Below are positions 1 to 64,000 of a stretch of 64,000 nucleotides of DNA, in pieces (positions within the stretch are counted from its first letter, which is position 1; each line of letters begins with the position of its first letter). The notes below the pieces were generated by a model. It was not told the DNA's origin. It made no database searches and saw only the letters and a program-made list of their open reading frames with translations. The position numbers and the translations under genes were made by a program. Source of the DNA: Chitinophagales bacterium (GTDB lineage Bacteria > Bacteroidota > Bacteroidia > Chitinophagales > Chitinophagaceae); assembly GCA_015655015.1 (NCBI GenBank), contig JAATFV010000116.1, positions 1 through 64,000 of the forward strand, read 5' to 3'.

Positions 1-254
1 CTTCGGACAGGAACGCCCCTTCGGACAGGAACGCCCCTTCGGACAGGAATGCCCCGTCAGACGGAGCCGCCCGATCGGTGAAAGCCCCCACCGTTCTGAC
101 CATGTCCAGGAAAGATATGGCCCAGGCCATCGGAGTGGCGCCGGAGTCCTTTATCCGGACGGTAGCAGATTTTAAAGAGGAAAAGCTGATCGACATCCGG
201 GATAGAAAAATAATTATACTCGATGAAAATAAATTGAGAAACCTGCGGAATTGA
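1..254 (+). CDS. Crp/Fnr-family transcriptional regulator, C-terminal part (5' end outside window)
   Basis: Reading in the frame that ends with TGA at 252-254 gives the tail of a Crp/Fnr helix-turn-helix: LTMSRKDMAQAIGV, then PESFIRTVADFKEEKLI, then a beta-wing IIILDENKLRNL. This order (dLA-x-x-iG, recognition helix with an S-x-x-R-type core, wing, terminal helix) is that of the Crp DNA-binding domain. The cyclic-nucleotide-binding-like domain would lie upstream, outside the window. Immediately before the HTH the frame contains three copies of the hexapeptide SDRNAP plus a degenerate fourth, made by an 18-bp DNA repeat, where family members normally have a short linker. The gene is convergent with the Mg2+ ATPase, with 13 bp between the stop codons. 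Its regulon cannot be told from here. Confidence 0.8.
   Translation, partial: SDRNAPSDRNAPSDRNAPSDGAARSVKAPTVLTMSRKDMAQAIGVAPESFIRTVADFKEEKLIDIRDRKIIILDENKLRNLRN
2..73 (+). repeat. 18-bp in-frame tandem repeat in the Crp-like gene
   Basis: Unit ttcggacaggaacgcccc at 2-19, 20-37 and 38-55 (one change in the third), then a degenerate fourth at 56-73. It reads SDRNAP in the regulator frame. More copies may lie before the window start. Confidence 0.9.
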
Positions 255-267
255 AATAACACAGACA

Positions 268-2811
268 TCAATACCTTTTTTGCTGTTTCCGGTAAAACCA
301 CCGCTTGGCCATTTCAGCAGCGCCAAGATAGGCCGGAATGATCAGCAGCATCCAGCCATAAAATGAAAGGGGTAAGCGTACAAATCCGAACAGACCGGCC
401 AGCGGGGTTAAGGGAAACGCCAATACCACTGCGACGATCAGGCAGGTGGCTATTAATAAATATTTACCCGGCAGGCTTTTCAGGAAGGGCAGCGTGGTAC
501 GGACCACCAGCACGATCAGCGTGGCTGAAATAACGGATTCTACGAACCAGCCTGTCTGAAAGGTCTTTTCATTGGCCTTCATAAGAAAAAGCAGCACACC
601 GAAAGTAAGATAGTCAAAGACAGAGCTTAAAAGCCCGAAGATCAGCATGAAGCGCTGTATAAAGTGAATATCCCAGCGCTGCGGTTTTTCTATAGCCGCG
701 GCATCGACCCGGTCTGTCGCAATAGTCATTTCCGGAAAATCCGTTAAGAGATTGGTCAGTAATATTTGTTTGGGCAATAAAGGCAGAAAGGAAAGGAATA
801 AGGAAGCGCCGGCCATACTGAACATATTCCCAAAATTGGCGCTGGTGGCCATAAAAACGTATTTCATGGTATTCGTAAAGGTCTTGCGCCCTATGATGAT
901 CCCTTCCCTCAGGACAGCCAGGTCCTGATCCAGCAAGACAATATCTGCCGCCTCCTTGGCTACATCCACAGCAGCATCAACGGAAATGCCAACATCGGCA
1001 GTATGAAGGGCCGGTGCATCATTTATCCCATCTCCCATGAATCCGACTACATTCCCGGCTTTTTTAAGACAGCGGATAATACGTTCCTTTTGATTAGGTT
1101 CGACTTCTGCAAAAATATCGGCATTGCCGGCCTGTTGCATCAGGGCGCCATCACTCATCTTGCTGAGCTGGGCGCCTGTGAGTATAACGGGATTAACAAT
1201 GCCTATCTGCCGGGCGATATTATCCGCCACCAAGGCGTTGTCGCCGGTGATCAGCTTTAGCTGCACTCCCAGCTGCTGAAGGTTGTGAAGGGTCTCCTGG
1301 ATATTTTTTTTCGGAGGATCGAATAAAGTAATAAATCCCAGGAAGATCATATTATTTTCTTCTTCCCGGGTAAAGTCCCGGTCATCAGCGGTCATCTTAT
1401 ACGCAACACCCAATACCCGGTATCCCGCGGCGCTCAATTGCCGGTATTGTTCGATGATCAGACCTCGTCGGTCTTCTATCGATAATAATTCCCCTTTCCC
1501 CGTCTCGGCCCTGTCACAGATTTCCAGGATGGAGCTCAGCGCACCTTTGGTGATCGTAAAATTTTCCTTCCCATTTTTCACTTGTACGGATAGCCGCTTA
1601 CGGATAAAATCATAGGGTATTTCACATTGAACAGTGAAGATCGCTGCAGAGGCTTTATAAACGCTGCAAATGGCTTCGTCGATGGGATTGTGAAATCCCT
1701 GTTGCAGGGAAGCATTCAGCCCGGCAAACTGAAGCGTTTTTTCCGAATGGAGCCCTTCTATATCCAAAGTTTCCTTTATCGTCACCTTCCCTTCGGTGAT
1801 CGTCCCGGTCTTATCCGAGCAAAGGATGTTCATGCTGCCGAAATTCTCAATGGAAGACAATCGCTTGACAATTACTTTCTTTTTTGCCATGGCCCTGGCC
1901 CCCGCAGCCAGGTTGACCGTTATAATAGCCGGCAGCAATTGCGGGGTGAGCCCGACAGCTAAAGCCAGGGAAAATAAAAAGGAATCCAGGGCGGGTTTGT
2001 GCAGGAGCACATTGATGGCAAAGATGATGAACACCAGTATTAAGGTGATTTCCATCAGCATATAACCAAAACGGCGTATGCCCCTTTCAAAATCTGTCTC
2101 CGGGGGCTTGATGCGTAGCTTGTCCGATATTTTGCCGTACTCGGTTTGCCGGCCTGTCCTGATGACCAGGGCGCTTGCCTTTCCGCTGATGACATGGGCC
2201 CCCATGAACAAGGTATTGCTTCTTTTGGACAAGGGCGTATCTACAGGAAGGATGCCTGCGTTTTTTTCCACCGGGTAGGTTTCGCCGGTAAAAGCCGCCT
2301 CATCAATAAATAGCTCCCGGGAATCCAACAGTAAGCTATCTCCCGGAATGGTGTCCCCTGCGGAGAGAACAATTATATCTCCCGGAACGATCTTCTCCAT
2401 CGGTAATTCACTTTCCACACCCTCCCTGAGGATCCGGCAGCGTATCTGTACCATCTTTAATAATTCTTCGACAGCATGGGCGGCGCCTTTTTCCTGCCAA
2501 AAACCCAGGCAGCTGCTAATTAAGACAATGATCAGAATAATAATGGCATCTGTAATATCTCCCAGCCCCATCGATAAAAAAGCGGCTCCTACCAGCAAAA
2601 GGGTTAGAGGACTTTTAAATTGCGCTAAGAAAAGAAAGATCGGGGATGACCGGGCAGCGCCTTTCAGGGTATTGAGGCCATAGGTTTTCAGCCTCTCTTC
2701 TGCTGTTGCGAGGGGGAGTCCTTTTTCCGTACAGGAAAGGATCTGTAAAGCCTCTTTTTTGTCAAGATTCCAAAAAGTGTCCAATGAAGAGGTGGAGAAG
2801 GTCTGCTGCAT
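268..2811 (-). CDS. mgtA: Magnesium-translocating P-type ATPase (MgtA type)
   Basis: An 847-residue P-type ATPase predicted to import Mg2+ across the inner membrane at the cost of ATP. Visible in order: N-terminal cation-ATPase domain; a first membrane pair near residues 55-105; the actuator loop with TGE near 175; a second membrane pair near 250-305 with the PxxLP-like core TPQLLPAI; the phosphorylation site CSDKTGT near 333; the nucleotide-binding KGA; the hinge MGDGINDAPAL near 612; and a C-terminal bundle of about six helices. The FTGETYPVEK actuator sequence and overall length fit the MgtA/MgtB group better than Ca2+ or K+ pumps. It stands alone on its strand, and I see no mgtC or mgtR. 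The start is an ATG. About 190 bp of repeat-rich DNA precede it. Confidence 0.9.
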   Translation of the reverse strand: MQQTFSTSSLDTFWNLDKKEALQILSCTEKGLPLATAEERLKTYGLNTLKGAARSSPIFLFLAQFKSPLTLLLVGAAFLSMGLGDITDAIIILIIVLISSCLGFWQEKGAAHAVEELLKMVQIRCRILREGVESELPMEKIVPGDIIVLSAGDTIPGDSLLLDSRELFIDEAAFTGETYPVEKNAGILPVDTPLSKRSNTLFMGAHVISGKASALVIRTGRQTEYGKISDKLRIKPPETDFERGIRRFGYMLMEITLILVFIIFAINVLLHKPALDSFLFSLALAVGLTPQLLPAIITVNLAAGARAMAKKKVIVKRLSSIENFGSMNILCSDKTGTITEGKVTIKETLDIEGLHSEKTLQFAGLNASLQQGFHNPIDEAICSVYKASAAIFTVQCEIPYDFIRKRLSVQVKNGKENFTITKGALSSILEICDRAETGKGELLSIEDRRGLIIEQYRQLSAAGYRVLGVAYKMTADDRDFTREEENNMIFLGFITLFDPPKKNIQETLHNLQQLGVQLKLITGDNALVADNIARQIGIVNPVILTGAQLSKMSDGALMQQAGNADIFAEVEPNQKERIIRCLKKAGNVVGFMGDGINDAPALHTADVGISVDAAVDVAKEAADIVLLDQDLAVLREGIIIGRKTFTNTMKYVFMATSANFGNMFSMAGASLFLSFLPLLPKQILLTNLLTDFPEMTIATDRVDAAAIEKPQRWDIHFIQRFMLIFGLLSSVFDYLTFGVLLFLMKANEKTFQTGWFVESVISATLIVLVVRTTLPFLKSLPGKYLLIATCLIVAVVLAFPLTPLAGLFGFVRLPLSFYGWMLLIIPAYLGAAEMAKRWFYRKQQKRY

Positions 2812-2847
2812 CGGTATTACTGATTGTAGTACAATGTAGGTAAATTT

Positions 2848-2989
2848 TCCCGGTAAGCCTTCCCCGGTAAGTCTTCTGCGGTAAAGATTCTCTGGTACAG
2901 ATTCTGCGCTAAGATTCTGCGCTAAAAATTCTCCGGTAAAGATTCTCTGACAAAGGATGCTCTTCTTCTAAAAGGATGCTCTTCTTCTA
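2848..2989. repeat. Degenerate 13-16-bp and perfect 19-bp tandem repeats
   Basis: Between the 3001-3327 gene and mgtA. Roughly seven degenerate copies of CGGTAAAGATTCTCTG run from about 2848 to 2951. They are followed by two perfect copies of aaaggatgctcttcttcta at 2952-2970 and 2971-2989, the last ending 11 bp beyond the stop codon of the leftward gene. The mgtA promoter must lie in or beside this array. Confidence 0.85.
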
Positions 2990-3000
2990 TTGACACCCCT

Positions 3001-3327
3001 TCAGGTTATCCGGCTGATGGCCTCTCCTTCCCTATTCTGCTGCTCCAGGGTCCAGTCGGCAGTCAGGCACGTTTCGACCCATACGTTCCCCGAACGCCGG
3101 AGGATCATCATCGACAACCCGAAAATTGCCTCAAAGTCCTGTACAATCTGATCGACGGTCTTATACCCATCGATATTGATGGTTCCCCGGACCCTTTGTC
3201 TTCTGAACAACGGCGCTCCATCTCCGATATAGGGTCTTAGAAAATCGATCTTCAGAAAAGGATACCTTTCCCCGAATTCATATTGGATGTATTGAAAAGA
3301 ACGTTTATCATCTATATATAATTCCAT
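3001..3327 (-). CDS. Hypothetical protein, about 108 aa
   Basis: A small soluble protein starting MELYIDDKRSF, with no signal peptide or membrane segment. I chose the ATG at 3327; a GTG nine bases upstream is the only longer alternative. The sequence is rich in aromatic residues and beta-prone stretches (FQYIQYEFGERYPFL, VRGTINIDGYKTV) and ends with a Trp-containing segment. I do not recognise the family. It is the last gene of a leftward three-gene run (membrane protein, YceI, this gene), 41 bp after the YceI stop, so it is probably co-transcribed. Confidence 0.6.
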   Translation of the reverse strand: MELYIDDKRSFQYIQYEFGERYPFLKIDFLRPYIGDGAPLFRRQRVRGTINIDGYKTVDQIVQDFEAIFGLSMMILRRSGNVWVETCLTADWTLEQQNREGEAISRIT

Positions 3328-3368
3328 AGCTCTCACAGCTGGATCTTCATTGAAAGGTTCATATACTT

Positions 3369-3962
3369 TTATTTATTGGTAAAAATCGTTTTGAAATGTA
3401 TGGTGATCTCCGGACGGGCCTTTATCGTTCCAAAAAGGGCCGTAGGCGGCTTCACGCCATAATCGATCATATTGAGTTTTTGCGTCCCTTCAAACTGCAG
3501 CTTGTCCTGTCCAAGCACAAATGAATTCACCTGCATGATAACGGCCCGGGTCACGCCGGCCAGCGTCAGGTTGCCTTTTACGGAAAGGGCCTGTTCACCC
3601 GCATGCACCTGCTTCAATTTAACAGGAGCCGTCAGCAGGAATAATATCTCCGGATAGTCATCCGCCTTGAGCGAGCTATAGGTTTTGTTGTCCATTGGCG
3701 CCCCCATATCGCTTTTAATGGAACGTACTTCCATCTTTATACGGATCCCCTGAAGGTTTACGCTTCCGTCCCCGTTCAGATCAGCCACCATCTCTCCGGT
3801 AACATTGCCGACAGAATCTTTCCAGTCACGCAGATTAGTGGTGCCGAGAATGGTAACCGAATACGCCCTGGTAAGTGTATACGTATTTTGACTGCGGGGA
3901 CCGGCGCTGAGCAGCACACCTGCCAAAAGGAGGAAAAAGAGATATTTGCTGAGGGTTCTCAT
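3369..3962 (-). CDS. YceI-like family protein, exported
   Basis: A 197-residue protein with an N-terminal signal peptide (LSKYLFFLLLAGVLLSAG) followed by a YceI-type lipocalin-like domain. It shows the family order: an N-terminal YSVTILGTTNLRDW strand, MEVRSIKSDMGAPMDNK, YPEILFL, the GNLTLAGVTRAV hairpin, and a C-terminal GTIKARPEITIHF strand. Family members bind isoprenoid or other apolar ligands in an antiparallel beta-barrel, and the ligand here is unknown. Its start overlaps the stop of the upstream membrane protein by 4 bp (ATGA), which implies translational coupling. YceI is often encoded beside small membrane proteins in Bacteroidota, which fits this pair. Confidence 0.85.
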   Translation of the reverse strand: MRTLSKYLFFLLLAGVLLSAGPRSQNTYTLTRAYSVTILGTTNLRDWKDSVGNVTGEMVADLNGDGSVNLQGIRIKMEVRSIKSDMGAPMDNKTYSSLKADDYPEILFLLTAPVKLKQVHAGEQALSVKGNLTLAGVTRAVIMQVNSFVLGQDKLQFEGTQKLNMIDYGVKPPTALFGTIKARPEITIHFKTIFTNK

Positions 3963-4372
3963 GGGTTCAATTTTTCAAAAACAAAACCCGCAACAACTCC
4001 TTGCAGCAAGCCAAACACCCACCAGGTACCGACCATCGAAAGCGATACATCGATAGCGCTGTAAATAAGCCACATCACCGGGAAGATGGCAATCAGGGCA
4101 TATATAAATCCGAATTCGATCCCACGGGCCAGGAAATTGCCTGTCAGGCAGCCTTTAAAGCGGTCCCAGAACCACGAGAGCGCCAGTCCGATGACAAAAG
4201 GATGGGCATAGTAGATCATAACCCGGCTGGCCTGGGTATCGAAAGCAGGACTATAATACTGTACCGCTACATTGGGCAAGAGCAAGATGGTGAGATACAA
4301 GGCGGCGATACTAAGGATTAATAATACAACACCGGCAACTAATCCCGATAGAATTATTTTTTTCAATTTCAT
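3959..4372 (-). CDS. Four-helix inner-membrane protein, unknown function
   Basis: A 137-residue hydrophobic protein with four probable membrane helices: near residues 5-33 (VAGVVLLILSIAALYLTILL), 54-68, 85-108 and 115-134. No catalytic motif is apparent. It is the first gene of the leftward operon with YceI and shares an ATGA overlap with it. It may be a membrane partner of YceI or an independent small membrane protein; the sequence does not decide. Confidence 0.6.
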   Translation of the reverse strand: MKLKKIILSGLVAGVVLLILSIAALYLTILLLPNVAVQYYSPAFDTQASRVMIYYAHPFVIGLALSWFWDRFKGCLTGNFLARGIEFGFIYALIAIFPVMWLIYSAIDVSLSMVGTWWVFGLLQGVVAGFVFEKLNP

Positions 4373-4499
4373 ATTGGTAAAACTACCATCAGCCGGTTGC
4401 CCTTCCGATGACTCGTATCATGGGATAGGATGATTATTGTCACCAGCTTAAGGCCCCATCATGAGACCGCATGATTATTTTGCCCTGCTTACGAGCCCA

Positions 4500-4535
4500 T
4501 CGCCCTTCCCTTCTATATCGCCCTCCCTTTTTATA
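4500..4535. repeat. 18-bp tandem repeat across a stop codon
   Basis: Copies at 4500-4517 (tcgcccttcccttctata) and 4518-4535 (tcgccctccctttttata). The second contains the TAA stop of the leftward phosphoesterase gene. The first carries a TAG at the matching place. Confidence 0.75.
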
Positions 4536-5775
4536 TAGTCATCTGCCCCACCTGGCGGCCGCCATCGTCCAGCATCTCCAGGTTCAATCTCTTTCTGTCC
4601 GCATTGACCCTGATGATCGTGCGTTTTCCATCCTGTGGCCCGCCACCGATCACGACCGGATAGTTATGCTGGCCTTTCACCGGAGAATGGATGCCATAGA
4701 CATGCGTGTGACCGGAAATCAACAGATCGATCTTCGCCTCATTCAAAATAGTCCCCCAGCTCTCCCGGCAGTGATTGGTGCCGTGCCAGTCCCCGGCATG
4801 GTACAAGGGAATATGGCTGAATACGATCTTATATTTCGCCTTTTTGAAGGCCGGCTTTTCCACCTCTTTTTTCAACCATTCCGCCTGGTGGACCCGGTAA
4901 CGGTCAAAATCCGCCAGCCCGAAGTATTGGGGATGATCGTCATTTTTATCTTCTCCCGAATCAAGCACGATCGCATAGACAGGCCCCCATTGAAAAGAAA
5001 AATAGAACTCCGGGGAGTCGCTGTTAAAATATTCCGGCAGATGACGGGCGAACTTTCCACGCATCTCATGATTGCCGCGGGAAAAAAAGAAAGGAATGCC
5101 GGCAGAGAGGCCGGCAAATGGCGTCAGCAGATGATCGACCAGTTGATCCTCTCCAGTCTGAAAGTCGAACATATCGCCATTCAGGAAGACGAAATCCTTT
5201 TTATCGCCGCCCTGGTATTTCAGCAGAAGCGGAAAGGATTCGGGACGGTCATGGATATCATTGAATATTAAAAACGAAACGCCTTCCCCATGGGGATCAG
5301 GCGTTTCGAAAGAATAAGCGTCGCTCAGATACGTATCTCCATAGGTGACCTGGTAAGGCTGGAAATCTTCCACTTTTTTAGAGCAGATCCGGTAGTAATA
5401 TTTTTGCCCCGGTCCCAGATCATCGATGGTGATGGCATGAACGGTATTATAAGCCTGTACCAGGCCATCGTTAATGGTTTCCGCTTTTTTATCCAGCCGG
5501 TCCTTGCCCGCGCCATACTCTATCCAGCTGAAACAAGGGACATGGGTAAGCCAGCGAACGGTAATCCTGTCGGGAAAGGGCGACTGAAGATAAGGGCCGG
5601 CTTTTAAAATGATATCCCCGGATAAAATGACATCCCGGGAACGCTGACGGTCAGCTCCCCCATCCGATGCCGCAGCCAGAGAATTGGCAGGTCCCAGCCC
5701 TGCCAGTCCCGCCACGCTTAACAAAGAAAGGAATTTTCTGCGGCCCGGTCCCATCCCCTTTACTCTTTTGGTCAT
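4531..5775 (-). CDS. Exported metallophosphoesterase, purple-acid-phosphatase-like
   Basis: A 414-residue calcineurin-like phosphoesterase. All metal-binding blocks are present in order: FNDIHDR, LNGDMFD, SRGNHEMRG, FSHIPLYH and ISGHTHVYG. An N-terminal beta-sandwich of fibronectin/purple-acid-phosphatase type (residues about 55-155, with RITVRWLT and KYYYRI) precedes the catalytic domain. The N-terminus carries GRRKFLSLL followed by a hydrophobic stretch and an Ala-rich end, which looks like a Tat signal; folded, metal-loaded export would suit this enzyme. It is the last gene of the sigma/FecR/SusC/SusD run, so the imported compound may be a phosphate ester. It could be a phosphomonoesterase or phosphodiesterase. 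The substrate is unknown. Confidence 0.85.
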   Translation of the reverse strand: MTKRVKGMGPGRRKFLSLLSVAGLAGLGPANSLAAASDGGADRQRSRDVILSGDIILKAGPYLQSPFPDRITVRWLTHVPCFSWIEYGAGKDRLDKKAETINDGLVQAYNTVHAITIDDLGPGQKYYYRICSKKVEDFQPYQVTYGDTYLSDAYSFETPDPHGEGVSFLIFNDIHDRPESFPLLLKYQGGDKKDFVFLNGDMFDFQTGEDQLVDHLLTPFAGLSAGIPFFFSRGNHEMRGKFARHLPEYFNSDSPEFYFSFQWGPVYAIVLDSGEDKNDDHPQYFGLADFDRYRVHQAEWLKKEVEKPAFKKAKYKIVFSHIPLYHAGDWHGTNHCRESWGTILNEAKIDLLISGHTHVYGIHSPVKGQHNYPVVIGGGPQDGKRTIIRVNADRKRLNLEMLDDGGRQVGQMTI

Positions 5776-5794
5776 ATTATTTAAATTATAGCCA

Positions 5795-5868
5795 TTAATT
5801 ATATCCGTTGTCGAGGAACTTAATTATATCCGTTGTTGAGGAACTTAATTACATTTGCTGTTCCTCCT
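5795..5868. repeat. 25-bp tandem repeat duplicating the 3' end of the SusD gene
   Basis: Copies at 5795-5819 and 5820-5844 differ at one base, and a weaker copy spans 5845-5868. On the minus strand each good copy reads LNNGYN then stop, repeating the actual C-terminus QNNGYN-stop of the adjacent SusD gene (5869 onward). The array is therefore a tandem copy of the last codons and stop, placed after the gene. Confidence 0.85.
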
Positions 5869-7416
5869 TTAATTATACCCGTTATTCTGCGTGAGCTTCG
5901 AATTAAGATCCCTTTCACTCTGGGGGATCGGCCACAAATAAAGCGCATCCGTAAAATGCCAGACATCCAGCTGCTGACCTGTTATATTCCTGATGACCTT
6001 CCCATCCATTAATTGTTTGGCGATACCCCATCTCCGGATGTCGGAATAATAGGTGCCTTCAAAGGCCATTTCTATCCTCCGTTCATGACGGATGAGCTGA
6101 CGCATTCCATCCTGTGTCTGTCCGGCAGCAATAGCAGGCATGCCCACCCCTGCCCTGGCCCTTACCTGGTTGATAGCGTCATACACGGTGGCATCCGGGC
6201 CGCTGACCTCATTTTTTGCCTCCGCATACATTAACAGGACATCGGCATAGCGGAAAACAATAAAATTAAGCGGCGAATCGCCCCAGTTAAAACCATCGAC
6301 CGTGAGGACATGCTTGCGGGGAAGGTAACCGGTATAGCTGGACGCAGAAGTTCCGATCTGGATGCTGTTATAAGGAATATTCCTCCAGGTTGCACCCGGG
6401 CGAACGATCGTATAGTCCATCCGCGGGTCCCTGTTATCATAAGGATTAGCCGGATCATACCCCGATGCCGGGTCCGTGATCGGCAATCCGCTCTTCATCT
6501 CATACGCATCGACAAGATCCTGGGTGGCGAAGATCTGGTCCCAACCTTTGCCGTAAGAGCTAAGCGGTCCCATCAGGCCGTCCAGGGGGCTGCCTTCGCC
6601 CAGTCCGGGGGCCGCATATTGTACGTCGAAGATCACTTCTTTGTTATTCTCTGCGGCTACATTGGTGAACATGCCGGCATAATCGGTATACAGCTGGTAT
6701 TGTCCCAGGTCCATTACCTGTTTGGCCGCGTCGGCAGTTTCCTGGAACTGGTTGTTCAGCAGGTAAGCCCGGGCTTTCAGGGTCAGCGCAGCGCCCTGCG
6801 TGGCCCGGCCGATATCCGATGCACCATAGGTGACCGGAAGGTTTTTGGCGGCCAGATCACACTCGGATACGACATACGCCAGCACTTCTTCCTTTGTATT
6901 ACGTCCGGGCAACGGGGCGCCCAGCTGCAATATCTCCTTGACAAGCGGTACGCCGCCATAATAGTCCACGAGATCGTAATAAAACAGCGCCCGTAAAAAT
7001 CCGGCTTCGGCCAGGAGACGGGCCTTTAAGGTGGCATCCATCGTTATACCGGGGATCTTTGCCATCGCCAGGTTGGCCTTATAGATCCCGTTATACAATT
7101 GCCCCCATTTGTCGCTTACAGGAGTAGCGGTGGTAGGAAGCAGGTTACCTTCTGCAATAGCGGCATAACCATTCTTATACCCGCTCCAGATCCAGCCATT
7201 CGGCGTAATGCCATCCGTCTCCGGCATAAAGGCGTAGATCTGGTAATTATGCTGCATCTGGTAGTAGATGGCCGTAATGCCGGCAAGAGCATCGGCATCC
7301 GTCTGCCAGAAAGTGGCGTCGGAAAGCTGGTCGGAAGGTTTGGTATTCAGATAGTTTTTCGTGCAGCTGCTGACAGCTAAAAAAAATATGGGGAGAACGA
7401 ATAATAGCTTTTTCAT
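5869..7416 (-). CDS. SusD/RagB-family nutrient-binding outer-membrane lipoprotein
   Basis: A 515-residue SusD homologue. The N-terminus is a lipoprotein signal (LPIFFLAVSSC) with the lipidated Cys followed by TKNYLNTKPSDQLSD, the usual SusD start. The N-terminal helical TPR-like part (RLLAEAGFLRALFYYDLVDYYGGVPLV) and the C-terminal segment YADVLLMYAEAKNEV through IRHERRIEMAFEG are classic RagB/SusD blocks. It would cap its SusC barrel on the cell surface and present ligand. It lies 47 bp downstream of the STN-SusC gene and is followed by the phosphatase, all in one direction. Confidence 0.93.
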   Translation of the reverse strand: MKKLLFVLPIFFLAVSSCTKNYLNTKPSDQLSDATFWQTDADALAGITAIYYQMQHNYQIYAFMPETDGITPNGWIWSGYKNGYAAIAEGNLLPTTATPVSDKWGQLYNGIYKANLAMAKIPGITMDATLKARLLAEAGFLRALFYYDLVDYYGGVPLVKEILQLGAPLPGRNTKEEVLAYVVSECDLAAKNLPVTYGASDIGRATQGAALTLKARAYLLNNQFQETADAAKQVMDLGQYQLYTDYAGMFTNVAAENNKEVIFDVQYAAPGLGEGSPLDGLMGPLSSYGKGWDQIFATQDLVDAYEMKSGLPITDPASGYDPANPYDNRDPRMDYTIVRPGATWRNIPYNSIQIGTSASSYTGYLPRKHVLTVDGFNWGDSPLNFIVFRYADVLLMYAEAKNEVSGPDATVYDAINQVRARAGVGMPAIAAGQTQDGMRQLIRHERRIEMAFEGTYYSDIRRWGIAKQLMDGKVIRNITGQQLDVWHFTDALYLWPIPQSERDLNSKLTQNNGYN

Positions 7417-7463
7417 GATTCTACATTTTCTGCAATTAGAAATCGGCCTTTAGAAATTAGCAT

Positions 7464-10400
7464 TTAGAAAGTCGCGTTGATCCCAACCGTCAGTATGCGT
7501 ACGTTGGGGTTTTCCATTTGATAATCCGTATAATTTCCTGTTTCCGGGTCCAGGCCATTGTATTTGGTCCAGGTGAACGGGTTTTGCGCATTGGCATAGA
7601 GCTGCAGGTGCGTACTGTGTATTTTTTGCACCCATCCGGACGGCAGATTATAAGACAGCTGTAAGTTCTTAACCCGTAAGAACGAGCCGTTTTGCACCCA
7701 GAAAGAAGAAGGCTGGGTGTTGTCGCCATTATTATCGGTGGTCAGCCGGGGAATATTGCTGTTCGGGTTCTGAGCCGACCAGGCATTTAGAAAAACAGCA
7801 TTGATCTCTCTTCCCGGCCTTACGCCGCTGGTATACCACAGGTTCTGCAGATACCTGCTGACACCGGATACTCCCTGGAACAGGGCAGACAGCACGAGCC
7901 CCTTATATCCTATCGCCGCGCTGAAACCATACGTGTATTTGGGAATAACGCTTCCCATAAAGACCCTGTCCTTGCCATCGATGACCCCGTCCTTATTGAC
8001 ATCCAGGTATTTTAAGTCGCCGGGTTTATTGGTGCCCGAAAGTTTCTGCTTCGCCCATTTGTCTATTTCTCCCTGGTTCTTAAAGGTCCCCTCTGACTGG
8101 TAACCGAATAAGGCATTGATAGGCAACCCCTGTTTAACGATCGAGTTATTGCCGATGCTCTGGATCACATCGGGATTGCCTTGAAAATACAGGACCTTGT
8201 TGGCGTTATAGCTCAGGTTGCCGCTGATGGAATAGTCGATCTTCCCCGCCTTGTCCTTATAACCCAGCGAGGTCTCCCACCCCTGGTTACGAACAACTCC
8301 CACATTCTGATAAGGAGCCGTCAGGCCTCCATACAAGGTCGACAAAGGCAGCTGTACCAGGATATTGCTCGTCTTGCGGTTGTACCAGTCAAAAGTGAAG
8401 TCCAGCCGCTGTTTGAACAGGGTGATGTCCGCACCGGCATCCGAGGTAGTGGTCGTTTCCCAGGTAATATTCGGGTTGGACAGCGCGGTAGGCGCCAGAC
8501 CGGCATTAAGAGTGTTGCCGAAAATATAGTTCTGCCCGGCGGAGTACAGGTTCAGGTACTGGTATAAACTGATGTTCTGATTGCCCAGCCTGCCCCAGGA
8601 ACCTCTGAACTTGATATCATCCACGAAAGAAAGATCAGCACTTTTGAAAAAGCTATCTTCACTCAATCTCCAGGCGGCAGAGAAAGAGGGAAAGAGCCCC
8701 CAGTGGTGCTCCTCAGCAAAGCGGGATGACCCGTCATACCGGAGGTTGGCTTCCACAATATACTTGCCTTTATAATCGTAGTTGACACGACCGAAGTAAG
8801 AAGAAAGAGCGGATTTGGAAGATGTCCCGGTGACCAGCGGTGTGGACAAGCCGGCATTGAGCTCCCAGGTATTATTGGAGGGAAACCCCTGGATGCTGCC
8901 CGTGAAATAATTGGACTTGTACGATTCCCGGCTGGTGCCCGCCAGGACACTCAAATGATGCCGCTGAGCAAACGTCTTCGTGTAATTAAGCGTAGAGAAA
9001 AAGGTAAGCGACAGACTGTTGTCATTGCGCTCGTTGAGCACGGAAGGAACAGAGGCATTATTCACCGTGATCTGGTTGGTCTGAAAGTTCCAGAGATTCT
9101 GGATCGGCCCCGAAAGCTTGTATTGCTTGCTCTCTTTGTTATAGATTTCGGCGCTCCCGTTGACCTGCCATTTCAGCCCCTTCAACAGGTCCCACTCTCC
9201 ATATAGTTTACCGAAGGAATACTGGCCATTCTGCGGGTAGAACCAGGTATTCATGTACTGTAATGGATTTACCACATTGTTGCTTTCATCGGCCGTATTA
9301 CGTCCGCCATATCGGGTCGTTCCGTTATTTACCATGACGGGAGTGGTTCCGGGGGTGGAATTGGCGCTATAATAGAGCAGTGTGGTAACGTCGAAGGGCT
9401 CTTTCACATCATTCCAGTAAGCGGCAATGTTGCCGCCGATCTTTATCTTATCGTTGATCTTATGGTCCAGGTTGAGCCGCAGGTTATACTTTTTCGCATT
9501 CGTCGTCTTCATGATCCCATTATCCGACAGGAATCCCATAGAGAGATAAAAGTCTGTCCGCTCATTTCCACCGCTTACGGAAAGATTGTGGTTCGTGATA
9601 GAGCCCTGTCCGAAAATGATGGGCAGCCAGTTGGTATTCGGGTAGAGCGTCCTGTCCGTAGCATTCTTCCAGCCATCGATCGTCGCCGGCTTGAAAAGGT
9701 CAGCATTGCCGGGATTGTCCGCCTTATTTATTTGGTTCGTCAATTCCATATACGTTGGATAATCCGTTACCGTTTTGAAAAGGTGGGTGGCATGATTGCT
9801 ACCGGCATACCCGTTATAGTTCACTACCGTTCTGCCATTCTTTCCCCTTTTGGTGGTCACCAGGATGACGCCGTTGGCGGCACGCGAGCCATAGATGGCG
9901 CTGGAAGCTGCATCTTTTAAGATGGAGATGCTGGCCACATCATCGGGATTGAGATTATTTAAAGAGCCTACGATTCCGTCGATGATTATCAGTGGGTCGG
10001 AGCCGTTTAAGGTGCCGACACCCCTGATCCGAAGGACGGCTCCCGTATGTCCCGGCTGGCCGGTCGTCTGCGACACGGAGATTCCGGAAGCCAATCCCGC
10101 AAGCGCATTGGAGACATCGGTGATCGGCCGGTTCTGTAATTCCTCGTCATAATTGACGGACGATACCGATCCGGACAGGTTTACTTTTTTCTGGGTCCCG
10201 TAACCGACAACCACCACCTCATTCAGCTTATTGATCCTTGCCTCCAGGGTGAGATCAAGCTGTGTTCTGCCATGCAGCCTGGTCTCATAAGTCTCCAGGC
10301 TAACGCCGGTAAAAATAAGAAGAGAGTTGGCATCTACATTCGTCAGCGTGAATTCTCCGTTGTCATCAGTAGCCGTCATGTGCTGTCCCCCCTTCACGGA

Positions 10401-10892
10401 AATGGTGATACCGGCAAAGGGTTCTCCTTTTTGATTGACGATCCGCCCATGAACAGTGATAGGAGGCGGAGGCAGGGCAGGGAAAAAAGTAGTGGGCGTG
10501 ATCGCTGTAATGGCAGGTTGTTTGGTGCTGATCACAATAGTGTTGCCCTGGATGGAAAAGCTCAGAGGCTGATCCTTCAGACTTTCTTCCAATGCGGTCA
10601 TTAACGGCGTTTCTTTGAGATTGACGTTGACCCGCTTAGCGTCTGCGAGATCCTGGCTATGATAGAAAAACACATACCCCGTTTGTTTCCGGATAACGGA
10701 AAAGATCTTTTCGAGCCGGACGTTCTTTGCCGCAAACGTCACATTCTGGGAAATGCTCCTGGCAGTCGCCTGAAGCAAGATCACCGTGAGTAAGAGAGAA
10801 GTCATCCTCATAGCTAGCCAAATTTGAGGGGTGATCCCGCAAAAAACGGGACGCCTGGTTGTACTAATAGCTGTACTAATAGTAATTTTCAT
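7464..10892 (-). CDS. SusC/RagA TonB-dependent receptor with N-terminal STN signalling domain
   Basis: A TonB-linked outer-membrane transporter of about 1,142 residues from the ATG at 10892; a TTG 27 bp upstream is in frame but less likely. After the signal peptide (SLLLTVILLQATARS) comes an STN domain (about 60-130: LEKIFSVIRKQTGYVFFY, LSFSIQGNTIVIS). Next come a carboxypeptidase-like regulatory domain (VHGRIVNQKGEPFAGITI), the SusC-type plug (GYGTQKKVNLSGSV, LIIIDGIVG, AASSAIYGSRAANGVILVTTK) and the beta-barrel ending in VGINATF. STN domains talk to FecR-type anti-sigma factors, and exactly such a pair lies upstream. The receptor probably both imports and signals. SusD follows downstream. 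Confidence 0.95.
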   Translation of the reverse strand: MKITISTAISTTRRPVFCGITPQIWLAMRMTSLLLTVILLQATARSISQNVTFAAKNVRLEKIFSVIRKQTGYVFFYHSQDLADAKRVNVNLKETPLMTALEESLKDQPLSFSIQGNTIVISTKQPAITAITPTTFFPALPPPPITVHGRIVNQKGEPFAGITISVKGGQHMTATDDNGEFTLTNVDANSLLIFTGVSLETYETRLHGRTQLDLTLEARINKLNEVVVVGYGTQKKVNLSGSVSSVNYDEELQNRPITDVSNALAGLASGISVSQTTGQPGHTGAVLRIRGVGTLNGSDPLIIIDGIVGSLNNLNPDDVASISILKDAASSAIYGSRAANGVILVTTKRGKNGRTVVNYNGYAGSNHATHLFKTVTDYPTYMELTNQINKADNPGNADLFKPATIDGWKNATDRTLYPNTNWLPIIFGQGSITNHNLSVSGGNERTDFYLSMGFLSDNGIMKTTNAKKYNLRLNLDHKINDKIKIGGNIAAYWNDVKEPFDVTTLLYYSANSTPGTTPVMVNNGTTRYGGRNTADESNNVVNPLQYMNTWFYPQNGQYSFGKLYGEWDLLKGLKWQVNGSAEIYNKESKQYKLSGPIQNLWNFQTNQITVNNASVPSVLNERNDNSLSLTFFSTLNYTKTFAQRHHLSVLAGTSRESYKSNYFTGSIQGFPSNNTWELNAGLSTPLVTGTSSKSALSSYFGRVNYDYKGKYIVEANLRYDGSSRFAEEHHWGLFPSFSAAWRLSEDSFFKSADLSFVDDIKFRGSWGRLGNQNISLYQYLNLYSAGQNYIFGNTLNAGLAPTALSNPNITWETTTTSDAGADITLFKQRLDFTFDWYNRKTSNILVQLPLSTLYGGLTAPYQNVGVVRNQGWETSLGYKDKAGKIDYSISGNLSYNANKVLYFQGNPDVIQSIGNNSIVKQGLPINALFGYQSEGTFKNQGEIDKWAKQKLSGTNKPGDLKYLDVNKDGVIDGKDRVFMGSVIPKYTYGFSAAIGYKGLVLSALFQGVSGVSRYLQNLWYTSGVRPGREINAVFLNAWSAQNPNSNIPRLTTDNNGDNTQPSSFWVQNGSFLRVKNLQLSYNLPSGWVQKIHSTHLQLYANAQNPFTWTKYNGLDPETGNYTDYQMENPNVRILTVGINATF

Positions 10893-11099
10893 ACTTTTGT
10901 TAGTGCTTGGGTTAAACAATAAAGAGTCTTTGCCGATTTTTATAATTGGGGAGCCCGGGCTTTAGCCGTTCCGCCTGACTCGCGGAGCGGTTTTTGCTTT
11001 ATGGGCGCCCTGTGTTAACTATTTATGGACAGCTATTTATGGAAAGCGGACGTTCCGCTTTTACGGACAGATCACGATTTGCGGGCAACTCACACAACT

Positions 11100-11167
11100 C
11101 ACATCTGCAAGCAACCCACATCTGCCAGGACCTCACATCTGCGAGCAACCCACGTTCTGCGAGTTCC
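11100..11167. repeat. 17-bp tandem repeat between FecR and SusC genes
   Basis: Four degenerate copies of cacatctgcaagcaacc at 11100-11116, 11117-11133, 11134-11150 and 11151-11167. The array begins 7 bp downstream of the FecR stop codon. The rest of the gap to the SusC start (10893-11099) holds no gene that I can see. Confidence 0.8.
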
Positions 11168-11174
11168 TTCCGTT

Positions 11175-12458
11175 TTACTGAAATATGACGATCCGCTTAT
11201 CTTCCTCGATCCTGAAATGCACCCTTGCCTGTTCCAGTACTTTTAAGACCTGTGCCAGGGAGAGGTTGCGCCCGATCTCGCCTTTAAAATCCTGCCAGTC
11301 GGGAATGGGTCCGCTATATTTTACTTCTACATCATACCAGCGTGCGAGCTGCCGCATCACCGTCCGGATGTCCGCATTATCGAAATTAAAAACCCCGTTC
11401 TTCCAGGCTATGGCATCCTCTACATTTGCTTCCCCAACGCTGATCCTGTCCATCCCTGCCCTGTTGCGAAAAACAGCCGCCTGCTGTCCGGGGACGATAC
11501 GTACTTTGCCGGATGAATTACTCACGCTGACCGATCCTTCCAGCAGGGTGGTCTTTAACGCCGGTTCGTCTTCATAGGAATTGATGTTGAAATGAGTGCC
11601 CAGGACAGTGACGTCTTCCTTATCCGTTCTCACGACAAACGGTTTGGCCGCATTATGAGCCACCTCGAAGTAAGCTTCTCCCGTCATTTCCACGAGTCGT
11701 TGTTTGCCGCCGTTAAAGGAGGTGGGATAACTGAGAGAGGAGGAGGAATTGAGCCATACTTTCGTTCCGTCCGGCAGGGTGATCTGGAATTGTTTTCCTT
11801 TGCCGGTAGATAAGGTGTTGCGTAAAATTTCCGGGTTATTCCCGGCCTGTGCGAGACCGTTGCTTCCCTGTGCCGGATCATTGCTTCCATGTGCCGGATC
11901 ATTATTACCCCGGATGAGGTAAGCCACTCCCCCACCCGCCTGTTTCACTACCTGTGTATTGCCCTGTTGCGTGACCATACCATTGCCGATACTGTCCAGG
12001 GTGATCTTCGAACCGTCCGCCAGCTGCAGGACGGCGCCATTGGTGCCGGGAGCTACATCATTTTTAAAGGACCGGGCTTTTACCAACGGGACGTTGTGCT
12101 CTTTTCTAACGGCCAAAAATATCCCCCCTCCGATCAGCAGAATGAGGACCGCCGCCGCTGCCAGCCACCGCCGGAGCCTTACAATCTTATATTCCATTGC
12201 GCTGGCCTGCTTAAATTTTGTTGTTTGGGCCTGCCTGTGTTCTGCTGTTTTAGCCTGCATGCGTATATTCGACAGCATCTTTTCCCGCCGTTTGCCGTCG
12301 GTAAAGCCGGTGTGTTTTTCTTCAAAGCCGGACTCCCGGATAAGCTGTTCGTCCAGCAAAGCCGAATTCCCCTCCACCAGGGCAAAAAATTCTGCCAGCT
12401 CGCTTTCACTTAAGGAGTCCTGGAGGTATCCGTTTAACAATTCGTTGAATCTGGACAT
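11175..12458 (-). CDS. FecR-family anti-sigma factor
   Basis: A 427-residue inner-membrane anti-sigma factor. It has a cytoplasmic N-terminal helical segment (FNELLNGYLQDSLSESEL) and a single membrane helix near residues 99-117 (WLAAAAVLILLIGGGIF). The periplasmic FecR domain (ITLPDGTKVWLNSSSSLSYP, VEMTGEAYFEVAHNAAKPF, VLGTHFNINSY) is followed by the C-terminal DUF4974/STN-like domain (FNFDNADIRTVMRQLARWYD to RIVIFQ). It would hold the adjacent ECF sigma factor until the STN-SusC receptor signals. Between membrane helix and FecR core, at about residues 184-208, there is a Gly/Asn/Pro-rich insert of near-identical heptads (GSNDPA-type) encoded by a 21-bp DNA repeat, which I would not expect in a typical member. 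Confidence 0.92.
   Translation of the reverse strand: MSRFNELLNGYLQDSLSESELAEFFALVEGNSALLDEQLIRESGFEEKHTGFTDGKRREKMLSNIRMQAKTAEHRQAQTTKFKQASAMEYKIVRLRRWLAAAAVLILLIGGGIFLAVRKEHNVPLVKARSFKNDVAPGTNGAVLQLADGSKITLDSIGNGMVTQQGNTQVVKQAGGGVAYLIRGNNDPAHGSNDPAQGSNGLAQAGNNPEILRNTLSTGKGKQFQITLPDGTKVWLNSSSSLSYPTSFNGGKQRLVEMTGEAYFEVAHNAAKPFVVRTDKEDVTVLGTHFNINSYEDEPALKTTLLEGSVSVSNSSGKVRIVPGQQAAVFRNRAGMDRISVGEANVEDAIAWKNGVFNFDNADIRTVMRQLARWYDVEVKYSGPIPDWQDFKGEIGRNLSLAQVLKVLEQARVHFRIEEDKRIVIFQ
11837..11901. repeat. 21-bp in-frame tandem repeat in the FecR gene
   Basis: Two near-identical 21-bp copies at 11860-11880 and 11881-11901 (one mismatch), flanked by a degenerate copy at about 11837-11859. They are read in the FecR frame as repeated NDPAHGS/NDPAQGS heptads. 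The period is a multiple of three, so the frame is kept. Confidence 0.85.
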
Positions 12459-12546
12459 GTTAGGATAGATTTCTTTTGGGCTGTCAGATTGTGCGCCGGC
12501 TTAAAGACGACCAATAAGACTGCCTGTACCAGTTGAAAAGAAAAAA

Positions 12547-13158
12547 TTATTGAAATAAAATTTCAGCCGCGGTATAAAGAAGGGCCGCCAGGCAAACCAG
12601 TTCCCTGGAATGCGCCTGAAGGTAGTTGCGGATAGTGCCCAGCGCTTTATTCAGGTGGTTGCGGACGGTAAGTCTTGAAATATTCATTTTCAGGGCAATT
12701 TCATCCAGGGGCAGTCCGTCATTGCGCCGCAGGTCATAAATGACCTGCTGTTGCGGCGGCAGCGTTGCAACCACCCTGGCGATCATTTCCCGGGATTCTT
12801 TGAAGATCAGCTCCTCATGGGGAGTAAGGGCCGTTTCTTTAAAATATCTGACGAGCTGCTGCTGATATTTTTTCTCCCGCAGGCGCCTCCTCAAAAAATC
12901 AATGATATGATTGCGGGTCAGGATGAAAAGATGGTCTTTGAAACTATGTACTTCTCTTAGCTTTTCCCTTTGCAGCCATAGTTTCAGATAGATCTCCTGA
13001 ACGATCTCTTCCGCGCTCTCCGCGGTTTTGGTATAGGCGATGGCAAAGCCATAGGTAATATCCGAATATTCTTCAAACAGCCGGGTGAAAGCCCGATCAT
13101 CTCCCCCGGCGACCCGGAGAAGTAAATCTTTTTCGTTCCCGATAGAAAAGCTGTCCAT
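12547..13158 (-). CDS. ECF-type RNA polymerase sigma-70 factor
   Basis: A 203-residue ECF sigma factor with region 2 (FTRLFEEYSDITYGFAIAYT, AEEIVQEIYLKLW) and region 4 (LPPQQQVIYDLRRNDGLPL then EIALKMNISRLTVRNHL). The C-terminus ends in a hydrophobic tail (LVCLAALLYTAAEILF) seen in Bacteroidota members of this type. It lies 88 bp upstream of the FecR gene in the same direction. With the STN-SusC it would complete a FecI/FecR/FecA-style cascade switching on the SusC/SusD/phosphatase genes. The start is an ATG. Confidence 0.93.
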   Translation of the reverse strand: MDSFSIGNEKDLLLRVAGGDDRAFTRLFEEYSDITYGFAIAYTKTAESAEEIVQEIYLKLWLQREKLREVHSFKDHLFILTRNHIIDFLRRRLREKKYQQQLVRYFKETALTPHEELIFKESREMIARVVATLPPQQQVIYDLRRNDGLPLDEIALKMNISRLTVRNHLNKALGTIRNYLQAHSRELVCLAALLYTAAEILFQ

Positions 13159-13165
13159 TATTCCG

Positions 13166-13173
13166 CAAAACTA
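13166..13173 (-). promoter_or_regulatory. Possible -7 box for the ECF sigma gene
   Basis: The minus strand reads TAGTTTTG, a perfect TAnnTTTG Bacteroidota -7 element, with its last base 8 nt before the sigma ATG. That would give a very short leader. I find no convincing -33 TTG at the usual distance. Confidence 0.35.
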
Positions 13174-13297
13174 AATGTTCCCCTGTTGGACCGATATTAA
13201 TTAAATATTAACAACGGCAAATAAGAGTATAATTCTGGTATTAAAATTGCCGGTACATATTTACAAAAAATAAATCAAATGGTAACATTCCCGCGCT

Positions 13298-15013
13298 TCA
13301 TGATGACTGTTGCACAGGGAGGATCACGGTAAAAAGGGCGCCGCTTGCCGGATTGGCGGTGGCAAAGATATGTCCACGATGATGCTGCACTATTTTTTTA
13401 CACATGGCCAGACCGATACCTGTGCCGGGATAGTCTTTTTTGCCATGCAGCCGTTGAAAAATGCTGAAGATCTGTTCAGCATGGACCTGATTGAAACCAA
13501 TGCCATTATCCTTTACTTCGATCCTGTAATAGGATCGGCCATTTTCGTACAGCGAATAACCGGCGGCCTCTTCTTTCGGGAGAACGGAGGTAGTGATCAT
13601 GATGACCGGGGGCTTATCTTTCCGGGCAAATTTCAAAGCATTCGATATAAGATTGCCGAATAGCTGGGCCATTTGCAAAGGATTGGCTTCGATGACCGGT
13701 AAGCCGGCATAGTGAATTTGCCCATTCGTCTGCTCCATCAATAATTCAAAATCAGTTTTGATACCTTCAATAACCTGCTGCAGGTCCACGCGGGCAAAAA
13801 CACGATTATCTTTTGAGATTTCGGAATAGGCAAGAACACCCCTGATAAGGGCCAGCATCCGTTCTGTGGAATTATTTATCCGGGAAAGATAAGTTTTAGA
13901 AAGGTCGTTTATAGTATTCCCAAGGCTGCCTTCCAGCATTTGGGTAAAGGTGCTTACTTTCCGGATGGGCTCCTGAAGGTCATGGGAGGCGATATAGGCA
14001 AACTCGGCCAGCTCTGCATTCGATCGCTGCAGGTTATTGTTCGCTTCATTCAGCGCCGCCGTTCGTTCGGCCACTACCTCTTCTACTTTCCGGCGGGCGA
14101 TTACCTGGCCAGTCACGTCAACCGCCACGGCTATGATCCCTGAAATGATCCCGTCCGGCTCTCTGAACGCTTCATACAAAAAGTCTACATACACTATTTC
14201 TATTTTACCATTCCGCGGCAGGGTGACGGGCACATTCTGGGCGGAAAATGCTTCACCGGTAGTAAATACGTTTTCTAATAACTGTTCAAAACCCTGGTCC
14301 CTGGCTTCAGGCAGACCTTCAAAGATGGGCCTGGACAAAATCGCCCCGGGAGATTTGCCCCATAATTCGATCATGCGGTCATTGGCAATTTCCACCACAT
14401 ACTGCGAACCTCTGAAGATACACATGGCGACCGGGGCCTTAAGAATGGTGTTACGGAAGTTCTTTTCGCTTTCCTCAAGTTGCTGTTTGGCAAGCGCCTG
14501 CTCCTTTAAATGTTGAACTTTACCGGTTGTTTCCATACACACCACCAGGACACCTTCTATTTTTTCCGACTCAGTGATGACGGGGCTATAACCAAAAGTC
14601 CAGTAAACGTCTTCGATCCTGCCATTGCGGTAAATAGGGACCAGCTGATCCTCACTCCAGGTGGCTTCCCCGGTTAGCTTCACCTGTTGGATCAACGGAT
14701 AGATGATATCCCAGATCTCCGGCCAGCAGTCTTTGGCTTTTTGACCTAAGGCCCGGGGATGTTTGCCCTCCCGGCCAAAACTCGGAAGATAAGCGTCATT
14801 ATAGAACTGGATAAGATCTTCACCCCACCATAAGAACATGGGGAACCGGGAAGCAAGGATCATGGCTATTACAGTACGAAGGCTTTGCGGCCAATGTTCA
14901 GGACTGCCCACCGGGGTGGAAGACCAATCGTAATTCCGGATAAGCCTGCCCATCTCTCCGCCGCCTTGCAGGAAGTAGTGATCGCTTTTCTTATATTGTT
15001 TCCCTCTCTGCAC
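13298..15013 (-). CDS. PAS-domain sensor histidine kinase, soluble
   Basis: A 571-residue kinase without membrane helices. Two PAS modules are visible: one at about 30-165 (FPMFLWWGEDLIQFYNDAYL, GVLVVCMETTG) and one at about 185-305 (FRNTILKAPVAMCIFRGSQY to SGIIAVAVDVTG). A coiled coil (EVVAERTAALNEANNNLQRS) follows, then the phospho-acceptor SHDLQEPIRKVSTF near 342 and the ATPase domain with DNGIGF and GTGIGLAMCKKIV. It should autophosphorylate on His in response to a cytoplasmic cue. No response regulator is encoded beside it, so the partner is elsewhere. The start is uncertain: GTG at 15013 keeps a GGGEMGRLIR motif that I associate with this kinase type, while the ATG at 14953 removes 20 residues. 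Confidence 0.9.
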   Translation of the reverse strand: MQRGKQYKKSDHYFLQGGGEMGRLIRNYDWSSTPVGSPEHWPQSLRTVIAMILASRFPMFLWWGEDLIQFYNDAYLPSFGREGKHPRALGQKAKDCWPEIWDIIYPLIQQVKLTGEATWSEDQLVPIYRNGRIEDVYWTFGYSPVITESEKIEGVLVVCMETTGKVQHLKEQALAKQQLEESEKNFRNTILKAPVAMCIFRGSQYVVEIANDRMIELWGKSPGAILSRPIFEGLPEARDQGFEQLLENVFTTGEAFSAQNVPVTLPRNGKIEIVYVDFLYEAFREPDGIISGIIAVAVDVTGQVIARRKVEEVVAERTAALNEANNNLQRSNAELAEFAYIASHDLQEPIRKVSTFTQMLEGSLGNTINDLSKTYLSRINNSTERMLALIRGVLAYSEISKDNRVFARVDLQQVIEGIKTDFELLMEQTNGQIHYAGLPVIEANPLQMAQLFGNLISNALKFARKDKPPVIMITTSVLPKEEAAGYSLYENGRSYYRIEVKDNGIGFNQVHAEQIFSIFQRLHGKKDYPGTGIGLAMCKKIVQHHRGHIFATANPASGALFTVILPVQQSS

Positions 15014-15127
15014 AAGGCCTGGTTAATGAATGAATGATTTAAGAAAGGCGATATAATGAGGCTGGACGGGAATAACAATGCACCTCTTTTCGGGAACACA
15101 AGATCGGACGAAGAAGATCAGAACCTT

Positions 15128-15661
15128 TTATTTATCCGGCTCAAAATCCAGTGAAACCGAATTCATACAAAATCTCTTATGGGTTGGCGCCGGACCATCA
15201 TCAAAAATATGTCCAAGATGCGAATTGCACCGACCGCATTCCACCTCTATCCGACGCATCCCAAAGGAATTGTCCTCCTTATAAATGACGCTGTTGGGCC
15301 GCATTGCCTCAAAGAAACTGGGCCAGCCGCAGGTGCTTGCGAACTTTGCATCGGAACGGAACAGGGAATTACCGCAAACGGCACAATAATAAGTGCCTCT
15401 GGCATCGGTATTCACATACTTTCCGATAAATGCCCTTTCCGTTTCCTGCTCACGGGCTACCCGGTATAATTCAGGCGGAAGGATCTTCTTCCATTCCGAA
15501 TTTTTAACATGCAGCGGCTGGATGTCTGTACGGGAATAATACGGGTTCTGCTTTTGAGTGTCGTTCATACTTTGTTTTTGTTGTGCCCTGCTCTTGCAGA
15601 CAGACAAGGTCATGAATGCAAGGAACAAAACTATTGTAGATCTCAGTAGCGTATTTTTCAT
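15128..15661 (-). CDS. msrB: Peptide-methionine (R)-S-oxide reductase, exported
   Basis: A 177-residue MsrB that reduces the R epimer of methionine sulfoxide in proteins. The zinc-binding pairs are present (YYCAVCGNSLF and VECGRCNSHLGH), along with the conserved CGWPSFFEA, SFGMRRIEV, and the catalytic-Cys block KRFCMNSVSLDF. An N-terminal hydrophobic segment (STIVLFLAFMTLSVC) ending in a Cys suggests export, perhaps as a lipoprotein, so it would act in the periplasm. No msrA is adjacent. The neighbouring redox genes fit an oxidative-stress theme but are on separate units. Confidence 0.92.
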   Translation of the reverse strand: MKNTLLRSTIVLFLAFMTLSVCKSRAQQKQSMNDTQKQNPYYSRTDIQPLHVKNSEWKKILPPELYRVAREQETERAFIGKYVNTDARGTYYCAVCGNSLFRSDAKFASTCGWPSFFEAMRPNSVIYKEDNSFGMRRIEVECGRCNSHLGHIFDDGPAPTHKRFCMNSVSLDFEPDK

Positions 15662-15752
15662 TGCTCTTCATTTACGGGCCGTATGCTGGTAAAGTTAGTG
15701 AAAAAAACCATCGGACGATCCCTCCCGGCATCCCCATTCTACGGCCGCATCC

Positions 15753-16091
15753 CTAAATCACCTTCCGGTGATTTCTCCCCCACTCGATCATTTCAGTCAG
15801 CAACGGCCACAAAGTCCTGGCATAGTCGGTGAGCTCATATTCGATCAGTACCGGAGTTTCGCTGCGCACCGTCCGGGAGACCAGCTTATTCAATTCCATT
15901 TCTTTCAGCTCCCTGGATAACATCCTGAACGTGATATTCGGAATGCTCTTGCCAATCTCTCTATAACGCTTGTTGCCATTTCTTAAAGACACGATGATCA
16001 GCATCTTCCATTTACCGCTGATCACATACAGCGTGTCATGGATATACTTCATTTCAGGACAGGAATAATCGCAGGCAGCGGTCTCTTTCAT
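15753..16091 (-). CDS. HxlR-family winged-helix transcriptional regulator
   Basis: A 112-residue regulator from the ATG at 16091 (MKETAACDYSCP). A longer frame to a TTG at 16127 would run through the operator, so I reject it. The HxlR pattern is clear: CP near the N-terminus, VISGKWKMLIIVSLRNG, RYREIGKSIPNITFRMLSRELKEME, and the wing VEYELTDYAR-like segment (VLIEYELTDYARTL). The Cys residues near the N-terminus could sense thiol stress as in HypR/YodB relatives; this is inference. It diverges from an SDR gene across a 15-bp perfect inverted repeat, the expected arrangement for a self-regulating repressor controlling the neighbour. Confidence 0.9.
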   Translation of the reverse strand: MKETAACDYSCPEMKYIHDTLYVISGKWKMLIIVSLRNGNKRYREIGKSIPNITFRMLSRELKEMELNKLVSRTVRSETPVLIEYELTDYARTLWPLLTEMIEWGRNHRKVI

Positions 16092-16099
16092 GGTAAATG

Positions 16100-16138
16100 A
16101 TGCTATACTTTTGTATACTGCACACAAAAGTATAGCAT
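16100..16138. promoter_or_regulatory. Perfect 15-bp inverted-repeat operator between HxlR and SDR genes
   Basis: The arm atgctatacttttgt at 16100-16114 and its exact reverse complement at 16124-16138 flank a 9-nt spacer. Each arm contains TACTTTTG, matching the TAnnTTTG -7 element, one facing each gene, so a repressor dimer bound here could block both divergent promoters. The operator ends 9 bp before the HxlR ATG and 36 bp before the SDR ATG. Confidence 0.8.
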
Positions 16139-16174
16139 ACCGTCGATACCTTTGTCATCAAATCAAAAATAAAA

Positions 16175-16927
16175 ATGAAAAAATTAGACAACAAAGTCGC
16201 TGTGATCACAGGTGGTAACAGTGGAATAGGACTGGCAACGGCAAGATTATTGGCGGAACAGGGCGCCAAAGTAGCCGTAACAGGCCGTAACCCGGCATCT
16301 TTGAAATCGGCGGCAGTTTCGATCGGTCAGGGCGCTATCGGCATCGTAGCGGATGTCTCGGATCTGAACAGCATTGAGCATTCCTATAAAGAGGTCATTG
16401 AAAAGTTTGGTAAGATCGATGTGCTCATCGTCAATGCAGGCATAGCCATCTCAAGTCCCCTGGCTGACTTCAGCGAGGAACAATTCGATCAGGTCAGCGA
16501 TATCAATTTCAAGGGGACCTTCTTTTCCGTCAAGCTCGCACTGCCTTATCTCAATGACGGCGCTTCCATTATCCTGACATCCAGCGCCACCAATGAAAAA
16601 GGTTTTGCCGGTTATGCAGCTTATGCGGCCACCAAGGCAGCGATCCGATCATTAGCCAGGAGCTTCTCGTCAGAATTAATGGACCGCAATATCCGCGTCA
16701 ACGTGTTATCGCCCGGCGCGATCGACACGCCAATCTATGGCAGGAACGGCCGTTCCAAAGAAGAGGTGGATGGCGTAAAAGATTACATGGCGAATCACAT
16801 GATCCCCGCCAAACGTTTGGGTGCTTCCGAAGAAGTCGCCGAGGGGTTTCTATACCTGGCATCATCCGCTTCGAAATATATGATCGGGTCCGAGCTCGTC
16901 ATGGATGGCGGGGTGAAAACATTGTAA
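16175..16927 (+). CDS. Short-chain dehydrogenase/reductase (SDR)
   Basis: A 250-residue classical SDR with the NAD(P)-binding TGGNSGIGLATA, the structural NAGIA motif, the catalytic Ser in ILTSSAT, and the catalytic Tyr/Lys in YAAYAATKAA. The C-terminal GSELVMDGG is typical of SDRs with ketoreductase-like fold. An Arg in VTGRNP after the second strand suggests NADPH preference. It is transcribed away from the HxlR regulator, which probably represses it. The substrate is not evident; genes in this arrangement are often quinone or aldehyde detoxifiers. Confidence 0.9.
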   Translation: MKKLDNKVAVITGGNSGIGLATARLLAEQGAKVAVTGRNPASLKSAAVSIGQGAIGIVADVSDLNSIEHSYKEVIEKFGKIDVLIVNAGIAISSPLADFSEEQFDQVSDINFKGTFFSVKLALPYLNDGASIILTSSATNEKGFAGYAAYAATKAAIRSLARSFSSELMDRNIRVNVLSPGAIDTPIYGRNGRSKEEVDGVKDYMANHMIPAKRLGASEEVAEGFLYLASSASKYMIGSELVMDGGVKTL

Positions 16928-16955
16928 AGTGACGACATCCATCCTTTGAAAATAC

Positions 16956-16990
16956 CAAACGGGCTGACAACTATTGTTTCAGCCCGTTTG
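16956..16990. terminator. Convergent hairpin between SDR and AraC genes
   Basis: A 12-bp perfect stem (caaacgggctga at 16956-16967 with 16979-16990) and an 11-nt loop. The right arm contains the last codons and stop of the leftward AraC gene. No long T-run follows in either direction, so the terminator strength is doubtful. Confidence 0.55.
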
Positions 16991-17986
16991 ATGTATGATC
17001 CCTGCCGCCTCCAACGTATCCTTATACCGTTTAGGTTTCATTTGATGATGCTTCTCAAATAACCGCGTAAAATGGCTCAGGTTCGAAAAGCCGATATGAT
17101 AACCCACCTGCGAAACCGAAAAATTCCTTAATAGCTGCGCCGCCTCGTTCATTCTTTCCACCTGGTAATAATTATAAATACTGTCCCCGAAGATCTGACG
17201 AAAAAGCTGTTTCATCTTCGTCGAGCTCATTCCGATATTCCTCGCCAGATCGGAGAGCTGGGGCGGAGAGCTGAGATCGGCCAGAATGATCGCCCGCACC
17301 TGGTATATTTTGTCAACATCTTCCTGGTTAACAGACAGCAAGGCGCCTGCCTTCCGGGAAAACAGCCTGGTGAATAAAAAATAGATCAGCTCCTGCGCCT
17401 TGATCTGGTAAAGCAAAACAGGAAGTTTTGTCGCTTCATTGATCAGGCTGAGCTGTTTCAACGTTTGTTCCATTTCCCTTGTCATCCCCTCATGAAGGAG
17501 AAAGGAAGGATTATCCCGGATGATACCTTCCATGATAGCGCCCTCCTCCCCCGGCTGTAAGATATCCAGCAGCGACTGACGGGTAGTGACAATCACCATA
17601 AAATTGATTTCCTCACCGGCCGGGATCCTCATTTCCGCAAAGAAATTACTGGTCCCAAACTCCACTTCATACCCTTTGCCGGTGGTAAACAAGGATTCGG
17701 GCGCTTCCTCCTTCGACCGGGCAGACCTCCTCCGGCCATCGAATTTCATGGTCAGCACATCTGTTTCTCCTGATAGATGGCGTCTCAGGATCAGCTCCTG
17801 TTTTAACGTATAATGATGCAGGCACAAGGACAATCCATTGTCGAGATAGACTTCCTGGATAAACCCCTCCCCCAGCGTTTCAGGAAGGAACACCCGGTCA
17901 TTGGTCGCCTCCTTGTCAAAACGTTTGGCAAAAGCCGAGGTAAAGTGAAACCCCTTTTCAGCCCCGAATTCAAATACTGCTGCCAT
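16979..17986 (-). CDS. AraC-family transcriptional regulator
   Basis: A 335-residue regulator. The C-terminal third is a double helix-turn-helix (LSDLARNIGMSSTKMKQLFRQIFG, then YNYYQVERMNEAAQLL, VSQVGYHIGFSNLSHFTRLFEKHH, PKRYKD), the standard AraC/XylS layout. The N-terminal about 200 residues are a ligand/effector domain without a recognisable cupin motif. It is the distal gene after cupin, MDR and OYE genes on the same strand (38 bp from the OYE stop), and may control that redox set. The inducer is unknown. Confidence 0.9.
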   Translation of the reverse strand: MAAVFEFGAEKGFHFTSAFAKRFDKEATNDRVFLPETLGEGFIQEVYLDNGLSLCLHHYTLKQELILRRHLSGETDVLTMKFDGRRRSARSKEEAPESLFTTGKGYEVEFGTSNFFAEMRIPAGEEINFMVIVTTRQSLLDILQPGEEGAIMEGIIRDNPSFLLHEGMTREMEQTLKQLSLINEATKLPVLLYQIKAQELIYFLFTRLFSRKAGALLSVNQEDVDKIYQVRAIILADLSSPPQLSDLARNIGMSSTKMKQLFRQIFGDSIYNYYQVERMNEAAQLLRNFSVSQVGYHIGFSNLSHFTRLFEKHHQMKPKRYKDTLEAAGIIHQTG

Positions 17987-18023
17987 AAATAGTCAATTAT
18001 CCTGGCTAAAAGATAGTTCATTT

Positions 18024-19115
18024 TCATGAATGAACAGGCATTTCTCCAGCCATCTTCGCTTCAACCGGATAATCGACATAACCCTTCGCCCCTGGCGTAT
18101 ACAAGGTTGTAAAATCCGGCTGATTGAGAGCCTGTTTCCCTGCGATACGTTTATCCAGATCCGGGTTGGCCAAAAAGGATCTGCCAAAGGCAACCAGGTC
18201 TGTACGCCCGCTACTCAAGGCAGCTTCCGCCGTCTCCGGCGTAAATCCGTTACACTGAATGATCGTACCGGTAAAAGAGGTACGTATGGCTTCCAGGGTC
18301 TTTTGCTGTACCTGGGGCGACAAACCAATATGGACATACGTTATCCCGATCTTCTCCATCTCCTGTGCCAGGTAACGATAGGTTTCAAATACTTCCGGGT
18401 ACGGCTGCATATCACCCAGGGTATTATAAGGAGAGAGGCGGATCCCGACCTTTTCCTTTCCGATGCTGTCCGCTATATTCCTTGCCAGTTCTACCGCGAA
18501 TGCAGCGCGTCTTTCTATGCTGCCGCCGTATTCATCCGTGCGTGTATTGACATTCGGGTTCAGGAACTGTTCTATCAGGTACCCATTGGCGCCATGAAGC
18601 TCAACGCCGTCAAAGCCGGCTTCCATCGCATGCTGAGCTGCGACCACATGTCCCCTGATAACTTCCTTTACTCCTTCGGTAGTTAAAGCGGCCGGCGCAG
18701 AGTGATCCTGCAGCCCCCCTTTATCCGTGGAGATCTGGCCCGCCGCCCGGATCGAAGACGCGCCGACCAATACCTTCCCTTCCGGTAAATTATCTTTGTG
18801 ACCGATCCGCCCGGTATGCATCAATTGTAAAAAGAATCGACTGCCATTGGCATGTACCGCAGCCGTTACTTTCTTCCACCCTTCTACCTGGGCCTGGGAA
18901 AATACTCCTGGTATACGCGGATAACCGAGCGCCTCCGGTAAGGGCGCTGTACCTTCCGTGATGATCAGTCCTGCCCCCGATCGCTGGCCATAATATTCGG
19001 CCATCAGGTCATTAGGTATATTACCGATAGCCCTGCTGCGGGTCATGGGAGCCATCACCAGGTGATTTTTAAGATGGAGTGCTCCTTTTGTGTAAGATGA
19101 TAAAAGAATATTCAT
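18024..19115 (-). CDS. Old Yellow Enzyme-family alkene reductase (FMN)
   Basis: A 363-residue FMN-dependent ene-reductase. The TIM-barrel blocks are characteristic: LVMAPMTRSRA, the RSGAGLIITEGT segment, FLQLMHTGRIGH, the AAQHAMEAGFDGVELHGANGYL helix/strand carrying the active-site His/Asn region, then FLNPNVNTRTDEYGGS and IERR. The C-terminal phosphate-binding LVAFGRSFLANPDL is present. It reduces activated C=C bonds of enones, quinones or nitro compounds with NAD(P)H. It is co-oriented with, and 20 bp from, an MDR quinone-reductase-like gene, which together suggests electrophile detoxification. Confidence 0.93.
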   Translation of the reverse strand: MNILLSSYTKGALHLKNHLVMAPMTRSRAIGNIPNDLMAEYYGQRSGAGLIITEGTAPLPEALGYPRIPGVFSQAQVEGWKKVTAAVHANGSRFFLQLMHTGRIGHKDNLPEGKVLVGASSIRAAGQISTDKGGLQDHSAPAALTTEGVKEVIRGHVVAAQHAMEAGFDGVELHGANGYLIEQFLNPNVNTRTDEYGGSIERRAAFAVELARNIADSIGKEKVGIRLSPYNTLGDMQPYPEVFETYRYLAQEMEKIGITYVHIGLSPQVQQKTLEAIRTSFTGTIIQCNGFTPETAEAALSSGRTDLVAFGRSFLANPDLDKRIAGKQALNQPDFTTLYTPGAKGYVDYPVEAKMAGEMPVHS

Positions 19116-19135
19116 AATTTAATTTTTAAAATGGG

Positions 19136-20077
19136 TTATTGTACGCGCAGAACGATCCGTCCGTTCTTCTTTTCTCCTTTGGTGACCTGCTTTCCCTTCA
19201 GGTCGTTCCAGGCTTCCGCAGCCTGTTGTAGCGGATACACCGCTTTCATATTAATGGTCAGGGCGCCGCTGTCTATCAGTCCGGCAATACGTGAGAGGCC
19301 CTCATGGGAGGGCTCTAATTGAGCAAATACGGCCCGTATTTTAAAGGTTGCAGCCAGCTCTGCCGAGACCGGCTGATTGACCGAGATCAATATCCCGCCT
19401 TCTCTTATTACCTGGTAAGAACGCTGCTGCTGCTCACCTCCTACCAGGTCGATCACCGCATCCACCTTACTTACGATTGATTCAAAAGGTTCCCCTTTAT
19501 AATCAATGACCGTATCCGCACCTAATCCTTCCAAAAAGGTTTTATCGGCTGAAGAAGCTGTTACCAGCACCTTGAGGCCGGCCTTGCGGGCCATCTGCAC
19601 GGCATAGGTCCCCACGGCGCCGGCGCCCCCATGAATAAGGATCGTTTGACCTTTTTGCACTTTGGCATGCCGGAACAGAACCTGCTCCGCCGTTTCTGCC
19701 GATACCGGTACAGAAGCCGCTTCCGTGAAATCCAGGGTACGGGGCTTCAAAGCGATGACCTGAGGGTTCAGAACGATGTATTCCGCATAAGTCCCCCCGT
19801 CAAGACTGGCGCCATATACCTCATCCCCCGGTTTATACCCCTCCACCCGGGCGCCGACGCCTTCGATCACCCCTGCAACATCATATCCCGGGATCCAGGG
19901 AAATTTTAAAGGAAAGACATTCTTAAAGGCTCCCGCCGCCTTTCCGATATCGACATGGTTAACGGCTGTCGCATGAATTTTGATCAGCACCTGCTCTTCT
20001 GAAGGTCTCGGTGTGATCGTATCCAGGAAACGCAGCTCTTCAGCCGGTCCATAATTATTTAAAATGATTGCTTTCAT
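19136..20077 (-). CDS. Zinc-independent MDR oxidoreductase (quinone/enoyl reductase-like)
   Basis: A 313-residue medium-chain dehydrogenase/reductase. The N-terminal GroES-like domain has VLIKIHATAVNHVDIGKAAG and WIPGYDVAGVIEGVGARV but no catalytic zinc ligands at the usual Cys/His positions. The Rossmann half shows ILIHGGAGAVGTYAVQMARKAG and DTVIDYKGEPF. This matches NADPH:quinone reductase/enone reductase members. It precedes the OYE gene in one transcription unit and would provide a second route to reduce quinones or enones. Confidence 0.92.
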   Translation of the reverse strand: MKAIILNNYGPAEELRFLDTITPRPSEEQVLIKIHATAVNHVDIGKAAGAFKNVFPLKFPWIPGYDVAGVIEGVGARVEGYKPGDEVYGASLDGGTYAEYIVLNPQVIALKPRTLDFTEAASVPVSAETAEQVLFRHAKVQKGQTILIHGGAGAVGTYAVQMARKAGLKVLVTASSADKTFLEGLGADTVIDYKGEPFESIVSKVDAVIDLVGGEQQQRSYQVIREGGILISVNQPVSAELAATFKIRAVFAQLEPSHEGLSRIAGLIDSGALTINMKAVYPLQQAAEAWNDLKGKQVTKGEKKNGRIVLRVQ

Positions 20078-20134
20078 TGTTGTAGTTTAAACATAATGTA
20101 ATAAAGTCTTATCCCGGCTTACCCCGATCAGAAA

Positions 20135-20186
20135 TCACCCCGGATAATCCCGAACAGAAGTCATCACGGACAATCCCGAACAGAAG
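20135..20186. repeat. 26-bp tandem repeat next to the cupin stop codon
   Basis: Copies at 20135-20160 and 20161-20186, identical except near the left end. A degenerate third copy (20187 onward) is the 3' end of the leftward cupin gene itself, with GATGA/GGATGA at the stop in each. The array lies between the cupin and MDR genes. Confidence 0.8.
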
Positions 20187-20687
20187 TCATCCCAGGTAAT
20201 CAGGGGGAAAAAGCTTCTGCCCGTACTTTTCAACGATCGGCTGCATTTTTTTCATGGCCGCCTCGTCCATCGGCGGAGGGGAAAGGAACGATCCAACGGC
20301 AACCGGTTGGCCTATCTCCACGAAAAAGTCCTCCAGGCCGGAAGGAACAACCAGGCAAAGAAGGTGCGCTGTCTGATTGGTCTTATTCTTAAAGCAATGC
20401 ACAATGCCGCCTTTCGGAATACTGACAAAGGATCCCTTTTTAGCAGTATACGTCGACACTTCCGACTTCACCTCGATCTCTCCATCGATAACATAAAAGG
20501 ATTCCTGGAAATTCGCATGTGAATGAGGGCCTGGTCCACCGCCGGGAGGGATGAGCATATCAATGGCGGCAAAGGCGCCCCCCGTCTCTTTACCGGTGAT
20601 AAGAATGCGGTAGGTATCTCCGACGACCGACAGATTCTGTCCACCCTGCGGTCCTAATGTAATGGGGGGTACTTTTGAACTTTCCAT
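20187..20687 (-). CDS. Single-domain cupin protein
   Basis: A 166-residue cupin. Motif 1 is seen as GPGPHSHANFQESFYVIDGEIEV, with two His and the Glu able to bind a metal. Motif 2 is VSIPKGGIVHCFKN, with the third His. No signal peptide is present, so it should be cytoplasmic. Small stand-alone cupins of this type include dioxygenases, isomerases and ligand sensors, and the sequence does not say which. It is the first gene of the leftward set with MDR, OYE and AraC genes, although the 110-bp repeat-bearing gap to MDR makes joint transcription less certain. Confidence 0.85.
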   Translation of the reverse strand: MESSKVPPITLGPQGGQNLSVVGDTYRILITGKETGGAFAAIDMLIPPGGGPGPHSHANFQESFYVIDGEIEVKSEVSTYTAKKGSFVSIPKGGIVHCFKNKTNQTAHLLCLVVPSGLEDFFVEIGQPVAVGSFLSPPPMDEAAMKKMQPIVEKYGQKLFPPDYLG

Positions 20688-20853
20688 CCTGCGGGATCAT
20701 TTAATGAATAGTAAAGTTCGCGGAGTTGGATGGAGTAAAATAACCTGATGGGACGTAAAAATAGTCTGATCCGACGCAATTCAAGGCAACGCTAAAATCA
20801 CGTTTTGTCCGCTAAGATGGCCCTGGCGCACAATTTTCGTCGGTACGAAAGCA

Positions 20854-22542
20854 TCATCGCTTATTCCTGACCAAGGTCAGACGGTCTTCTTTATCGATCT
20901 TAAATATCACCTCTTCATTCCCGAACACATACCTCATCTCATCGTCCTTACCCAGTAAAGGCCGTATTTCACCCTCTACTGCCGGATCCAATACATCATC
21001 CGTTACGATCCACTTCCCTCCCGCGTTGCCGGATGGAATGATCCTGGTCCCCCCCTCGTATCGCATCTTTATGAGATCCGGCGCCAGCGCCGGGGATGTC
21101 ACCACAGTGATCCCTTTTTTTTCAACGAGATCCGCCACGTCTCCCAACGTGTTGGTGCTGATTTTCAACCCCGCCAAAAAAATAAGCTTCACCGTTTGAA
21201 GATGCTCCCTGGTTACCATCTGATCGAATTCCACCACGCCATTCATAGGCGCAAACGATTTATAAGGCGTTCCTAAAGGATAACTAAGCCAGGAAATGCC
21301 ATTTTCAGGAGTAGGAATGACGCCATGTGAGACCAGGTGCCAGATCTTCATCCAGCTCCTCGTCTCCGGAGTGGATAGTAAGGTCTTTGAACCAAAAAGC
21401 TGATCAGGAAAACCATTCTTTCCCGTAATTCCAAAATCAGTATCATCAAACCGGATAATGGCTATCTCTGGCTTCATATCCCTGAACGTATAATCTCTTC
21501 TGTTGTGCAGAAGATAGTCATGCGTGAACCAGCGCAGCGTCTTCCCATACTCGTTCAAAATAATTTTTTCCGAACCATTGTCGGTTACAGTCCGGTAGAG
21601 ACTTCCCTGGTAATTCAAATTTTCCACGTAAGCCCTGTCATTCCCTACCCAATAGCTATATATAAGATTATCCTTCAGCGCCTGCGGCGAATGCCCGGGA
21701 TACAGCGGAGAGTGACCGGGATACCCGGCAAACCATAGGTCAAGGCAGGTCCACAGCTCAGTATGATACTCAATGGCCGCCCCCATGGCGCAGGCAGCCC
21801 AGACAGGCGCCCAGCTTTCCTTTAATTGCTTGTACACAGGCGTCATTCCGGCCCTTGCAAAATTATGAAAGAGGACAGGGAACACATGCTCCATGGCAAT
21901 ATACCGGGTATGCAATCGCTTGACCCCATCTGCCAGCTGCCTGGCATTTTTGTAAATGAGCCGGTCGGCTTCTTCAAATGACTTCCCATTCGTTTCAGCC
22001 ATGAACGGCAGATCGACCTTCCTGCCATTTACGTGTATCCAATTCCGGTTCAGCTGCATATGAGCCGGTTCATCATACATGATGCCTTCAAAGGACGTAA
22101 ATTGATTCGCCTTGCTCAGCACAGCAGGCTTAAAATTGAACCGGTGCGTCTTACCCGGCCCCCGGAACCAGCTCCACCCGTCCGCATCGATAAATTCCAC
22201 GGCATTGTTCGCTATTTCGGTATTCAGAAGAAAGCTCATTTTATTCTTCTCAAATAAGGTCCCCATCTGTTCCATGAACAGGTCCTGCTCCTGTAACGTA
22301 GTCTGGGGGGAATAATGATGCACCAGGAACTGCACCCCCAATTCCTTCATGGGAGCGATCAGATCATACGGCACGGATCTCTCTCCCGTTGACTTATCTC
22401 CCGCATCATCCACACCGACCAGGAAATGCGGTTGATAAGAACGCAGGTTGGCGGTATCGGTCATTTGAGCGCTCACCGGACCAGCGATCATAAAGGAAAA
22501 AAAGACGCAAAGGACAGGAAGGGGATTGCAAACGTTCACCAT
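20854..22542 (-). CDS. Exported glycosidase-like protein of unassigned family
   Basis: From the ATG at 22542 the protein (about 562 aa) begins with a signal peptide (NPLPVLCVFFSFMIAGPVSAQ). In-frame ATG and TTG codons up to 22671 exist but would bury it. The first about 350 residues look like a TIM-barrel hydrolase, with repeated strand/acid patterns such as GIMYDEPAHMQL, YIAMEHVFPV and AAIEYHTELWTCLDLW. The last about 150 residues, with VKLIFLAGLKISTNTLGDVADL and GITVVTSPAL, resemble the amidotransferase-like domain that follows the barrel in GH42-type beta-galactosidases. I cannot assign a family. Residues YPGHSPLYPGHSP are a tandem heptad made by a 21-bp duplication. It directly follows SusD and is probably the enzyme of this SusCD unit. 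Confidence 0.7.
   Translation of the reverse strand: MVNVCNPLPVLCVFFSFMIAGPVSAQMTDTANLRSYQPHFLVGVDDAGDKSTGERSVPYDLIAPMKELGVQFLVHHYSPQTTLQEQDLFMEQMGTLFEKNKMSFLLNTEIANNAVEFIDADGWSWFRGPGKTHRFNFKPAVLSKANQFTSFEGIMYDEPAHMQLNRNWIHVNGRKVDLPFMAETNGKSFEEADRLIYKNARQLADGVKRLHTRYIAMEHVFPVLFHNFARAGMTPVYKQLKESWAPVWAACAMGAAIEYHTELWTCLDLWFAGYPGHSPLYPGHSPQALKDNLIYSYWVGNDRAYVENLNYQGSLYRTVTDNGSEKIILNEYGKTLRWFTHDYLLHNRRDYTFRDMKPEIAIIRFDDTDFGITGKNGFPDQLFGSKTLLSTPETRSWMKIWHLVSHGVIPTPENGISWLSYPLGTPYKSFAPMNGVVEFDQMVTREHLQTVKLIFLAGLKISTNTLGDVADLVEKKGITVVTSPALAPDLIKMRYEGGTRIIPSGNAGGKWIVTDDVLDPAVEGEIRPLLGKDDEMRYVFGNEEVIFKIDKEDRLTLVRNKR
21688..21729. repeat. 21-bp in-frame duplication
   Basis: Two copies with a 21-bp offset (shared core cccgggatac / accgggatac) encode YPGHSPL and YPGHSPQ in the glycosidase-like protein. 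Confidence 0.65.
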
Positions 22543-22667
22543 CCTCTTCAGCTTAATATTGGCCACCTGTTTTAATTTTAAGTGTAAATAATAGCCGGGC
22601 CCCAACCGGCCCGGCATCACGCGTTGGTAAATAAAACCAGGCATCTCAGCCTGAGAGTCTGTTAGAC

Positions 22668-24452
22668 TCAATAATCCGGGTTTTCCGCCAGGTTCGGGTT
22701 ATTGCCCGTCCTTGCAATAGTTATAGGTAAATAGTAATTACGATCATAAAATGCAGGTTTGGACACCGTTCCATCAACCTGGTTGATCACCTGCAGCTGG
22801 TACTTCCCGGTAGCAAAATCCTGAATATACCGCAACCCGGAAAAATCTTTCGAAAAGTCGGTAACAGCTGCCCTCCACCGTCGCTCGTCCCAATACCGGT
22901 GGCCTTCGAAAGCCAGCTCCACCTTCCTTTCATGACGGATCTTATCCCGGTCTATCCCCGTCAACGCAGCTACCCCTGCCCTGGCCCTGATCTGGTTAAC
23001 CGCACCCAACGCATCAGCGGTCCGCCCGAGCTCAAACGCAGCCTCCGCATAATTCAACAAGACCTCCCCGTAACGAAATACCTGCCAGTCCGTTCCCGAT
23101 GTGCCTGTTGCCTGCAATGGAGGCTTGGTCTCGTCTAAATATTTCATGACGCCAAAGCCAGACCCGCCTACAGACCAGGTTTGACTGCCCTTTGCCAGCA
23201 CGCCATTATACGATCCGTCAAGCTGAACCGTTCCATCGGACTTAATAATACCGTAATGAAAATCGATCACCCCTCCCTGCCACGCCGTATTTTGAGTGTA
23301 AATAGTGGCATAAAAACGCGGGTCTTTATTAGCCCATAGCTGATCCGTCGTCCAAAGCCCCTGCTGAATAGCATCTCTATCCAGCTTTCCCGGCGTTCCG
23401 TCAACATGCTCGAACTCCTCCGCCATTTCCAGGTATGGACCGTCCTGGTTGCCCGCCCCCCAGGCATTCGGACTTGGCGCCTCCAGAAAATCATAGATCC
23501 ACCCATTCCCGCCGGCAGCCGCATCCGTGGGAGCATACCGTTTCGCAAAGATCACCTCGGAATTATTCTTCTCAAGGAACAAATTCCTGAAGTTCTGCAC
23601 CTTATCAGCAGATTTGTTATACAACGTATAATTGCCGCTATTCATGATAGTAGCTGCTGCATCATAGGCCAGCTGATAATAAGCCGAAGACGCCGACCCA
23701 TCGATACCAACCAGCCCATCCAGCTTGACAGTGCCGAACTGCGCAATGCTTCCCGCATATAATGCAGCCCTGCATTTCAACGCGAGAGCGGTATATTTGG
23801 TAGGCCGACCATAATCGGCAGCAGTATTGGTCTCCGGCAGATCATTGGCGATGGCGTCCATTTCCGACAGGACAAAATCGTATACCTCTTTTTCCGTGTT
23901 GCGTTTGGGATACAGGCTGTCCTTAGGAGCATCTATCGCCTGCGCCTGGGTTATGAGCGGGACGCCTCCATAACGTTTCACCATGCTGAAGTAATTGAAG
24001 GCCCGCAGGAACCGTGCCTCCGCCGTACGCTCCTTTCTGAAAGCATCGTCAACAGGCGCCAACGGCACCCGCTGAATAAAAATATTCAATGCCCGGATAG
24101 CCGTATAGGAATTCTCCCACCATTCCAGCAGCCCCCCCGCGATCGTCAGGTTGCCAAACTTACAATTGTAGGCAGCGACCACCCACCAGTTAAGCTTGCA
24201 CTCATCGGTCACCTCATTGACAAGCACCGCCTCTTCCGAATTGTCCCCGTCTACCCAGGTACCATTGCCGGGCGTTTCATTCGTTAGAACATAGGTTTGG
24301 GCATAGACCTGTGTCAGATAGGCATCTACCAGCGCAGGATCGCTCCACACTGTATTATCTGAAATTATATTTAATGGCACCTTATCCAGGACACCCCTCT
24401 TACAGGAAGTAAAAATCAGTATGGAAATAAAGAATATGATTGTTGATCTCAT
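22668..24452 (-). CDS. SusD/RagB-family outer-membrane lipoprotein
   Basis: A 594-residue SusD homologue with the lipoprotein signal FISILIFTSC and the following KRGVLDKVPLNIISDNTVW. Internal blocks: RTAEARFLRAFNYFSMVKRYGGVPLI, YGRPTKYTALALKCRAALYAG, VFRYGEVLLNYAEAAFELG and IRHERKVELAFEGHRYWDERRW. It would bind the glycan on the cell surface together with the SusC encoded 26 bp upstream. The glycosidase-like gene follows on the same strand. Confidence 0.93.
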   Translation of the reverse strand: MRSTIIFFISILIFTSCKRGVLDKVPLNIISDNTVWSDPALVDAYLTQVYAQTYVLTNETPGNGTWVDGDNSEEAVLVNEVTDECKLNWWVVAAYNCKFGNLTIAGGLLEWWENSYTAIRALNIFIQRVPLAPVDDAFRKERTAEARFLRAFNYFSMVKRYGGVPLITQAQAIDAPKDSLYPKRNTEKEVYDFVLSEMDAIANDLPETNTAADYGRPTKYTALALKCRAALYAGSIAQFGTVKLDGLVGIDGSASSAYYQLAYDAAATIMNSGNYTLYNKSADKVQNFRNLFLEKNNSEVIFAKRYAPTDAAAGGNGWIYDFLEAPSPNAWGAGNQDGPYLEMAEEFEHVDGTPGKLDRDAIQQGLWTTDQLWANKDPRFYATIYTQNTAWQGGVIDFHYGIIKSDGTVQLDGSYNGVLAKGSQTWSVGGSGFGVMKYLDETKPPLQATGTSGTDWQVFRYGEVLLNYAEAAFELGRTADALGAVNQIRARAGVAALTGIDRDKIRHERKVELAFEGHRYWDERRWRAAVTDFSKDFSGLRYIQDFATGKYQLQVINQVDGTVSKPAFYDRNYYLPITIARTGNNPNLAENPDY

Positions 24453-24478
24453 GATGATTATTTTACAATGGAGAAATA

Positions 24479-27400
24479 CTAAAGAGACAAATTAATTCCG
24501 GCAGAGAAGGTTTTTTGCTGCGGATAATAAAGTCCGGAAAAACCAGATGGCGCTTCCGGATCAGTGCCATATTTCTTCAGCTTATCCAACGTTAACAAAT
24601 TAGTGCCCGCAACATAGATCCGCACCTGCTTGAAGTAGATCTTGTCCAGCCACTTAGCGGGCAGACTATAACCGGCACTCAATACCTTCAGCCGGACGTA
24701 ACCCGCTTTTTTAAGGTAATAGTCCGAAGCAAACCCATTGGTGGCCGCCCCGCCCAGCCTGGGCACCAAAGCCTTCGGATTGTCATTGGCCGGCGTCCAC
24801 CTGTTGTCATAGGCCTCGATCGAATTAGTGATCAATGAAATAGAAGTATAATAGTCCATTGCTCCCTGGATCAGGCTGGAAAAATCAAAGCTCTTATACT
24901 TCAGGCTGATGTTGAGCCCCAGCATCCAGTGGGGAACAGTTCCCTTTCCAATGACAGCCATATCCTTCCAATCGAGCTTGCCGTCTCCGTTCCTGTCTAC
25001 ATAACGGATGTCTCCCGGGCGCAGCGTTATATTACCCTGTCCATCCTGGTCGAATTTCAGGGCGTCGATCTGATCCTGGGAGGTGAACAGTCCGTCGGAC
25101 TTATAACCGAATATCCGATCGGTCCATTGCCCGGATTGTTTATAGACCCGCGCCTGGTCAGGATCGGTATAAGCCGGCTCTTCGTAGTGATCCCACTTCG
25201 CCCTTGACCAGGAGACATTGGCGCTGACATCCCAGAAAAGATCCCTGGCGCCTCCGCTGGTCCCTACTTTCAATTCAAAGCCCCGGTCATTCAGGCTATT
25301 GATATTCTCCGGCGGCAAGCTGCTCCCGAAGGAAGAAGGTAAGGTAACGATCCTCGTTGCCGGAATACCCCTCCGGTCACGATAAAAGGCGTCGGCCTCT
25401 CCGTATAATTTCCGCTTCCAGAACGAGAACTCTGCACCGGCATTATAGATCTTTACCCTTTCCCAGGTCAGATCAGGGTTGGCCAATCCGGTCGAAACCA
25501 GCCCCTGCTGGGGTCCGCTGCCCAGGATATACGTACTCCCGTAGGCATAACCCGATAAGTATTGAAAATTCCCCACTCCGTCGTTCCCCGATTCCCCATA
25601 GCTGGCCCGTATCTTCAGGTTATCCAGGTTTTTTATTCCATTCATGAACCCTTCCCTGCTCATCACCCACCCCGCTGATACGCTTGGAAAATAACCCCAT
25701 CTCTTATTCGCGGGAAACTTAGCCGACGCATCGGCCCTTAAGGATGATTCGATCAGGTACTTATCGCTAAAGCTATAGTTGAACCGGCCTACATAACTTT
25801 TCCTCCCCATTTCGGTAGCCGATCCGCTATTGGACATGCCCGTCGTGCTCCCTGCAAACAGCTGATCGATAGATGACGTCAAAAAATCAATTCTGGAGGC
25901 CGAAAGATAATTATTGGAATAGTCGATCGCCTCGTAGAGAAAAAGAAGATTAATATGATGATTGGCCGCGAATACCCGGTTGTAGTTGAGCGAGAACTGC
26001 CCCGTCGTAACCCGGCTCCGGTTCTCATTATGCCCAAGGGAAGCCTGCAGACCGCCTACGCTTCCTGCCAGGGTATAAATCTTACTGGCAGGGTCATAGG
26101 TATAAAAATTTGCCGGCTTCACAAAAACTGATTGTGATATATAGTCCTGGTTGTCGTTGACAAATGCTTTTACAGACAATCCTTTAACCGCCCTGATAGT
26201 ATAATTCAATGCGATCGTTCCCCTTATATTTTGATCCCCCGAATTATTATGGCCGATGATGTCGCTGTTGCTTAATATATTCGTCTGCCCGTTGGGACCG
26301 GTAAAAGGAGTTTTTGTTGGATCAGGAAAGCTGGCCGGATAGATAGGCAGATCACTCCATAAATGTTCCCATATGGAACCGGCGGCAGGATCCTGGCTCC
26401 CATACGGGAATTTGCTTTCCTCATAAGTACTGGCAAAATCAAGCTGTAAAGAAAGATCATCCGTAATTTTCGCATCCACATTTGACTCCAGGTTATACCG
26501 GCTATAAGTGCCGCCGCTCTTTTTCCACAAAGACCCCTGATTCAAATAACCAAAAAAGCCATAGTACCTGATCTTGTCTGACCCGCCGCGCACCGACAAA
26601 TTATGTTGACTCTGCGGCGCCCACTTTCTTATCAATTCATCATGCCAGTTCGTATTCGGATATAAAGGATCATTGCCCTTATAAAAATTCTGGATCTGCT
26701 CAGGGGTATAGGGAACGGAAGCGGGAGGTTTTCCGGCATTCAGCCACGCCTCTGATTGCATTTCAGTATACTGACCGGAATTGACAGGTTCAGGCATAGC
26801 CGTGATACCTTGTTTGGTATAGGATGAATTTAACGTAATGACCGGCTTCTGGTTACCACCCCGCTTGGTAGTCACCAAAATAACGCCGTTGCCGGCACGC
26901 GCACCGTAAATGGAAGCCGCTCCGTCTTTTAATATGGTAATAGATTCAATCTGGTTGGCGTCGATGTTATTAAAATTGGACTCGATACCATCCACAATGA
27001 AAAGAGCGGTGCCAAAACCGCGGATGCTTAATGCTGCAGCGTCAGCCCCCGGCCGCCCGTTTGACTGCAAAGAGATCAGGCCCGGTAACCGCCCGGCTAA
27101 TGTATTGGCAGTGCTGGCTAAAGGAGCAACGGTGATCTCTTCCCCTTTAACAGAAGATATCGCGCCGGTAACAGTTGCTTTTTTCTGTACGCCATACCCC
27201 ACAACTACCACCTCGCCTAAACCCGCGGCTTTAGAAACCAGTTGTACGTTGAACGCTCCCTTTTGACCATTTACAGGCACTTGCTTTTCTTCATACCCGA
27301 CAAAGGAAAAAACAAGCGTAGCCCCTTCACTGACATGGATGGTGAACTTGCCCGCAGCATTCGTGGTCGTTCCGTCGGGCAGGCCTTTTACGTTTACGGA

Positions 27401-27550
27401 CACACCTGCCAATGGAAGATTGTCCGCAGTGAAGACACTGCCCCTGACAACGGTCTTTTGCTGGGCAAATGAAAAGATGGAGGAAAACAGAAAGAACACA
27501 AATAGTATGGCCCTTTCTTTCTGTTGGAAAGCCAGAAGGTTTTTTGTCAT
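24479..27550 (-). CDS. SusC/RagA TonB-dependent receptor
   Basis: About 1,023 residues from the ATG at 27550 (MTKNLLAFQQ); a TTG nine bases upstream is also in frame. Order: signal peptide (AILFVFFLFSSIFSFAQQ), CarboxypepD-like domain (VRGSVFTADNLPLAGVSVNVKG), plug (VVVVGYGVQKKATVTGAI, ALFIVDGIES, AASIYGARAGNGVILVTTK) and barrel ending in FSAGINLSL. There is no STN domain, so control is not through FecR. Instead its upstream region carries the shared 145-bp element described at 27677-27822. It pairs with the SusD gene downstream. Confidence 0.95.
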   Translation of the reverse strand: MTKNLLAFQQKERAILFVFFLFSSIFSFAQQKTVVRGSVFTADNLPLAGVSVNVKGLPDGTTTNAAGKFTIHVSEGATLVFSFVGYEEKQVPVNGQKGAFNVQLVSKAAGLGEVVVVGYGVQKKATVTGAISSVKGEEITVAPLASTANTLAGRLPGLISLQSNGRPGADAAALSIRGFGTALFIVDGIESNFNNIDANQIESITILKDGAASIYGARAGNGVILVTTKRGGNQKPVITLNSSYTKQGITAMPEPVNSGQYTEMQSEAWLNAGKPPASVPYTPEQIQNFYKGNDPLYPNTNWHDELIRKWAPQSQHNLSVRGGSDKIRYYGFFGYLNQGSLWKKSGGTYSRYNLESNVDAKITDDLSLQLDFASTYEESKFPYGSQDPAAGSIWEHLWSDLPIYPASFPDPTKTPFTGPNGQTNILSNSDIIGHNNSGDQNIRGTIALNYTIRAVKGLSVKAFVNDNQDYISQSVFVKPANFYTYDPASKIYTLAGSVGGLQASLGHNENRSRVTTGQFSLNYNRVFAANHHINLLFLYEAIDYSNNYLSASRIDFLTSSIDQLFAGSTTGMSNSGSATEMGRKSYVGRFNYSFSDKYLIESSLRADASAKFPANKRWGYFPSVSAGWVMSREGFMNGIKNLDNLKIRASYGESGNDGVGNFQYLSGYAYGSTYILGSGPQQGLVSTGLANPDLTWERVKIYNAGAEFSFWKRKLYGEADAFYRDRRGIPATRIVTLPSSFGSSLPPENINSLNDRGFELKVGTSGGARDLFWDVSANVSWSRAKWDHYEEPAYTDPDQARVYKQSGQWTDRIFGYKSDGLFTSQDQIDALKFDQDGQGNITLRPGDIRYVDRNGDGKLDWKDMAVIGKGTVPHWMLGLNISLKYKSFDFSSLIQGAMDYYTSISLITNSIEAYDNRWTPANDNPKALVPRLGGAATNGFASDYYLKKAGYVRLKVLSAGYSLPAKWLDKIYFKQVRIYVAGTNLLTLDKLKKYGTDPEAPSGFSGLYYPQQKTFSAGINLSL

Positions 27551-27676
27551 AGCAGTCAATTTTGGTTATAGAAAATAGATAACATATAGCAATACATCGT
27601 TAATTCTTACAATAAAAACCTCCTTACCAAACACCTTTGTTCGGTTTCCCAAAGCCGCCCCGGCTCAGGCTAATAG

Positions 27677-27822
27677 TATACTTTCATGGAATAAGGTAGG
27701 CAGATCTCAGGCTGCCTTCATTCTCACGCAGCGGGATAAGTATTTTCTCTTTTCATAAAGATACAGGTAGTCATTACATTTAAAAACGTGTAATTTTTCA
27801 ACATTAGACACTCTATTTGCAT
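27677..27822. promoter_or_regulatory. Copy A of a shared upstream element
   Basis: Lies between the leftward SusC gene and the rightward GH172 gene. It matches 50704-50847 over its length: blocks tatactttcatggaataag, cttttcataaagata, aaaaacgtgtaattttt, caacattagacact and atttgcat are shared in order with near-identical spacing. The 43-bp core at 27778-27820 also matches 39916-39958. It is likely a regulator-binding and promoter region. The rest of the 27551-28010 gap shows no gene. Confidence 0.75.
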
Positions 27823-27937
27823 ATACACCACTATGATCCGCCCGCCCGGCCCACTATCCAATTGCTATAGAAAGACCGAAAAATATCCTCCCGGATCTAA
27901 ATAGCAAACTTAGTGTCACGACCTGTCAATACGGATG

Positions 27938-27968
27938 TTGTAAGACGGTTCCTGAAAAGATAATTTCG
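27938..27968 (+). promoter_or_regulatory. Candidate promoter for the GH172 gene
   Basis: TTG at 27938-27940, a 20-nt spacer, then TAATTTCG at 27961-27968, one mismatch from the TAnnTTTG -7 box. The ATG follows 42 nt later. Confidence 0.4.
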
Positions 27969-28010
27969 TTATCGTCCTTTATTCAAACAACCTATTTCAA
28001 ATTAACTCCG

Positions 28011-30713
28011 ATGTTAAAAAATAGCTTCGCCAGCCTTACTATAATAGTGTTCCTGTCCCCATTGTTTTGCCCCCCTTCGAGGGCGCAGGCAGTTCAGGGC
28101 GGCTCCGGACGTTATGAACCAGGCCTGTTAAGCATGCAGCATGTGGAGACATTGCCTTTTCTATACGTAAATGGGACCACCACCAGGCAGTTCGATGCCT
28201 ATGATCCCAGCGGCGGCAATATGGATGGATCGTTTACCAATTCCTATACAAGATATATCGACAAAAATGGAGAGTATGTCATATTTGATGCTTCAGGCCC
28301 CGGATGCCTCTACCGTCAACAGTTCAATATATGGTGCATGGGGATGTTTATGGGAGCGGAGAAAGCACACATCAAGTTTTATTTTGACAAGGAAGAAAAG
28401 CCCAGGATCGACCTCGCAGTAAATGATCTGTTTAACGGCAACACATCCCCCTTCTTAAAGCCATACGCCCACTTTGATTCAAGCGCAAAAGACGGAAGGC
28501 CCCTCTATGCAAATCTTTACTACCCCCTGTCGTTCAAAAAAGGTCTAAAGATCACCACTACCGATAACTTCAATAAATTATTGGAAGGCGCCAACCTGGA
28601 CGTTCGTACATACAATGCAGCCTGGTATCAGTATACCTATATTACCTTCCCGACAGATGCCGGCGTAAAGAGCTGGAATAATGATCCCCCTGACGATGTT
28701 TACAGCAGCATCGCCGGAAAATGGGCCGACCATGCCGATCCCAAGCCATCAGAAAATAATATTCCGGTTTCCAGCTCGATGGCTATACCTGCCGGCACTA
28801 CCCGAACGATAGCGGATCTGTCAGGCGAGGGCTCCATATCCCAAATTCAGCTCCACCTGGAGAATTATAGCCGTACCCTTTTTTTTCATACCCGTATCCG
28901 CATCTTCTGGGATGGTGCTGCCACTCCCGCCGTTGACATGCCCCTTGCGAATTTCTTTGGAGGCGGGGGAGAGAACTACAAAGACTGCCAGGATATCCAT
29001 ACGAAATCCCTGCACACGCTTTTATTTGGATTCGATGGCCGGACGCATGACTTTTATTCCTATTGGCCGATGCCCTACTGGAAATCCGCCCGTATAGAAT
29101 TAAGGAATGAAAGTAATGACAACATCGATAATCTTACCGTCAATATCGAATACACACCAGGAAAGGCCTACCCATATCCCATTGAAAGATCAGGTTATTT
29201 CTATGCCAAACGCACCGTATCCCGGGACGCGGGACACGATCTTTTTGCCAATGCATTCCGGGAAAAGGGTCATGGCCATGTCGCAGGAATTTCATTCTAC
29301 TCGGACGGGTACGCCATGGACGGCGATGAATTTACGTACATCGATGGCAGCCATACTCCGCAAATTCACGGCAACGGCACAGAGGACGACCATGACCAGG
29401 GCTGGGGCGGAGTCCCTTACCAGGCGCCCCTCTGGGGCGGCCTCGTCAATGGCTACCAGGGAGCTTACCGGTTATACCTCAATGACTCCTATATTTTTAA
29501 TAAGGATATCAAGATCAACTACGAATTCTCCATGGAAGGCGGCGAAGATTACGGCGGGGAAGTGGATGCCGTAGTATTTTATTATAAATCACCCTCCACG
29601 GAGAACCTTAGACTCAGTGACGTGCTGGACGTAGGCGCTGCGGCATCGGAAAAGGCCCATAAATATGTGATTGAGGGGAAAAAATGGGCGTTTACCAGCA
29701 CCAGCGGTTACGATGCCTATGAACGCAACTATGAATACGATGTGGTCAGGGATAACGGGTATGCATATGATAAGTATACCGGGTTTACCGCCTCCATTGA
29801 CCCGGCCAACGAAGGGATCAGGCTTCGCAGGCGAATATACCGCTCCGGTAACGGGATACAGCATGCCAACGTCTACATCGACGGAGTGCTGGTAAAGGAA
29901 CGTACATGGGATATCTGTACCTTATCCTCCGCCCCTTTCTACCAGGCATGGTTCGACGATGACTTTGAAATACCCTCCTCCTATACAAAAGGAAGATCTT
30001 CCATACGGATAAAAGTGGAGTTTCGAAAGGACGACGGCAGCAGGAATGAGATCAACGAGTTTTACTACTGGGTATATTCTTATGGCAAGGCAGGCAGAAA
30101 GCCCGGCCAAACCCGGCAGGATACTATCCCCGGCTACAACCGGCCGGACAAACATTACATTCCCGCCACGCGCGAAAGGATAAAAGCAACACGCTGCGCC
30201 TTTTTGCGAACTGATACCTCCACATTAGGCGACTGGACAGAAACATACGGTCATGAAGGCTTCATCCTGCCTCAATATTTTTACGGCCGCAATCTGCAGG
30301 TAACACCCGGCTATTTATCACATCTCACCTATGGGAACATGAAAGGACACCAGTTTTCAACCTTTAATACATCTACTCCCTCTTCCCTCCATCCAAATCC
30401 TCTCAATTATGACAAACGATATCTCGGAGGAGTAGAAACCGCCTCCGTCGATTCAATCGAATTATACGTGACCGATACCCGCCCTCACCAGCTGGCCATG
30501 TATTTTTGCGACTTTGATAAAAAAGGGAGAAAGCAGGACATCGAAATATTTAATTTTAACGGAGACCCTATCGTTGCGAAACAGGAGCTGTCGCATTTTG
30601 AAAAAGGCAAGTGGCTGCTTTACAGCTTTTCAGGAAGTATACGGATCCGGATCTCCAATCGGAATGAACAAACAACGGCTGTACTCTCCGCTCTTATGTT
30701 CGATAATTATTGA
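28011..30713 (+). CDS. GH172 (DUF2961) family glycoside hydrolase, exported
   Basis: A 900-residue protein with a signal peptide (NSFASLTIIVFLSPLFCPPSRAQ). The DUF2961/GH172 core is visible at about 55-390: an N-terminal DPSGGNMDGSFTNSYTRYI, GPGCLYRQQFN, then the second jelly-roll with IRIFWDGAATPAVDMPLANFF, the SYWPMPYWKSARIELRNES block, and GNGTEDDHDQGWGG-type acidic segments. Family members cleave or form fructofuranoside and arabinofuranoside linkages. At 900 residues it is about twice the core length, and the extra C-terminal half (beta-rich, with YIDGVLVKERTWDI and VDSIELYVTD) probably adds binding modules. It diverges from the SusC/SusD/glycosidase unit across copy A of the shared element, so the two sides are probably co-regulated. 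Confidence 0.85.
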   Translation: MLKNSFASLTIIVFLSPLFCPPSRAQAVQGGSGRYEPGLLSMQHVETLPFLYVNGTTTRQFDAYDPSGGNMDGSFTNSYTRYIDKNGEYVIFDASGPGCLYRQQFNIWCMGMFMGAEKAHIKFYFDKEEKPRIDLAVNDLFNGNTSPFLKPYAHFDSSAKDGRPLYANLYYPLSFKKGLKITTTDNFNKLLEGANLDVRTYNAAWYQYTYITFPTDAGVKSWNNDPPDDVYSSIAGKWADHADPKPSENNIPVSSSMAIPAGTTRTIADLSGEGSISQIQLHLENYSRTLFFHTRIRIFWDGAATPAVDMPLANFFGGGGENYKDCQDIHTKSLHTLLFGFDGRTHDFYSYWPMPYWKSARIELRNESNDNIDNLTVNIEYTPGKAYPYPIERSGYFYAKRTVSRDAGHDLFANAFREKGHGHVAGISFYSDGYAMDGDEFTYIDGSHTPQIHGNGTEDDHDQGWGGVPYQAPLWGGLVNGYQGAYRLYLNDSYIFNKDIKINYEFSMEGGEDYGGEVDAVVFYYKSPSTENLRLSDVLDVGAAASEKAHKYVIEGKKWAFTSTSGYDAYERNYEYDVVRDNGYAYDKYTGFTASIDPANEGIRLRRRIYRSGNGIQHANVYIDGVLVKERTWDICTLSSAPFYQAWFDDDFEIPSSYTKGRSSIRIKVEFRKDDGSRNEINEFYYWVYSYGKAGRKPGQTRQDTIPGYNRPDKHYIPATRERIKATRCAFLRTDTSTLGDWTETYGHEGFILPQYFYGRNLQVTPGYLSHLTYGNMKGHQFSTFNTSTPSSLHPNPLNYDKRYLGGVETASVDSIELYVTDTRPHQLAMYFCDFDKKGRKQDIEIFNFNGDPIVAKQELSHFEKGKWLLYSFSGSIRIRISNRNEQTTAVLSALMFDNY

Positions 30714-30746
30714 GCGTCCTTATGGAATTATTGAGCATCCTTATGG
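30705..30746. repeat. 21-bp tandem repeat holding two convergent stop codons
   Basis: Two copies (30705-30725 and 30726-30746) differ at one base. The GH172 stop TGA is in the first copy and the TAA of the convergent PhyH-like gene is in the second. Confidence 0.9.
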
Positions 30747-31558
30747 ATCCGGTCCTTCCCGCTAAAATCCGTATTCTCTTCGATGCCTTTCAGATCCCAT
30801 TCCAGTAAGGCTTCATCAGGAACAGCTTCAATAGGGGTCGAGCAGGATGCGGCAATATCCGTATAGGGGATATTACGGCTTCTGTTATAACAGGAGATCA
30901 ACGACCACCTGGCTTTATCAGACAAATTCGCTTCTGACCGGTGAAGCAGGTTACTGTGAAAGAAAAGAGCATCCCCGGCTTTTATTTCCACATATTCAAG
31001 ATCCAGGGTTTTAAGGGCCAGCTCTACATAATGCATATTGGCGCCTACCTGCTCCCCGGCAAAACCATGCTCGATCCGCCCCATTTTATGAGACCCCCTT
31101 ATCACCTGCAGACACCCGTTCTCCTTATTGGCATCCGTAATCGCTACCATCACCGATATCAGCTGGTCGGGAAAAAGAAATTCGTCCTTATACCAGTAGC
31201 CATAATCCTGGTGCCACTCCCAGGCTCCCCCTACACGGGGCTCCTTCTGCATAAGCTTGCTGTGGAAATGACAAACGGCCGAATCCCCGTCCAGCAATTT
31301 GTCCACCGTATCGATTATTCTTTTACTTTTCGTGAGCAATCCATATGCATCATTCCCCGGCGTATACCATAAGGTGAGCTTCGTCTTTTTTCCGGAAGCA
31401 TCATTCAGGTCCATCGCATGCGAACGCATCTTTTTATCGGAAAGGACAATGGAAGAAAGTTTCGCTATCTCTTCCTCAGATAGGAAATTCTTTACGATGA
31501 AATAACCGTCTCTTTGGAAATCACTGATCTCCTGCGGCGAGATTTTAAAATAAGACAT
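30728..31558 (-). CDS. Phytanoyl-CoA dioxygenase (PhyH) family Fe(II)/2-oxoglutarate oxygenase
   Basis: A 276-residue cytoplasmic oxygenase. The Fe-binding facial triad is visible as HQD (about 116-118, in EWHQDYGYW) and the distal His of SNLLHRSEAN (about 206), with an Arg following that could bind 2-oxoglutarate. Other family blocks are QRDGYFIVKNFL, NGCLQVIRGSHKMG and GDALFFHS. It would hydroxylate or otherwise oxidise a small organic substrate. It is the last gene of the leftward uptake run, after the esterase/propeller fusion, so its substrate is probably a released aglycone or sugar derivative; that is inference. Confidence 0.9.
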   Translation of the reverse strand: MSYFKISPQEISDFQRDGYFIVKNFLSEEEIAKLSSIVLSDKKMRSHAMDLNDASGKKTKLTLWYTPGNDAYGLLTKSKRIIDTVDKLLDGDSAVCHFHSKLMQKEPRVGGAWEWHQDYGYWYKDEFLFPDQLISVMVAITDANKENGCLQVIRGSHKMGRIEHGFAGEQVGANMHYVELALKTLDLEYVEIKAGDALFFHSNLLHRSEANLSDKARWSLISCYNRSRNIPYTDIAASCSTPIEAVPDEALLEWDLKGIEENTDFSGKDRIHKDAQ

Positions 31559-31575
31559 ACATGCAGATTTATATA

Positions 31576-31639
31576 AGTTAAAAGATACTACAGATTAAAG
31601 ATGCACTACAGATATTACAGATTATAAGATATACTACAG
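31576..31639. repeat. 18-19-bp tandem repeat across the stop of the esterase fusion gene
   Basis: Units ending in actacag at 31576-31593, 31594-31611 and 31621-31639, with a half unit at 31612-31620. On the minus strand each full unit starts CTGTAG, and the one at 31621-31639 is the gene's own last codon and stop. Confidence 0.75.
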
Positions 31640-34600
31640 GCTCACCCTGATACAATCCAACGGCAACAACCCGCCAACCGCCTGGAGGTAAAGGGCATGT
31701 TTCCCCCCGGAAAGATTCCCGGTCTCGAACAGAACAGACGACTTGATCCATGCCGGACTGTTCAGGGAAAGCACCTTCACCAGCTTGCCGTCCAGAAAAA
31801 TGTTCACTTTACCAAATGACGGCCCCCGGGGCAGAAAAAGCTGAATAGCGCTGCCTTCAAAATTCCATTTGGCAAAAGCTCCGGAATGTTTGGACACCGC
31901 CCCCCTCCCATAGATAAAATCAGGCGTGTTCACAAATGACCAGCTGCTATCCTTGTCCCCGGAAGTCACCAGGGCATCATAAAATCCAACCGTCACCTTT
32001 CCCTCCACCCTTTCGCCCGTCAAAAGAAAACTGTCTACAGCCACATGGCTGTTTTCATCCAGGTAAATACCCACCGGCCCCGGATCTTCAGCAAGCGCAC
32101 CTTGCCAAAAAAGTTCCCCGTTCAATGAAAAAAGATACCCCCCTCCTTTCTTTTCAATATGTAATTTATGATTGCCCTCGTTCCAGGATGTCCATTGACC
32201 GGAAGACTTCGATAGCAGCCCGTTGATACTATCCCCGATCAAAAGGGCCCAGCCCTTGCTGCTGATCTGAAGTTGTTTATGACGGGCATTTCGTTCAAGG
32301 TCAAATTTTCCCCAGCCATCCCGGATATCGATCGGGGTATGAAGATCCCAGACGAGAGACAATGTCCCATCCAGTGTAAAATCCATTTGCAGCTCCCTGA
32401 GCCGCACCGGCCTTTTGATATAGGAGAAGGACTTCCCGGCATTGGCGCCCAGGCGGAAGCCATTCTCTTTATAGATACCGGGCCAGGGCGCTTTCGCCAG
32501 GTTGATGGTCCCATAATTTCGGAGGTCCCTGGAAGGATACATGACATACAAAGTATCCCGGTCGATGAGTCCCGAGATCGTTTGCCCCCAGATGCCGGAA
32601 TGTTCGTCCGGCAGATTGACGGAATGCCAGAAGCCGCCGGCTGCAAAGGTTTCATATTTTTCCGGATCGCCCAGATCATCCGGTCTGACCCGGAATACGG
32701 ACTGATAATTCCGGTTCATCGCAACCGAGGTCGCCGGCAAATAAACATATTGGTCGTCAAAGAACGCCGGGAAGAACTCCTGCAGCGCCGGATAGCTGGT
32801 TTTATTTTCGACATGGAGCACCAGCTTGCTTTCGCCATAGGGCCCTTCCGGACGGCTGGCCGTCGCCATAGCCAGGGCCCAGCCCGGCGGACTGTCCATC
32901 ATATGCAGCAGCACCCAGTCATTTTTTCGCTTAATGATCATAGGCGCATAGACACGGGAATACCTGCCCTCCAAAGGCCGGGATTGATAATCCGTATTCA
33001 TCCGTACCGGTTTGCGCGAAATGACAAAAGGCCCTTCCGGGTTATCAGATACCGCATACCCGATCCCCGACTGATTCATATTCGCCCAGGTATCCTTGCT
33101 GGATACAAAATCGAAGATCATGTGATATTGATGGCCGGCATACACGATCATCACGTCCGGAGCCTCGATCTCCAGCGAATCATAGGCGGGCTGGTTGGCT
33201 TTAAAAAGATCCCCGATCAATTTCCACGTAGTCCCCCTGTCATCGGACTTATAGATCACACAATTCATATCCTTCGTAGCGCTGCCCGGCTCCGCCCGGT
33301 AGTTTTCCCGGTATTCGCCGATATAAAGATACCAGCTGCCTTTTTGCGGATCCTTGAATAAAAAGCCATTCACCGGCCATTCCATCCCTTTGCGCCCCTT
33401 AAAGACCGGGTTACCCGGAAATCTTTCAAAGGCATCCCAGGACGGACTGCCCAATGCATAATGATGCGTCCAGTCATTTTTATGGCTGATGGCGGCATAG
33501 TTGTTCCGTACGCCGGCTATTCTTTTACCATTGGCCGTTGCATTGGCCGCTGTACCTGCTGTTGTACCTGCCGCTGTGTCTGCCGTTGTACCGGAGCTGA
33601 ATGAAGGAGCCGGCAATCCTGCCTGGTTGAAAAGGCTGGCTGTAGCAGTAGCATACCAATCGTAACGGACCGATACAGGATCGGTCACGGCGTCGCTATG
33701 GACGATGACCTGGTTTCCCAGTATCGCTGCTTTCGCCGGAACAAATCGTCCGTCGGCGCCCGCTATCTCAAAACCTGCCAGTTCTCCGCTGTGAGTCGTC
33801 AGCCCCTCGTTAGTCGTCAGCCCATCTTGAATCGTCAGCCCACCATGCGTCGTCAGCCCACCGCCCGCATGCGCAAACGAGACAAGAAGGGCATGGTCCC
33901 GCACCTGCACGCTTTCATACAAAGGCCCCGAATAATCAAATCCCTTTTTTCCGTACGTGCAGGCCAACGCCCATAACGCCAGCCTCCGGCCTACCTCCCG
34001 TTTATTGGCAGGATGGATATTGTTAGTATCGCCGATATCTGATGTCACCGCCATACCGGTATTGGGCAAAGTCATTGTCTTCCGCTGGGCATCCCGAAGA
34101 GCCGCCGCTGCCGTACTGTCCCCCAAATACCGGAAAGGCGCTATCTGTACAAAATAAAAGGGGAAATCGCCTTCCTTCCAGCGGGTCCGCCAGTCGGTGA
34201 TCATCAGCGGGAAAAGTTTTTCATACTGGGCCGCCCTGCCGACATTGGACTCCCCCTGGTACCAGATGACCCCTCTGATGGCAAAAGGGATCAGCGGGGC
34301 GATCATAGCGTTATACAGCACAGACGGTGTATTAGGGGAATAATCCAGGGCGCCGGCTGGCTTTACAGCCATGATATCGTAGCGCTGGTCACCCGCCGAC
34401 TGCTGCCGGAGGGAATCCGCCTTTTTAAGGGCAGGGTCAAAATCAGGAAGTCTCCTCAACGCGTCCGCGCTGGTCCAGGCCTCTGCCACCGTACCGCCCC
34501 AGTTGCTGCTGATGAGACCTATCGGCACCTTCAGCTTCTGTGCAAGCTCCCTGCCGAAAAAATAAGCGGCCGCGCTGAAAGAAGCCGCCGACCCGGGCGT

Positions 34601-35101
34601 ACAAGACGACCAGCTGCCTCCAAGGTCTGACTGGGGTGTATAGGAAAGGCACCTTTTAACCGTGAATAACCGGATAGAAGGGTACCAGGCGCCGGACACC
34701 TCCTTCTTTGCGTCCTTCACCGGGGAATTATCCGCGTCTTGCAACGACATTTGCATGTTAGACTGGCCCGAACATACCCACACCTCCCCGATGAGCACCC
34801 CTTTCAGCACGACGGTGTCCTCTCCCCCGATGACCAGCTCATAAGGACCTCCCGCGGCAGGAGTAGCAATAGCGACCATCCATTTGCCATCCTGACCCGT
34901 CGTTGCCCCCTCCATGACCGCCTTCGGCCAGCTGCCCTTCACCCACACCTTCTCTCCCGGTGATGCCCATCCCCAGACAGGGACGGCCATCGACCGCTGC
35001 AGCACCATGCTGTCGGTCAGGACAGCCGGCAGCTTTATTTTTGCCGATACGGTCCAATACGATCCGGTAAAGACAATTAAGAAAAAGAGCATTTTTTTCA
35101 T
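31634..35101 (-). CDS. Sialate O-acetylesterase-like domain fused to a five-bladed-propeller glycosidase-like domain
   Basis: A 1,155-residue exported protein. The N-terminal about 400 residues are a SGNH-type sialate O-acetylesterase: DSMVLQRSMAVPVWG jelly-roll start, catalytic Ser in CSGQSNMQMS (about 114), ISSNWGGT, GVIWYQGESNVG, and the His in NIHPANK. A linker with two different tandem repeats follows (about 413-437 and 502-522). Next is a propeller of the GH32/GH43 type (about 545-900), with FKDPQKGSWYLYIGEY, KSDDRGTTWKLIGD, EAPDVMIVYAGHQYHMIFDF and GRYSRVYAPMII. A C-terminal pair of jelly-rolls follows, with SLVWDLHTP and VAVDSFLL. A single protein could thus remove acyl groups and cut a glycosidic bond. 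It follows SusD and precedes PhyH on one strand. Confidence 0.85.
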   Translation of the reverse strand: MKKMLFFLIVFTGSYWTVSAKIKLPAVLTDSMVLQRSMAVPVWGWASPGEKVWVKGSWPKAVMEGATTGQDGKWMVAIATPAAGGPYELVIGGEDTVVLKGVLIGEVWVCSGQSNMQMSLQDADNSPVKDAKKEVSGAWYPSIRLFTVKRCLSYTPQSDLGGSWSSCTPGSAASFSAAAYFFGRELAQKLKVPIGLISSNWGGTVAEAWTSADALRRLPDFDPALKKADSLRQQSAGDQRYDIMAVKPAGALDYSPNTPSVLYNAMIAPLIPFAIRGVIWYQGESNVGRAAQYEKLFPLMITDWRTRWKEGDFPFYFVQIAPFRYLGDSTAAAALRDAQRKTMTLPNTGMAVTSDIGDTNNIHPANKREVGRRLALWALACTYGKKGFDYSGPLYESVQVRDHALLVSFAHAGGGLTTHGGLTIQDGLTTNEGLTTHSGELAGFEIAGADGRFVPAKAAILGNQVIVHSDAVTDPVSVRYDWYATATASLFNQAGLPAPSFSSGTTADTAAGTTAGTAANATANGKRIAGVRNNYAAISHKNDWTHHYALGSPSWDAFERFPGNPVFKGRKGMEWPVNGFLFKDPQKGSWYLYIGEYRENYRAEPGSATKDMNCVIYKSDDRGTTWKLIGDLFKANQPAYDSLEIEAPDVMIVYAGHQYHMIFDFVSSKDTWANMNQSGIGYAVSDNPEGPFVISRKPVRMNTDYQSRPLEGRYSRVYAPMIIKRKNDWVLLHMMDSPPGWALAMATASRPEGPYGESKLVLHVENKTSYPALQEFFPAFFDDQYVYLPATSVAMNRNYQSVFRVRPDDLGDPEKYETFAAGGFWHSVNLPDEHSGIWGQTISGLIDRDTLYVMYPSRDLRNYGTINLAKAPWPGIYKENGFRLGANAGKSFSYIKRPVRLRELQMDFTLDGTLSLVWDLHTPIDIRDGWGKFDLERNARHKQLQISSKGWALLIGDSINGLLSKSSGQWTSWNEGNHKLHIEKKGGGYLFSLNGELFWQGALAEDPGPVGIYLDENSHVAVDSFLLTGERVEGKVTVGFYDALVTSGDKDSSWSFVNTPDFIYGRGAVSKHSGAFAKWNFEGSAIQLFLPRGPSFGKVNIFLDGKLVKVLSLNSPAWIKSSVLFETGNLSGGKHALYLQAVGGLLPLDCIRVSL
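33535..33594. repeat. 12-bp in-frame tandem repeat
   Basis: Five degenerate copies of ccgctgtacctg at 33535-33546, -33558, -33570, -33582 and -33594. They are read on the minus strand as an Ala/Thr/Gly-rich linker between the esterase and propeller domains. Confidence 0.8.
33791..33862. repeat. 18-bp in-frame tandem repeat
   Basis: Four copies of gttagtcgtcagcccatc (shared core tcgtcagccc) at 33791-33808, 33809-33826, 33827-33844 and 33845-33862. They encode GLTTHG-like hexapeptides at about residues 413-437 of the esterase fusion. Confidence 0.9.
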
Positions 35102-35141
35102 GGCAATAATTTTTGTCTGTCCGAAAGTCCCATGTTAGACG

Positions 35142-36743
35142 CTAAAAGTTTGGCGCATTGATATCCCACCATAACCTCGTACCCCCGTTATCAGGTCCTC
35201 CGAGCAACGTTGAAACAGCCTTGGTGACTTCCGCGGAATTCACATTGTATTCGGTCGAAGGGTACCATTCCCTTTTTATCTGAATAGCGGTATTAACAGT
35301 CCCGCCGCTATTGTTCACCACCACAGGGAATAATTTCGGATACCCCGTTCTTCTGAAAGTACTCCACGCCTCCGTACCATTGGGGAAGTTAGCCAGCCAT
35401 TTCTGTGTAATGATCCGCTCCAGCTTTTCTTCATCCGGGGCGCCCTCCTTCCATTGGATAGTGATCTGGGATAAAGCAGGAGAGCTGTTTATGGAAAGCA
35501 CAGGGTCCGTAAAATCAGCAGGGCGGCTCGTACCGTCGGCGATATAGGCAGCCGCCGCTCCCGGTACGCCCCATTGCGCAAAAGACATATTGATGCCTGA
35601 TTCGTAATACTGTTGAGCAGTCCCTCCCCCCATATTCCAGCCCCGCAATACTCCTTCGGCCCTTAAAAAAAAGACTTCGGCCGTATTCATATACACCCCG
35701 GGAGTGGTAGTGGTAAAGGTAGTGCCGTTAAAGTTGGAAAAAGTATTGTATACCGCCTGGGAGCTGATCTGGCTGCCGGCCCTGATACCAATGTACACCC
35801 CGGGCAGGATCGTCGAAGGCGCAAAAAGGATGGACATCCTCGGGTCGTTGTAACCGTTCATATAACTGAGGATCGCACCGCCGGAGCGGATATCCCCCCA
35901 TAAAAAAGCAGCCCCCGCCAGCCAGTTATACTGACCCGTTACCACCGCATTGTCACTGTTTGCCTCCAGGACACCCCCGTTGGCCGGATCCAGCGCTTTC
36001 TCCGCCTGCATTTTTGCAGTGGGAAGATCCACCTTTACAATATGCATGGCCAGCCGCAGCCGCAGCGAGTTGGCAAGCTTGAGCCATTTCGTATAGTCAC
36101 CTCCGTAAATAACATCGAATTTCTGAAAAGGCATAACACCCGGATGAAGGGTCGTATAGGCCAATAAAGTCGATGCTGCCGTATCCAATTCAGTGAACAT
36201 CTGGGTATAAATGCTCTGCTGGCTGTCATAAGGCACCGACGTACCTCCCAGACCGAATTGCGAATAGGGAATAGGACCATAAGTGTCCGTAGCTTTATGC
36301 AGACCGGCCACCTTGATGATCAGGGCGACCGCCCAAAAGTCAGGCGAGATCTCTTCCGCATTCCTTCTCCTCAGCTCGGCTAACGGAGACATGATATTGT
36401 TGTAGGAAAGATTGAAAAGAGAATAGGTATCCCAGGACGTCAGGTGATAATAGGTACGGTTGTCCACCCCGATGGCCCCGCTTCCGATATATCCGCTGTA
36501 ATTGCCCGCCTGGAGATACTCGCCGATATCCGCCGTGGTAGGATCATTCATCGGGATGAGCGACTGTTCCATCGACGGAAAGAAAGCGCCGATGCTGTTA
36601 AAATCCGGGAGGAGCTGAGCATCGGTCACCCCCGTGGTATCCGTATTGTATTTTTCGAAATTTTTGGTGCAGGCCACCATTGTCATTACCAGGAAGATCG
36701 TGGCAGACAGCATGCCGGATTTATATAAAATGATCCTTTGCAT
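35142..36743 (-). CDS. SusD-like outer-membrane lipoprotein (SusD_2 type)
   Basis: A 533-residue lipoprotein with the signal SATIFLVMTMVAC and the post-Cys TKNFEKYNTDTTGVTDAQLLPD, which is the usual opening of the SusD_2 subfamily. Further blocks are SWDTYSLFNLSYNNIMSPLAE, GLHKATDTYGPIPYSQFG, DYTKWLKLANSLRLRLAMHI and KWLANFPNGTEAWSTFRRTGYP. It pairs with the SusC encoded 24 bp upstream and is followed by the esterase fusion gene. It differs from the RagB-type SusD genes at 5869 and 22668 in lacking the IRHERR block. Confidence 0.92.
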   Translation of the reverse strand: MQRIILYKSGMLSATIFLVMTMVACTKNFEKYNTDTTGVTDAQLLPDFNSIGAFFPSMEQSLIPMNDPTTADIGEYLQAGNYSGYIGSGAIGVDNRTYYHLTSWDTYSLFNLSYNNIMSPLAELRRRNAEEISPDFWAVALIIKVAGLHKATDTYGPIPYSQFGLGGTSVPYDSQQSIYTQMFTELDTAASTLLAYTTLHPGVMPFQKFDVIYGGDYTKWLKLANSLRLRLAMHIVKVDLPTAKMQAEKALDPANGGVLEANSDNAVVTGQYNWLAGAAFLWGDIRSGGAILSYMNGYNDPRMSILFAPSTILPGVYIGIRAGSQISSQAVYNTFSNFNGTTFTTTTPGVYMNTAEVFFLRAEGVLRGWNMGGGTAQQYYESGINMSFAQWGVPGAAAAYIADGTSRPADFTDPVLSINSSPALSQITIQWKEGAPDEEKLERIITQKWLANFPNGTEAWSTFRRTGYPKLFPVVVNNSGGTVNTAIQIKREWYPSTEYNVNSAEVTKAVSTLLGGPDNGGTRLWWDINAPNF

Positions 36744-36767
36744 ATGCTTGATTTTTAATTGGACAAA

Positions 36768-39700
36768 TTAGAAAGTTACGTTGACGGAGAACCCATAGCT
36801 CCTGGTGGCAGGCAATCCGCCGACATCCAGCCCGGGCCATTGATTGCCGGTAGATAAAGACATCTCGGGATCGAAAGGCGCATCCCTGCGTATATACCAA
36901 AGGTTCCTTCCGATTAAAGACAGCTGGACGTTCCTGATCACCGAATTAGCAATCAGTTTTTTAGGCAGGGAATAACCCAATGACACCTGCCGCAGTCTCA
37001 CCGTCGTGGCGCTGTACATATATTCACCGGTAGCATGCTGTATATTGCCTACGGTCGTATACCATTTCTGCGGATCCACGACATCGACATCTTTGCCGGT
37101 CACCGCATCGATCCCATTCACCTTTACCCCCCCGTTGGCCCGCGCATCACCCGAGGCTTTCGATACCCCGTAACCGTCCAATATCTGCTGCGTCAGCGAC
37201 ATCACCCGGCCGCCGAACGAACCGTCCACAAGAAAACTCAGCGAGAAGTCCTTCCAATCGAAGGTATTGTTCCACCCCAGCTTGAATTTAGGACTCGCAT
37301 TTCCTACCATCGCCTGCGCAGATTGTATGGCAGGTGTCCCATCAGCATTGATGATCACTTTATGCGTCGCTGAATCCCGCTTCACCACCTGTCCATACAG
37401 ATCGCCATAAGACCCTCCCACTTTTAAGATGTTGGAGTAATTATTGATATCCTGCAGCAATACATACTGATCGATGCCTGAGGCAAGAGAGATCACCCTG
37501 TTCCTGTTCAGATCGAAGTTCGCCTGGGTAGTCCACCGGAGCTGCCGGCTGGCTTTTTGCGTATAGCCGACCGTGGCCTCCACACCGGTGTTCTGGATAT
37601 TCCCTCCATTTATAAACCGGCTGCTATACCCCGTTCCCGGAGGCACCGCGATGGAAAAGAACTGGTTGATGGCATTTGTCTTATAATAAGTGACGTCAAA
37701 GCTCAGCTGGTCTTTGAACAGGCGAAGCTCCATGCCTAATTCCAGGGATTTGCTTTTTTCCGGTTTTAATTCCCCGAAAGGCGCCGTCGTATTGAATACG
37801 ATCTGTCCATTGCTGACGTAGTTCACGGGATTGGTGACATAAGGCGGCACCGTATTGCCGACTATCGCGTACGAACCCCTCACCTTTGCAAACGATATCG
37901 CCTGCGGAAGCGTAGTGAGCTCGCTCAATACCAGCGTCAATCCCCCGGAAGGATAAAAATAAGAGCCGTTCGGTGTATAGCTCAGATTCGAGGACCAGTC
38001 CGTCCTCCCGGTAAGATCCAGGTATAGCCACTTCTTCCAGGACAGGTTGATGCTCTCAAATACCGCCTGCAATTGCTGTGTACCTTCGGAATAAGAGCCA
38101 AAATTGGAAAGAGGCCCCTTATTCATATTTTGAAGATTGAAGACATTGGGAATGAACAGGTCGGAAGAGCTCGCCGTCTGGCCGTTCTGCGAATTGCTGG
38201 TGATGCTGCTACCCAACGTGGCATTGATGCCGAGATCGCCAAAGGAGCGGTTCATATTAAGGATGGCATCCCCATAATACTGCGTCGTGGTCAGATTGGT
38301 TACATCATAAGCGCCGTTCTGTCCTCCGTATACGGGTGTGGTCCCCGCATACAATTTCGTGGTATTGTCATCGATGATCTTATCTGCATTGCCCCGCAGC
38401 TGGAAATTCAGCCAGGGCGTAATGTCATATCTTAATCCCAGGTTCAGCAGGATCCTGTTCCGCTTATAGGCATACAGATTTCTGTTCATCAGCCAGTAAG
38501 GATTCTGATTCAGCGCCGCAGGCGTAACAAACCAGTTCTGCGTACCCAGATTCCTGGCGGAGTCGAATACCTGGTAATGATCTCTATAGGGGGTTATGTC
38601 AAGTCCCCTTGGAAAAACATACAGATCCAACAGGGGATTGGTTTGAAATCCTGCATTGGGATTGTTGTTGATAGTCTGGTTCGTAACGCTCACACCGCCG
38701 TTCACCGTCAGCTTGTCATTTAAAAATTTCAGGGATTCCCTCAAGCTGATATTATGCTTAGTCATATTATTATTCTCCAGGATGCCTTTGGCGGAAGTAT
38801 TCGCATAGGAGAAATACGTCATCATTTTATCTGTCCCTGAAGTCACCCCGATGGAATTCACCCAGGTACGCCCCGTCCTGAAAAATTCAGAGACATTGTC
38901 CCTGGCATTGGTGATCGGACCACCCCAGCTTTGATCGGATCCCGCAGCCGTCTGCCCGTAAGAATTCTGCAATTCAGGTTTGTACGCAGCTTTATCCAGC
39001 GTCATGTTGGAAGAAAAATTCACCCGGGTGTTTCCGGCCTTCCCTTTCTTGGTAGTGATCAGGATAACGCCATTGGCAGCCTGGCTGCCATACAATGCCG
39101 CGGCGGAAGCGCCTTTCAGAACACTGATGCTTTCAATGTCATCAGGATTGATATTGGATATCCCGTCCCCGAAGTCCTGGCTCGACTGGGACCCGTTCTG
39201 CACGGTCTGGACCGGGTTCTGTAAGGGAATGCCATCCACGACATACAGCGGCTGATTCGAGCCGGATACAGAACGGCTTCCCCGGAGCAGCACTTTCACG
39301 GAGCTCCCCAATCCCGAAGAAGTGGATACCGTCATACCCGAAACTTTTCCCGTGAGCGAATTCATGAAATTGGTTTGCGGTACGCCCGTTACCTCGTCCC
39401 CGGTTACTTTCTGTACCGAATAGGTAAGCGCAGCGGATTTTCGCTTAATGCCCAACGCCGTCACCGTCACTTCGCCAAGCGAAGACGAGTCTGCCCGCAT
39501 CTGTACAACGAAGGGTGGAACGATGGCGCTTGCCGGGATCTCCATTTCCGAATACCCGATAAAGGAAAAGACCAACCGCGCGGAAGGGTCTGCCTGAAGC
39601 GAGAATTTGCCCCGGACATCGGTGACGGTGCCTTTAGCAGCGCCCTTTATATTAATGGATACGCCCGACAGTGGAACATGGTCCGCAGAGAGGACCGTGC

Positions 39701-39809
39701 CGGTTAGCACCACTTTCTGCTGTGCCAGCAGAACGGCTGATAAGAAGAAAGAAAACAATAGCAACAAAAGGCCCTTGTTCATTACATACGCAGAGAATTT
39801 TCTTAACAT
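36768..39809 (-). CDS. SusC/RagA TonB-dependent receptor
   Basis: About 1,013 residues from the ATG at 39809 (MLRKFSAYV); a TTG at 39815 is a longer option. Signal peptide (GLLLLLFSFFLSAVLLAQQ), CarboxypepD-like domain (LTGTVLSADHVPLSGVSINIKG), plug (VTVTALGIKRKSAALTYSV, LYVVDGIPLQNP, SAAALYGSQAANGVILITTKKG) and barrel ending in YGFSVNVTF. There is no STN domain. About 105 bp upstream is the 43-bp core shared with the other two sites, so the same regulator probably controls it. It pairs with the SusD_2-type gene. Confidence 0.95.
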   Translation of the reverse strand: MLRKFSAYVMNKGLLLLLFSFFLSAVLLAQQKVVLTGTVLSADHVPLSGVSINIKGAAKGTVTDVRGKFSLQADPSARLVFSFIGYSEMEIPASAIVPPFVVQMRADSSSLGEVTVTALGIKRKSAALTYSVQKVTGDEVTGVPQTNFMNSLTGKVSGMTVSTSSGLGSSVKVLLRGSRSVSGSNQPLYVVDGIPLQNPVQTVQNGSQSSQDFGDGISNINPDDIESISVLKGASAAALYGSQAANGVILITTKKGKAGNTRVNFSSNMTLDKAAYKPELQNSYGQTAAGSDQSWGGPITNARDNVSEFFRTGRTWVNSIGVTSGTDKMMTYFSYANTSAKGILENNNMTKHNISLRESLKFLNDKLTVNGGVSVTNQTINNNPNAGFQTNPLLDLYVFPRGLDITPYRDHYQVFDSARNLGTQNWFVTPAALNQNPYWLMNRNLYAYKRNRILLNLGLRYDITPWLNFQLRGNADKIIDDNTTKLYAGTTPVYGGQNGAYDVTNLTTTQYYGDAILNMNRSFGDLGINATLGSSITSNSQNGQTASSSDLFIPNVFNLQNMNKGPLSNFGSYSEGTQQLQAVFESINLSWKKWLYLDLTGRTDWSSNLSYTPNGSYFYPSGGLTLVLSELTTLPQAISFAKVRGSYAIVGNTVPPYVTNPVNYVSNGQIVFNTTAPFGELKPEKSKSLELGMELRLFKDQLSFDVTYYKTNAINQFFSIAVPPGTGYSSRFINGGNIQNTGVEATVGYTQKASRQLRWTTQANFDLNRNRVISLASGIDQYVLLQDINNYSNILKVGGSYGDLYGQVVKRDSATHKVIINADGTPAIQSAQAMVGNASPKFKLGWNNTFDWKDFSLSFLVDGSFGGRVMSLTQQILDGYGVSKASGDARANGGVKVNGIDAVTGKDVDVVDPQKWYTTVGNIQHATGEYMYSATTVRLRQVSLGYSLPKKLIANSVIRNVQLSLIGRNLWYIRRDAPFDPEMSLSTGNQWPGLDVGGLPATRSYGFSVNVTF

Positions 39810-39915
39810 AACCAAGCAGTTTACAATTGAAAAAATAAAATCGTTCCTGTAATAATTTCAACAGGCATTCATAGGCTGGTTATTTGATCTGAACGAATGT
39901 AGAATAAGGAACAAG

Positions 39916-39958
39916 CTTTAAAAACTACTCGTTTTTCTAATTAAGACACTATTTTTGC
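39916..39958. promoter_or_regulatory. Copy C (core only) of the shared upstream element
   Basis: 31 of 43 positions match the core at 27778-27820 without gaps, including ttaaaaac, tttttc and gacact then tttgc. It overlaps the last codons of the aldolase gene and lies just upstream of the SusC gene. It contains TATTTTTG, a perfect TAnnTTTG, facing right. Confidence 0.6.
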
Positions 39959-40795
39959 CGGTTGGCTTTTCAGCACATCCAAACTTTCTTCAATTGATTT
40001 ATTATCGTGAACGATACCCATCAACACACCCGTGATCACATCAGGAGCGGCATGCTGAATAATATTCCTGCCGTACACGATCCCGGAAACACCCTGCTCC
40101 ATCAGCCGTTTGGTCCTCGTGACGATCTCTTCATCCGTCGCCTTACCGCCGCCCCTTACAAGGACAGGCGTATCGCCCGCGATAGCTACCACGCGATGGT
40201 ATTCTTCGACGTGATCGCATGGATCGGCCTTAATGATATCCGCACCCAGCTCCACCGCCTGTCTTACCAGGGGCAAAATCTTCCGGATGTCTCCATCCAC
40301 CATATAACCTCCTTTCTCATTGTTCGGCCTGAATACCAAAGGCTCGATCATCAACGGCATGCCATAGTATTCCGATTCGGACCGGATCTTTAAAATATTG
40401 TCTATACACTGACCCGTTACTTCCGGCGCGCCAGGTATGCTGAACAGGTTAACACACAGACAGGTAGCATCCGCACGTACTGCCTGAAGGACCGGCTCGC
40501 CGATGATCTTGCTGAATGCTGCCCGCGGCAGTGATTCCCCGTATACATTCGCTACATCGCTGCGCAGCACCAGTGAAGGCTTTTGCCTGCCCGGAACGTC
40601 CTGGAGATAATGGAGCTGGCCGATCGTCAACTGGATAGCATCAGGACCTGCCGCAACGATCGTGGCGACGGCTGACCGCATCCGTTCGATGCCCTGCAAA
40701 AAAACATATTCATTGAAAAATCCATGATCGATAGCCACATCGAAACATCTGTTCGAACGGGAATTGAATAGCCTGTTTAACCGGTATTTTTTCAT
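39941..40795 (-). CDS. Class I aldolase of the DeoC/LacD/FbaB type
   Basis: A 284-residue TIM-barrel aldolase. The probable Schiff-base Lys is in ELGADIIKADPCD (about K189). Other family features are CFDVAIDHG near the N-terminus, MPLMIEPLVF, and the phosphate-binding glycines VLVRGGGKA and GVSGIVYGRNI. The presence of that loop suggests a phosphorylated substrate. It is the last gene of the cytoplasmic catabolic run, 3 bp after the ceramidase-like gene, and follows a kinase and an isomerase. It should therefore split a ketose phosphate into two three-carbon or similar pieces. Alternatives in the same fold are sulfofructose-phosphate aldolase (YihT) and the LsrF thiolase; the exact substrate cannot be read off. 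Confidence 0.8.
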   Translation of the reverse strand: MKKYRLNRLFNSRSNRCFDVAIDHGFFNEYVFLQGIERMRSAVATIVAAGPDAIQLTIGQLHYLQDVPGRQKPSLVLRSDVANVYGESLPRAAFSKIIGEPVLQAVRADATCLCVNLFSIPGAPEVTGQCIDNILKIRSESEYYGMPLMIEPLVFRPNNEKGGYMVDGDIRKILPLVRQAVELGADIIKADPCDHVEEYHRVVAIAGDTPVLVRGGGKATDEEIVTRTKRLMEQGVSGIVYGRNIIQHAAPDVITGVLMGIVHDNKSIEESLDVLKSQPAKIVS

Positions 40796-40798
40796 AAT

Positions 40799-42244
40799 TT
40801 ATTCCCACATTGAATTGATTAATGCCACCGTTTCCTCCACCAGCATCTTTCCCCCCACCGGACCGACCGGATTGGCCATCGCGCTGTACCCCCCGCCCTG
40901 AAGGGCCCGCTCCGTAGGCAGGTAATCATTGTAATCGCAGCTAAGCTGTACGAGGAACGTCAGCTTCGCCTTGCTCCGCCCCATGATCGTCAGTCCATAA
41001 TCCACAAAAAGCTCGAATGAATTGGAGGCGATCGCCACATCCCCCAGCCGGATCACATGAAGTTCCATCCGGTAATAGGGATTCTCTCCCTGGCTGTAAT
41101 ATTGCTCTACCACCGCCTGCTTCTTCCTGATAATACCATAGTCCGTATTTTTATTATCCCAGGGACCATATTGCTTTATCTTTTCATTACGCCTGATCTC
41201 CTCCAGGAACCGATTCCAGGCTGTCTGCGGAGAATCAGCATCCCCGGGCTCCCTGGAATTGATCTCGTTTACGATAGCCAGCGCCTCCTCATACTCTTTT
41301 TTATCTACGATCCGCGTAGGTATGAAAAGATCTTTAACCACATGCCTGAAATCAACGCTCGTCCGGATGCCTTTTCTGGCTTCCGGATAAGCCTGCATGG
41401 CTGCCTGGAAGATCCTCCTGCCTATTTCACCAATACCGTCGGTATCCCACATATTCGGCTCCCCGGCCTTATACCCTCTCGACAGGTCCCTCGGTGAAAT
41501 GTCTCCCGCAGCCCCGCACTGCGCCAGCACGAAAATGTCCTTGGTAAATCTTTTTTTGAACAGTCTCCTTACCTCGCTCCAGTAATCAGCTGAAATGAAA
41601 TATTTGGATTCGACCACCTGCGCGGGAGTGGCCACATTCAGGATAACACCCGTCAGCTCCTCTTTCAGATTCCAGCAGAACAGCACACCGATCCCCGGAT
41701 CGGACGGACCCTCCAGGCCAACGAAATCAGGCCTGTCCGTTGCCCCGTACATTTCCGTAGTCCCGTCGGCATATTGAACCCTCCTGTTATGTCCCGTTAC
41801 GGCATATTCCAGTCCCCAGCTCACGCCGGCAGGCGCACGCCCGGTCCAGGCCGAAAGAACGGCCTTACACAATTGATCCACCAACAGCTTACCATAATCG
41901 CTGTCCACGTCGGGATAAGGTGCGGAATGGGTATGCGTGGCATTCAGAAATACCTTCTGTACGTCGAGCTCCGGCGCCTGCTCCTTCAGCAGCTCTCTCA
42001 GTTTGACCTGTAGTGCCGTAAGGGAACATAACAGGTCCATCGACACCATGACAGCTACCTCTTTCCTGCCATTCTCCTGTACCCATTCGATGCAGCAGGC
42101 CGTGACCTTCAACGGGCTCTCCACATACTGCGATATTCTCTCATAATATTGACCGTACAACGAGGCAGGGCCGTCCGGCGTTATATCCCCGATCCCCCAG
42201 CCGATACGCAGCCCCTTGTCTTCCAGCCCGGTTATATTAAACAT
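40799..42244 (-). CDS. Neutral/alkaline ceramidase-like hydrolase, cytoplasmic
   Basis: A 481-residue protein with the N-terminal domain of neutral/alkaline non-lysosomal ceramidases: GWGIGDITPDGP, VAVMVSMDLLC, the histidine cluster NATHTHSAP (about 101-109), VILNVATPAQVV, and FVLAQCGAAGDISPR. Ceramidases cleave an amide bond in a zinc site, and this protein keeps the His motif. Unlike secreted ceramidases it has no signal peptide, so it should act inside the cell. It sits between a class III aminotransferase and a class I aldolase, which points to an N-acyl or other amide bond in the imported sugar derivative. That role is inference; ceramidase activity itself looks unlikely in this setting. 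Confidence 0.75.
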   Translation of the reverse strand: MFNITGLEDKGLRIGWGIGDITPDGPASLYGQYYERISQYVESPLKVTACCIEWVQENGRKEVAVMVSMDLLCSLTALQVKLRELLKEQAPELDVQKVFLNATHTHSAPYPDVDSDYGKLLVDQLCKAVLSAWTGRAPAGVSWGLEYAVTGHNRRVQYADGTTEMYGATDRPDFVGLEGPSDPGIGVLFCWNLKEELTGVILNVATPAQVVESKYFISADYWSEVRRLFKKRFTKDIFVLAQCGAAGDISPRDLSRGYKAGEPNMWDTDGIGEIGRRIFQAAMQAYPEARKGIRTSVDFRHVVKDLFIPTRIVDKKEYEEALAIVNEINSREPGDADSPQTAWNRFLEEIRRNEKIKQYGPWDNKNTDYGIIRKKQAVVEQYYSQGENPYYRMELHVIRLGDVAIASNSFELFVDYGLTIMGRSKAKLTFLVQLSCDYNDYLPTERALQGGGYSAMANPVGPVGGKMLVEETVALINSMWE

Positions 42245-42268
42245 AATTTCCTGTTTTAAATTTTAGGG

Positions 42269-43660
42269 TTAATGATGATATCCGAATTCCTTCTCCACCT
42301 CGGTAATGGCATCCTCGATCATATCCATTCCCTGTGCCGCATATTGCTCATCCATGATCAGCGGCGGGGACATCCGGAGGATATGACCGGCAGGGATCCA
42401 CGCAAGCCCCTTTCTGAACGCCTTTTGATATACCAGCTTACCGGCCTCGGCAAAAGGCTCCTTTGTCTTTTTATCCTTCACCAGCTCGATCCCCAATAAA
42501 AATCCCTTCCCTTTGACATCTCCGATAATCGGATGCTCTTCTTTCATCTTCAGCATCCGCCGCATGAAATAATCCCCGACCGTACGCACGTTCTGCAGGA
42601 TATTCTCTTCTTCGATCACTTCGATGGAAGCCAGAGCCGCCGCACAGGCCATCGGGTTCCCCCCATAGCTGGACGAAGCCGATATCTTCTCCAGAGCCTC
42701 CCCATTCTCTTCACTGACCACCATAGCGGTGACCGGGAATCCATTGCCGAAAGATTTTCCAAAAGTGACAATATCCGGAATGACGCCCCAGTGGTTCAGT
42801 GTAAGCCACTCGCCCGTACGGCCCATCCCCGCCAATACCTCATCATCGTATAACAGTATCTTATACTTTTCGCAGAGCGCCTTGAGCTTCGGAAAAAAGT
42901 CCTCCGGCGGAAAAATACTGCCGGCCCATCCCTGTGCAGGCTCCAGTACAAAAGCGGCTACATTTCCCACCGTTGCCTCAATGATGAAATTTTCATAAAA
43001 CCGGATATAGGCGTCCGTGTCGATCACCCCTTCCGGAGTAGTCCAGAGAGGCCGGTAAGGGTCAGGCCTGGGCACCATATAGAATCCCGCCGCCCGCGTC
43101 GGTCCGTAACTGAAAGTCTCTCCCCGGTACATCTGGGCGCAGCTCACCGCCCCCAGCGTCTTGCCGTGAAAGTCACGGTAAGCGGAAATGAACTCATGTC
43201 GTCCCGAAATAGCCCGTGCCGCCCGGATAGCGGCTTCTACCGCAGTCGTACCGTCGGAATACAGCTGGATCGCATTCAGCTTCCCCGGTAAAATATCCGC
43301 CATTTTCTCCATGAGCTTTTCCTTGACAGGCGTAGTAAAATCATGGGCATTCATCAGCTTCTTAGCCCAGTAGCTGATGGCCTCCGATATTTTCGGATGG
43401 CAATGACCTAAGGAAGTGACATAAATACCTGATGAAAAATCAAGGTATTTATTCCCATCCACATCCGTCAGCGTTATGCCAGACCCTTCCTCGAACGCAA
43501 CAGGGAATAATTTCACCTGCGAACTGAGCCCCTTCATATATTTGGCCGTATTGGCATGCATAACCCTGGATTTCGGGCCGGGTATGTCTGTGACCAGGCG
43601 CGGAATACCAGCCGCCGCCTCCTTCCACCAATCGATGGATAATTCCATTGACTTATTCAT
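42269..43660 (-). CDS. Class III PLP-dependent aminotransferase
   Basis: A 463-residue fold-type I aminotransferase. The PLP-binding Lys is in TFGKSFGNGFP (about K302). The preceding Asp block is LLYDDEVLAGMGRTGEW, where members commonly read DEVQTG. Also present are LYSDGTTAVEAAIRAARA, YRDFHGKTLGAVS and FVLEPAQGWAG. Class III enzymes act on the omega-amino group of amino acids, polyamines or amino sugars, or epimerise them. It lies in a run with the isomerase, PfkB kinase, ceramidase-like hydrolase and aldolase, so removing an amine from a sugar-derived substrate is the likely job. The 166-bp gap to the upstream kinase is filled by a 21-bp repeat array. Confidence 0.88.
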   Translation of the reverse strand: MNKSMELSIDWWKEAAAGIPRLVTDIPGPKSRVMHANTAKYMKGLSSQVKLFPVAFEEGSGITLTDVDGNKYLDFSSGIYVTSLGHCHPKISEAISYWAKKLMNAHDFTTPVKEKLMEKMADILPGKLNAIQLYSDGTTAVEAAIRAARAISGRHEFISAYRDFHGKTLGAVSCAQMYRGETFSYGPTRAAGFYMVPRPDPYRPLWTTPEGVIDTDAYIRFYENFIIEATVGNVAAFVLEPAQGWAGSIFPPEDFFPKLKALCEKYKILLYDDEVLAGMGRTGEWLTLNHWGVIPDIVTFGKSFGNGFPVTAMVVSEENGEALEKISASSSYGGNPMACAAALASIEVIEEENILQNVRTVGDYFMRRMLKMKEEHPIIGDVKGKGFLLGIELVKDKKTKEPFAEAGKLVYQKAFRKGLAWIPAGHILRMSPPLIMDEQYAAQGMDMIEDAITEVEKEFGYHH

Positions 43661-43700
43661 ATTTAAGTTTTATACAAATTTTATAACTCATACACCCTCT

Positions 43701-43825
43701 CAACCGGACCTGCTGTCTCTCGGATCAGTCCACCAATCACTCCGATCAGTCCTCCAATCACTCCAATCAGTCCTCCAATAGCTCCGACCGGACCTCCAAT
43801 AGCTCCGACCGGACCTGCGGCCGTC
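43701..43825. repeat. 21-bp tandem repeat array, six units
   Basis: Units at 43701-43720 (partial), 43721-43741, 43742-43762, 43763-43783, 43784-43804 and 43805-43825. They grade from one end to the other, so neighbours are most alike. The array begins 1 bp after the PfkB stop codon and fills the gap to the aminotransferase gene. Confidence 0.92.
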
Positions 43826-43826
43826 T

Positions 43827-44966
43827 TCAGCGAACAGTAACAGTCCTGCTTCTTATTTCTTCCGTCATCTCCGCCCAATCGCCATGATCATGGTGCATGT
43901 CATGAAAATATAAGTTGTTCCTTCCCGCAAGGACTGCATATTGCAGCGCCGTTTCCGGCCCCTCATTATCCAATATCGCGCAGAGAAAGGCGGCGGCAGC
44001 GGCATCTCCCGAACCCGAAGCATTTTTTACCCGCGCAGGATCCTCCTCGAAGGCAGGACACCGGCACTCCCGATCATTCCAGTCTTCCACAGAAAGGGCA
44101 AAGCCCCTTTTACCATTGATCGGCCCCACATCCCCCGTGAATAAATACGCCCCCTGGTGACCGGCCTTTACCAATAATATCTTCACCCCCAGTGCGATGA
44201 TCGCCCTCCCTAATCCCCTGATCGTATCCACCGGGATCTGGTCGATCATATCCTCTTCACCGCACGAAGCTTTGATCAGGGCATATTGATCCGGCGCCAT
44301 GATCTGCAGCAGCTCCTCCAGGCTGGGAACAAAAATGTCTACCGATGGCAGCACCCGCTGCATGATGAACGGCCAGTCCACTCTTCCGGACTCGCTGTCC
44401 ACATCCGGCAAGCTGAAATCCAGCGAAGTGACCACATTCATTCCCTGGATAAAGGCAAATAGGTCACATAACATCTTCCCGTTATCCAGATAAAATTTTC
44501 GTAAAAGAGGAGGATACCCGAAATGAAAGACCCTGCTTTGCGCCACTTTATCGAAGTGAATATGTGTCGTATCGAATAGCCTGCTGCACCCCGGCGACTC
44601 CAAAAAAATGCGATCGATCCCCGGAGGCGCAATGACAAGGCCAAATGCAGTGCCTGCATCGGTTGTGCTGTCTATCCCCTCCCCAAGGTGGTGTTTATTC
44701 AATGACTGCCGCGCGATCTCCCCGATAAAATCCTTTCCGATCAGCCCGTTCAGGTATACTTCCTTCTTATACTTTTTCATCGCTATCCCGGTATTGGCTA
44801 CCACTCCCCCTAACGTATAGCTCAGTCCGCCGATCTCGATCAGCTTGCCGGGCCTGAAAAAGGCCGATACATTAGCGGAAGGATCGTTCCCGGTAAGATC
44901 GGGGATCAGGTCGACACAAATATACCCGGCTATGACAGCATCATATAACTTCGTCCCCTGGCTCAT
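43827..44966 (-). CDS. PfkB-family carbohydrate kinase
   Basis: A ribokinase-type sugar kinase of about 379 residues. I chose the ATG at 44966 because it forms a 4-bp ATGA overlap with the isomerase stop; the longer TTG start at 44993 is less likely. Seen: N-terminal VIAGYICVDLIPDL, the GG-containing YTLGGVVANTGIAM, YLNGLIGKDFIGE, and the second signature as NASGSGDAAAAAFL with the catalytic Asp and anion hole. It would phosphorylate the ketose produced by the isomerase. Translational coupling to the isomerase supports consecutive steps. Confidence 0.9.
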   Translation of the reverse strand: MSQGTKLYDAVIAGYICVDLIPDLTGNDPSANVSAFFRPGKLIEIGGLSYTLGGVVANTGIAMKKYKKEVYLNGLIGKDFIGEIARQSLNKHHLGEGIDSTTDAGTAFGLVIAPPGIDRIFLESPGCSRLFDTTHIHFDKVAQSRVFHFGYPPLLRKFYLDNGKMLCDLFAFIQGMNVVTSLDFSLPDVDSESGRVDWPFIMQRVLPSVDIFVPSLEELLQIMAPDQYALIKASCGEEDMIDQIPVDTIRGLGRAIIALGVKILLVKAGHQGAYLFTGDVGPINGKRGFALSVEDWNDRECRCPAFEEDPARVKNASGSGDAAAAAFLCAILDNEGPETALQYAVLAGRNNLYFHDMHHDHGDWAEMTEEIRSRTVTVR

Positions 44967-46321
44967 ATGACCTTTATATTTTTCAGGTAACAAAACTCAT
45001 GAAGGCTTTGCGCATGATCCCCGTAAGCTATGATGTAATGCTGCCCGGAAATATGCTGGGCAAATTCATCCACAGGAGCATCCAGGAACACTTCCAGGCT
45101 TGGCAGCTGTGGCGCAGGCTGCGTCCATCCCGCTTCCTCCCAGGATTGCAGCTTCCCTTCGCCGGTGCAGATATGCATCGTATACTGATCTCCGGTATTT
45201 GACAGACGCATCACCGTCAATTTACCCGTATTCATCGTCGAAATATTTAAAAGCCCCCCGGAGATCCCGCCAAATGCGGCAGGAGTGACTTTCACTTTTC
45301 CTTCCACCACCTCCGCCGGCACATAGTCAGGCACACCCAGCAGAACGCTTTTTTCGAAAAACTCATAGAACTCAAGATAAGCCCCGCATTGACCCGTTAC
45401 CTGCTTAACGATCAGCTGCGTTACCGCCCCCATCACATCGTTCTCAGGTATCGTGCAGATATTCATCTCCTCCGACAGCAGCATGAAAATGACCGCAGGG
45501 GGGAAATGAAGGATCTTTTTCATACCATCCACATCCTTCAGCGAAATAGCGTCATAACCATTTTTCTCCGCAATTTTCCGGATAGCCAGGAAATACGTTA
45601 TGCCCTTTATAAGGAAGGAATCCTCCACCGGTTTCTCAAAAGACCATTTGTCTTTTACTTTTTTTAACAGCTCCTCCACCGCTCCGTTCTCCACCTCCTC
45701 GCTGATCTGCAGCATCTCCAGCATTTCAAAGAAATCCACCTCCGTCCCGATCCTGGATTTTAAGGAGATCCCTTCATACAGCGTATTATACAACCCCATA
45801 TCCCGGAACCCCATCATGCCGATCCTTGTACTTTCCATCCCTTTTACCGCACCCGCCGCTACCGCAAAGTCGCTGATCTTTTTCAGCGGAGAAGGCTGGC
45901 CGATAATATTATAGATATACCTGAACTTATACCCCAGATCCCCGAACACCTTTCTCAACGCAGTAGTCCCCGCCTGGGCAGCCGTAGTGACGATATGCCC
46001 GTTCTCCCTGTCGCCGGCCAGCCCCCACAGGATCATCGGCGTATGTTTGAACTCATTGGTTATGGCAATCACCGCGTGCGAGGGTATCCAGCCCGCGAGG
46101 CAAATGATCAAAAGATCAAAATCATTTCCTTTAAGATCCTTCAAGGCCCTTTTCACATCAACGCCATCCGGATCATCCGTTACAGGATCGGTCGTCACTA
46201 TCTCAATCCCCAGCGATCTGACCTCTTCCAGCGCGATCCTGCATTTACTATCGATCATTTCCCTGGGAGAATTGATCTCCCCAAATCCGACAAAGGCGGC
46301 GCTTAGTTTAATACTGCTCAT
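44963..46321 (-). CDS. L-fucose/L-arabinose isomerase-like protein
   Basis: A 452-residue cytoplasmic protein of the FucI/AraA-like fold. The N-terminal Rossmann-like half shows ALKDLKGNDFDLLIICLAGWIPSH and PMILWGLAGDRENG. The middle has MMGFRDMGLYNTLYE. The C-terminal half has CTIPENDVMGAVTQLIVKQVTG, matching the family's EgDv-GAlt block, and ends with HYIIAYGDHAQSL. I do not see the H-C-G tripeptide common in this family's C-terminal half; the matching region reads LLGVPDYVPAE. It would interconvert an aldose and a ketose, but the altered site means the reaction could differ. It starts the coupled isomerase-kinase pair and follows the sugar porter gene by 24 bp. Confidence 0.8.
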   Translation of the reverse strand: MSSIKLSAAFVGFGEINSPREMIDSKCRIALEEVRSLGIEIVTTDPVTDDPDGVDVKRALKDLKGNDFDLLIICLAGWIPSHAVIAITNEFKHTPMILWGLAGDRENGHIVTTAAQAGTTALRKVFGDLGYKFRYIYNIIGQPSPLKKISDFAVAAGAVKGMESTRIGMMGFRDMGLYNTLYEGISLKSRIGTEVDFFEMLEMLQISEEVENGAVEELLKKVKDKWSFEKPVEDSFLIKGITYFLAIRKIAEKNGYDAISLKDVDGMKKILHFPPAVIFMLLSEEMNICTIPENDVMGAVTQLIVKQVTGQCGAYLEFYEFFEKSVLLGVPDYVPAEVVEGKVKVTPAAFGGISGGLLNISTMNTGKLTVMRLSNTGDQYTMHICTGEGKLQSWEEAGWTQPAPQLPSLEVFLDAPVDEFAQHISGQHYIIAYGDHAQSLHEFCYLKNIKVI

Positions 46322-46345
46322 TTTCTTTTTATTTTTTTCAATGAA

Positions 46346-47734
46346 TTATTTGATATGCGTGTATTTGTAGTCCTTACGATCGTTCCTCGACCGCCAGAAT
46401 TCGCTGATGTTCTCCAGGCTCAGTCCCTTGGTCTCCGGTACGTACTTCCAGGAAAATAATGCGCAGGCCAGACAAATAGTGGCAAACATCCAATACACGC
46501 CCGAAGAATTGTCAAAGTGGGTAGTGAACCAATGGGTCAGCATGGGAAATACCTGCGTCGTCAGAAAGGAGGAAGCATAAAGAAAAAAACATACCACGGC
46601 CAACGCCTTGCCTCGAACCCGGTTGGGAAATATCTCCGCAACGATGATCCAGCTTAATGGCGCAAATCCCAGCGTAAAGGCCCCGGTCCCGATCAGCATG
46701 GGAATGAGGGTAAATAACGGCGGCCAGTGCTGCTGTAGATTGATAGCCATGATCACATGCCCCAGTGCCATGAACGATACCGATGAGATCAGCAGCCCCC
46801 GACGGCTGAATCGCTTTATACACCCGAAGGCCATTAACGTACAAATGAAGATCAGGATAAAAATGGGGATAGAGCTCAAAATGGCGTTCGATCCGACACG
46901 AATGCCCGCCTCCGCCAATATGCTTGGTGCATACAGGAGCATCATATTCACCCCGTTGATCTGTGAGAATATCATCAGCACGATACCGATGAACAAGGCC
47001 ATTCTCAGGCCCGGCTGGCGCAATTCCCCGAACGAACCCGTCTCCTGCCCCAGTTCCCGCTGAATTTCCGCCAGCTCCGCTTCCGCCCTTTCGGCGCCAT
47101 TGATCTTCGTCAGCACTTTCAGCGCCTCTCCGACCCGGTTGTTGGCAGCCAGCCACCTCGGACTTTCCGGTATCAGCGCTATCCCGGTGATCAGCAGGCC
47201 GACGGGAACAGCCTGTGAGCCGAACATCCATCTCCAGCCCGCATGTTTGAAAGAAAGAAAATAACTGACGATGACAGCAAGGTTAATACCGATCACATTG
47301 GACAGCTGATTGACATTTACCAGGCTTCCCCGTAAAGCAGGCGGCGACAGCTCCGCTATATAGATGGGCGATGACATCATGGCCAGGCCAATTCCTACCC
47401 CACCCATGAAACGCCAGACGACAAAATCCCAGATGGTCGATGCCAACGCACTGCCAACGGTCGAAACCATAAAACAAAAGGCCGCGATCATCATGGTCTT
47501 CCTCCGCCCAAGCCTGTCGGCGAAGGTGAGGCCGAACAATGGACCGGTAATGGCTCCGAGCACCGCGCTGCTTACCGCAAATCCCTTCATGGCCGGGGAA
47601 AGCTTAAAATATTCATCCAGGAAGGACAGCGCCCCGGAGATCACGACGAGATCATAGCCGAATAAGAAACCTCCGATCGACGCGACCAGCACGATCCCAT
47701 AAATATAAAAACGATTGCTTCCTGAACTTTTCAT
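46346..47734 (-). CDS. MFS sugar porter (sugar:H+ symporter type)
   Basis: A 462-residue inner-membrane transporter with 12 predicted helices. Sugar-porter signatures are all present: GYDLVVISGA in helix 1, DRLGRRKTMM after helix 2, RFMGGVGIGLAMMSSPIYIAE, PESPRWLAANNR before the central loop, the central QINGVNMMLLYAPSI, and VPETKGLSLE at the C-terminus. It carries a monosaccharide into the cytoplasm, probably with a proton. It lies between the GH78 gene (17 bp upstream) and the isomerase gene, so it should deliver the sugar used by the isomerase/kinase/aldolase steps. Confidence 0.93.
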   Translation of the reverse strand: MKSSGSNRFYIYGIVLVASIGGFLFGYDLVVISGALSFLDEYFKLSPAMKGFAVSSAVLGAITGPLFGLTFADRLGRRKTMMIAAFCFMVSTVGSALASTIWDFVVWRFMGGVGIGLAMMSSPIYIAELSPPALRGSLVNVNQLSNVIGINLAVIVSYFLSFKHAGWRWMFGSQAVPVGLLITGIALIPESPRWLAANNRVGEALKVLTKINGAERAEAELAEIQRELGQETGSFGELRQPGLRMALFIGIVLMIFSQINGVNMMLLYAPSILAEAGIRVGSNAILSSIPIFILIFICTLMAFGCIKRFSRRGLLISSVSFMALGHVIMAINLQQHWPPLFTLIPMLIGTGAFTLGFAPLSWIIVAEIFPNRVRGKALAVVCFFLYASSFLTTQVFPMLTHWFTTHFDNSSGVYWMFATICLACALFSWKYVPETKGLSLENISEFWRSRNDRKDYKYTHIK

Positions 47735-47751
47735 ACTATTTTTTTATTGGC

Positions 47752-50532
47752 TTATTGCTGCGCTACAAAACTGTATTTGCCCGATCCGATCTCCACGACC
47801 GTATATTTCGCCTCCTTTCTTATCCCGGTGATCCCATCCGAAATGGTCAAAGGCTGTCCCTGTCCGGTGACCGGACGGGCGCCCCCGGACGGAATATATA
47901 CGGTAGCGCTTGTATTAGGCGGGATCTCTACATCCATCCGGAGCTTTCCATCCTCCAGCGTCCACTGCGAGCCTATCTTTCCATAATAGGTCTCCAGCCC
48001 GGCGCTTACTTTGGTCAGCCCGCCCCCGGGATGAGGTTTTATAATGATCTTCCGGTAGCCCGTAACGACAGGGTCCGTATTGATGCCGGCGATCGTGTTA
48101 TACATCCAATCCCCTATCGCTCCGTAAGCATAATGATTGAAGGAGTTCATATCCGGATTCTCAAATGTCCCGTCCGGCCGGATGCCATCCCATCTCTCCC
48201 AGATGGTGGTGGCCCCCTGCTTAACCGGATACAACCAGGAAGGATAAGTCTCCTGTAACAATAATTTATACGCCTCGTCTTCACGGCCGTAGCGGCTGAG
48301 TACCCCGCAGAGGTAGGGCGTTCCAAGAAAACCGGTGGTCAGATGGCCCCCGTAATCCTTAATATTCCCGATCAGCCTCCCGATCGCCGCCTGCCTGAAT
48401 TTCTCAGGCAGCATATCGAACTGAAGGGCCAGCACATAGGCCGTCTGCGTGCCCGACGAAAGCCGGCCATTGGGACTTACATACTCCTGTACGAACGCAG
48501 CCTTGATCCGTTGCAGCAGCGCCGTATAACTACGCTCATCCTCCGTCCTCCCCAGCACCTTGGCCGCGTTGATCAGCAGTTGTGTGGAATGAGCGTAGTA
48601 GCATTGGGCGATCAGGTATTTGTCCGTCACTGCCGACCTGCCGTCATAATCATCCTCAGGATGGTAAGAGAGCCAGTCCCCGATATGGAAACCGGAATCC
48701 CAAAGATCATTCCTGCTGTTCCTCTTCATGTAACCCACCCACGCTTTCATGCTCCCGTATTGCGCTTCCAAAACCCGCTTGTCTCCATAGGAGAGATACA
48801 GTTGCCAGGGAATGATCGTGGCCACATCCCCCCAGCCAGTCGATCCGGAAGAAGTCGAATCCAGCACGTTCGGAACAACATAGGGCATGCTCCCGTTGGC
48901 AAACTGGTCAACGCTGATATCCTTCAGCCATTTTGCGAAAAAATTGTATACATGCCTGTTATAAGCTGCCGTAGCGGAAAATACCTGGGCATCACCGGTC
49001 CACCCCAATCGCTCATCCCGTTGCGGACAATCCGTCGGCACATCCAGGAAATTTCCCCGCTGCCCCCATTGAATGTTATGCTGAAGCTGATCCAGCAAGG
49101 GATTCGAACAGCTGAACGAACCGGTGGGCCGCATGTCTGAATATAACGCCACCGCCGTAAAATTCTCCGGCTTCAGCTCCCCCGGATACCCCTTCACCCG
49201 GATATACCTGAATCCCTGGTAAGTAAAATGGGGCTCGAAGGTCTCGATGCCGTTGCCGGCCAGGATATATTTATTCTGCGATCGCGCCGTCCGGTAGTTC
49301 TTCGTATAAAAATTCCCCGCTTTGTCCAGCACTTCGGCATGATCGATGACGATCGTATCACCCGCCCGTCCGCTGGCGCTGACCCTGACAAATCCGGTGA
49401 GGTTCTGGCCGAAATCCATCACCGCATCCCCTTCCGGGGTCCTGAAAATACGGACAGGTATAAATGTCTCGTGCTCCTTCACCGCCTCATTATAAGTAGC
49501 TGTCAAAAGAGGACGCCCGTCCCTTGCGGTTGTACGATCTGCATTCCCGAAGCCATTTCCGCCTCTTGCAGCTTTGACAGCTGACCAGCCCTGATCGTCA
49601 TAACCTGCCGAAGACCATCCTTTTTTCTCCAACCGGGCATCGATCACTTCTCCCGCATAGATCTCCGAGCTGCGTATAGCCCCTGCCGAGCACTTCCAGC
49701 TTTCATCGGAAGCGATCATCTGCTTCGTCCCGTCGGTATAAATGACCTCCATCTGAAATAACAGCCCCAGGTCTTTTCCGTAAATGTCATGGTTAATTTT
49801 CCCCCAGCCCAGCGTGCTCCGGTACCATCCGCTGCCCAGCATCACCCCTATCGCATTTTTTCCGTCCCCTATAAGATCGGTTACATCATATACCTGGTAC
49901 TGCAGCCGCTTGTTATAGCTCGTCCAGCCGGGAGTCAAATGTGCGTCGCCCACACGATGCCCGTTGATATAAGCTTCATACAGGCCATGCGCCGTAAGGA
50001 AGGCCGTCGCCGACCGGATCTTCTTCGGACTATCGAATTCCCGGCGGAACAAAGGACTGGGATCTGACCGGCTATCTTCCCGATAACCCGTTTCTATCCA
50101 TTCCGCTTTCCAGTCGGAAGGTTTCAGCAACCCCATCTGCCAGTAGGCGGGAGAACTCCAGTCACTGACATTTCCGGCATTGTCCCATACCCTTACCTGC
50201 CAGAAATATCTTACACCCGATTCCAGGATCTTTCCTGCATATGATACATGCACCGACTGGCTGGAAATTTTCTTACCGGTAGCCCAAATTAAATTCTCAT
50301 TCCGTGACAGAGCAGAGGCGCTGGTCCCCACTCTCACTTCATAGGCAGTTTGCCGGATCCCCCGCTCATCCGCCACCAGCCGCCAGCTAAAGCAGGGCTG
50401 AAGAATATCTATCCCCACAGGATTCGTCTCATTTTCTAATAATAGATCAGTGATTGAAAGATTTCCGGCGACAGCAGGCCCGCAATTGACCAGTAAGAAC
50501 AGAAAAATCCACGATGTTTTTTTGCCTCTCAT
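47752..50532 (-). CDS. GH78 alpha-L-rhamnosidase, exported
   Basis: About 926 residues from the ATG at 50532, which places a signal peptide (MRGKKTSWIFLFLLVNCGPAVAG) at the N-terminus. Upstream in-frame codons to 50655 would bury it. Domain order: fibronectin-like N-terminal sheet (NPVGIDILQPCFSWRL), the rhamnosidase N-domain (ATAFLTAHGLYEAYINGHRVGD, GSGWYRSTLGWG), a concanavalin-like part, then the six-hairpin barrel with VPTDCPQRDERLGWTGDAQ carrying the acidic catalytic residues, and TIWERWDGI. A C-terminal beta-sandwich ends the protein. It removes terminal alpha-L-rhamnose. It leads the long leftward run and is preceded by copy B of the shared element. Confidence 0.93.
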   Translation of the reverse strand: MRGKKTSWIFLFLLVNCGPAVAGNLSITDLLLENETNPVGIDILQPCFSWRLVADERGIRQTAYEVRVGTSASALSRNENLIWATGKKISSQSVHVSYAGKILESGVRYFWQVRVWDNAGNVSDWSSPAYWQMGLLKPSDWKAEWIETGYREDSRSDPSPLFRREFDSPKKIRSATAFLTAHGLYEAYINGHRVGDAHLTPGWTSYNKRLQYQVYDVTDLIGDGKNAIGVMLGSGWYRSTLGWGKINHDIYGKDLGLLFQMEVIYTDGTKQMIASDESWKCSAGAIRSSEIYAGEVIDARLEKKGWSSAGYDDQGWSAVKAARGGNGFGNADRTTARDGRPLLTATYNEAVKEHETFIPVRIFRTPEGDAVMDFGQNLTGFVRVSASGRAGDTIVIDHAEVLDKAGNFYTKNYRTARSQNKYILAGNGIETFEPHFTYQGFRYIRVKGYPGELKPENFTAVALYSDMRPTGSFSCSNPLLDQLQHNIQWGQRGNFLDVPTDCPQRDERLGWTGDAQVFSATAAYNRHVYNFFAKWLKDISVDQFANGSMPYVVPNVLDSTSSGSTGWGDVATIIPWQLYLSYGDKRVLEAQYGSMKAWVGYMKRNSRNDLWDSGFHIGDWLSYHPEDDYDGRSAVTDKYLIAQCYYAHSTQLLINAAKVLGRTEDERSYTALLQRIKAAFVQEYVSPNGRLSSGTQTAYVLALQFDMLPEKFRQAAIGRLIGNIKDYGGHLTTGFLGTPYLCGVLSRYGREDEAYKLLLQETYPSWLYPVKQGATTIWERWDGIRPDGTFENPDMNSFNHYAYGAIGDWMYNTIAGINTDPVVTGYRKIIIKPHPGGGLTKVSAGLETYYGKIGSQWTLEDGKLRMDVEIPPNTSATVYIPSGGARPVTGQGQPLTISDGITGIRKEAKYTVVEIGSGKYSFVAQQ

Positions 50533-50703
50533 GCTTATTATCCAGTTAAAAATTATAATCGCATTCAGTAAAAACAATTCCTGTATATCCGGCAGGAACA
50601 GTATCCCGGGATATAATTCACACTGAATATATACGTGTACTTTAGCCGATCCCAACAGTTCCCACCGTTCAGGTTACCATAACTTCCGGGGTCCTGTTGA
50701 TAT

Positions 50704-50847
50704 TATACTTTCATGGAATAAGATATTCTGATCCTGAGCTGTATCCGCTCAGAAATGGCGGGACAGGTAGTTTCTTTTCATAAAGATACATTTAGCCAGT
50801 ATGCTAAAAAACGTGTAATTTTCCAACATTAGACACTATATTTGCAT
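50704..50847. promoter_or_regulatory. Copy B of the shared upstream element
   Basis: Matches 27677-27822 along its length; the core is 50803-50845. It lies between the leftward GH78-led run and the rightward AraC gene. TATATTTG at 50837-50844 is a perfect TAnnTTTG facing the AraC gene, 41 nt before its ATG. Presumably it serves both directions. Confidence 0.75.
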
Positions 50848-50884
50848 AGGTCGTTCGGCTCTTTTTCAGCGAAAATCGTTCTTT

Positions 50885-51781
50885 ATGCAACCCAAATTAG
50901 AGAAAATATTTCCGAATATCGCTTCCTCCATAGCGGTAAAAAGAGAAATCACTCCTTATATGGATTATCCGTTGCACTATCATCCTGAGTTCGAGATCAT
51001 CTACGTCGAAAAAAGCTACGGGATCCGTCTGATGGGCAGCCATATCGGGAACTTTACGAACGGCGACCTCGTATTCATCAGTCCGGATCTGCCGCATGTA
51101 TGGAAAAATGATAAGGATTTTTATCAGGGGAATAAAGACCTGAACGTAGACGTTTATGTCATCCATTTTTTAAAGGATGCGTTAAAGGAAGGATTTTTCG
51201 ATCTCCCGGAATTAAAAAAAGTATCGCGCTTATTCCAGTTAGGTCAACAGGGTATTTCCATAAAAGGAAAAGACAAATTGCTGATCGCCGGCCTGGTCAG
51301 GAAAGTCTATTCGTCCACCGGACTCGAAAGACTGATCTATTTTTTGCAGACCCTGAACGCACTTTCGAATGCCCGGGAATACGAATTATTATCGACACCG
51401 GGATATTCCAATTCCATAAATCTTGCCGATACGGAAAGGATCAATACGGTCATGGATTTCATACTGGAGAATTTCGACGAAGAGATCTGCCTGGATGAAG
51501 CGGCATCCCTGGTTCATATGAACAAGTCTTCCTTTTGCAGGTATTTTAAATACAAAACCCATAAGACGTTCTCCGAGGCGCTGAACGAGATAAGGATCGC
51601 TAACGCCTGCAAGCTCCTGGTCAATAGCGATCATACGATAACGGAAGTATGTTATAAGTCGGGGTATAATAATATTTCGCATTTTAACAGGCAATTCAAG
51701 CTGATCACCGGCCTGACAGCCAGCAACTATGCCAAAAAATACCTCAACGATGCCAATCAGACAGCAGCGCTGCCAGGATAG
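50885..51781 (+). CDS. AraC-family regulator with cupin sensor domain, likely controller of the utilisation genes
   Basis: A 298-residue AraC/XylS protein. The N-terminal cupin-like sensor has YPLHYHPEFEIIYVEKS and FTNGDLVFISPDLPHVW, the pattern of sugar-sensing family members. The C-terminal tandem HTH is ICLDEAASLVHMNKSSFCRYFKYKTHK, then EIRIANACKLL, and ITEVCYKSGYNNISHFNRQFKLITG. It diverges from the GH78-led operon, with copy B of the shared element immediately upstream. This makes it the best candidate to bind that element at all three sites and to regulate itself. The inducer is probably a sugar released by the locus; that is inference. Confidence 0.9.
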   Translation: MQPKLEKIFPNIASSIAVKREITPYMDYPLHYHPEFEIIYVEKSYGIRLMGSHIGNFTNGDLVFISPDLPHVWKNDKDFYQGNKDLNVDVYVIHFLKDALKEGFFDLPELKKVSRLFQLGQQGISIKGKDKLLIAGLVRKVYSSTGLERLIYFLQTLNALSNAREYELLSTPGYSNSINLADTERINTVMDFILENFDEEICLDEAASLVHMNKSSFCRYFKYKTHKTFSEALNEIRIANACKLLVNSDHTITEVCYKSGYNNISHFNRQFKLITGLTASNYAKKYLNDANQTAALPG

Positions 51782-51960
51782 CCATCCGGGTCAGGCAGCT
51801 GCACTTCCCGGTTAGCCTCTCAGTTCGACTAGCTGCTTAACCCGGTTAGTCCCACACGTCAATTAGTTCTCTACTCGGTTAGCCACACACCCCTTACTTA
51901 GTCATACACTCCCCGCTTGGAACGCAGTTCTCGTCCACTTCCACAGCTCACAACCCTCGC
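51782..51960. other. Convergent intergenic spacer with degenerate repeats
   Basis: The spacer between the AraC and GH39 stop codons. It has recurring cggttag and tccac/cacac words (for example near 51809, 51842, 51877) suggesting a decayed tandem array, but no clean period. I see no clear terminator hairpin or gene here. Confidence 0.4.
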
Positions 51961-53427
51961 TCATTTCCACACATCCAGTTTCTCCCATTGTAATAACACC
52001 ACGGATGGACCTTTTATTTCCTGCGGGATCCGCAGCGTCTTCGTACCTGTTACGGTATATTCCCTCACCTTTGAAAAATTATGCGATTCATCCACCGCAT
52101 ACATTTCAAATCGGAGCGGCCCGGATAAAAAATTATTTTCAACCCTGAACTCCGCCTTTTTCGACCTTGCCGTAAAATTGCTGACGAGTATAGCTACCCT
52201 CGTCCGATCTTCGTTCGTTCCTGCACAAACAACCAGGCTGTCACTTTTTTTATAGGACGTTTCCAATCTCACGGGCGTATGATTCACCAGAGCTGAAAAA
52301 GCTTTAAAAGCGTAAGCGGACTTATGCGGCACGCCAAAATCGGAAAACAGCCCATACATGCCGGCCGTGGTCGTATAATAATTGGCCATGTCGACAGGTT
52401 CATCCTGCATTAGCATCAGCACGTTGGCTAGAAAGGCGCCTCCTTTAACGGAGGACTGATCGGCAAACGACTTTTCCCGGGTCTCGCCCTGCGCCCAGGA
52501 AAACCCGGGAGGCGTATAATTCCATTCATCAAAAAAGCTCTTAGTATGAAAGAGATGATGCCGGTCGAGAAGCTGGCGGATGGGCGTAGGCATATGTGCC
52601 AGCTCCCAGGGGTTCTCATTGTAATTATGCCAGGAAAAAAAATCCAGGGGGATCGAATCCCGCTGGCAAAGATCTAAAAACCGCTCCGTAAAATCGGAAG
52701 GAGCATACTCCCCATTCTTCCTGATCAGTGGTATGGCGATTGCAGGACCGCCGACGGCCACATCGGGAAACTGCCGCCTGATCTCCCTGGCCGTAATCTT
52801 GTACAGGTCAAAAAATTGTTCCTGTGTACCCGTCCAGGTAGCCCGCCCATTGTCAGGTTCATTCCAGATCTCCCAATACCTGATCTTATGATGGTATCCC
52901 CTGGCCCACCCTTCGTTATAATGCCGGATAATATTACAGCAGATCGCCGCCCACTTTGAAAAATCCTTCGGCGGATTTACATTATACCGGTCCGCTGTCC
53001 ACTCGATGCTCTCTCCCAGCCGGTAAATAATATCGGCCCCCGTCGCCAGAATGGAATCTATATATTCGTCCGTTTGGCGAAAATCATAATTTTCCTCCCT
53101 GGAAGCATCTGCTTTAAAATCTCTGAAGATCGTTGTAATGTCCACTGAATAAGAGCTGAACCAGACGGCATCATGCACGCGGACGAACGGGATCTTACAC
53201 TCCCTGAAATAATCGGACAGGTTCAGCAGTCTCAGCGGGCTGACAGGTCCGAGATTACCTCCCTGTAATCGCCGGATGACACCATTGCTGTTACCCGCAT
53301 CCACTTCGATAACCGGCGTTGCAGGCGCCGGCTTACTCTTCGGAACCTGCTGGCTGAAGCCAGCTGCCGTTATCAGAAAAAAGAAAACAATGAGCTCCGC
53401 CTTCCTGTAATTAATTTGGTATTTCAT
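51961..53427 (-). CDS. GH39-like glycoside hydrolase, exported
   Basis: A 488-residue protein with a signal peptide (ELIVFFFLITAAGFSQ). The clan-A TIM-barrel acid/base is in YWEIWNEPDNG (about E190) and the probable nucleophile Glu in KSFFDEWNYTP. Other blocks are VRVHDAVWFSSY, YIDSILATGADIIYRLGES and LDFFSWHNYNENP. This matches the GH39 group (beta-xylosidases and alpha-L-iduronidase-like enzymes), with a C-terminal beta-sandwich (VAILVSNFTA). Its start overlaps the stop of the upstream gene by 17 bp, so the two are co-translated. It probably trims non-rhamnose residues of the same glycan. Confidence 0.85.
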   Translation of the reverse strand: MKYQINYRKAELIVFFFLITAAGFSQQVPKSKPAPATPVIEVDAGNSNGVIRRLQGGNLGPVSPLRLLNLSDYFRECKIPFVRVHDAVWFSSYSVDITTIFRDFKADASREENYDFRQTDEYIDSILATGADIIYRLGESIEWTADRYNVNPPKDFSKWAAICCNIIRHYNEGWARGYHHKIRYWEIWNEPDNGRATWTGTQEQFFDLYKITAREIRRQFPDVAVGGPAIAIPLIRKNGEYAPSDFTERFLDLCQRDSIPLDFFSWHNYNENPWELAHMPTPIRQLLDRHHLFHTKSFFDEWNYTPPGFSWAQGETREKSFADQSSVKGGAFLANVLMLMQDEPVDMANYYTTTAGMYGLFSDFGVPHKSAYAFKAFSALVNHTPVRLETSYKKSDSLVVCAGTNEDRTRVAILVSNFTARSKKAEFRVENNFLSGPLRFEMYAVDESHNFSKVREYTVTGTKTLRIPQEIKGPSVVLLQWEKLDVWK

Positions 53428-55246
53428 GTTTGCTGCTTTTTCGGGATCGTTTGTGGTAGTTATACCGGACAGGAGGCCTGACAGCCGGATCCGACTGCTC
53501 CGTCGTATGATATATCTTCATCAGCTCCTTGAAGCCGTCCCTGCATGCCCCATTAGGAGACCCTCCATTCGCTTTCAGTTCCGCATCCAGCAGGGCCCTG
53601 ATATACAGTATCCGCCAGCGCCAGGATTGACGCACCTTCTCCGGGAGGACATTATCCCATTGCCGGACGATCCTGTACGCCTCTTCTGCACCCGGGTCCT
53701 CCATGGGCCTGACATTTTTGGAAGGGAACCAATCCAGCGTCAGCTTAACTCCCTCCAGCTCACCCGGCCACCAGCGCATATGATGATTCCGCTCCAGTAT
53801 CCGGATGACTTTCAGGATACCCGCTACGGCCTCCGGCGAAAACTCATAAAAAATATATTCCTTTATCGTCTGTTGCGGTGGTATAGCCGAATTCCAATAC
53901 AGCTGCGCATAGACGACCTTGCTGATATCATCGAAGATACCTTCCGAATAAGGAAAACCTCCCGACAACTGGCCTTTCGTCAGCTGCCATTGGCGTAATA
54001 AATGATCAGGCAACGGCGTTGCGCCGAATCCTCCCCATGGGAATGTATTGTACATGCTGATCTCCGGAAAACCCACGATGGGCAGATCGATCCTTTCCTT
54101 TCCGGGAGGTTCGCCTTCAGCCAGGATCATATCAGACCAGCTACGATCGAAGGCCAGCTGATCACTCAGACCTTTCCATTCGGTACTGTCAAAATACCAG
54201 GTGGATAAGATCACCTTTACGCCGGGAAACTTTTCGCGGGCCATGGCAGCTATCGCTTTGGCGCATTTTAGGAATCCATTCGAGCCCCAGGGCCGGCAAT
54301 CGGGGCTCCCGCACCCTCCCTGGTCGTATGGCCAGATACAGATATATTCCGGCTTGTAATCCCGGCACCAATCAAAGAACCGGGCCCTGGTCTCCAGGAT
54401 GTATTCCATCCCCCCCGGCTTATTCGGGCAGATATCTGTCGGATAATGTCCTCCCCTCCAAACACCGGGAGCAGCTTGCACATTCACAGGACTGTTGGCG
54501 TACCCTTCATTGCCGGTCATCGTAAAGCCAATCCCGACATCCAGCTTTCGGGCCGTCTCCATGATCTTTTTAAGGCGATCCCGGAATTGTTCTGCCGTAG
54601 GGTCGTCAAACCCTTTAAAATGATGCATATCATACCATAACAGGATCGTGTTGACTCCCCAGAGGGCAAGATCTTCTATATAACGTTGCACTTCGGCTAC
54701 CGGGGCAGCCTGATAATAATTATAGAAATGGGTGGCCAGATACATTCCCCGTACCGGCTTTTCAGGAACGGAAGAGCCCCGCCACTTTCCCGCCGCAAAA
54801 CCATCTCCGGAATAGTTCGATGTGCGCAGAAATTTACCTGCCCCGTATAACACGCCCCGCTCATCATTACCTATAATGCGGATACTTCCCTTTTTACCCG
54901 TGGAAATGCAAAAGCCTTCTGCACCTATTCCGCGCCTGATCGACAGCTCGATCTTCAAGTCCCCCCTGGCGCCGATGGCCGCCTTTGCTTTACAGCGCTC
55001 TTCTATACGCCGGGCAAGGAGAGCAGCAATATTTTTCATCACCGGCCCTGCACCTTCCGGCACAACGATAGATACAGACTTCATGGCGCACTCAGCAGTT
55101 TCCGGCTTTTTCCGGGCAACAGCTCTTTCGGCGGGCGCTTCCTGATCTCTTTCGATAATGAAATTGCATCTGTCCTCCATTGCAGTCAGACGCATGCTCC
55201 CGGCTGCTGCCATCAGAAAAAAGAATAGAAAGGACGCCGTCTTCAT
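53411..55246 (-). CDS. Exported glycosidase-like protein with a GH67/GH20-type N-terminal domain
   Basis: A 611-residue protein with a signal peptide (ASFLFFFLMAAAGSMRLTA). Residues about 50-145 (SVSIVVPEGAGPVMKNIAAL to GVLYGAGKFLR) look like the small alpha/beta domain that precedes the barrel in GH20 hexosaminidases and GH67 alpha-glucuronidases. The following TIM-barrel has VRGMYLATHFYNYYQ, WGVNTILLWYDMHHF, LDVGIGFTMTGNEGY and YICIWPYDQGGCGSPDC. I cannot tell which family it belongs to, and the catalytic acids are not assigned. It overlaps the GH39 gene by 17 bp and would act with it in the periplasm or on the surface. Confidence 0.7.
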   Translation of the reverse strand: MKTASFLFFFLMAAAGSMRLTAMEDRCNFIIERDQEAPAERAVARKKPETAECAMKSVSIVVPEGAGPVMKNIAALLARRIEERCKAKAAIGARGDLKIELSIRRGIGAEGFCISTGKKGSIRIIGNDERGVLYGAGKFLRTSNYSGDGFAAGKWRGSSVPEKPVRGMYLATHFYNYYQAAPVAEVQRYIEDLALWGVNTILLWYDMHHFKGFDDPTAEQFRDRLKKIMETARKLDVGIGFTMTGNEGYANSPVNVQAAPGVWRGGHYPTDICPNKPGGMEYILETRARFFDWCRDYKPEYICIWPYDQGGCGSPDCRPWGSNGFLKCAKAIAAMAREKFPGVKVILSTWYFDSTEWKGLSDQLAFDRSWSDMILAEGEPPGKERIDLPIVGFPEISMYNTFPWGGFGATPLPDHLLRQWQLTKGQLSGGFPYSEGIFDDISKVVYAQLYWNSAIPPQQTIKEYIFYEFSPEAVAGILKVIRILERNHHMRWWPGELEGVKLTLDWFPSKNVRPMEDPGAEEAYRIVRQWDNVLPEKVRQSWRWRILYIRALLDAELKANGGSPNGACRDGFKELMKIYHTTEQSDPAVRPPVRYNYHKRSRKSSKHEIPN

Positions 55247-55277
55247 ATCATTACGTTGGCATATTTATACATACCTG

Positions 55278-56171
55278 CTATTGTTTATCAGTTGTTTGCT
55301 TCAGGCTTAATAAGCCGGCTAATTTCTGCCGGTAGCTTGCGGCGTTATTGTCCTGCGCATCATATTGATAAAAACCCTGGCCCGTTTTCAATCCCAACTT
55401 TTTTTCTTTCACCTTTTTGCTGATCATTTCCGGCGCGGCTTTCTCCGGACTCAATGCTGGCAAAAGATTATCGCATACTTTCTGCCAGACATCCAGTCCC
55501 CCCAGGTCCGCTATGCGGAAGGGCCCGTTGATAGCCCATCTCATCCCGACGCTTTCCGTCATCACGGTATCGATATCAGATACTCCGGCTATCCCGCTTT
55601 CCACCAGGAAACAAGCCTCCCGTAATACGGCAGCCTGCAGCCTGTTTGCTACAAATCCATTAATATCCTTTTTTAATACTACCGGAACCTTGCCGAAATA
55701 CCGCAGAAAATCCGCGACCTTCCCCGCCAGGCCCGGCACAGTGCTTTCATGCTGCACTATTTCCACCAGCGGAATAAGGTCAGGAGGGTTGAAGAAATGC
55801 GTAATGATCATCCGGCGGGCGAAGGGTTGGTCCACTATCAATAATGCCAGCGGATAGGAAGAAGTGTTGGATGATATGACGGCGTCCTCTTTTACCCATC
55901 GCGCAATATCATTGTACAATTGCCTTTTTACGGCAAGGTCCTCCGATACGGATTCTATGATAATATCGGCAGATGAAATGGCTTCCTTAAGATTCGAAGT
56001 GTAGGTCAGGTATTCCCTGATTGGTTCCTGGCTGTGCAGCCCGTTTCTGGCAGCGATGATCTTGTCTTCATCGATATCATAGGCAGTAACACTCGATTTT
56101 TGGCTGGCAAAAAACCGGGCGATGCCATCCCCCATGGTTCCTGTACCTAAAACAGTTATCTTATTGAACAT
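55278..56171 (-). CDS. 3-hydroxyacyl-CoA dehydrogenase-superfamily enzyme, L-gulonate/carnitine dehydrogenase-like
   Basis: A 297-residue NAD-dependent dehydrogenase. The Rossmann fingerprint is VLGTGTMGDGIARFFA with an acidic YDID at the end of the second strand. The catalytic His lies in ITHFFNPPDLIPLVEIV. The NPP-x-x-x-PLVE spelling and the C-terminal GMRWAINGPFRIADLGG are closer to the lambda-crystallin/L-gulonate 3-dehydrogenase branch than to beta-oxidation enzymes. With the GH39 and GH67-like genes downstream, a sugar-acid substrate is plausible. It starts opposite the SemiSWEET gene across an inverted repeat. Confidence 0.8.
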   Translation of the reverse strand: MFNKITVLGTGTMGDGIARFFASQKSSVTAYDIDEDKIIAARNGLHSQEPIREYLTYTSNLKEAISSADIIIESVSEDLAVKRQLYNDIARWVKEDAVISSNTSSYPLALLIVDQPFARRMIITHFFNPPDLIPLVEIVQHESTVPGLAGKVADFLRYFGKVPVVLKKDINGFVANRLQAAVLREACFLVESGIAGVSDIDTVMTESVGMRWAINGPFRIADLGGLDVWQKVCDNLLPALSPEKAAPEMISKKVKEKKLGLKTGQGFYQYDAQDNNAASYRQKLAGLLSLKQTTDKQ

Positions 56172-56181
56172 TCCTGAAGTT

Positions 56182-56241
56182 TTTCAGTAATTATATAAAA
56201 TCAATCAAAAAAATAAAGCTACTTTATATAACTTACTGAAA
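56182..56241. promoter_or_regulatory. Long inverted repeat upstream of the dehydrogenase gene
   Basis: TTTCAGTAATTATATA at 56182-56197 pairs with 56225-56241 (one extra base in the right arm), separated by 27 nt. It starts 11 bp before the dehydrogenase ATG. Possible operator or paired half-sites; the AT-richness limits confidence. Confidence 0.5.
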
Positions 56242-56316
56242 TGGCATTAGATCGACCAATTATGACACAGGTTTTGCATACTGAATAAAATTGGCACGAA
56301 AGGAGTAAATTGCACA

Positions 56317-56571
56317 ATGCAATTAATTACTTTAATCGGCCTGCTGGCCGCCGCCTGTACCACCTTCTCTTTTTTGCCGCAAGCCATCAAGACCATCCGT
56401 TCAAAGGACACTTCGAGCATATCCCTTTCCATGTATGCCCTGTTTACATTAGGCACCTTGTTGTGGTTACTGTACGGCCTTTTCAGCCACAATATCCCTG
56501 TCTATCTGGCCAATGGTATTACGCTGATCTTTGCCCTGATCATTCTTGGGTCCAAGCTCCGATATAAGTAA
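56317..56571 (+). CDS. SemiSWEET sugar transporter
   Basis: An 84-residue three-helix membrane protein, the usual SemiSWEET size. Helix 1 contains the PQ-type motif TFSFLPQAIKTIRSKDTSSIS; helix 2 is LSMYALFTLGTLLWLLYGL; helix 3 is PVYLANGITLIFALIILG with the substrate-site Asn. SemiSWEETs dimerise and move mono- or disaccharides down a gradient. The ATG at 56317 is preceded by aaaggag at a good distance. The divergent dehydrogenase gene and the large sugar region next door fit a role in sugar movement. Confidence 0.92.
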   Translation: MQLITLIGLLAAACTTFSFLPQAIKTIRSKDTSSISLSMYALFTLGTLLWLLYGLFSHNIPVYLANGITLIFALIILGSKLRYK

Positions 56572-56580
56572 AAAAAAATC

Positions 56581-57759
56581 TCACAACCTCCAGCTATTCA
56601 ATTGGCAATAATTCGCCAACGCCTCATTTATCATAGCTGACTTTTGTCCCAACAATACCGCCTTCTGAAGATCAACGCATATTTTCTCTTTATCGCTTGC
56701 CGGAATAGCTGCCTTATCACCCGACGCACGAACCTCCACATCTTTATTCTTCGACAAGCTCCGGCTGTTGCTGAATTGGTATTTCCTTATTCGCGCAAAG
56801 GCGCGGTTTACCAATGCCGCTTCCATAAAAGGCTCTATCGTCAATGCCTTATCAAGGTCATCGATTGCCTCGTCGAACCGAAATTCATTCAGTTCAAGTG
56901 TTCCACTGGAAAAATAGGCATCGGCATAAGTGCTGTCGATCTGAATCGCTTTTGCAGCATACCCGATGGCGGCCCCGGCATCTCCTTCCTTATTTCTTTC
57001 TGCACTTTTTGTCATCAGCTGATTGATCCTGGTAAGTTTCGGATCTGAGGTCACCTTTCCATTTTTAATAAACACTTTTTCCCGTACCAATCCGCTTGAA
57101 TAATATTTGATAGCCGAGTCCACGAGCTCTCCTGTTTTGTAGACATCATAAAGTTTAACCTGACCATTGGGATAATACGACCTCCAAATGCCTTCTTCTT
57201 TTCCATCTACATACCGGCCTTCCTGACTTAGAGATCCATCGATGTAATATTCCTTTTCTATTCCATTGGATCTTCCTTCTTTATATTCTCTTTCCAGGGA
57301 TTTGTGACCATTCTGATAATAAAGAATATCAACACCACTGACTTTTCCATTCAACAGCCATCCTTCCGCCTGTTTTCTTCCGCTATAGTAATAATTGATG
57401 ACCCTTCCGGTATAGGGGACGCCATGGAAAAGCCAAACTCCTTCTTTCCTCTGCATGCTTTTTGTTGACGGAATTATTTTGATACTATCCGGTCGCGCAC
57501 GGTACGCCTTCGTAAAGACATATGACACCACATCAAATTGTCCATACCCCAATAGCTTAAGCGAGTCTTTATTTTTTATAATCGACAGATCCGAAACATC
57601 CTCTTCCAAAATATCGTCTCCTTTCTCCGGGTCATTGACAACGAGGATCGAATCGACTACATATGCCGCTTTGGGGGTCGCCGTTTGTCCAAACATCCGG
57701 ATGAAAGCCAGGGAAAATGCTCCTAAAAGAATGGCTGTTTTATTGAATCTCATAGACAT
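56581..57759 (-). CDS. YwqK-type (MORN-like) repeat protein with TPR domain, exported
   Basis: About 392 residues from the ATG at 57759; an ATG at 57753 is equally possible, and a GTG at 57777 is less likely. A signal peptide (KTAILLGAFSLAFIRMFGQ) is followed by a string of about six MORN/YwqK units between residues 110 and 240 (YSGRKQAEGWLLNGKVSG, YYIDGSLSQEGRYVDG, YYPNGQVKLYDVYKTGE). Then come two TPR units (AAIGYAAKAIQIDSTYADAY, AIDDLDKALTIEPFMEAAL) and a closing Cys-containing helix. Although YwqK was first named as an antitoxin, such exported repeat proteins are common in Bacteroidota and probably scaffold other proteins. No toxin gene is adjacent. Confidence 0.8.
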   Translation of the reverse strand: MSMRFNKTAILLGAFSLAFIRMFGQTATPKAAYVVDSILVVNDPEKGDDILEEDVSDLSIIKNKDSLKLLGYGQFDVVSYVFTKAYRARPDSIKIIPSTKSMQRKEGVWLFHGVPYTGRVINYYYSGRKQAEGWLLNGKVSGVDILYYQNGHKSLEREYKEGRSNGIEKEYYIDGSLSQEGRYVDGKEEGIWRSYYPNGQVKLYDVYKTGELVDSAIKYYSSGLVREKVFIKNGKVTSDPKLTRINQLMTKSAERNKEGDAGAAIGYAAKAIQIDSTYADAYFSSGTLELNEFRFDEAIDDLDKALTIEPFMEAALVNRAFARIRKYQFSNSRSLSKNKDVEVRASGDKAAIPASDKEKICVDLQKAVLLGQKSAMINEALANYCQLNSWRL

Positions 57760-57947
57760 AAAAATACAAGATGTCACTGAATTCCCTAATTATCACCCGG
57801 CAATAATTATTGCTTTACTTTTACCCCCATAAAACAATCAAAATCAAAGGAACATGTAAACACTCAACGTTCCTCCCATAAGGTGCAATTTTAGCTATAT
57901 TTACCCCTGAATGCTGCTGATGAGGCATTGTTTTTTCGATAAATACC

Positions 57948-58736
57948 ATGTATTTTATTTTCAAAGAAGAGTATATGATGCGGTTAAAACCCGGATTACA
58001 AAAATTGCAGCTAAACAGGGAAAAGGGGCCTTTTCCTGATCGTTATCCTTTTAATCTGCCAGCCTTACGGCAGTTAAACAGCCTGAACCTGCACCCAAAG
58101 GTCACTTATCTGACGGGGGAGAATGGCATGGGAAAATCCACGCTGATAGAAGCGATCGCGGTTGCCAATGGCTTTAATGCAGAAGGCGGCAGCATCAACT
58201 TTAATTTCTCAACCAGGCCCTCCCATTCGGAGCTTCATGAATACATCCGTATAGCAAGAAGGCCGGGCAAGTTCCGTACCGGTTTCTTTTTACGTAGTGA
58301 AAGTTTTTTTAACCTTGCCACTGAAATAGAGAAGCTGGATGCGGGAGGCGGAGGCAGACCTATTATTGATTCATATGGTGGAAGATCGCTGCACGAGCAA
58401 TCTCACGGAGAATCTTTCTGGGCTTTATTTATGAACCGTTTCTCCGGGAATGGCTTATATATCCTGGATGAGCCGGAGGCCGCACTCTCCCCTACCCGGC
58501 AAATGGCTATGCTGGTGAGAATGCACGAGTTAATAGGTCAGCAGGCGCAATTCATCATTGCGACCCATTCTCCCATTGTGATGGCATATCCTTCGTCTAT
58601 CATATACGAACTTACAGAGAACGGTATTCTTAAAACCGCTTATACAGAAACACAGAACTATCTGATCTCGAAACAATTCCTGGATAATCATACAGGTATG
58701 CTGCGCATCCTGCTGAATGAAAAAAAGACTGACTGA
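57948..58736 (+). CDS. AAA-family ATPase, ABC/RecF-like fold
   Basis: A 262-residue soluble ATPase. Walker A is LTGENGMGKSTLIEAIA (about 55-70). An ABC-like signature appears as SHGESFWALF, Walker B is GLYILDEPEAALSPTRQ, and the switch His is in FIIATHSPIV. Small stand-alone proteins of this type are usually annotated as predicted ATPases and may act in DNA repair or defence modules. No nuclease partner is adjacent. The ATG at 57948 is used; MMRLKPGLQ at 57975 is a shorter option. Confidence 0.85.
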   Translation: MYFIFKEEYMMRLKPGLQKLQLNREKGPFPDRYPFNLPALRQLNSLNLHPKVTYLTGENGMGKSTLIEAIAVANGFNAEGGSINFNFSTRPSHSELHEYIRIARRPGKFRTGFFLRSESFFNLATEIEKLDAGGGGRPIIDSYGGRSLHEQSHGESFWALFMNRFSGNGLYILDEPEAALSPTRQMAMLVRMHELIGQQAQFIIATHSPIVMAYPSSIIYELTENGILKTAYTETQNYLISKQFLDNHTGMLRILLNEKKTD

Positions 58737-58742
58737 TTCCGC

Positions 58743-58801
58743 TTTCGAACCACTTCATGATGGATCTCAAAAGACTCGCAAATATTTGCGCCGTTGCATG
58801 A
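58743..58801 (+). pseudogene. Gene remnant, copy 1 (SNHFMMDLKRLAN peptide)
   Basis: A short open stretch reading SNHFMMDLKRLANICAVA then stop, with no start or body. A second remnant at 59864-60036 starts with the same peptide. The first 23 bp are identical between copies. Downstream the codons differ but the residues are mostly kept. Confidence 0.5.
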
Positions 58802-58946
58802 GAAGTTCATATTGATTTCCAACAAATTACGATGCAGTTGTACCCTGACCAGGCGGAGGTGAGGAGATTTCAGTCAACCACCTAATCTATAAGGGAACCC
58901 TTTAGGGGAACATTGTTTTATGTATAGAAAGGCGAAGGAAATCTTT

Positions 58947-58954
58947 TATCTTTG
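58947..58954 (+). promoter_or_regulatory. -7 box upstream of the small ORF at 58963
   Basis: TATCTTTG, a perfect TAnnTTTG, ends 8 nt before the ATG at 58963, the same spacing as at the ECF sigma gene. No clear -33 TTG at the usual distance. Confidence 0.4.
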
Positions 58955-58962
58955 CAATTGTT

Positions 58963-59142
58963 ATGACAACGCTTACTTATTATACAAGTTTTGAAGATCT
59001 GAAAACGAGTGAAGATACAAAATCCCGCAAGCAATCCTATTCCACAACGAAATTTGATAGGAACGAATTAGTCGATTTTATTGAAACTCTTCGTTCCTCT
59101 ATCGAATATCCCAATGCCAATCGATTACTTGATGGAGAATAA
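58963..59142 (+). CDS. Small protein (59 aa) upstream of the nucleotidyltransferase gene
   Basis: A 59-residue reading frame, MTTLTYYTSFEDLKTSED to NANRLLDGE, charged and probably helical, with a -7 box close upstream. Its last 11 bp overlap the start (ATG at 59132) of the nucleotidyltransferase frame, so translation of the two is likely coupled. That architecture is common in two-gene modules, including nucleotidyltransferase-based toxin-antitoxin pairs, but I do not recognise the family and the pairing is inference. Confidence 0.55.
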   Translation: MTTLTYYTSFEDLKTSEDTKSRKQSYSTTKFDRNELVDFIETLRSSIEYPNANRLLDGE

Positions 59143-59634
59143 TTTGATTGAAAGTATAGCGAACGTCGTAAGATACTCAACAAGAACTCTGTTGACTATC
59201 TTATTGTTGGTGGAACTGCGGTTGCATTACATGGCTTTTTCCGCTACTCGCGCGGCCCATCAGGAGAAGTAGCTGAAAAACATGACCTTGATTTCTGGTA
59301 CAATTCGACGTATGATAATTACTATAGACTTCTTAATGCTTTGGAGGAATTAGGCCGTGATGTATCCAAATTTAGAGCAGAAGTTGCGCCGAATGTTAAA
59401 AAGTCATTTTTCAAATATGAATTTGATCAATTTACTATAGATTTTTTACCGGAGATCCCAGGCTTATCCAGGTTTCGTTCATCTTATAACGAAAGGGCCG
59501 TTTCAAAAGTTGGTGAAATTGAAATACCAATAATTAAATATGAAGATCTAATTATAAGCAAGCAAACGCAAGCTAGGCCAAAAGACATTGAAGATATCGA
59601 ACAACTAAGGTTAAGAAGAACTCCTCCCAGATAG
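59132..59634 (+). pseudogene. Frameshifted nucleotidyltransferase (AbiEii/MNT-like)
   Basis: The frame from ATG 59132 reads MENNLIESIANVV. The next part of the protein, KILNKNSVDYLIVGGTAVAL and HDLDFWYN, is in another frame. One missing A at about 59170-59172 (GTAAG instead of GTAAAG) accounts exactly for the switch. The VGGTAVALHG motif and the D-L-D strand are those of minimal nucleotidyltransferases of the AbiEii/MNT type, followed by YRLLNALEELG and PIIKYEDLIISKQ. The C-terminus (DIEDIEQLRLRRTPPR) also looks cut short by a junction near 59620. It is either a true decayed gene or a base-calling error in the A run. Confidence 0.7.
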
Positions 59635-59791
59635 GATAGCCACTGTAGCCAGGTACCTGCTTCAGATATTCGTTGGTACCCATAATATCATTTTTATCTT
59701 GTGACTTAATTCTCTCCCAAAAGTCACGATTCATTTCCGGGTCTACAAAGAGAACAATAATGTTGCCTCCATATTCAATCCGGACAAGGCA
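59620..59791 (-). pseudogene. Fragment of an unidentified gene on the minus strand
   Basis: The minus strand stays open from 59791 and reads RIEYGGNIIVLFVDPE, then RDFWERIKSQDKNDIMGTN and EYLKQVPGYSGYPIWEEF, which looks like real protein. There is a TAA just before it and no start codon. Its left end merges into the nucleotidyltransferase 3' end. I take it as an internal piece of a lost gene; the family is not recognised. Confidence 0.45.
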
Positions 59792-59795
59792 TTAG

Positions 59796-59841
59796 AAAAA
59801 CAAAAAAGCGGATAAAATGGAAAATCTTCCATTTTATCCGC
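59796..59841 (-). terminator. Strong intrinsic terminator, minus-strand direction
   Basis: Perfect 15-bp stem (gcggataaaatggaa at 59808-59822 with 59827-59841) and a 4-nt loop. On the minus strand it is followed at once by TTTTTTGTTTTT. No intact minus-strand gene ends at it, so it is an orphan that may once have closed a gene or a small RNA to its right. Confidence 0.8.
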
Positions 59842-59863
59842 CAAGAGGCCCCGAGCGTACGAT

Positions 59864-60036
59864 TTTCGAACCACTTCATGATGGATTTAAAGAGGCTGGC
59901 CAATCTCTTTAAAGTCGCCCAAGATACAAACAACTGATTATGTGCAAGTTATCATTTTAGCCGCGATCTGAACGGTCAGCCGTTCTTTGATCTGGGGGTC
60001 TACTGGAAAATATTAGAAGATCAGGTTGATTTTTGA
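59864..60036 (+). pseudogene. Gene remnant, copy 2 (SNHFMMDLKRLAN peptide)
   Basis: One reading frame gives SNHFMMDLKRLANLFKVAQD, a TGA at 59935-59937, then continues HFSRDLNGQPFFDLGVYWKI to a stop at 60034-60036. The second part looks like genuine protein. The start of the frame is missing and there is an internal stop, so it is broken. It shares its opening with the remnant at 58743. The rest of 60037-60136 shows nothing I can assign. Confidence 0.55.
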
Positions 60037-60136
60037 TCCCAGGTATCCAGGCAGCCCTGTCTGTATTTAAGATCGGGTGACGGTCCTACACCAAAAATAA
60101 ATCCAGGGCTCCCACGTTAAAGAGGCTAAACCCCGA

Positions 60137-60949
60137 ATGGATTTCGACTTTTACGAAATATACAAGGACTTCTCCACGATAGAGTTGCTAAAAATCGTTC
60201 ATCGCCCGGACGGCTTCCAGCCCGGGGCCGTCGAGGCGGCAAACCGCCGACTGTCAGAACGTGCAATTGCCCAGGACGACCACATAGCAGTAAATACCTT
60301 TTACGAAGAACGCGATCGTGACGCGAGGCTGAGAGCCGAAAAAATAGATCAAATCAAAGGGCAAGCTTCCGATCTGTTTCAACCCATCATACAGCCCAGT
60401 CCCAATGTCACTGCTCATAAATGGCTGAACATGTTTCTGCTGGTACTCGGCTTGCAATATAGCTGGACCATGATCAAAACATTGATCGCCGTATATAAAT
60501 CCATCGTCTTGGTCCTTTTCGGTGCAGGATTCGGTGTCCACGAACCTGTAGGATACAAAAACGCCACTTCGCACTTGCTGGACTTCAACTTCCTAATCAA
60601 TATCATCACACTCATCTATCTTCCCCTATTTTTCTATCTGTTGTATAGAAGAAAGCTCTGGGGTTGGATACTCGTCTTTGCAGGGATCTTGATCGGGATC
60701 CTGGGACTACCTATCCAAATCTACGCCTATTCCAAATTCCTGCGTGCTATGGGAGCAGGACGGATGGATACAACAACGATGGCCCAGTATGTGGTCCAGA
60801 GCCTACTGAGGATCGCTTTCGCTTGGTTCCTGTGGAAGCAAGATATCTGTGATCTCTTCGGAATTGACAAATCCACGAAAACCAGAACAGTTCTTTACAC
60901 GTCGGTGATGATGTTGGTTGTGTTCGGAGCGCTCTGGTTCTTTTTTTAA
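60137..60949 (+). CDS. Hypothetical multi-pass membrane protein with a cytoplasmic helical N-terminus
   Basis: A 270-residue protein. The first about 85 residues are soluble and charged (FSTIELLKIVHRPDGFQPGAVEAANRRL, then a Glu/Arg-rich stretch). They are followed by about five membrane helices: MFLLVLGLQYSWTMI, IVLVLFGAGFG, FLINIITLIYLPLFFYLLY, GWILVFAGILIGILGLPI, and VLYTSVMMLVVFGALWFFF at the C-terminus. The N-terminal ELLKI-x-x-P-x-x-QP-AVE pattern recurs in Bacteroidota membrane proteins, but no function is known to me. It stands alone on its strand between the remnant zone and leftward genes. Confidence 0.65.
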   Translation: MDFDFYEIYKDFSTIELLKIVHRPDGFQPGAVEAANRRLSERAIAQDDHIAVNTFYEERDRDARLRAEKIDQIKGQASDLFQPIIQPSPNVTAHKWLNMFLLVLGLQYSWTMIKTLIAVYKSIVLVLFGAGFGVHEPVGYKNATSHLLDFNFLINIITLIYLPLFFYLLYRRKLWGWILVFAGILIGILGLPIQIYAYSKFLRAMGAGRMDTTTMAQYVVQSLLRIAFAWFLWKQDICDLFGIDKSTKTRTVLYTSVMMLVVFGALWFFF

Positions 60950-60993
60950 CGCCTTCGATAATCATGTTGATATCTCTGATGGCTGAGCAACGG

Positions 60994-61562
60994 TTATTCC
61001 CCCCAAAGCTTCACACCATTTTTGCTTAAATCTTCAGCACCTTCCAATACCCCATAACTACCTATTTTTCTTATAGACATTTTGTTGTGGATATGGTATT
61101 TTAGCTTTCGGGAAGCTTGCTCAATTGCATTCCAATCCCAGAGATTTACTTTACCGTTTTCTTTGTTGATACCTTCGTTCTTTATTGCTCCTGCCTCCGT
61201 AAAATGCCCTATATGGGAATGAAATAAAACGTTTCCCTCCAGCCCACCAAAATAAAGTTGCACCCCCCCCAGCCTTCCGTCGCATAACGATAAGTATGCC
61301 CACCACAATACTTCGGATTCAATTCCACCCGGTGAAATCGAACTTTTCCACCAAAATCAGGCGCCCAAAGATTGAATGTTACTGCCGATTGCCTCCCTTT
61401 TTCCAGGTCAAAGGCGGTTATTATTTCTGCTGTACTTTTATACTGGTTAATTTTCTGTCCATAGGATGAATAATGTTCAAAGACCTGTAACTCCGTAGCA
61501 GTGAAAATGAAATCAAGCACACTAATTTTATCTTGTTTATTTGCAAAAAAATCATAGTTCAT
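60994..61562 (-). pseudogene. Hypothetical protein split by a frameshift at a G8 run
   Basis: The minus-strand frame from ATG 61562 (MNYDFFANKQDKISVLDF) reads to YATEGWGG. It then continues meaningfully only in a second frame, GVQLYFGGLEGNVLFHSH to NGVKLWGE, ending at 60994. The switch point is a run of eight C on the plus strand (61263-61270; G8 on the coding strand), so a gain or loss of one or two G restores one protein of about 188 residues. This is either a slippage-prone phase-variable site or a homopolymer sequencing error. Features such as NPKYCGGHTYRY and LYFGG do not match a family I know. Confidence 0.65.
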
Positions 61563-61639
61563 ACTTCATACAAGTTGTAAAGACTCAAATTAATGAGAAC
61601 GTTTTCTTTATAGGGCACGGTTAAGGTAGATTATCCGGG

Positions 61640-62257
61640 CTATTGATCATCCTTCCAGGATCTCTGGTCTTCCAGGAGCCTGTTTTCATAAAAATCTTTC
61701 CAATCCTTATAAAACGTTGTTAAAGGAAATTTGCGGCTGCGCTGTCTCGAATAAGTCAAATGCACAACAGCAAATTTAGCTCTACCTTCCGGAATCAAGA
61801 TCTCAAACAAAACGTCATCACGATCTGTCCGAATGCCAATTGCCCTGGTCATTTTCCACCGCAGTGGATGAAAAAAGCCAACTTCCTTCTTTAATTCAAT
61901 TTCATAAGGCGTCGGATCATCAAGGCGTTTCCAGGGCTCAAATAAACTTAGGTCCAAATAAGCAGCTGTTTCGTCGAGAATCATTCGCATCAATATCTTT
62001 GACTTGTCGAGCGAAAGAACCAACACCTTCTGAGGATCCGAGGTGGAACCATCGTAGCTTAAAAGAGCAACCATTCCCTTAAACGTTCTCATTACCTCTT
62101 TGGCATCGAGTTTACAGGCAATCTCCGTAAACCTAACAGCATGTTGCGACCCAGTTGATTGCCAATCACCATCAAGATACCACATGTCATTGGTAATGTT
62201 TGACAACCTACCTACTTCGTTGTTTCGCCATAGCAAAGTAGCTGAATAGGTTGTCAT
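61640..62257 (-). CDS. Hypothetical protein, 205 aa, coupled to the MFS gene
   Basis: A soluble protein without a signal peptide or membrane helix. It has an N-terminal beta-rich part (TYSATLLWRNNEVGRLSNITND, MWYLDGDWQ), a middle with MVALLSYDGSTSDPQKVLVLS and a C-terminal charged region (FPLTTFYKDWKDFYENRL). Its ATG overlaps the stop of the upstream MFS gene by 4 bp, so it is translated with it. I do not recognise the family. The coupling suggests a role linked to the transporter. Confidence 0.6.
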   Translation of the reverse strand: MTTYSATLLWRNNEVGRLSNITNDMWYLDGDWQSTGSQHAVRFTEIACKLDAKEVMRTFKGMVALLSYDGSTSDPQKVLVLSLDKSKILMRMILDETAAYLDLSLFEPWKRLDDPTPYEIELKKEVGFFHPLRWKMTRAIGIRTDRDDVLFEILIPEGRAKFAVVHLTYSRQRSRKFPLTTFYKDWKDFYENRLLEDQRSWKDDQ

Positions 62258-63492
62258 TTTATTTTATGTGTATCGAATGAAGCGACTGGTTTGTTACCCT
62301 CTCCGATCCGCAACTTGCGCTTTAGCAAAGATGCAGCGACAATAGCGATGAATGATACCAGGGCTTCGCCAATCAGCATAAATTGAAAGGAAAAGTTGTC
62401 GCAAACATTGCCGTCGAAGGTACGCATGTAGTGTATGGGAACGCCGATCAATAGGGAAAGAAGCGTGATCTTGGTAACGACAAGCCTTGGGCTGACTGCT
62501 TGCACCAGGATCGCCCAAAAAGCAGAGGTACAAATACCGGCAAAGAAAGCGTACAATAAGACCCCGGCATCGAATAGCCAGGTGATGAATGGGCAGAACG
62601 CGATCAGCAGGGCCAGCAGTGCCAGGACAGTCGCCGCTCGCAGCCAGGTGGTCCATTTTCCAAAGCGGTCGGCGGCCCATCCGCCGACGAGAAAACCAAT
62701 CAGGGAAACCACGATGCTGAGCGGGCCGGTCACTAACCGCACCTCACTATCCGGGATGGCGTACAATTGGACACCAATGTTCCAGCCGACCGTAGCGGCG
62801 CCGATTCCGATCGGACTTAGAGCCATGAGCGTAATAAAGATTCCTTTCGTTGAGCGGAACCAGGATCTGCTATCGGCTAAAATCTGTGCGGCTGCCTGGG
62901 CTGTTGTCTCCTTTTTCTCCGTGTGACCCTCGGGCAGGCGGAAAAGGACAACCATTCCCGTCAACATTAACGTTGCCTCTACCAGAAACATGATCTTCCA
63001 AGAAATGCCGCCGGTGAGGAGCGAAGTACAAAGGAGTGCGATCCCTTGCCCTCCCAGGATACCTGTCTGGTACCAGCCCGCTGCACGCCCCAGGCTGGTA
63101 GGAGAAATGTACCGGGCCATAAACCCGTTGGCTGCCAGCAATATCAACAGGGCCGCCACCTGGGACAGACCAGCCAACGCCTTCATAACATCCGAGATCT
63201 CGGGTTTCAAAGACAACCAGCAAAACGGAACGATGCCGACAATTGCCAGCGCCAGCCCAATACTGTACCAGCGACGCAGTGACAGGCTGAGATCAACCAC
63301 CGGAGCAAAGAGGAGATGCCAAGTGTAAACCGCTAAGCCCAGGTCTACCAACAGAGTGGTGGGCACCGGGTAAAATCCATTTTTTACCAGGGCCATAGGC
63401 AAGCTGCCGAACGCCCAGCCGACTGCAATGCCATAGGGCAAGGTAAGCAGACCTATAATAATGGGGGGCGTTGGGTTACGTACGTTAGTCAA
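62254..63492 (-). CDS. MFS transporter, AmpG-like
   Basis: An inner-membrane protein of about 412 residues with 12 probable helices: PPIIIGLLTLPYGIAVGWAF near the N-terminus, a central EGHTEKKETTAQAA loop, and IGEALVSFIAIVAASLL at the end. The GLLTLPYG start and LGRAAGWYQTGILGGQG segment recall the AmpG/PAT group, which import muropeptides or acyl groups, but the substrate is not certain. No ATG fits. The TTG at 63492 gives a natural N-terminus just before the first helix, and a TTG at 63540 would add 16 residues. It is followed by the coupled hypothetical gene. Confidence 0.75.
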   Translation of the reverse strand: MTNVRNPTPPIIIGLLTLPYGIAVGWAFGSLPMALVKNGFYPVPTTLLVDLGLAVYTWHLLFAPVVDLSLSLRRWYSIGLALAIVGIVPFCWLSLKPEISDVMKALAGLSQVAALLILLAANGFMARYISPTSLGRAAGWYQTGILGGQGIALLCTSLLTGGISWKIMFLVEATLMLTGMVVLFRLPEGHTEKKETTAQAAAQILADSRSWFRSTKGIFITLMALSPIGIGAATVGWNIGVQLYAIPDSEVRLVTGPLSIVVSLIGFLVGGWAADRFGKWTTWLRAATVLALLALLIAFCPFITWLFDAGVLLYAFFAGICTSAFWAILVQAVSPRLVVTKITLLSLLIGVPIHYMRTFDGNVCDNFSFQFMLIGEALVSFIAIVAASLLKRKLRIGEGNKPVASFDTHKIK

Positions 63493-63565
63493 CTGACATG
63501 GTTTGGGATCAAGATACGAAGAAACAGGTAACCGGGCCAAACCTTGGGTTAGGGGTGATATTTTT

Positions 63566-63583
63566 TGACCGTAAAGTCGGTCA
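63566..63583. promoter_or_regulatory. Short inverted repeat between divergent genes
   Basis: TGACCG at 63566-63571 and CGGTCA at 63578-63583, with a 6-nt spacer, between the MFS gene and the rightward gene at 63612. It is short enough to be chance. Confidence 0.3.
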
Positions 63584-63611
63584 GCATGTCAGTTTATTCG
63601 TAAATTGACGC

Positions 63612-64000
63612 ATGTTCCTTTTCAGGGTGGAAAATACATTTTGGATCACTGGTCGGGGAGTCGTGCTGACACCAGGTTTCGGAGATAAGCCAGTCCGGGT
63701 CGGTGCTGTAATTAGGTTGATCCGGCCTGACCAGTCGACATTACTTACTACCATAAGAGGTATTGAGTTCCACATCGACCATCCAATCTTAATCGGGCAA
63801 AATCTGAAAAAAGAAGACGTGCCCATAGGCACAGAGGTTTGGCTGGCGCAGGAGCCCGTCACTATCCAAAAGCCGAATACAAAGGCGTTGCTTCAGAAAT
63901 TGAAAGTGCTTAAAAGGTATGATAAGGACCGAATAATCTTCGGCGCAGCCACCCATCGATACCGTCTCCACTGGTCGTTGTCCGACCGCCAACTGGCGGA
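63612..64000 (+). CDS. Partial gene: translation-factor-like beta-barrel protein (3' end outside window)
   Basis: Open from ATG 63612 to the end of the window (129 codons). Residues 1-75 match the layout of the EF-Tu domain-2 beta-barrel: FRVENTFWITGRGVVLTPG, PVRVGAVIRLI, TTIRGIEF, and LKKEDVPIGTEVWL. No GTPase domain precedes it, so this is not an elongation factor but a barrel module used elsewhere. After a linker the text turns to DRIIFGAATHRYRLHWSLSDRQLA, which resembles the start of a SUKH/SMI1-type domain. If so, it could be an immunity-type protein. That last step is speculative because the rest is outside the window. Confidence 0.6.
   Translation, partial: MFLFRVENTFWITGRGVVLTPGFGDKPVRVGAVIRLIRPDQSTLLTTIRGIEFHIDHPILIGQNLKKEDVPIGTEVWLAQEPVTIQKPNTKALLQKLKVLKRYDKDRIIFGAATHRYRLHWSLSDRQLA

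What the first reader, a model, noticed from the sequence alone, without database searches (positions are those of the whole stretch)
4500..43825. Unrelated tandem repeats placed at gene 3' ends, with copies carrying the stop codon
Seen directly: five short tandem arrays of different sequence and period each include the stop codon and last codons of the gene they follow: 4500-4535 (18 bp, phosphoesterase), 5795-5868 (25 bp, SusD, copies read LNNGYN-stop), 20135-20189 (26 bp, cupin), 30705-30746 (21 bp, GH172 and PhyH), 31576-31639 (18-19 bp, esterase fusion). Three more start 1-11 bp after a stop (2952-2989, 11100-11167, 43701-43825). Because each array is a copy of its own gene end, they are not a mobile element. 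Inference: a local duplication process acts at gene ends in this genome, perhaps linked to transcription termination or to repair slippage there. I know of no described element with this rule.
Basis: partly seen in the sequence, partly recalled or inferred. Interest (0 to 1): 0.75.

Follow-up and report, generated by a model that had tools for sequence, protein, structure and literature searches.

The report
Tandem duplications tolerated at gene ends
This bacterium carries unusually many short tandem duplications between its genes, and they gather at gene ends most likely because a duplication there does little harm, not because something targets gene ends.

Summary
The arrays are real: window spacers give 10 arrays against 0-2 in 20 shuffles. 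A 1,214 kb sample of the 8.1 Mb draft holds 138 noncoding arrays (1.05 per noncoding kb); 122 have periods of 9-28 bp and their units are almost all mutually unrelated. Most sampled same-genus genomes have far fewer, e.g. G007 0 in 13.8 kb, though G046 looks similarly rich.

The 3' bias is real but moderate: 67 of 95 arrays lie nearer the stop than the next start, and 30 of 138 contain a whole stop codon. A neutral model largely reproduces it: duplications fall evenly, are lost within about 20 bp of a start, and are harmless over a stop because the first copy keeps it. No gene-end-directed process is needed.

Fresh two-copy duplications mostly lack flanking repeats, which argues against classical slippage and fits fill-in of staggered breaks plus end joining. 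Ku and LigD are present, but also in array-poor relatives, so this step is inference. Modest interest: probably a lineage-specific mutational bias, not a new element.

The parts
2849..2946 (.). 14-bp tandem array, 5.3 copies, in the spacer between 268-2811(-) and 3001-3327(-)
   Evidence: TRF; 54 bp after the stop
2952..2989 (.). 19-bp perfect two-copy duplication, no flanking homology (m=0), 11 bp after the stop
4499..4536 (-). 18-bp array containing the stop codon of the calcineurin-like phosphoesterase gene 4531-5775(-)
   Evidence: gene: Pfam Metallophos
5795..5868 (-). 25-bp array after the SusD gene 5869-7416(-); copies read LNNGYN-stop, the gene end itself looks like a diverged copy
   Evidence: TRF 5795-5851; rest by eye; gene: Pfam SusD_RagB
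7432..7470 (-). 14-bp array over the stop of the SusC-like TonB-dependent receptor gene 7464-10805(-); the orthologous junction in G007 has a 13-bp spacer, here 47 bp
10860..10882 (.). 12-bp array in a long spacer, not at a stop
11019..11047 (.). 14-bp array, 127 bp from the stop
11095..11163 (.). 17-bp array, 4 copies, 11 bp after the stop of 11175-12458(-)
20111..20201 (-). 26-bp array containing the stop of the cupin gene 20187-20687(-)
   Evidence: gene: Pfam Cupin_2
20737..20776 (.). 21-bp array in the next spacer, 77 bp from the nearest stop
30705..30747 (.).
   Evidence: pre-duplication state inferred
31581..31639 (-). 27-bp (18-bp sub-period) array containing the stop of the SASA-type esterase gene 31634-35101(-)
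43719..43808 (.). 21-bp array, 4.3 copies, 18 bp after the stop of 43827-44966(-)

Best explanation
This lineage produces, or keeps, short (about 10-25 bp) tandem duplications at a raised rate anywhere in its genome. They persist in intergenic DNA, then diverge and sometimes expand. Selection removes most that fall in coding DNA (unless in frame) or just upstream of start codons. A duplication that covers a stop codon leaves the protein unchanged because the first copy still ends it, so gene 3' ends collect arrays passively. The most likely molecular step (inferred) is fill-in of a staggered break, made by two offset nicks on opposite strands, followed by end joining; this copies the overhang once and needs no pre-existing repeat. 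Further copies can then arise by ordinary slippage within the array.
For: Excess: 138 noncoding arrays in 131.5 kb of noncoding DNA, on 54 of 61 pieces, window included; spacers alone 106 against 8-18 in five shuffles. Units almost all unrelated. Low in several same-genus genomes: G007 0 in 13.8 kb, G002+G009+G014 5 in 24.9 kb; E. coli K-12 1 in 8.6 kb. Neutral model with 20 bp excluded before starts, n = 96: 30 (95% 25-37) over a stop, observed 26; 47 (40-54) within 20 bp, observed 50; 69 (61-76) nearer the stop, observed 67. Coding arrays: 93 of 106 have periods divisible by 3, against 51 of 138 noncoding. Of 18 isolated perfect two-copy duplications 10 have zero and 4 one base of flanking homology; a no-homology null expects 54% and 28%. 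Best ungapped adjacent-copy identity runs from 100% (25 arrays) to under 75% (10 arrays), as if generation continues. At the SusC/SusD junction the spacer is 13 bp in G007 and 47 bp here, with the stop at the corresponding place. Ku, the LigD polymerase domain and MutS are present.
Against: Ku and LigD are also present in array-poor relatives (G007, G002, G009, G014), so their presence does not explain the difference; G021 lacks both in these searches and still has 12 arrays in 33.9 kb. The 18 duplications as a set have mean flanking homology 1.33, above the null 0.77 (P = 0.037); two of them (m = 6 and 8) lie in 54-bp-period arrays, and without them, a post hoc step, the mean is 0.63 (P = 0.72 against the null). 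The 20-bp exclusion is a chosen value: 0 bp underpredicts the within-20 count (41, 34-48, observed 50) and the nearer-stop count (56, 47-65, observed 67); 40 bp overpredicts the over-stop count (38, 32-44, observed 26) and the nearer-stop count (78, 71-84). With the most lenient start rule the 20-bp model also slightly overpredicts the over-stop count (32, 27-38, observed 26). The 26 over a stop include 4 that overlap it by under 3 bp. Only 26-29 of 46 E. coli starts were called exactly, so start-side distances are blurred. A higher birth rate was not separated from slower loss.
Confidence: 0.65

Rival explanations
1. Replication slippage: the first copy arises when the polymerase slips between short direct repeats that already flank the unit.
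For: Standard account of bacterial tandem repeats; a paper on lake genomes invokes it for Planctomycetota intergenic repeats (PMC9426551, passages). The m = 4, 6 and 8 cases fit it, and the mean of all 18 is above the no-homology null (P = 0.037).
Against: 10 of 18 isolated perfect duplications have zero and 4 one base of homology, close to what random positions give. By itself it does not explain why this genome is rich and G007 poor.
Confidence: 0.22
2. One reading: a duplication process targeted to gene 3' ends, linked to transcription termination or repair there.
For: Array coverage peaks at about 10% 40-60 bp after stops, versus 3-8% in the 240 bp upstream of starts; 50 of 96 within 20 bp of a stop versus 34.4 by random placement.
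Against: Divergent spacers without any stop also carry arrays (22 in 30.5 kb). Even placement with loss near starts fits, and where it misfits it predicts more, not fewer, arrays over stops. No extra folding and fewer T-runs at array-bearing gene ends.
Confidence: 0.08
3. The arrays are functional and selected, for example for mRNA stability or termination.
For: They lie in 3' flanks that are probably transcribed (inference).
Against: Units share almost no sequence and gene ends with arrays are not more structured. The SusC/SusD junction exists in G007 without an array, though that is one case.
Confidence: 0.04
4. Assembly artefact or contamination.
For: Draft of 259 contigs, 5.85% contamination.
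Against: Copies mostly differ by substitutions; arrays occur on 54 of 61 pieces, and a second genome, G046, looks similar.
Confidence: 0.03

Closest known systems
Small tandem duplications made by fill-in and NHEJ in mammalian cells (Schimmel et al. 2021, PMC8355091; abstract and introduction read)
   Same: Short (<100 bp) head-to-tail duplications attributed to fill-in at breaks with complementary overhangs, without need of a pre-existing repeat
   Different: Shown there by experiment with CRISPR/Cas9-made breaks, Ku80 and Pol alpha-primase; here inferred from sequence only, in a bacterium whose Ku and LigD are shared by array-poor relatives
Intergenic tandem repeats / minisatellites of bacteria (Planctomycetota in PMC9426551, passages; pattern survey PMC4060949, passages)
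   Same: Intergenic tandem copies whose abundance differs between genomes
   Different: Strain variation is untested here; the first step seems not to need flanking repeats
TAACTGA direct repeats of Beggiatoaceae (PMC4679880, listing and passages)
   Same: Intergenic repeats, some overlapping the upstream stop codon; the authors note that insertions in coding sequence succeed mainly at the periphery of proteins
   Different: One shared 7-bp unit there; almost all unrelated units, mostly 9-28 bp, here
REP extragenic palindromes (features recalled; PMC3733652 seen only in the listing)
   Same: Extragenic, often after genes
   Different: REPs share palindromic sequence families; these units share almost none

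Membership tests
Bacterial intergenic tandem repeats (minisatellite/VNTR kind) | Head-to-tail copies of a unit of roughly 9-100 bp | tested here: met
   TRF
Bacterial intergenic tandem repeats (minisatellite/VNTR kind) | Copy number varies between strains (VNTR) | not testable with these tools
   Only one genome per species is held
Fill-in/end-joining tandem duplications | No flanking homology needed at the duplication | tested here: inconclusive
   10 of 18 m=0 and 4 of 18 m=1, near the null, but the mean of all 18 is above it (P=0.037); without two cases inside longer arrays P=0.72
Fill-in/end-joining tandem duplications | Dependence on Ku and ligase/polymerase | not testable with these tools
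   Genes present; no mutant data; presence does not track array density
REP or MITE-like dispersed repeats | Shared sequence between copies at different loci | tested here: not met
   3 of 9,453 unit pairs share an 11-mer
Intrinsic terminators | Stable hairpin followed by a T-run after the stop | tested here: not met
   As a group: no more folding (p=0.25) and TTTT in 24% versus 43% of gene ends (67 versus 445); single arrays not tested
Heptad-type short repeats | 7-8 bp units | tested here: not met
   No noncoding G000 array has a period under 9; 7-8 bp units are common in G015 instead

The most novel reading that the evidence does not exclude
Some species of this genus are tandem-duplication mutators: a lineage-specific change in break repair makes 10-25 bp homology-free duplications by fill-in end joining, a bacterial counterpart of the eukaryotic small-tandem-duplication pathway, and steadily lengthens intergenic DNA.
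Probability: 0.25. Interest if true: 0.6.

Novelty: new member of a known kind. Interest (0 to 1): 0.35.

Why it matters
It shows how a striking positional rule (arrays carrying stop codons) can follow largely from tolerance, with a simple quantitative null for other genomes. The contrast between array-rich (G000, probably G046) and array-poor species of one genus would let the source of small tandem duplications in bacteria be mapped to a genetic difference.

Tried and rejected
Loss of the PolA 5'-3' exonuclease (a route to tandem duplications recalled from E. coli polA work): rejected, the domain is present in G000 and 37 of 39 genomes searched. Presence or absence of Ku, LigD or MutS: does not separate rich from poor genomes. 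Motif at duplication borders: none evident by eye in 14 cases. Terminator role: no extra folding. Shared repeat family: rejected. Synteny with G007: only four neighbouring genes (SusD, SusC and the next two) are in orthologous order in the 80 kb compared, so only the SusC/SusD junction could be read base by base; the next spacer, with three arrays, is 369 bp here and 236 bp in G007, and the one after, without arrays, 88 and 74 bp. Paper searches answered. In their listings I saw no title or abstract start that describes stop-spanning arrays with unrelated units, but most listed papers were not opened and the library is partial.

Counting rules. Genes come from my own hexamer caller: 44 of 46 E. 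coli stops and 26-29 of 46 starts exact. The caller was retrained per data set, so noncoding kb for the same stretches differ slightly. 134 of 138 noncoding arrays fell in a spacer class, 4 did not. Perfect duplications: 27 noncoding, 18 after dropping those inside arrays of 2.6 or more copies or with homology of at least half the period.
Full report
WHAT IS THERE. The window is contig 248 (bases 1-64000) of an 8.1 Mb draft genome, probably a Bacteroidota (SusC/SusD pair; no name was obtained). Four of the five said to carry the stop contain a whole stop codon by TRF. The SusD case is a 25-bp array starting 17 bp downstream by TRF, with the gene's last codons as a likely diverged copy by eye. 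A further array over the SusC stop (7432-7470) was missed, and so were four arrays not adjoining a stop: 2849-2946, 10860-10882, 11019-11047 and 20737-20776. Window spacers alone give 10 arrays, against 0-2 in 20 dinucleotide shuffles.

GENOME-WIDE. I sampled 60 further stretches, giving 1,214 kb with the window, and called genes with a hexamer scorer. There are 138 noncoding arrays in 131.5 kb of noncoding DNA (1.05 per kb) and 106 coding arrays (0.098 per kb). Scanning spacers alone gives 106 arrays against 8-18 in five shuffles. Noncoding arrays occur on 54 of 61 pieces, window included. 122 of 138 have periods of 9-28 bp; the median copy number is 2.2.

RELATIVES. Densities in 24 same-genus genomes and one of the same order are uneven, and most samples are small (11-240 kb each). 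Noncoding arrays per noncoding kb, low or nil: G007 0 in 13.8, G002 1 in 9.2, G009 2 in 7.1, G014 2 in 10.2, G004 0 in 2.0, G022 0 in 1.9, G006 0 in 0.6, G010 0 in 2.8, G012 1 in 5.4, G013 1 in 4.2, G008 1 in 2.7, G011 1 in 3.2, G017 1 in 2.9, G024 (same order) 1 in 3.5, G044 0 in 1.9. Intermediate: G019 4 in 10.5 and G021 12 in 33.9. High: G046 10 in 6.0, with varied 11-26 bp units, from two stretches of one contig, none of its 5 codirectional arrays over a stop and its two perfect duplications with 3 and 9 bases of homology; G015 33 in 28.0, but largely 7-8 bp units and their doubles, none over a stop in codirectional spacers. Two small pools were not split: G039+G040 2 in 1.4 (both arrays in G040) and G041+G043+G045+G047 5 in 8.0 (all in G043, 7-8 bp or 14 bp units). 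E. coli K-12 gave 1 in 8.6. By the conserved PolA exonuclease domain, G011 (91%) and G002 (90%) are nearer to G000 than G046 (85%) is, so richness does not simply follow kinship.

POSITION. In codirectional spacers 67 of 95 arrays (one tie left out) are nearer the upstream stop than the downstream start (binomial p = 8e-5). 26 of 96 overlap a stop (22 by 3 bp or more) and 11 a start, and 50 of 96 lie within 20 bp of or over the stop, against 34.4 in random placement (0 of 2000 simulations). Convergent, codirectional and divergent spacers hold 1.12, 1.20 and 0.72 arrays per kb. I then tested a neutral-tolerance model: the unit falls evenly, may begin inside the gene provided it runs at least 3 bp past the stop, and may not fall within s bp before the start. 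With s = 20 it predicts 30 (95% 25-37) over stops against 26 observed, 47 (40-54) within 20 bp against 50, and 69 (61-76) nearer the stop against 67. With s = 0, within-20 (41, 34-48) and nearer-stop (56, 47-65) are underpredicted. With s = 40, over-stop (38, 32-44) and nearer-stop (78, 71-84) are overpredicted, and s = 60 is worse. Under two other start-calling rules the s = 20 model fits similarly, except that the over-stop count falls at (26 in 26-38) or just below (26 against 27-38) its range. Where the model misses, it expects more arrays over stops than are seen, the opposite of targeting.

SELECTION. 93 of 106 coding arrays have a period divisible by three, against 51 of 138 noncoding ones, as expected if duplications arise without regard to genes and are filtered afterwards.

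ORIGIN. Perfect two-copy duplications show how new arrays start. Of 27 in noncoding DNA, 18 remain after removing those in larger arrays or with long overlap. Ten of the 18 have no flanking homology, four have one base, and the others have 2, 4, 6 and 8. Random placement without homology predicts 54%, 28%, 11% and so on. The mean of the 18 (1.33) exceeds the null mean (0.77, P = 0.037), driven by the 6 and 8, which sit inside 54-bp-period arrays; without them, a post hoc step, the mean is 0.63 and P = 0.72. I read this as mostly homology-free duplication. A known homology-free route is fill-in of complementary overhangs and end joining, as shown in mammalian cells (PMC8355091, abstract and introduction). 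The genome has Ku, a 951-aa open frame with the LigD polymerase domain, and MutS, and a mycobacterial LigD is described as having primase and gap-filling activity (PMC1378119, passage). Relatives with few arrays have these genes too, so what makes this lineage different is not known.

FOSSILS. At the SusC/SusD junction the ortholog in G007 (73-74% protein identity) has a 13-bp spacer; here it is 47 bp, largely filled by a 14-bp array whose first copy ends SusC at the corresponding place. At the convergent 28134-30713/PhyH ends each 21-bp copy holds both stops. Collapsing it to one copy would make the genes overlap by 7 bp, where they are now 14 bp apart (inference).

VERDICT. The more interesting residue is a lineage-specific, mostly homology-free excess of small tandem duplications.

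Noticed in passing
G015 loci L093-L094, L105-L114; G043 L175: Intergenic arrays largely built on 7-8 bp units and their doubles, a different repeat class from the window's genome.
   Followed up: partly
window 28011-30713: DUF2961 (GH172-type) gene; the only three relatives found by the pattern scan of genome contigs were Pirellulaceae, Pirellulales and Verrucomicrobia MAGs at 45-51% identity, perhaps a transferred gene; records near the window may be left out.
   Followed up: no
window 33546-33592 and 33792-33860: Coding arrays (12/24 bp and 18 bp, both multiples of 3) inside the 31634-35101 gene.
   Followed up: no
window 1-55: 18-bp coding array at the window edge.
   Followed up: no
L133 1609: A perfect 12-bp duplication with no flanking homology lies just upstream of the Ku gene (1634-2410).
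   Followed up: no
L066 17211-17500: A 104-bp tandem array of 2.8 copies starting 2 bp after a stop, much longer than the rest.
   Followed up: no
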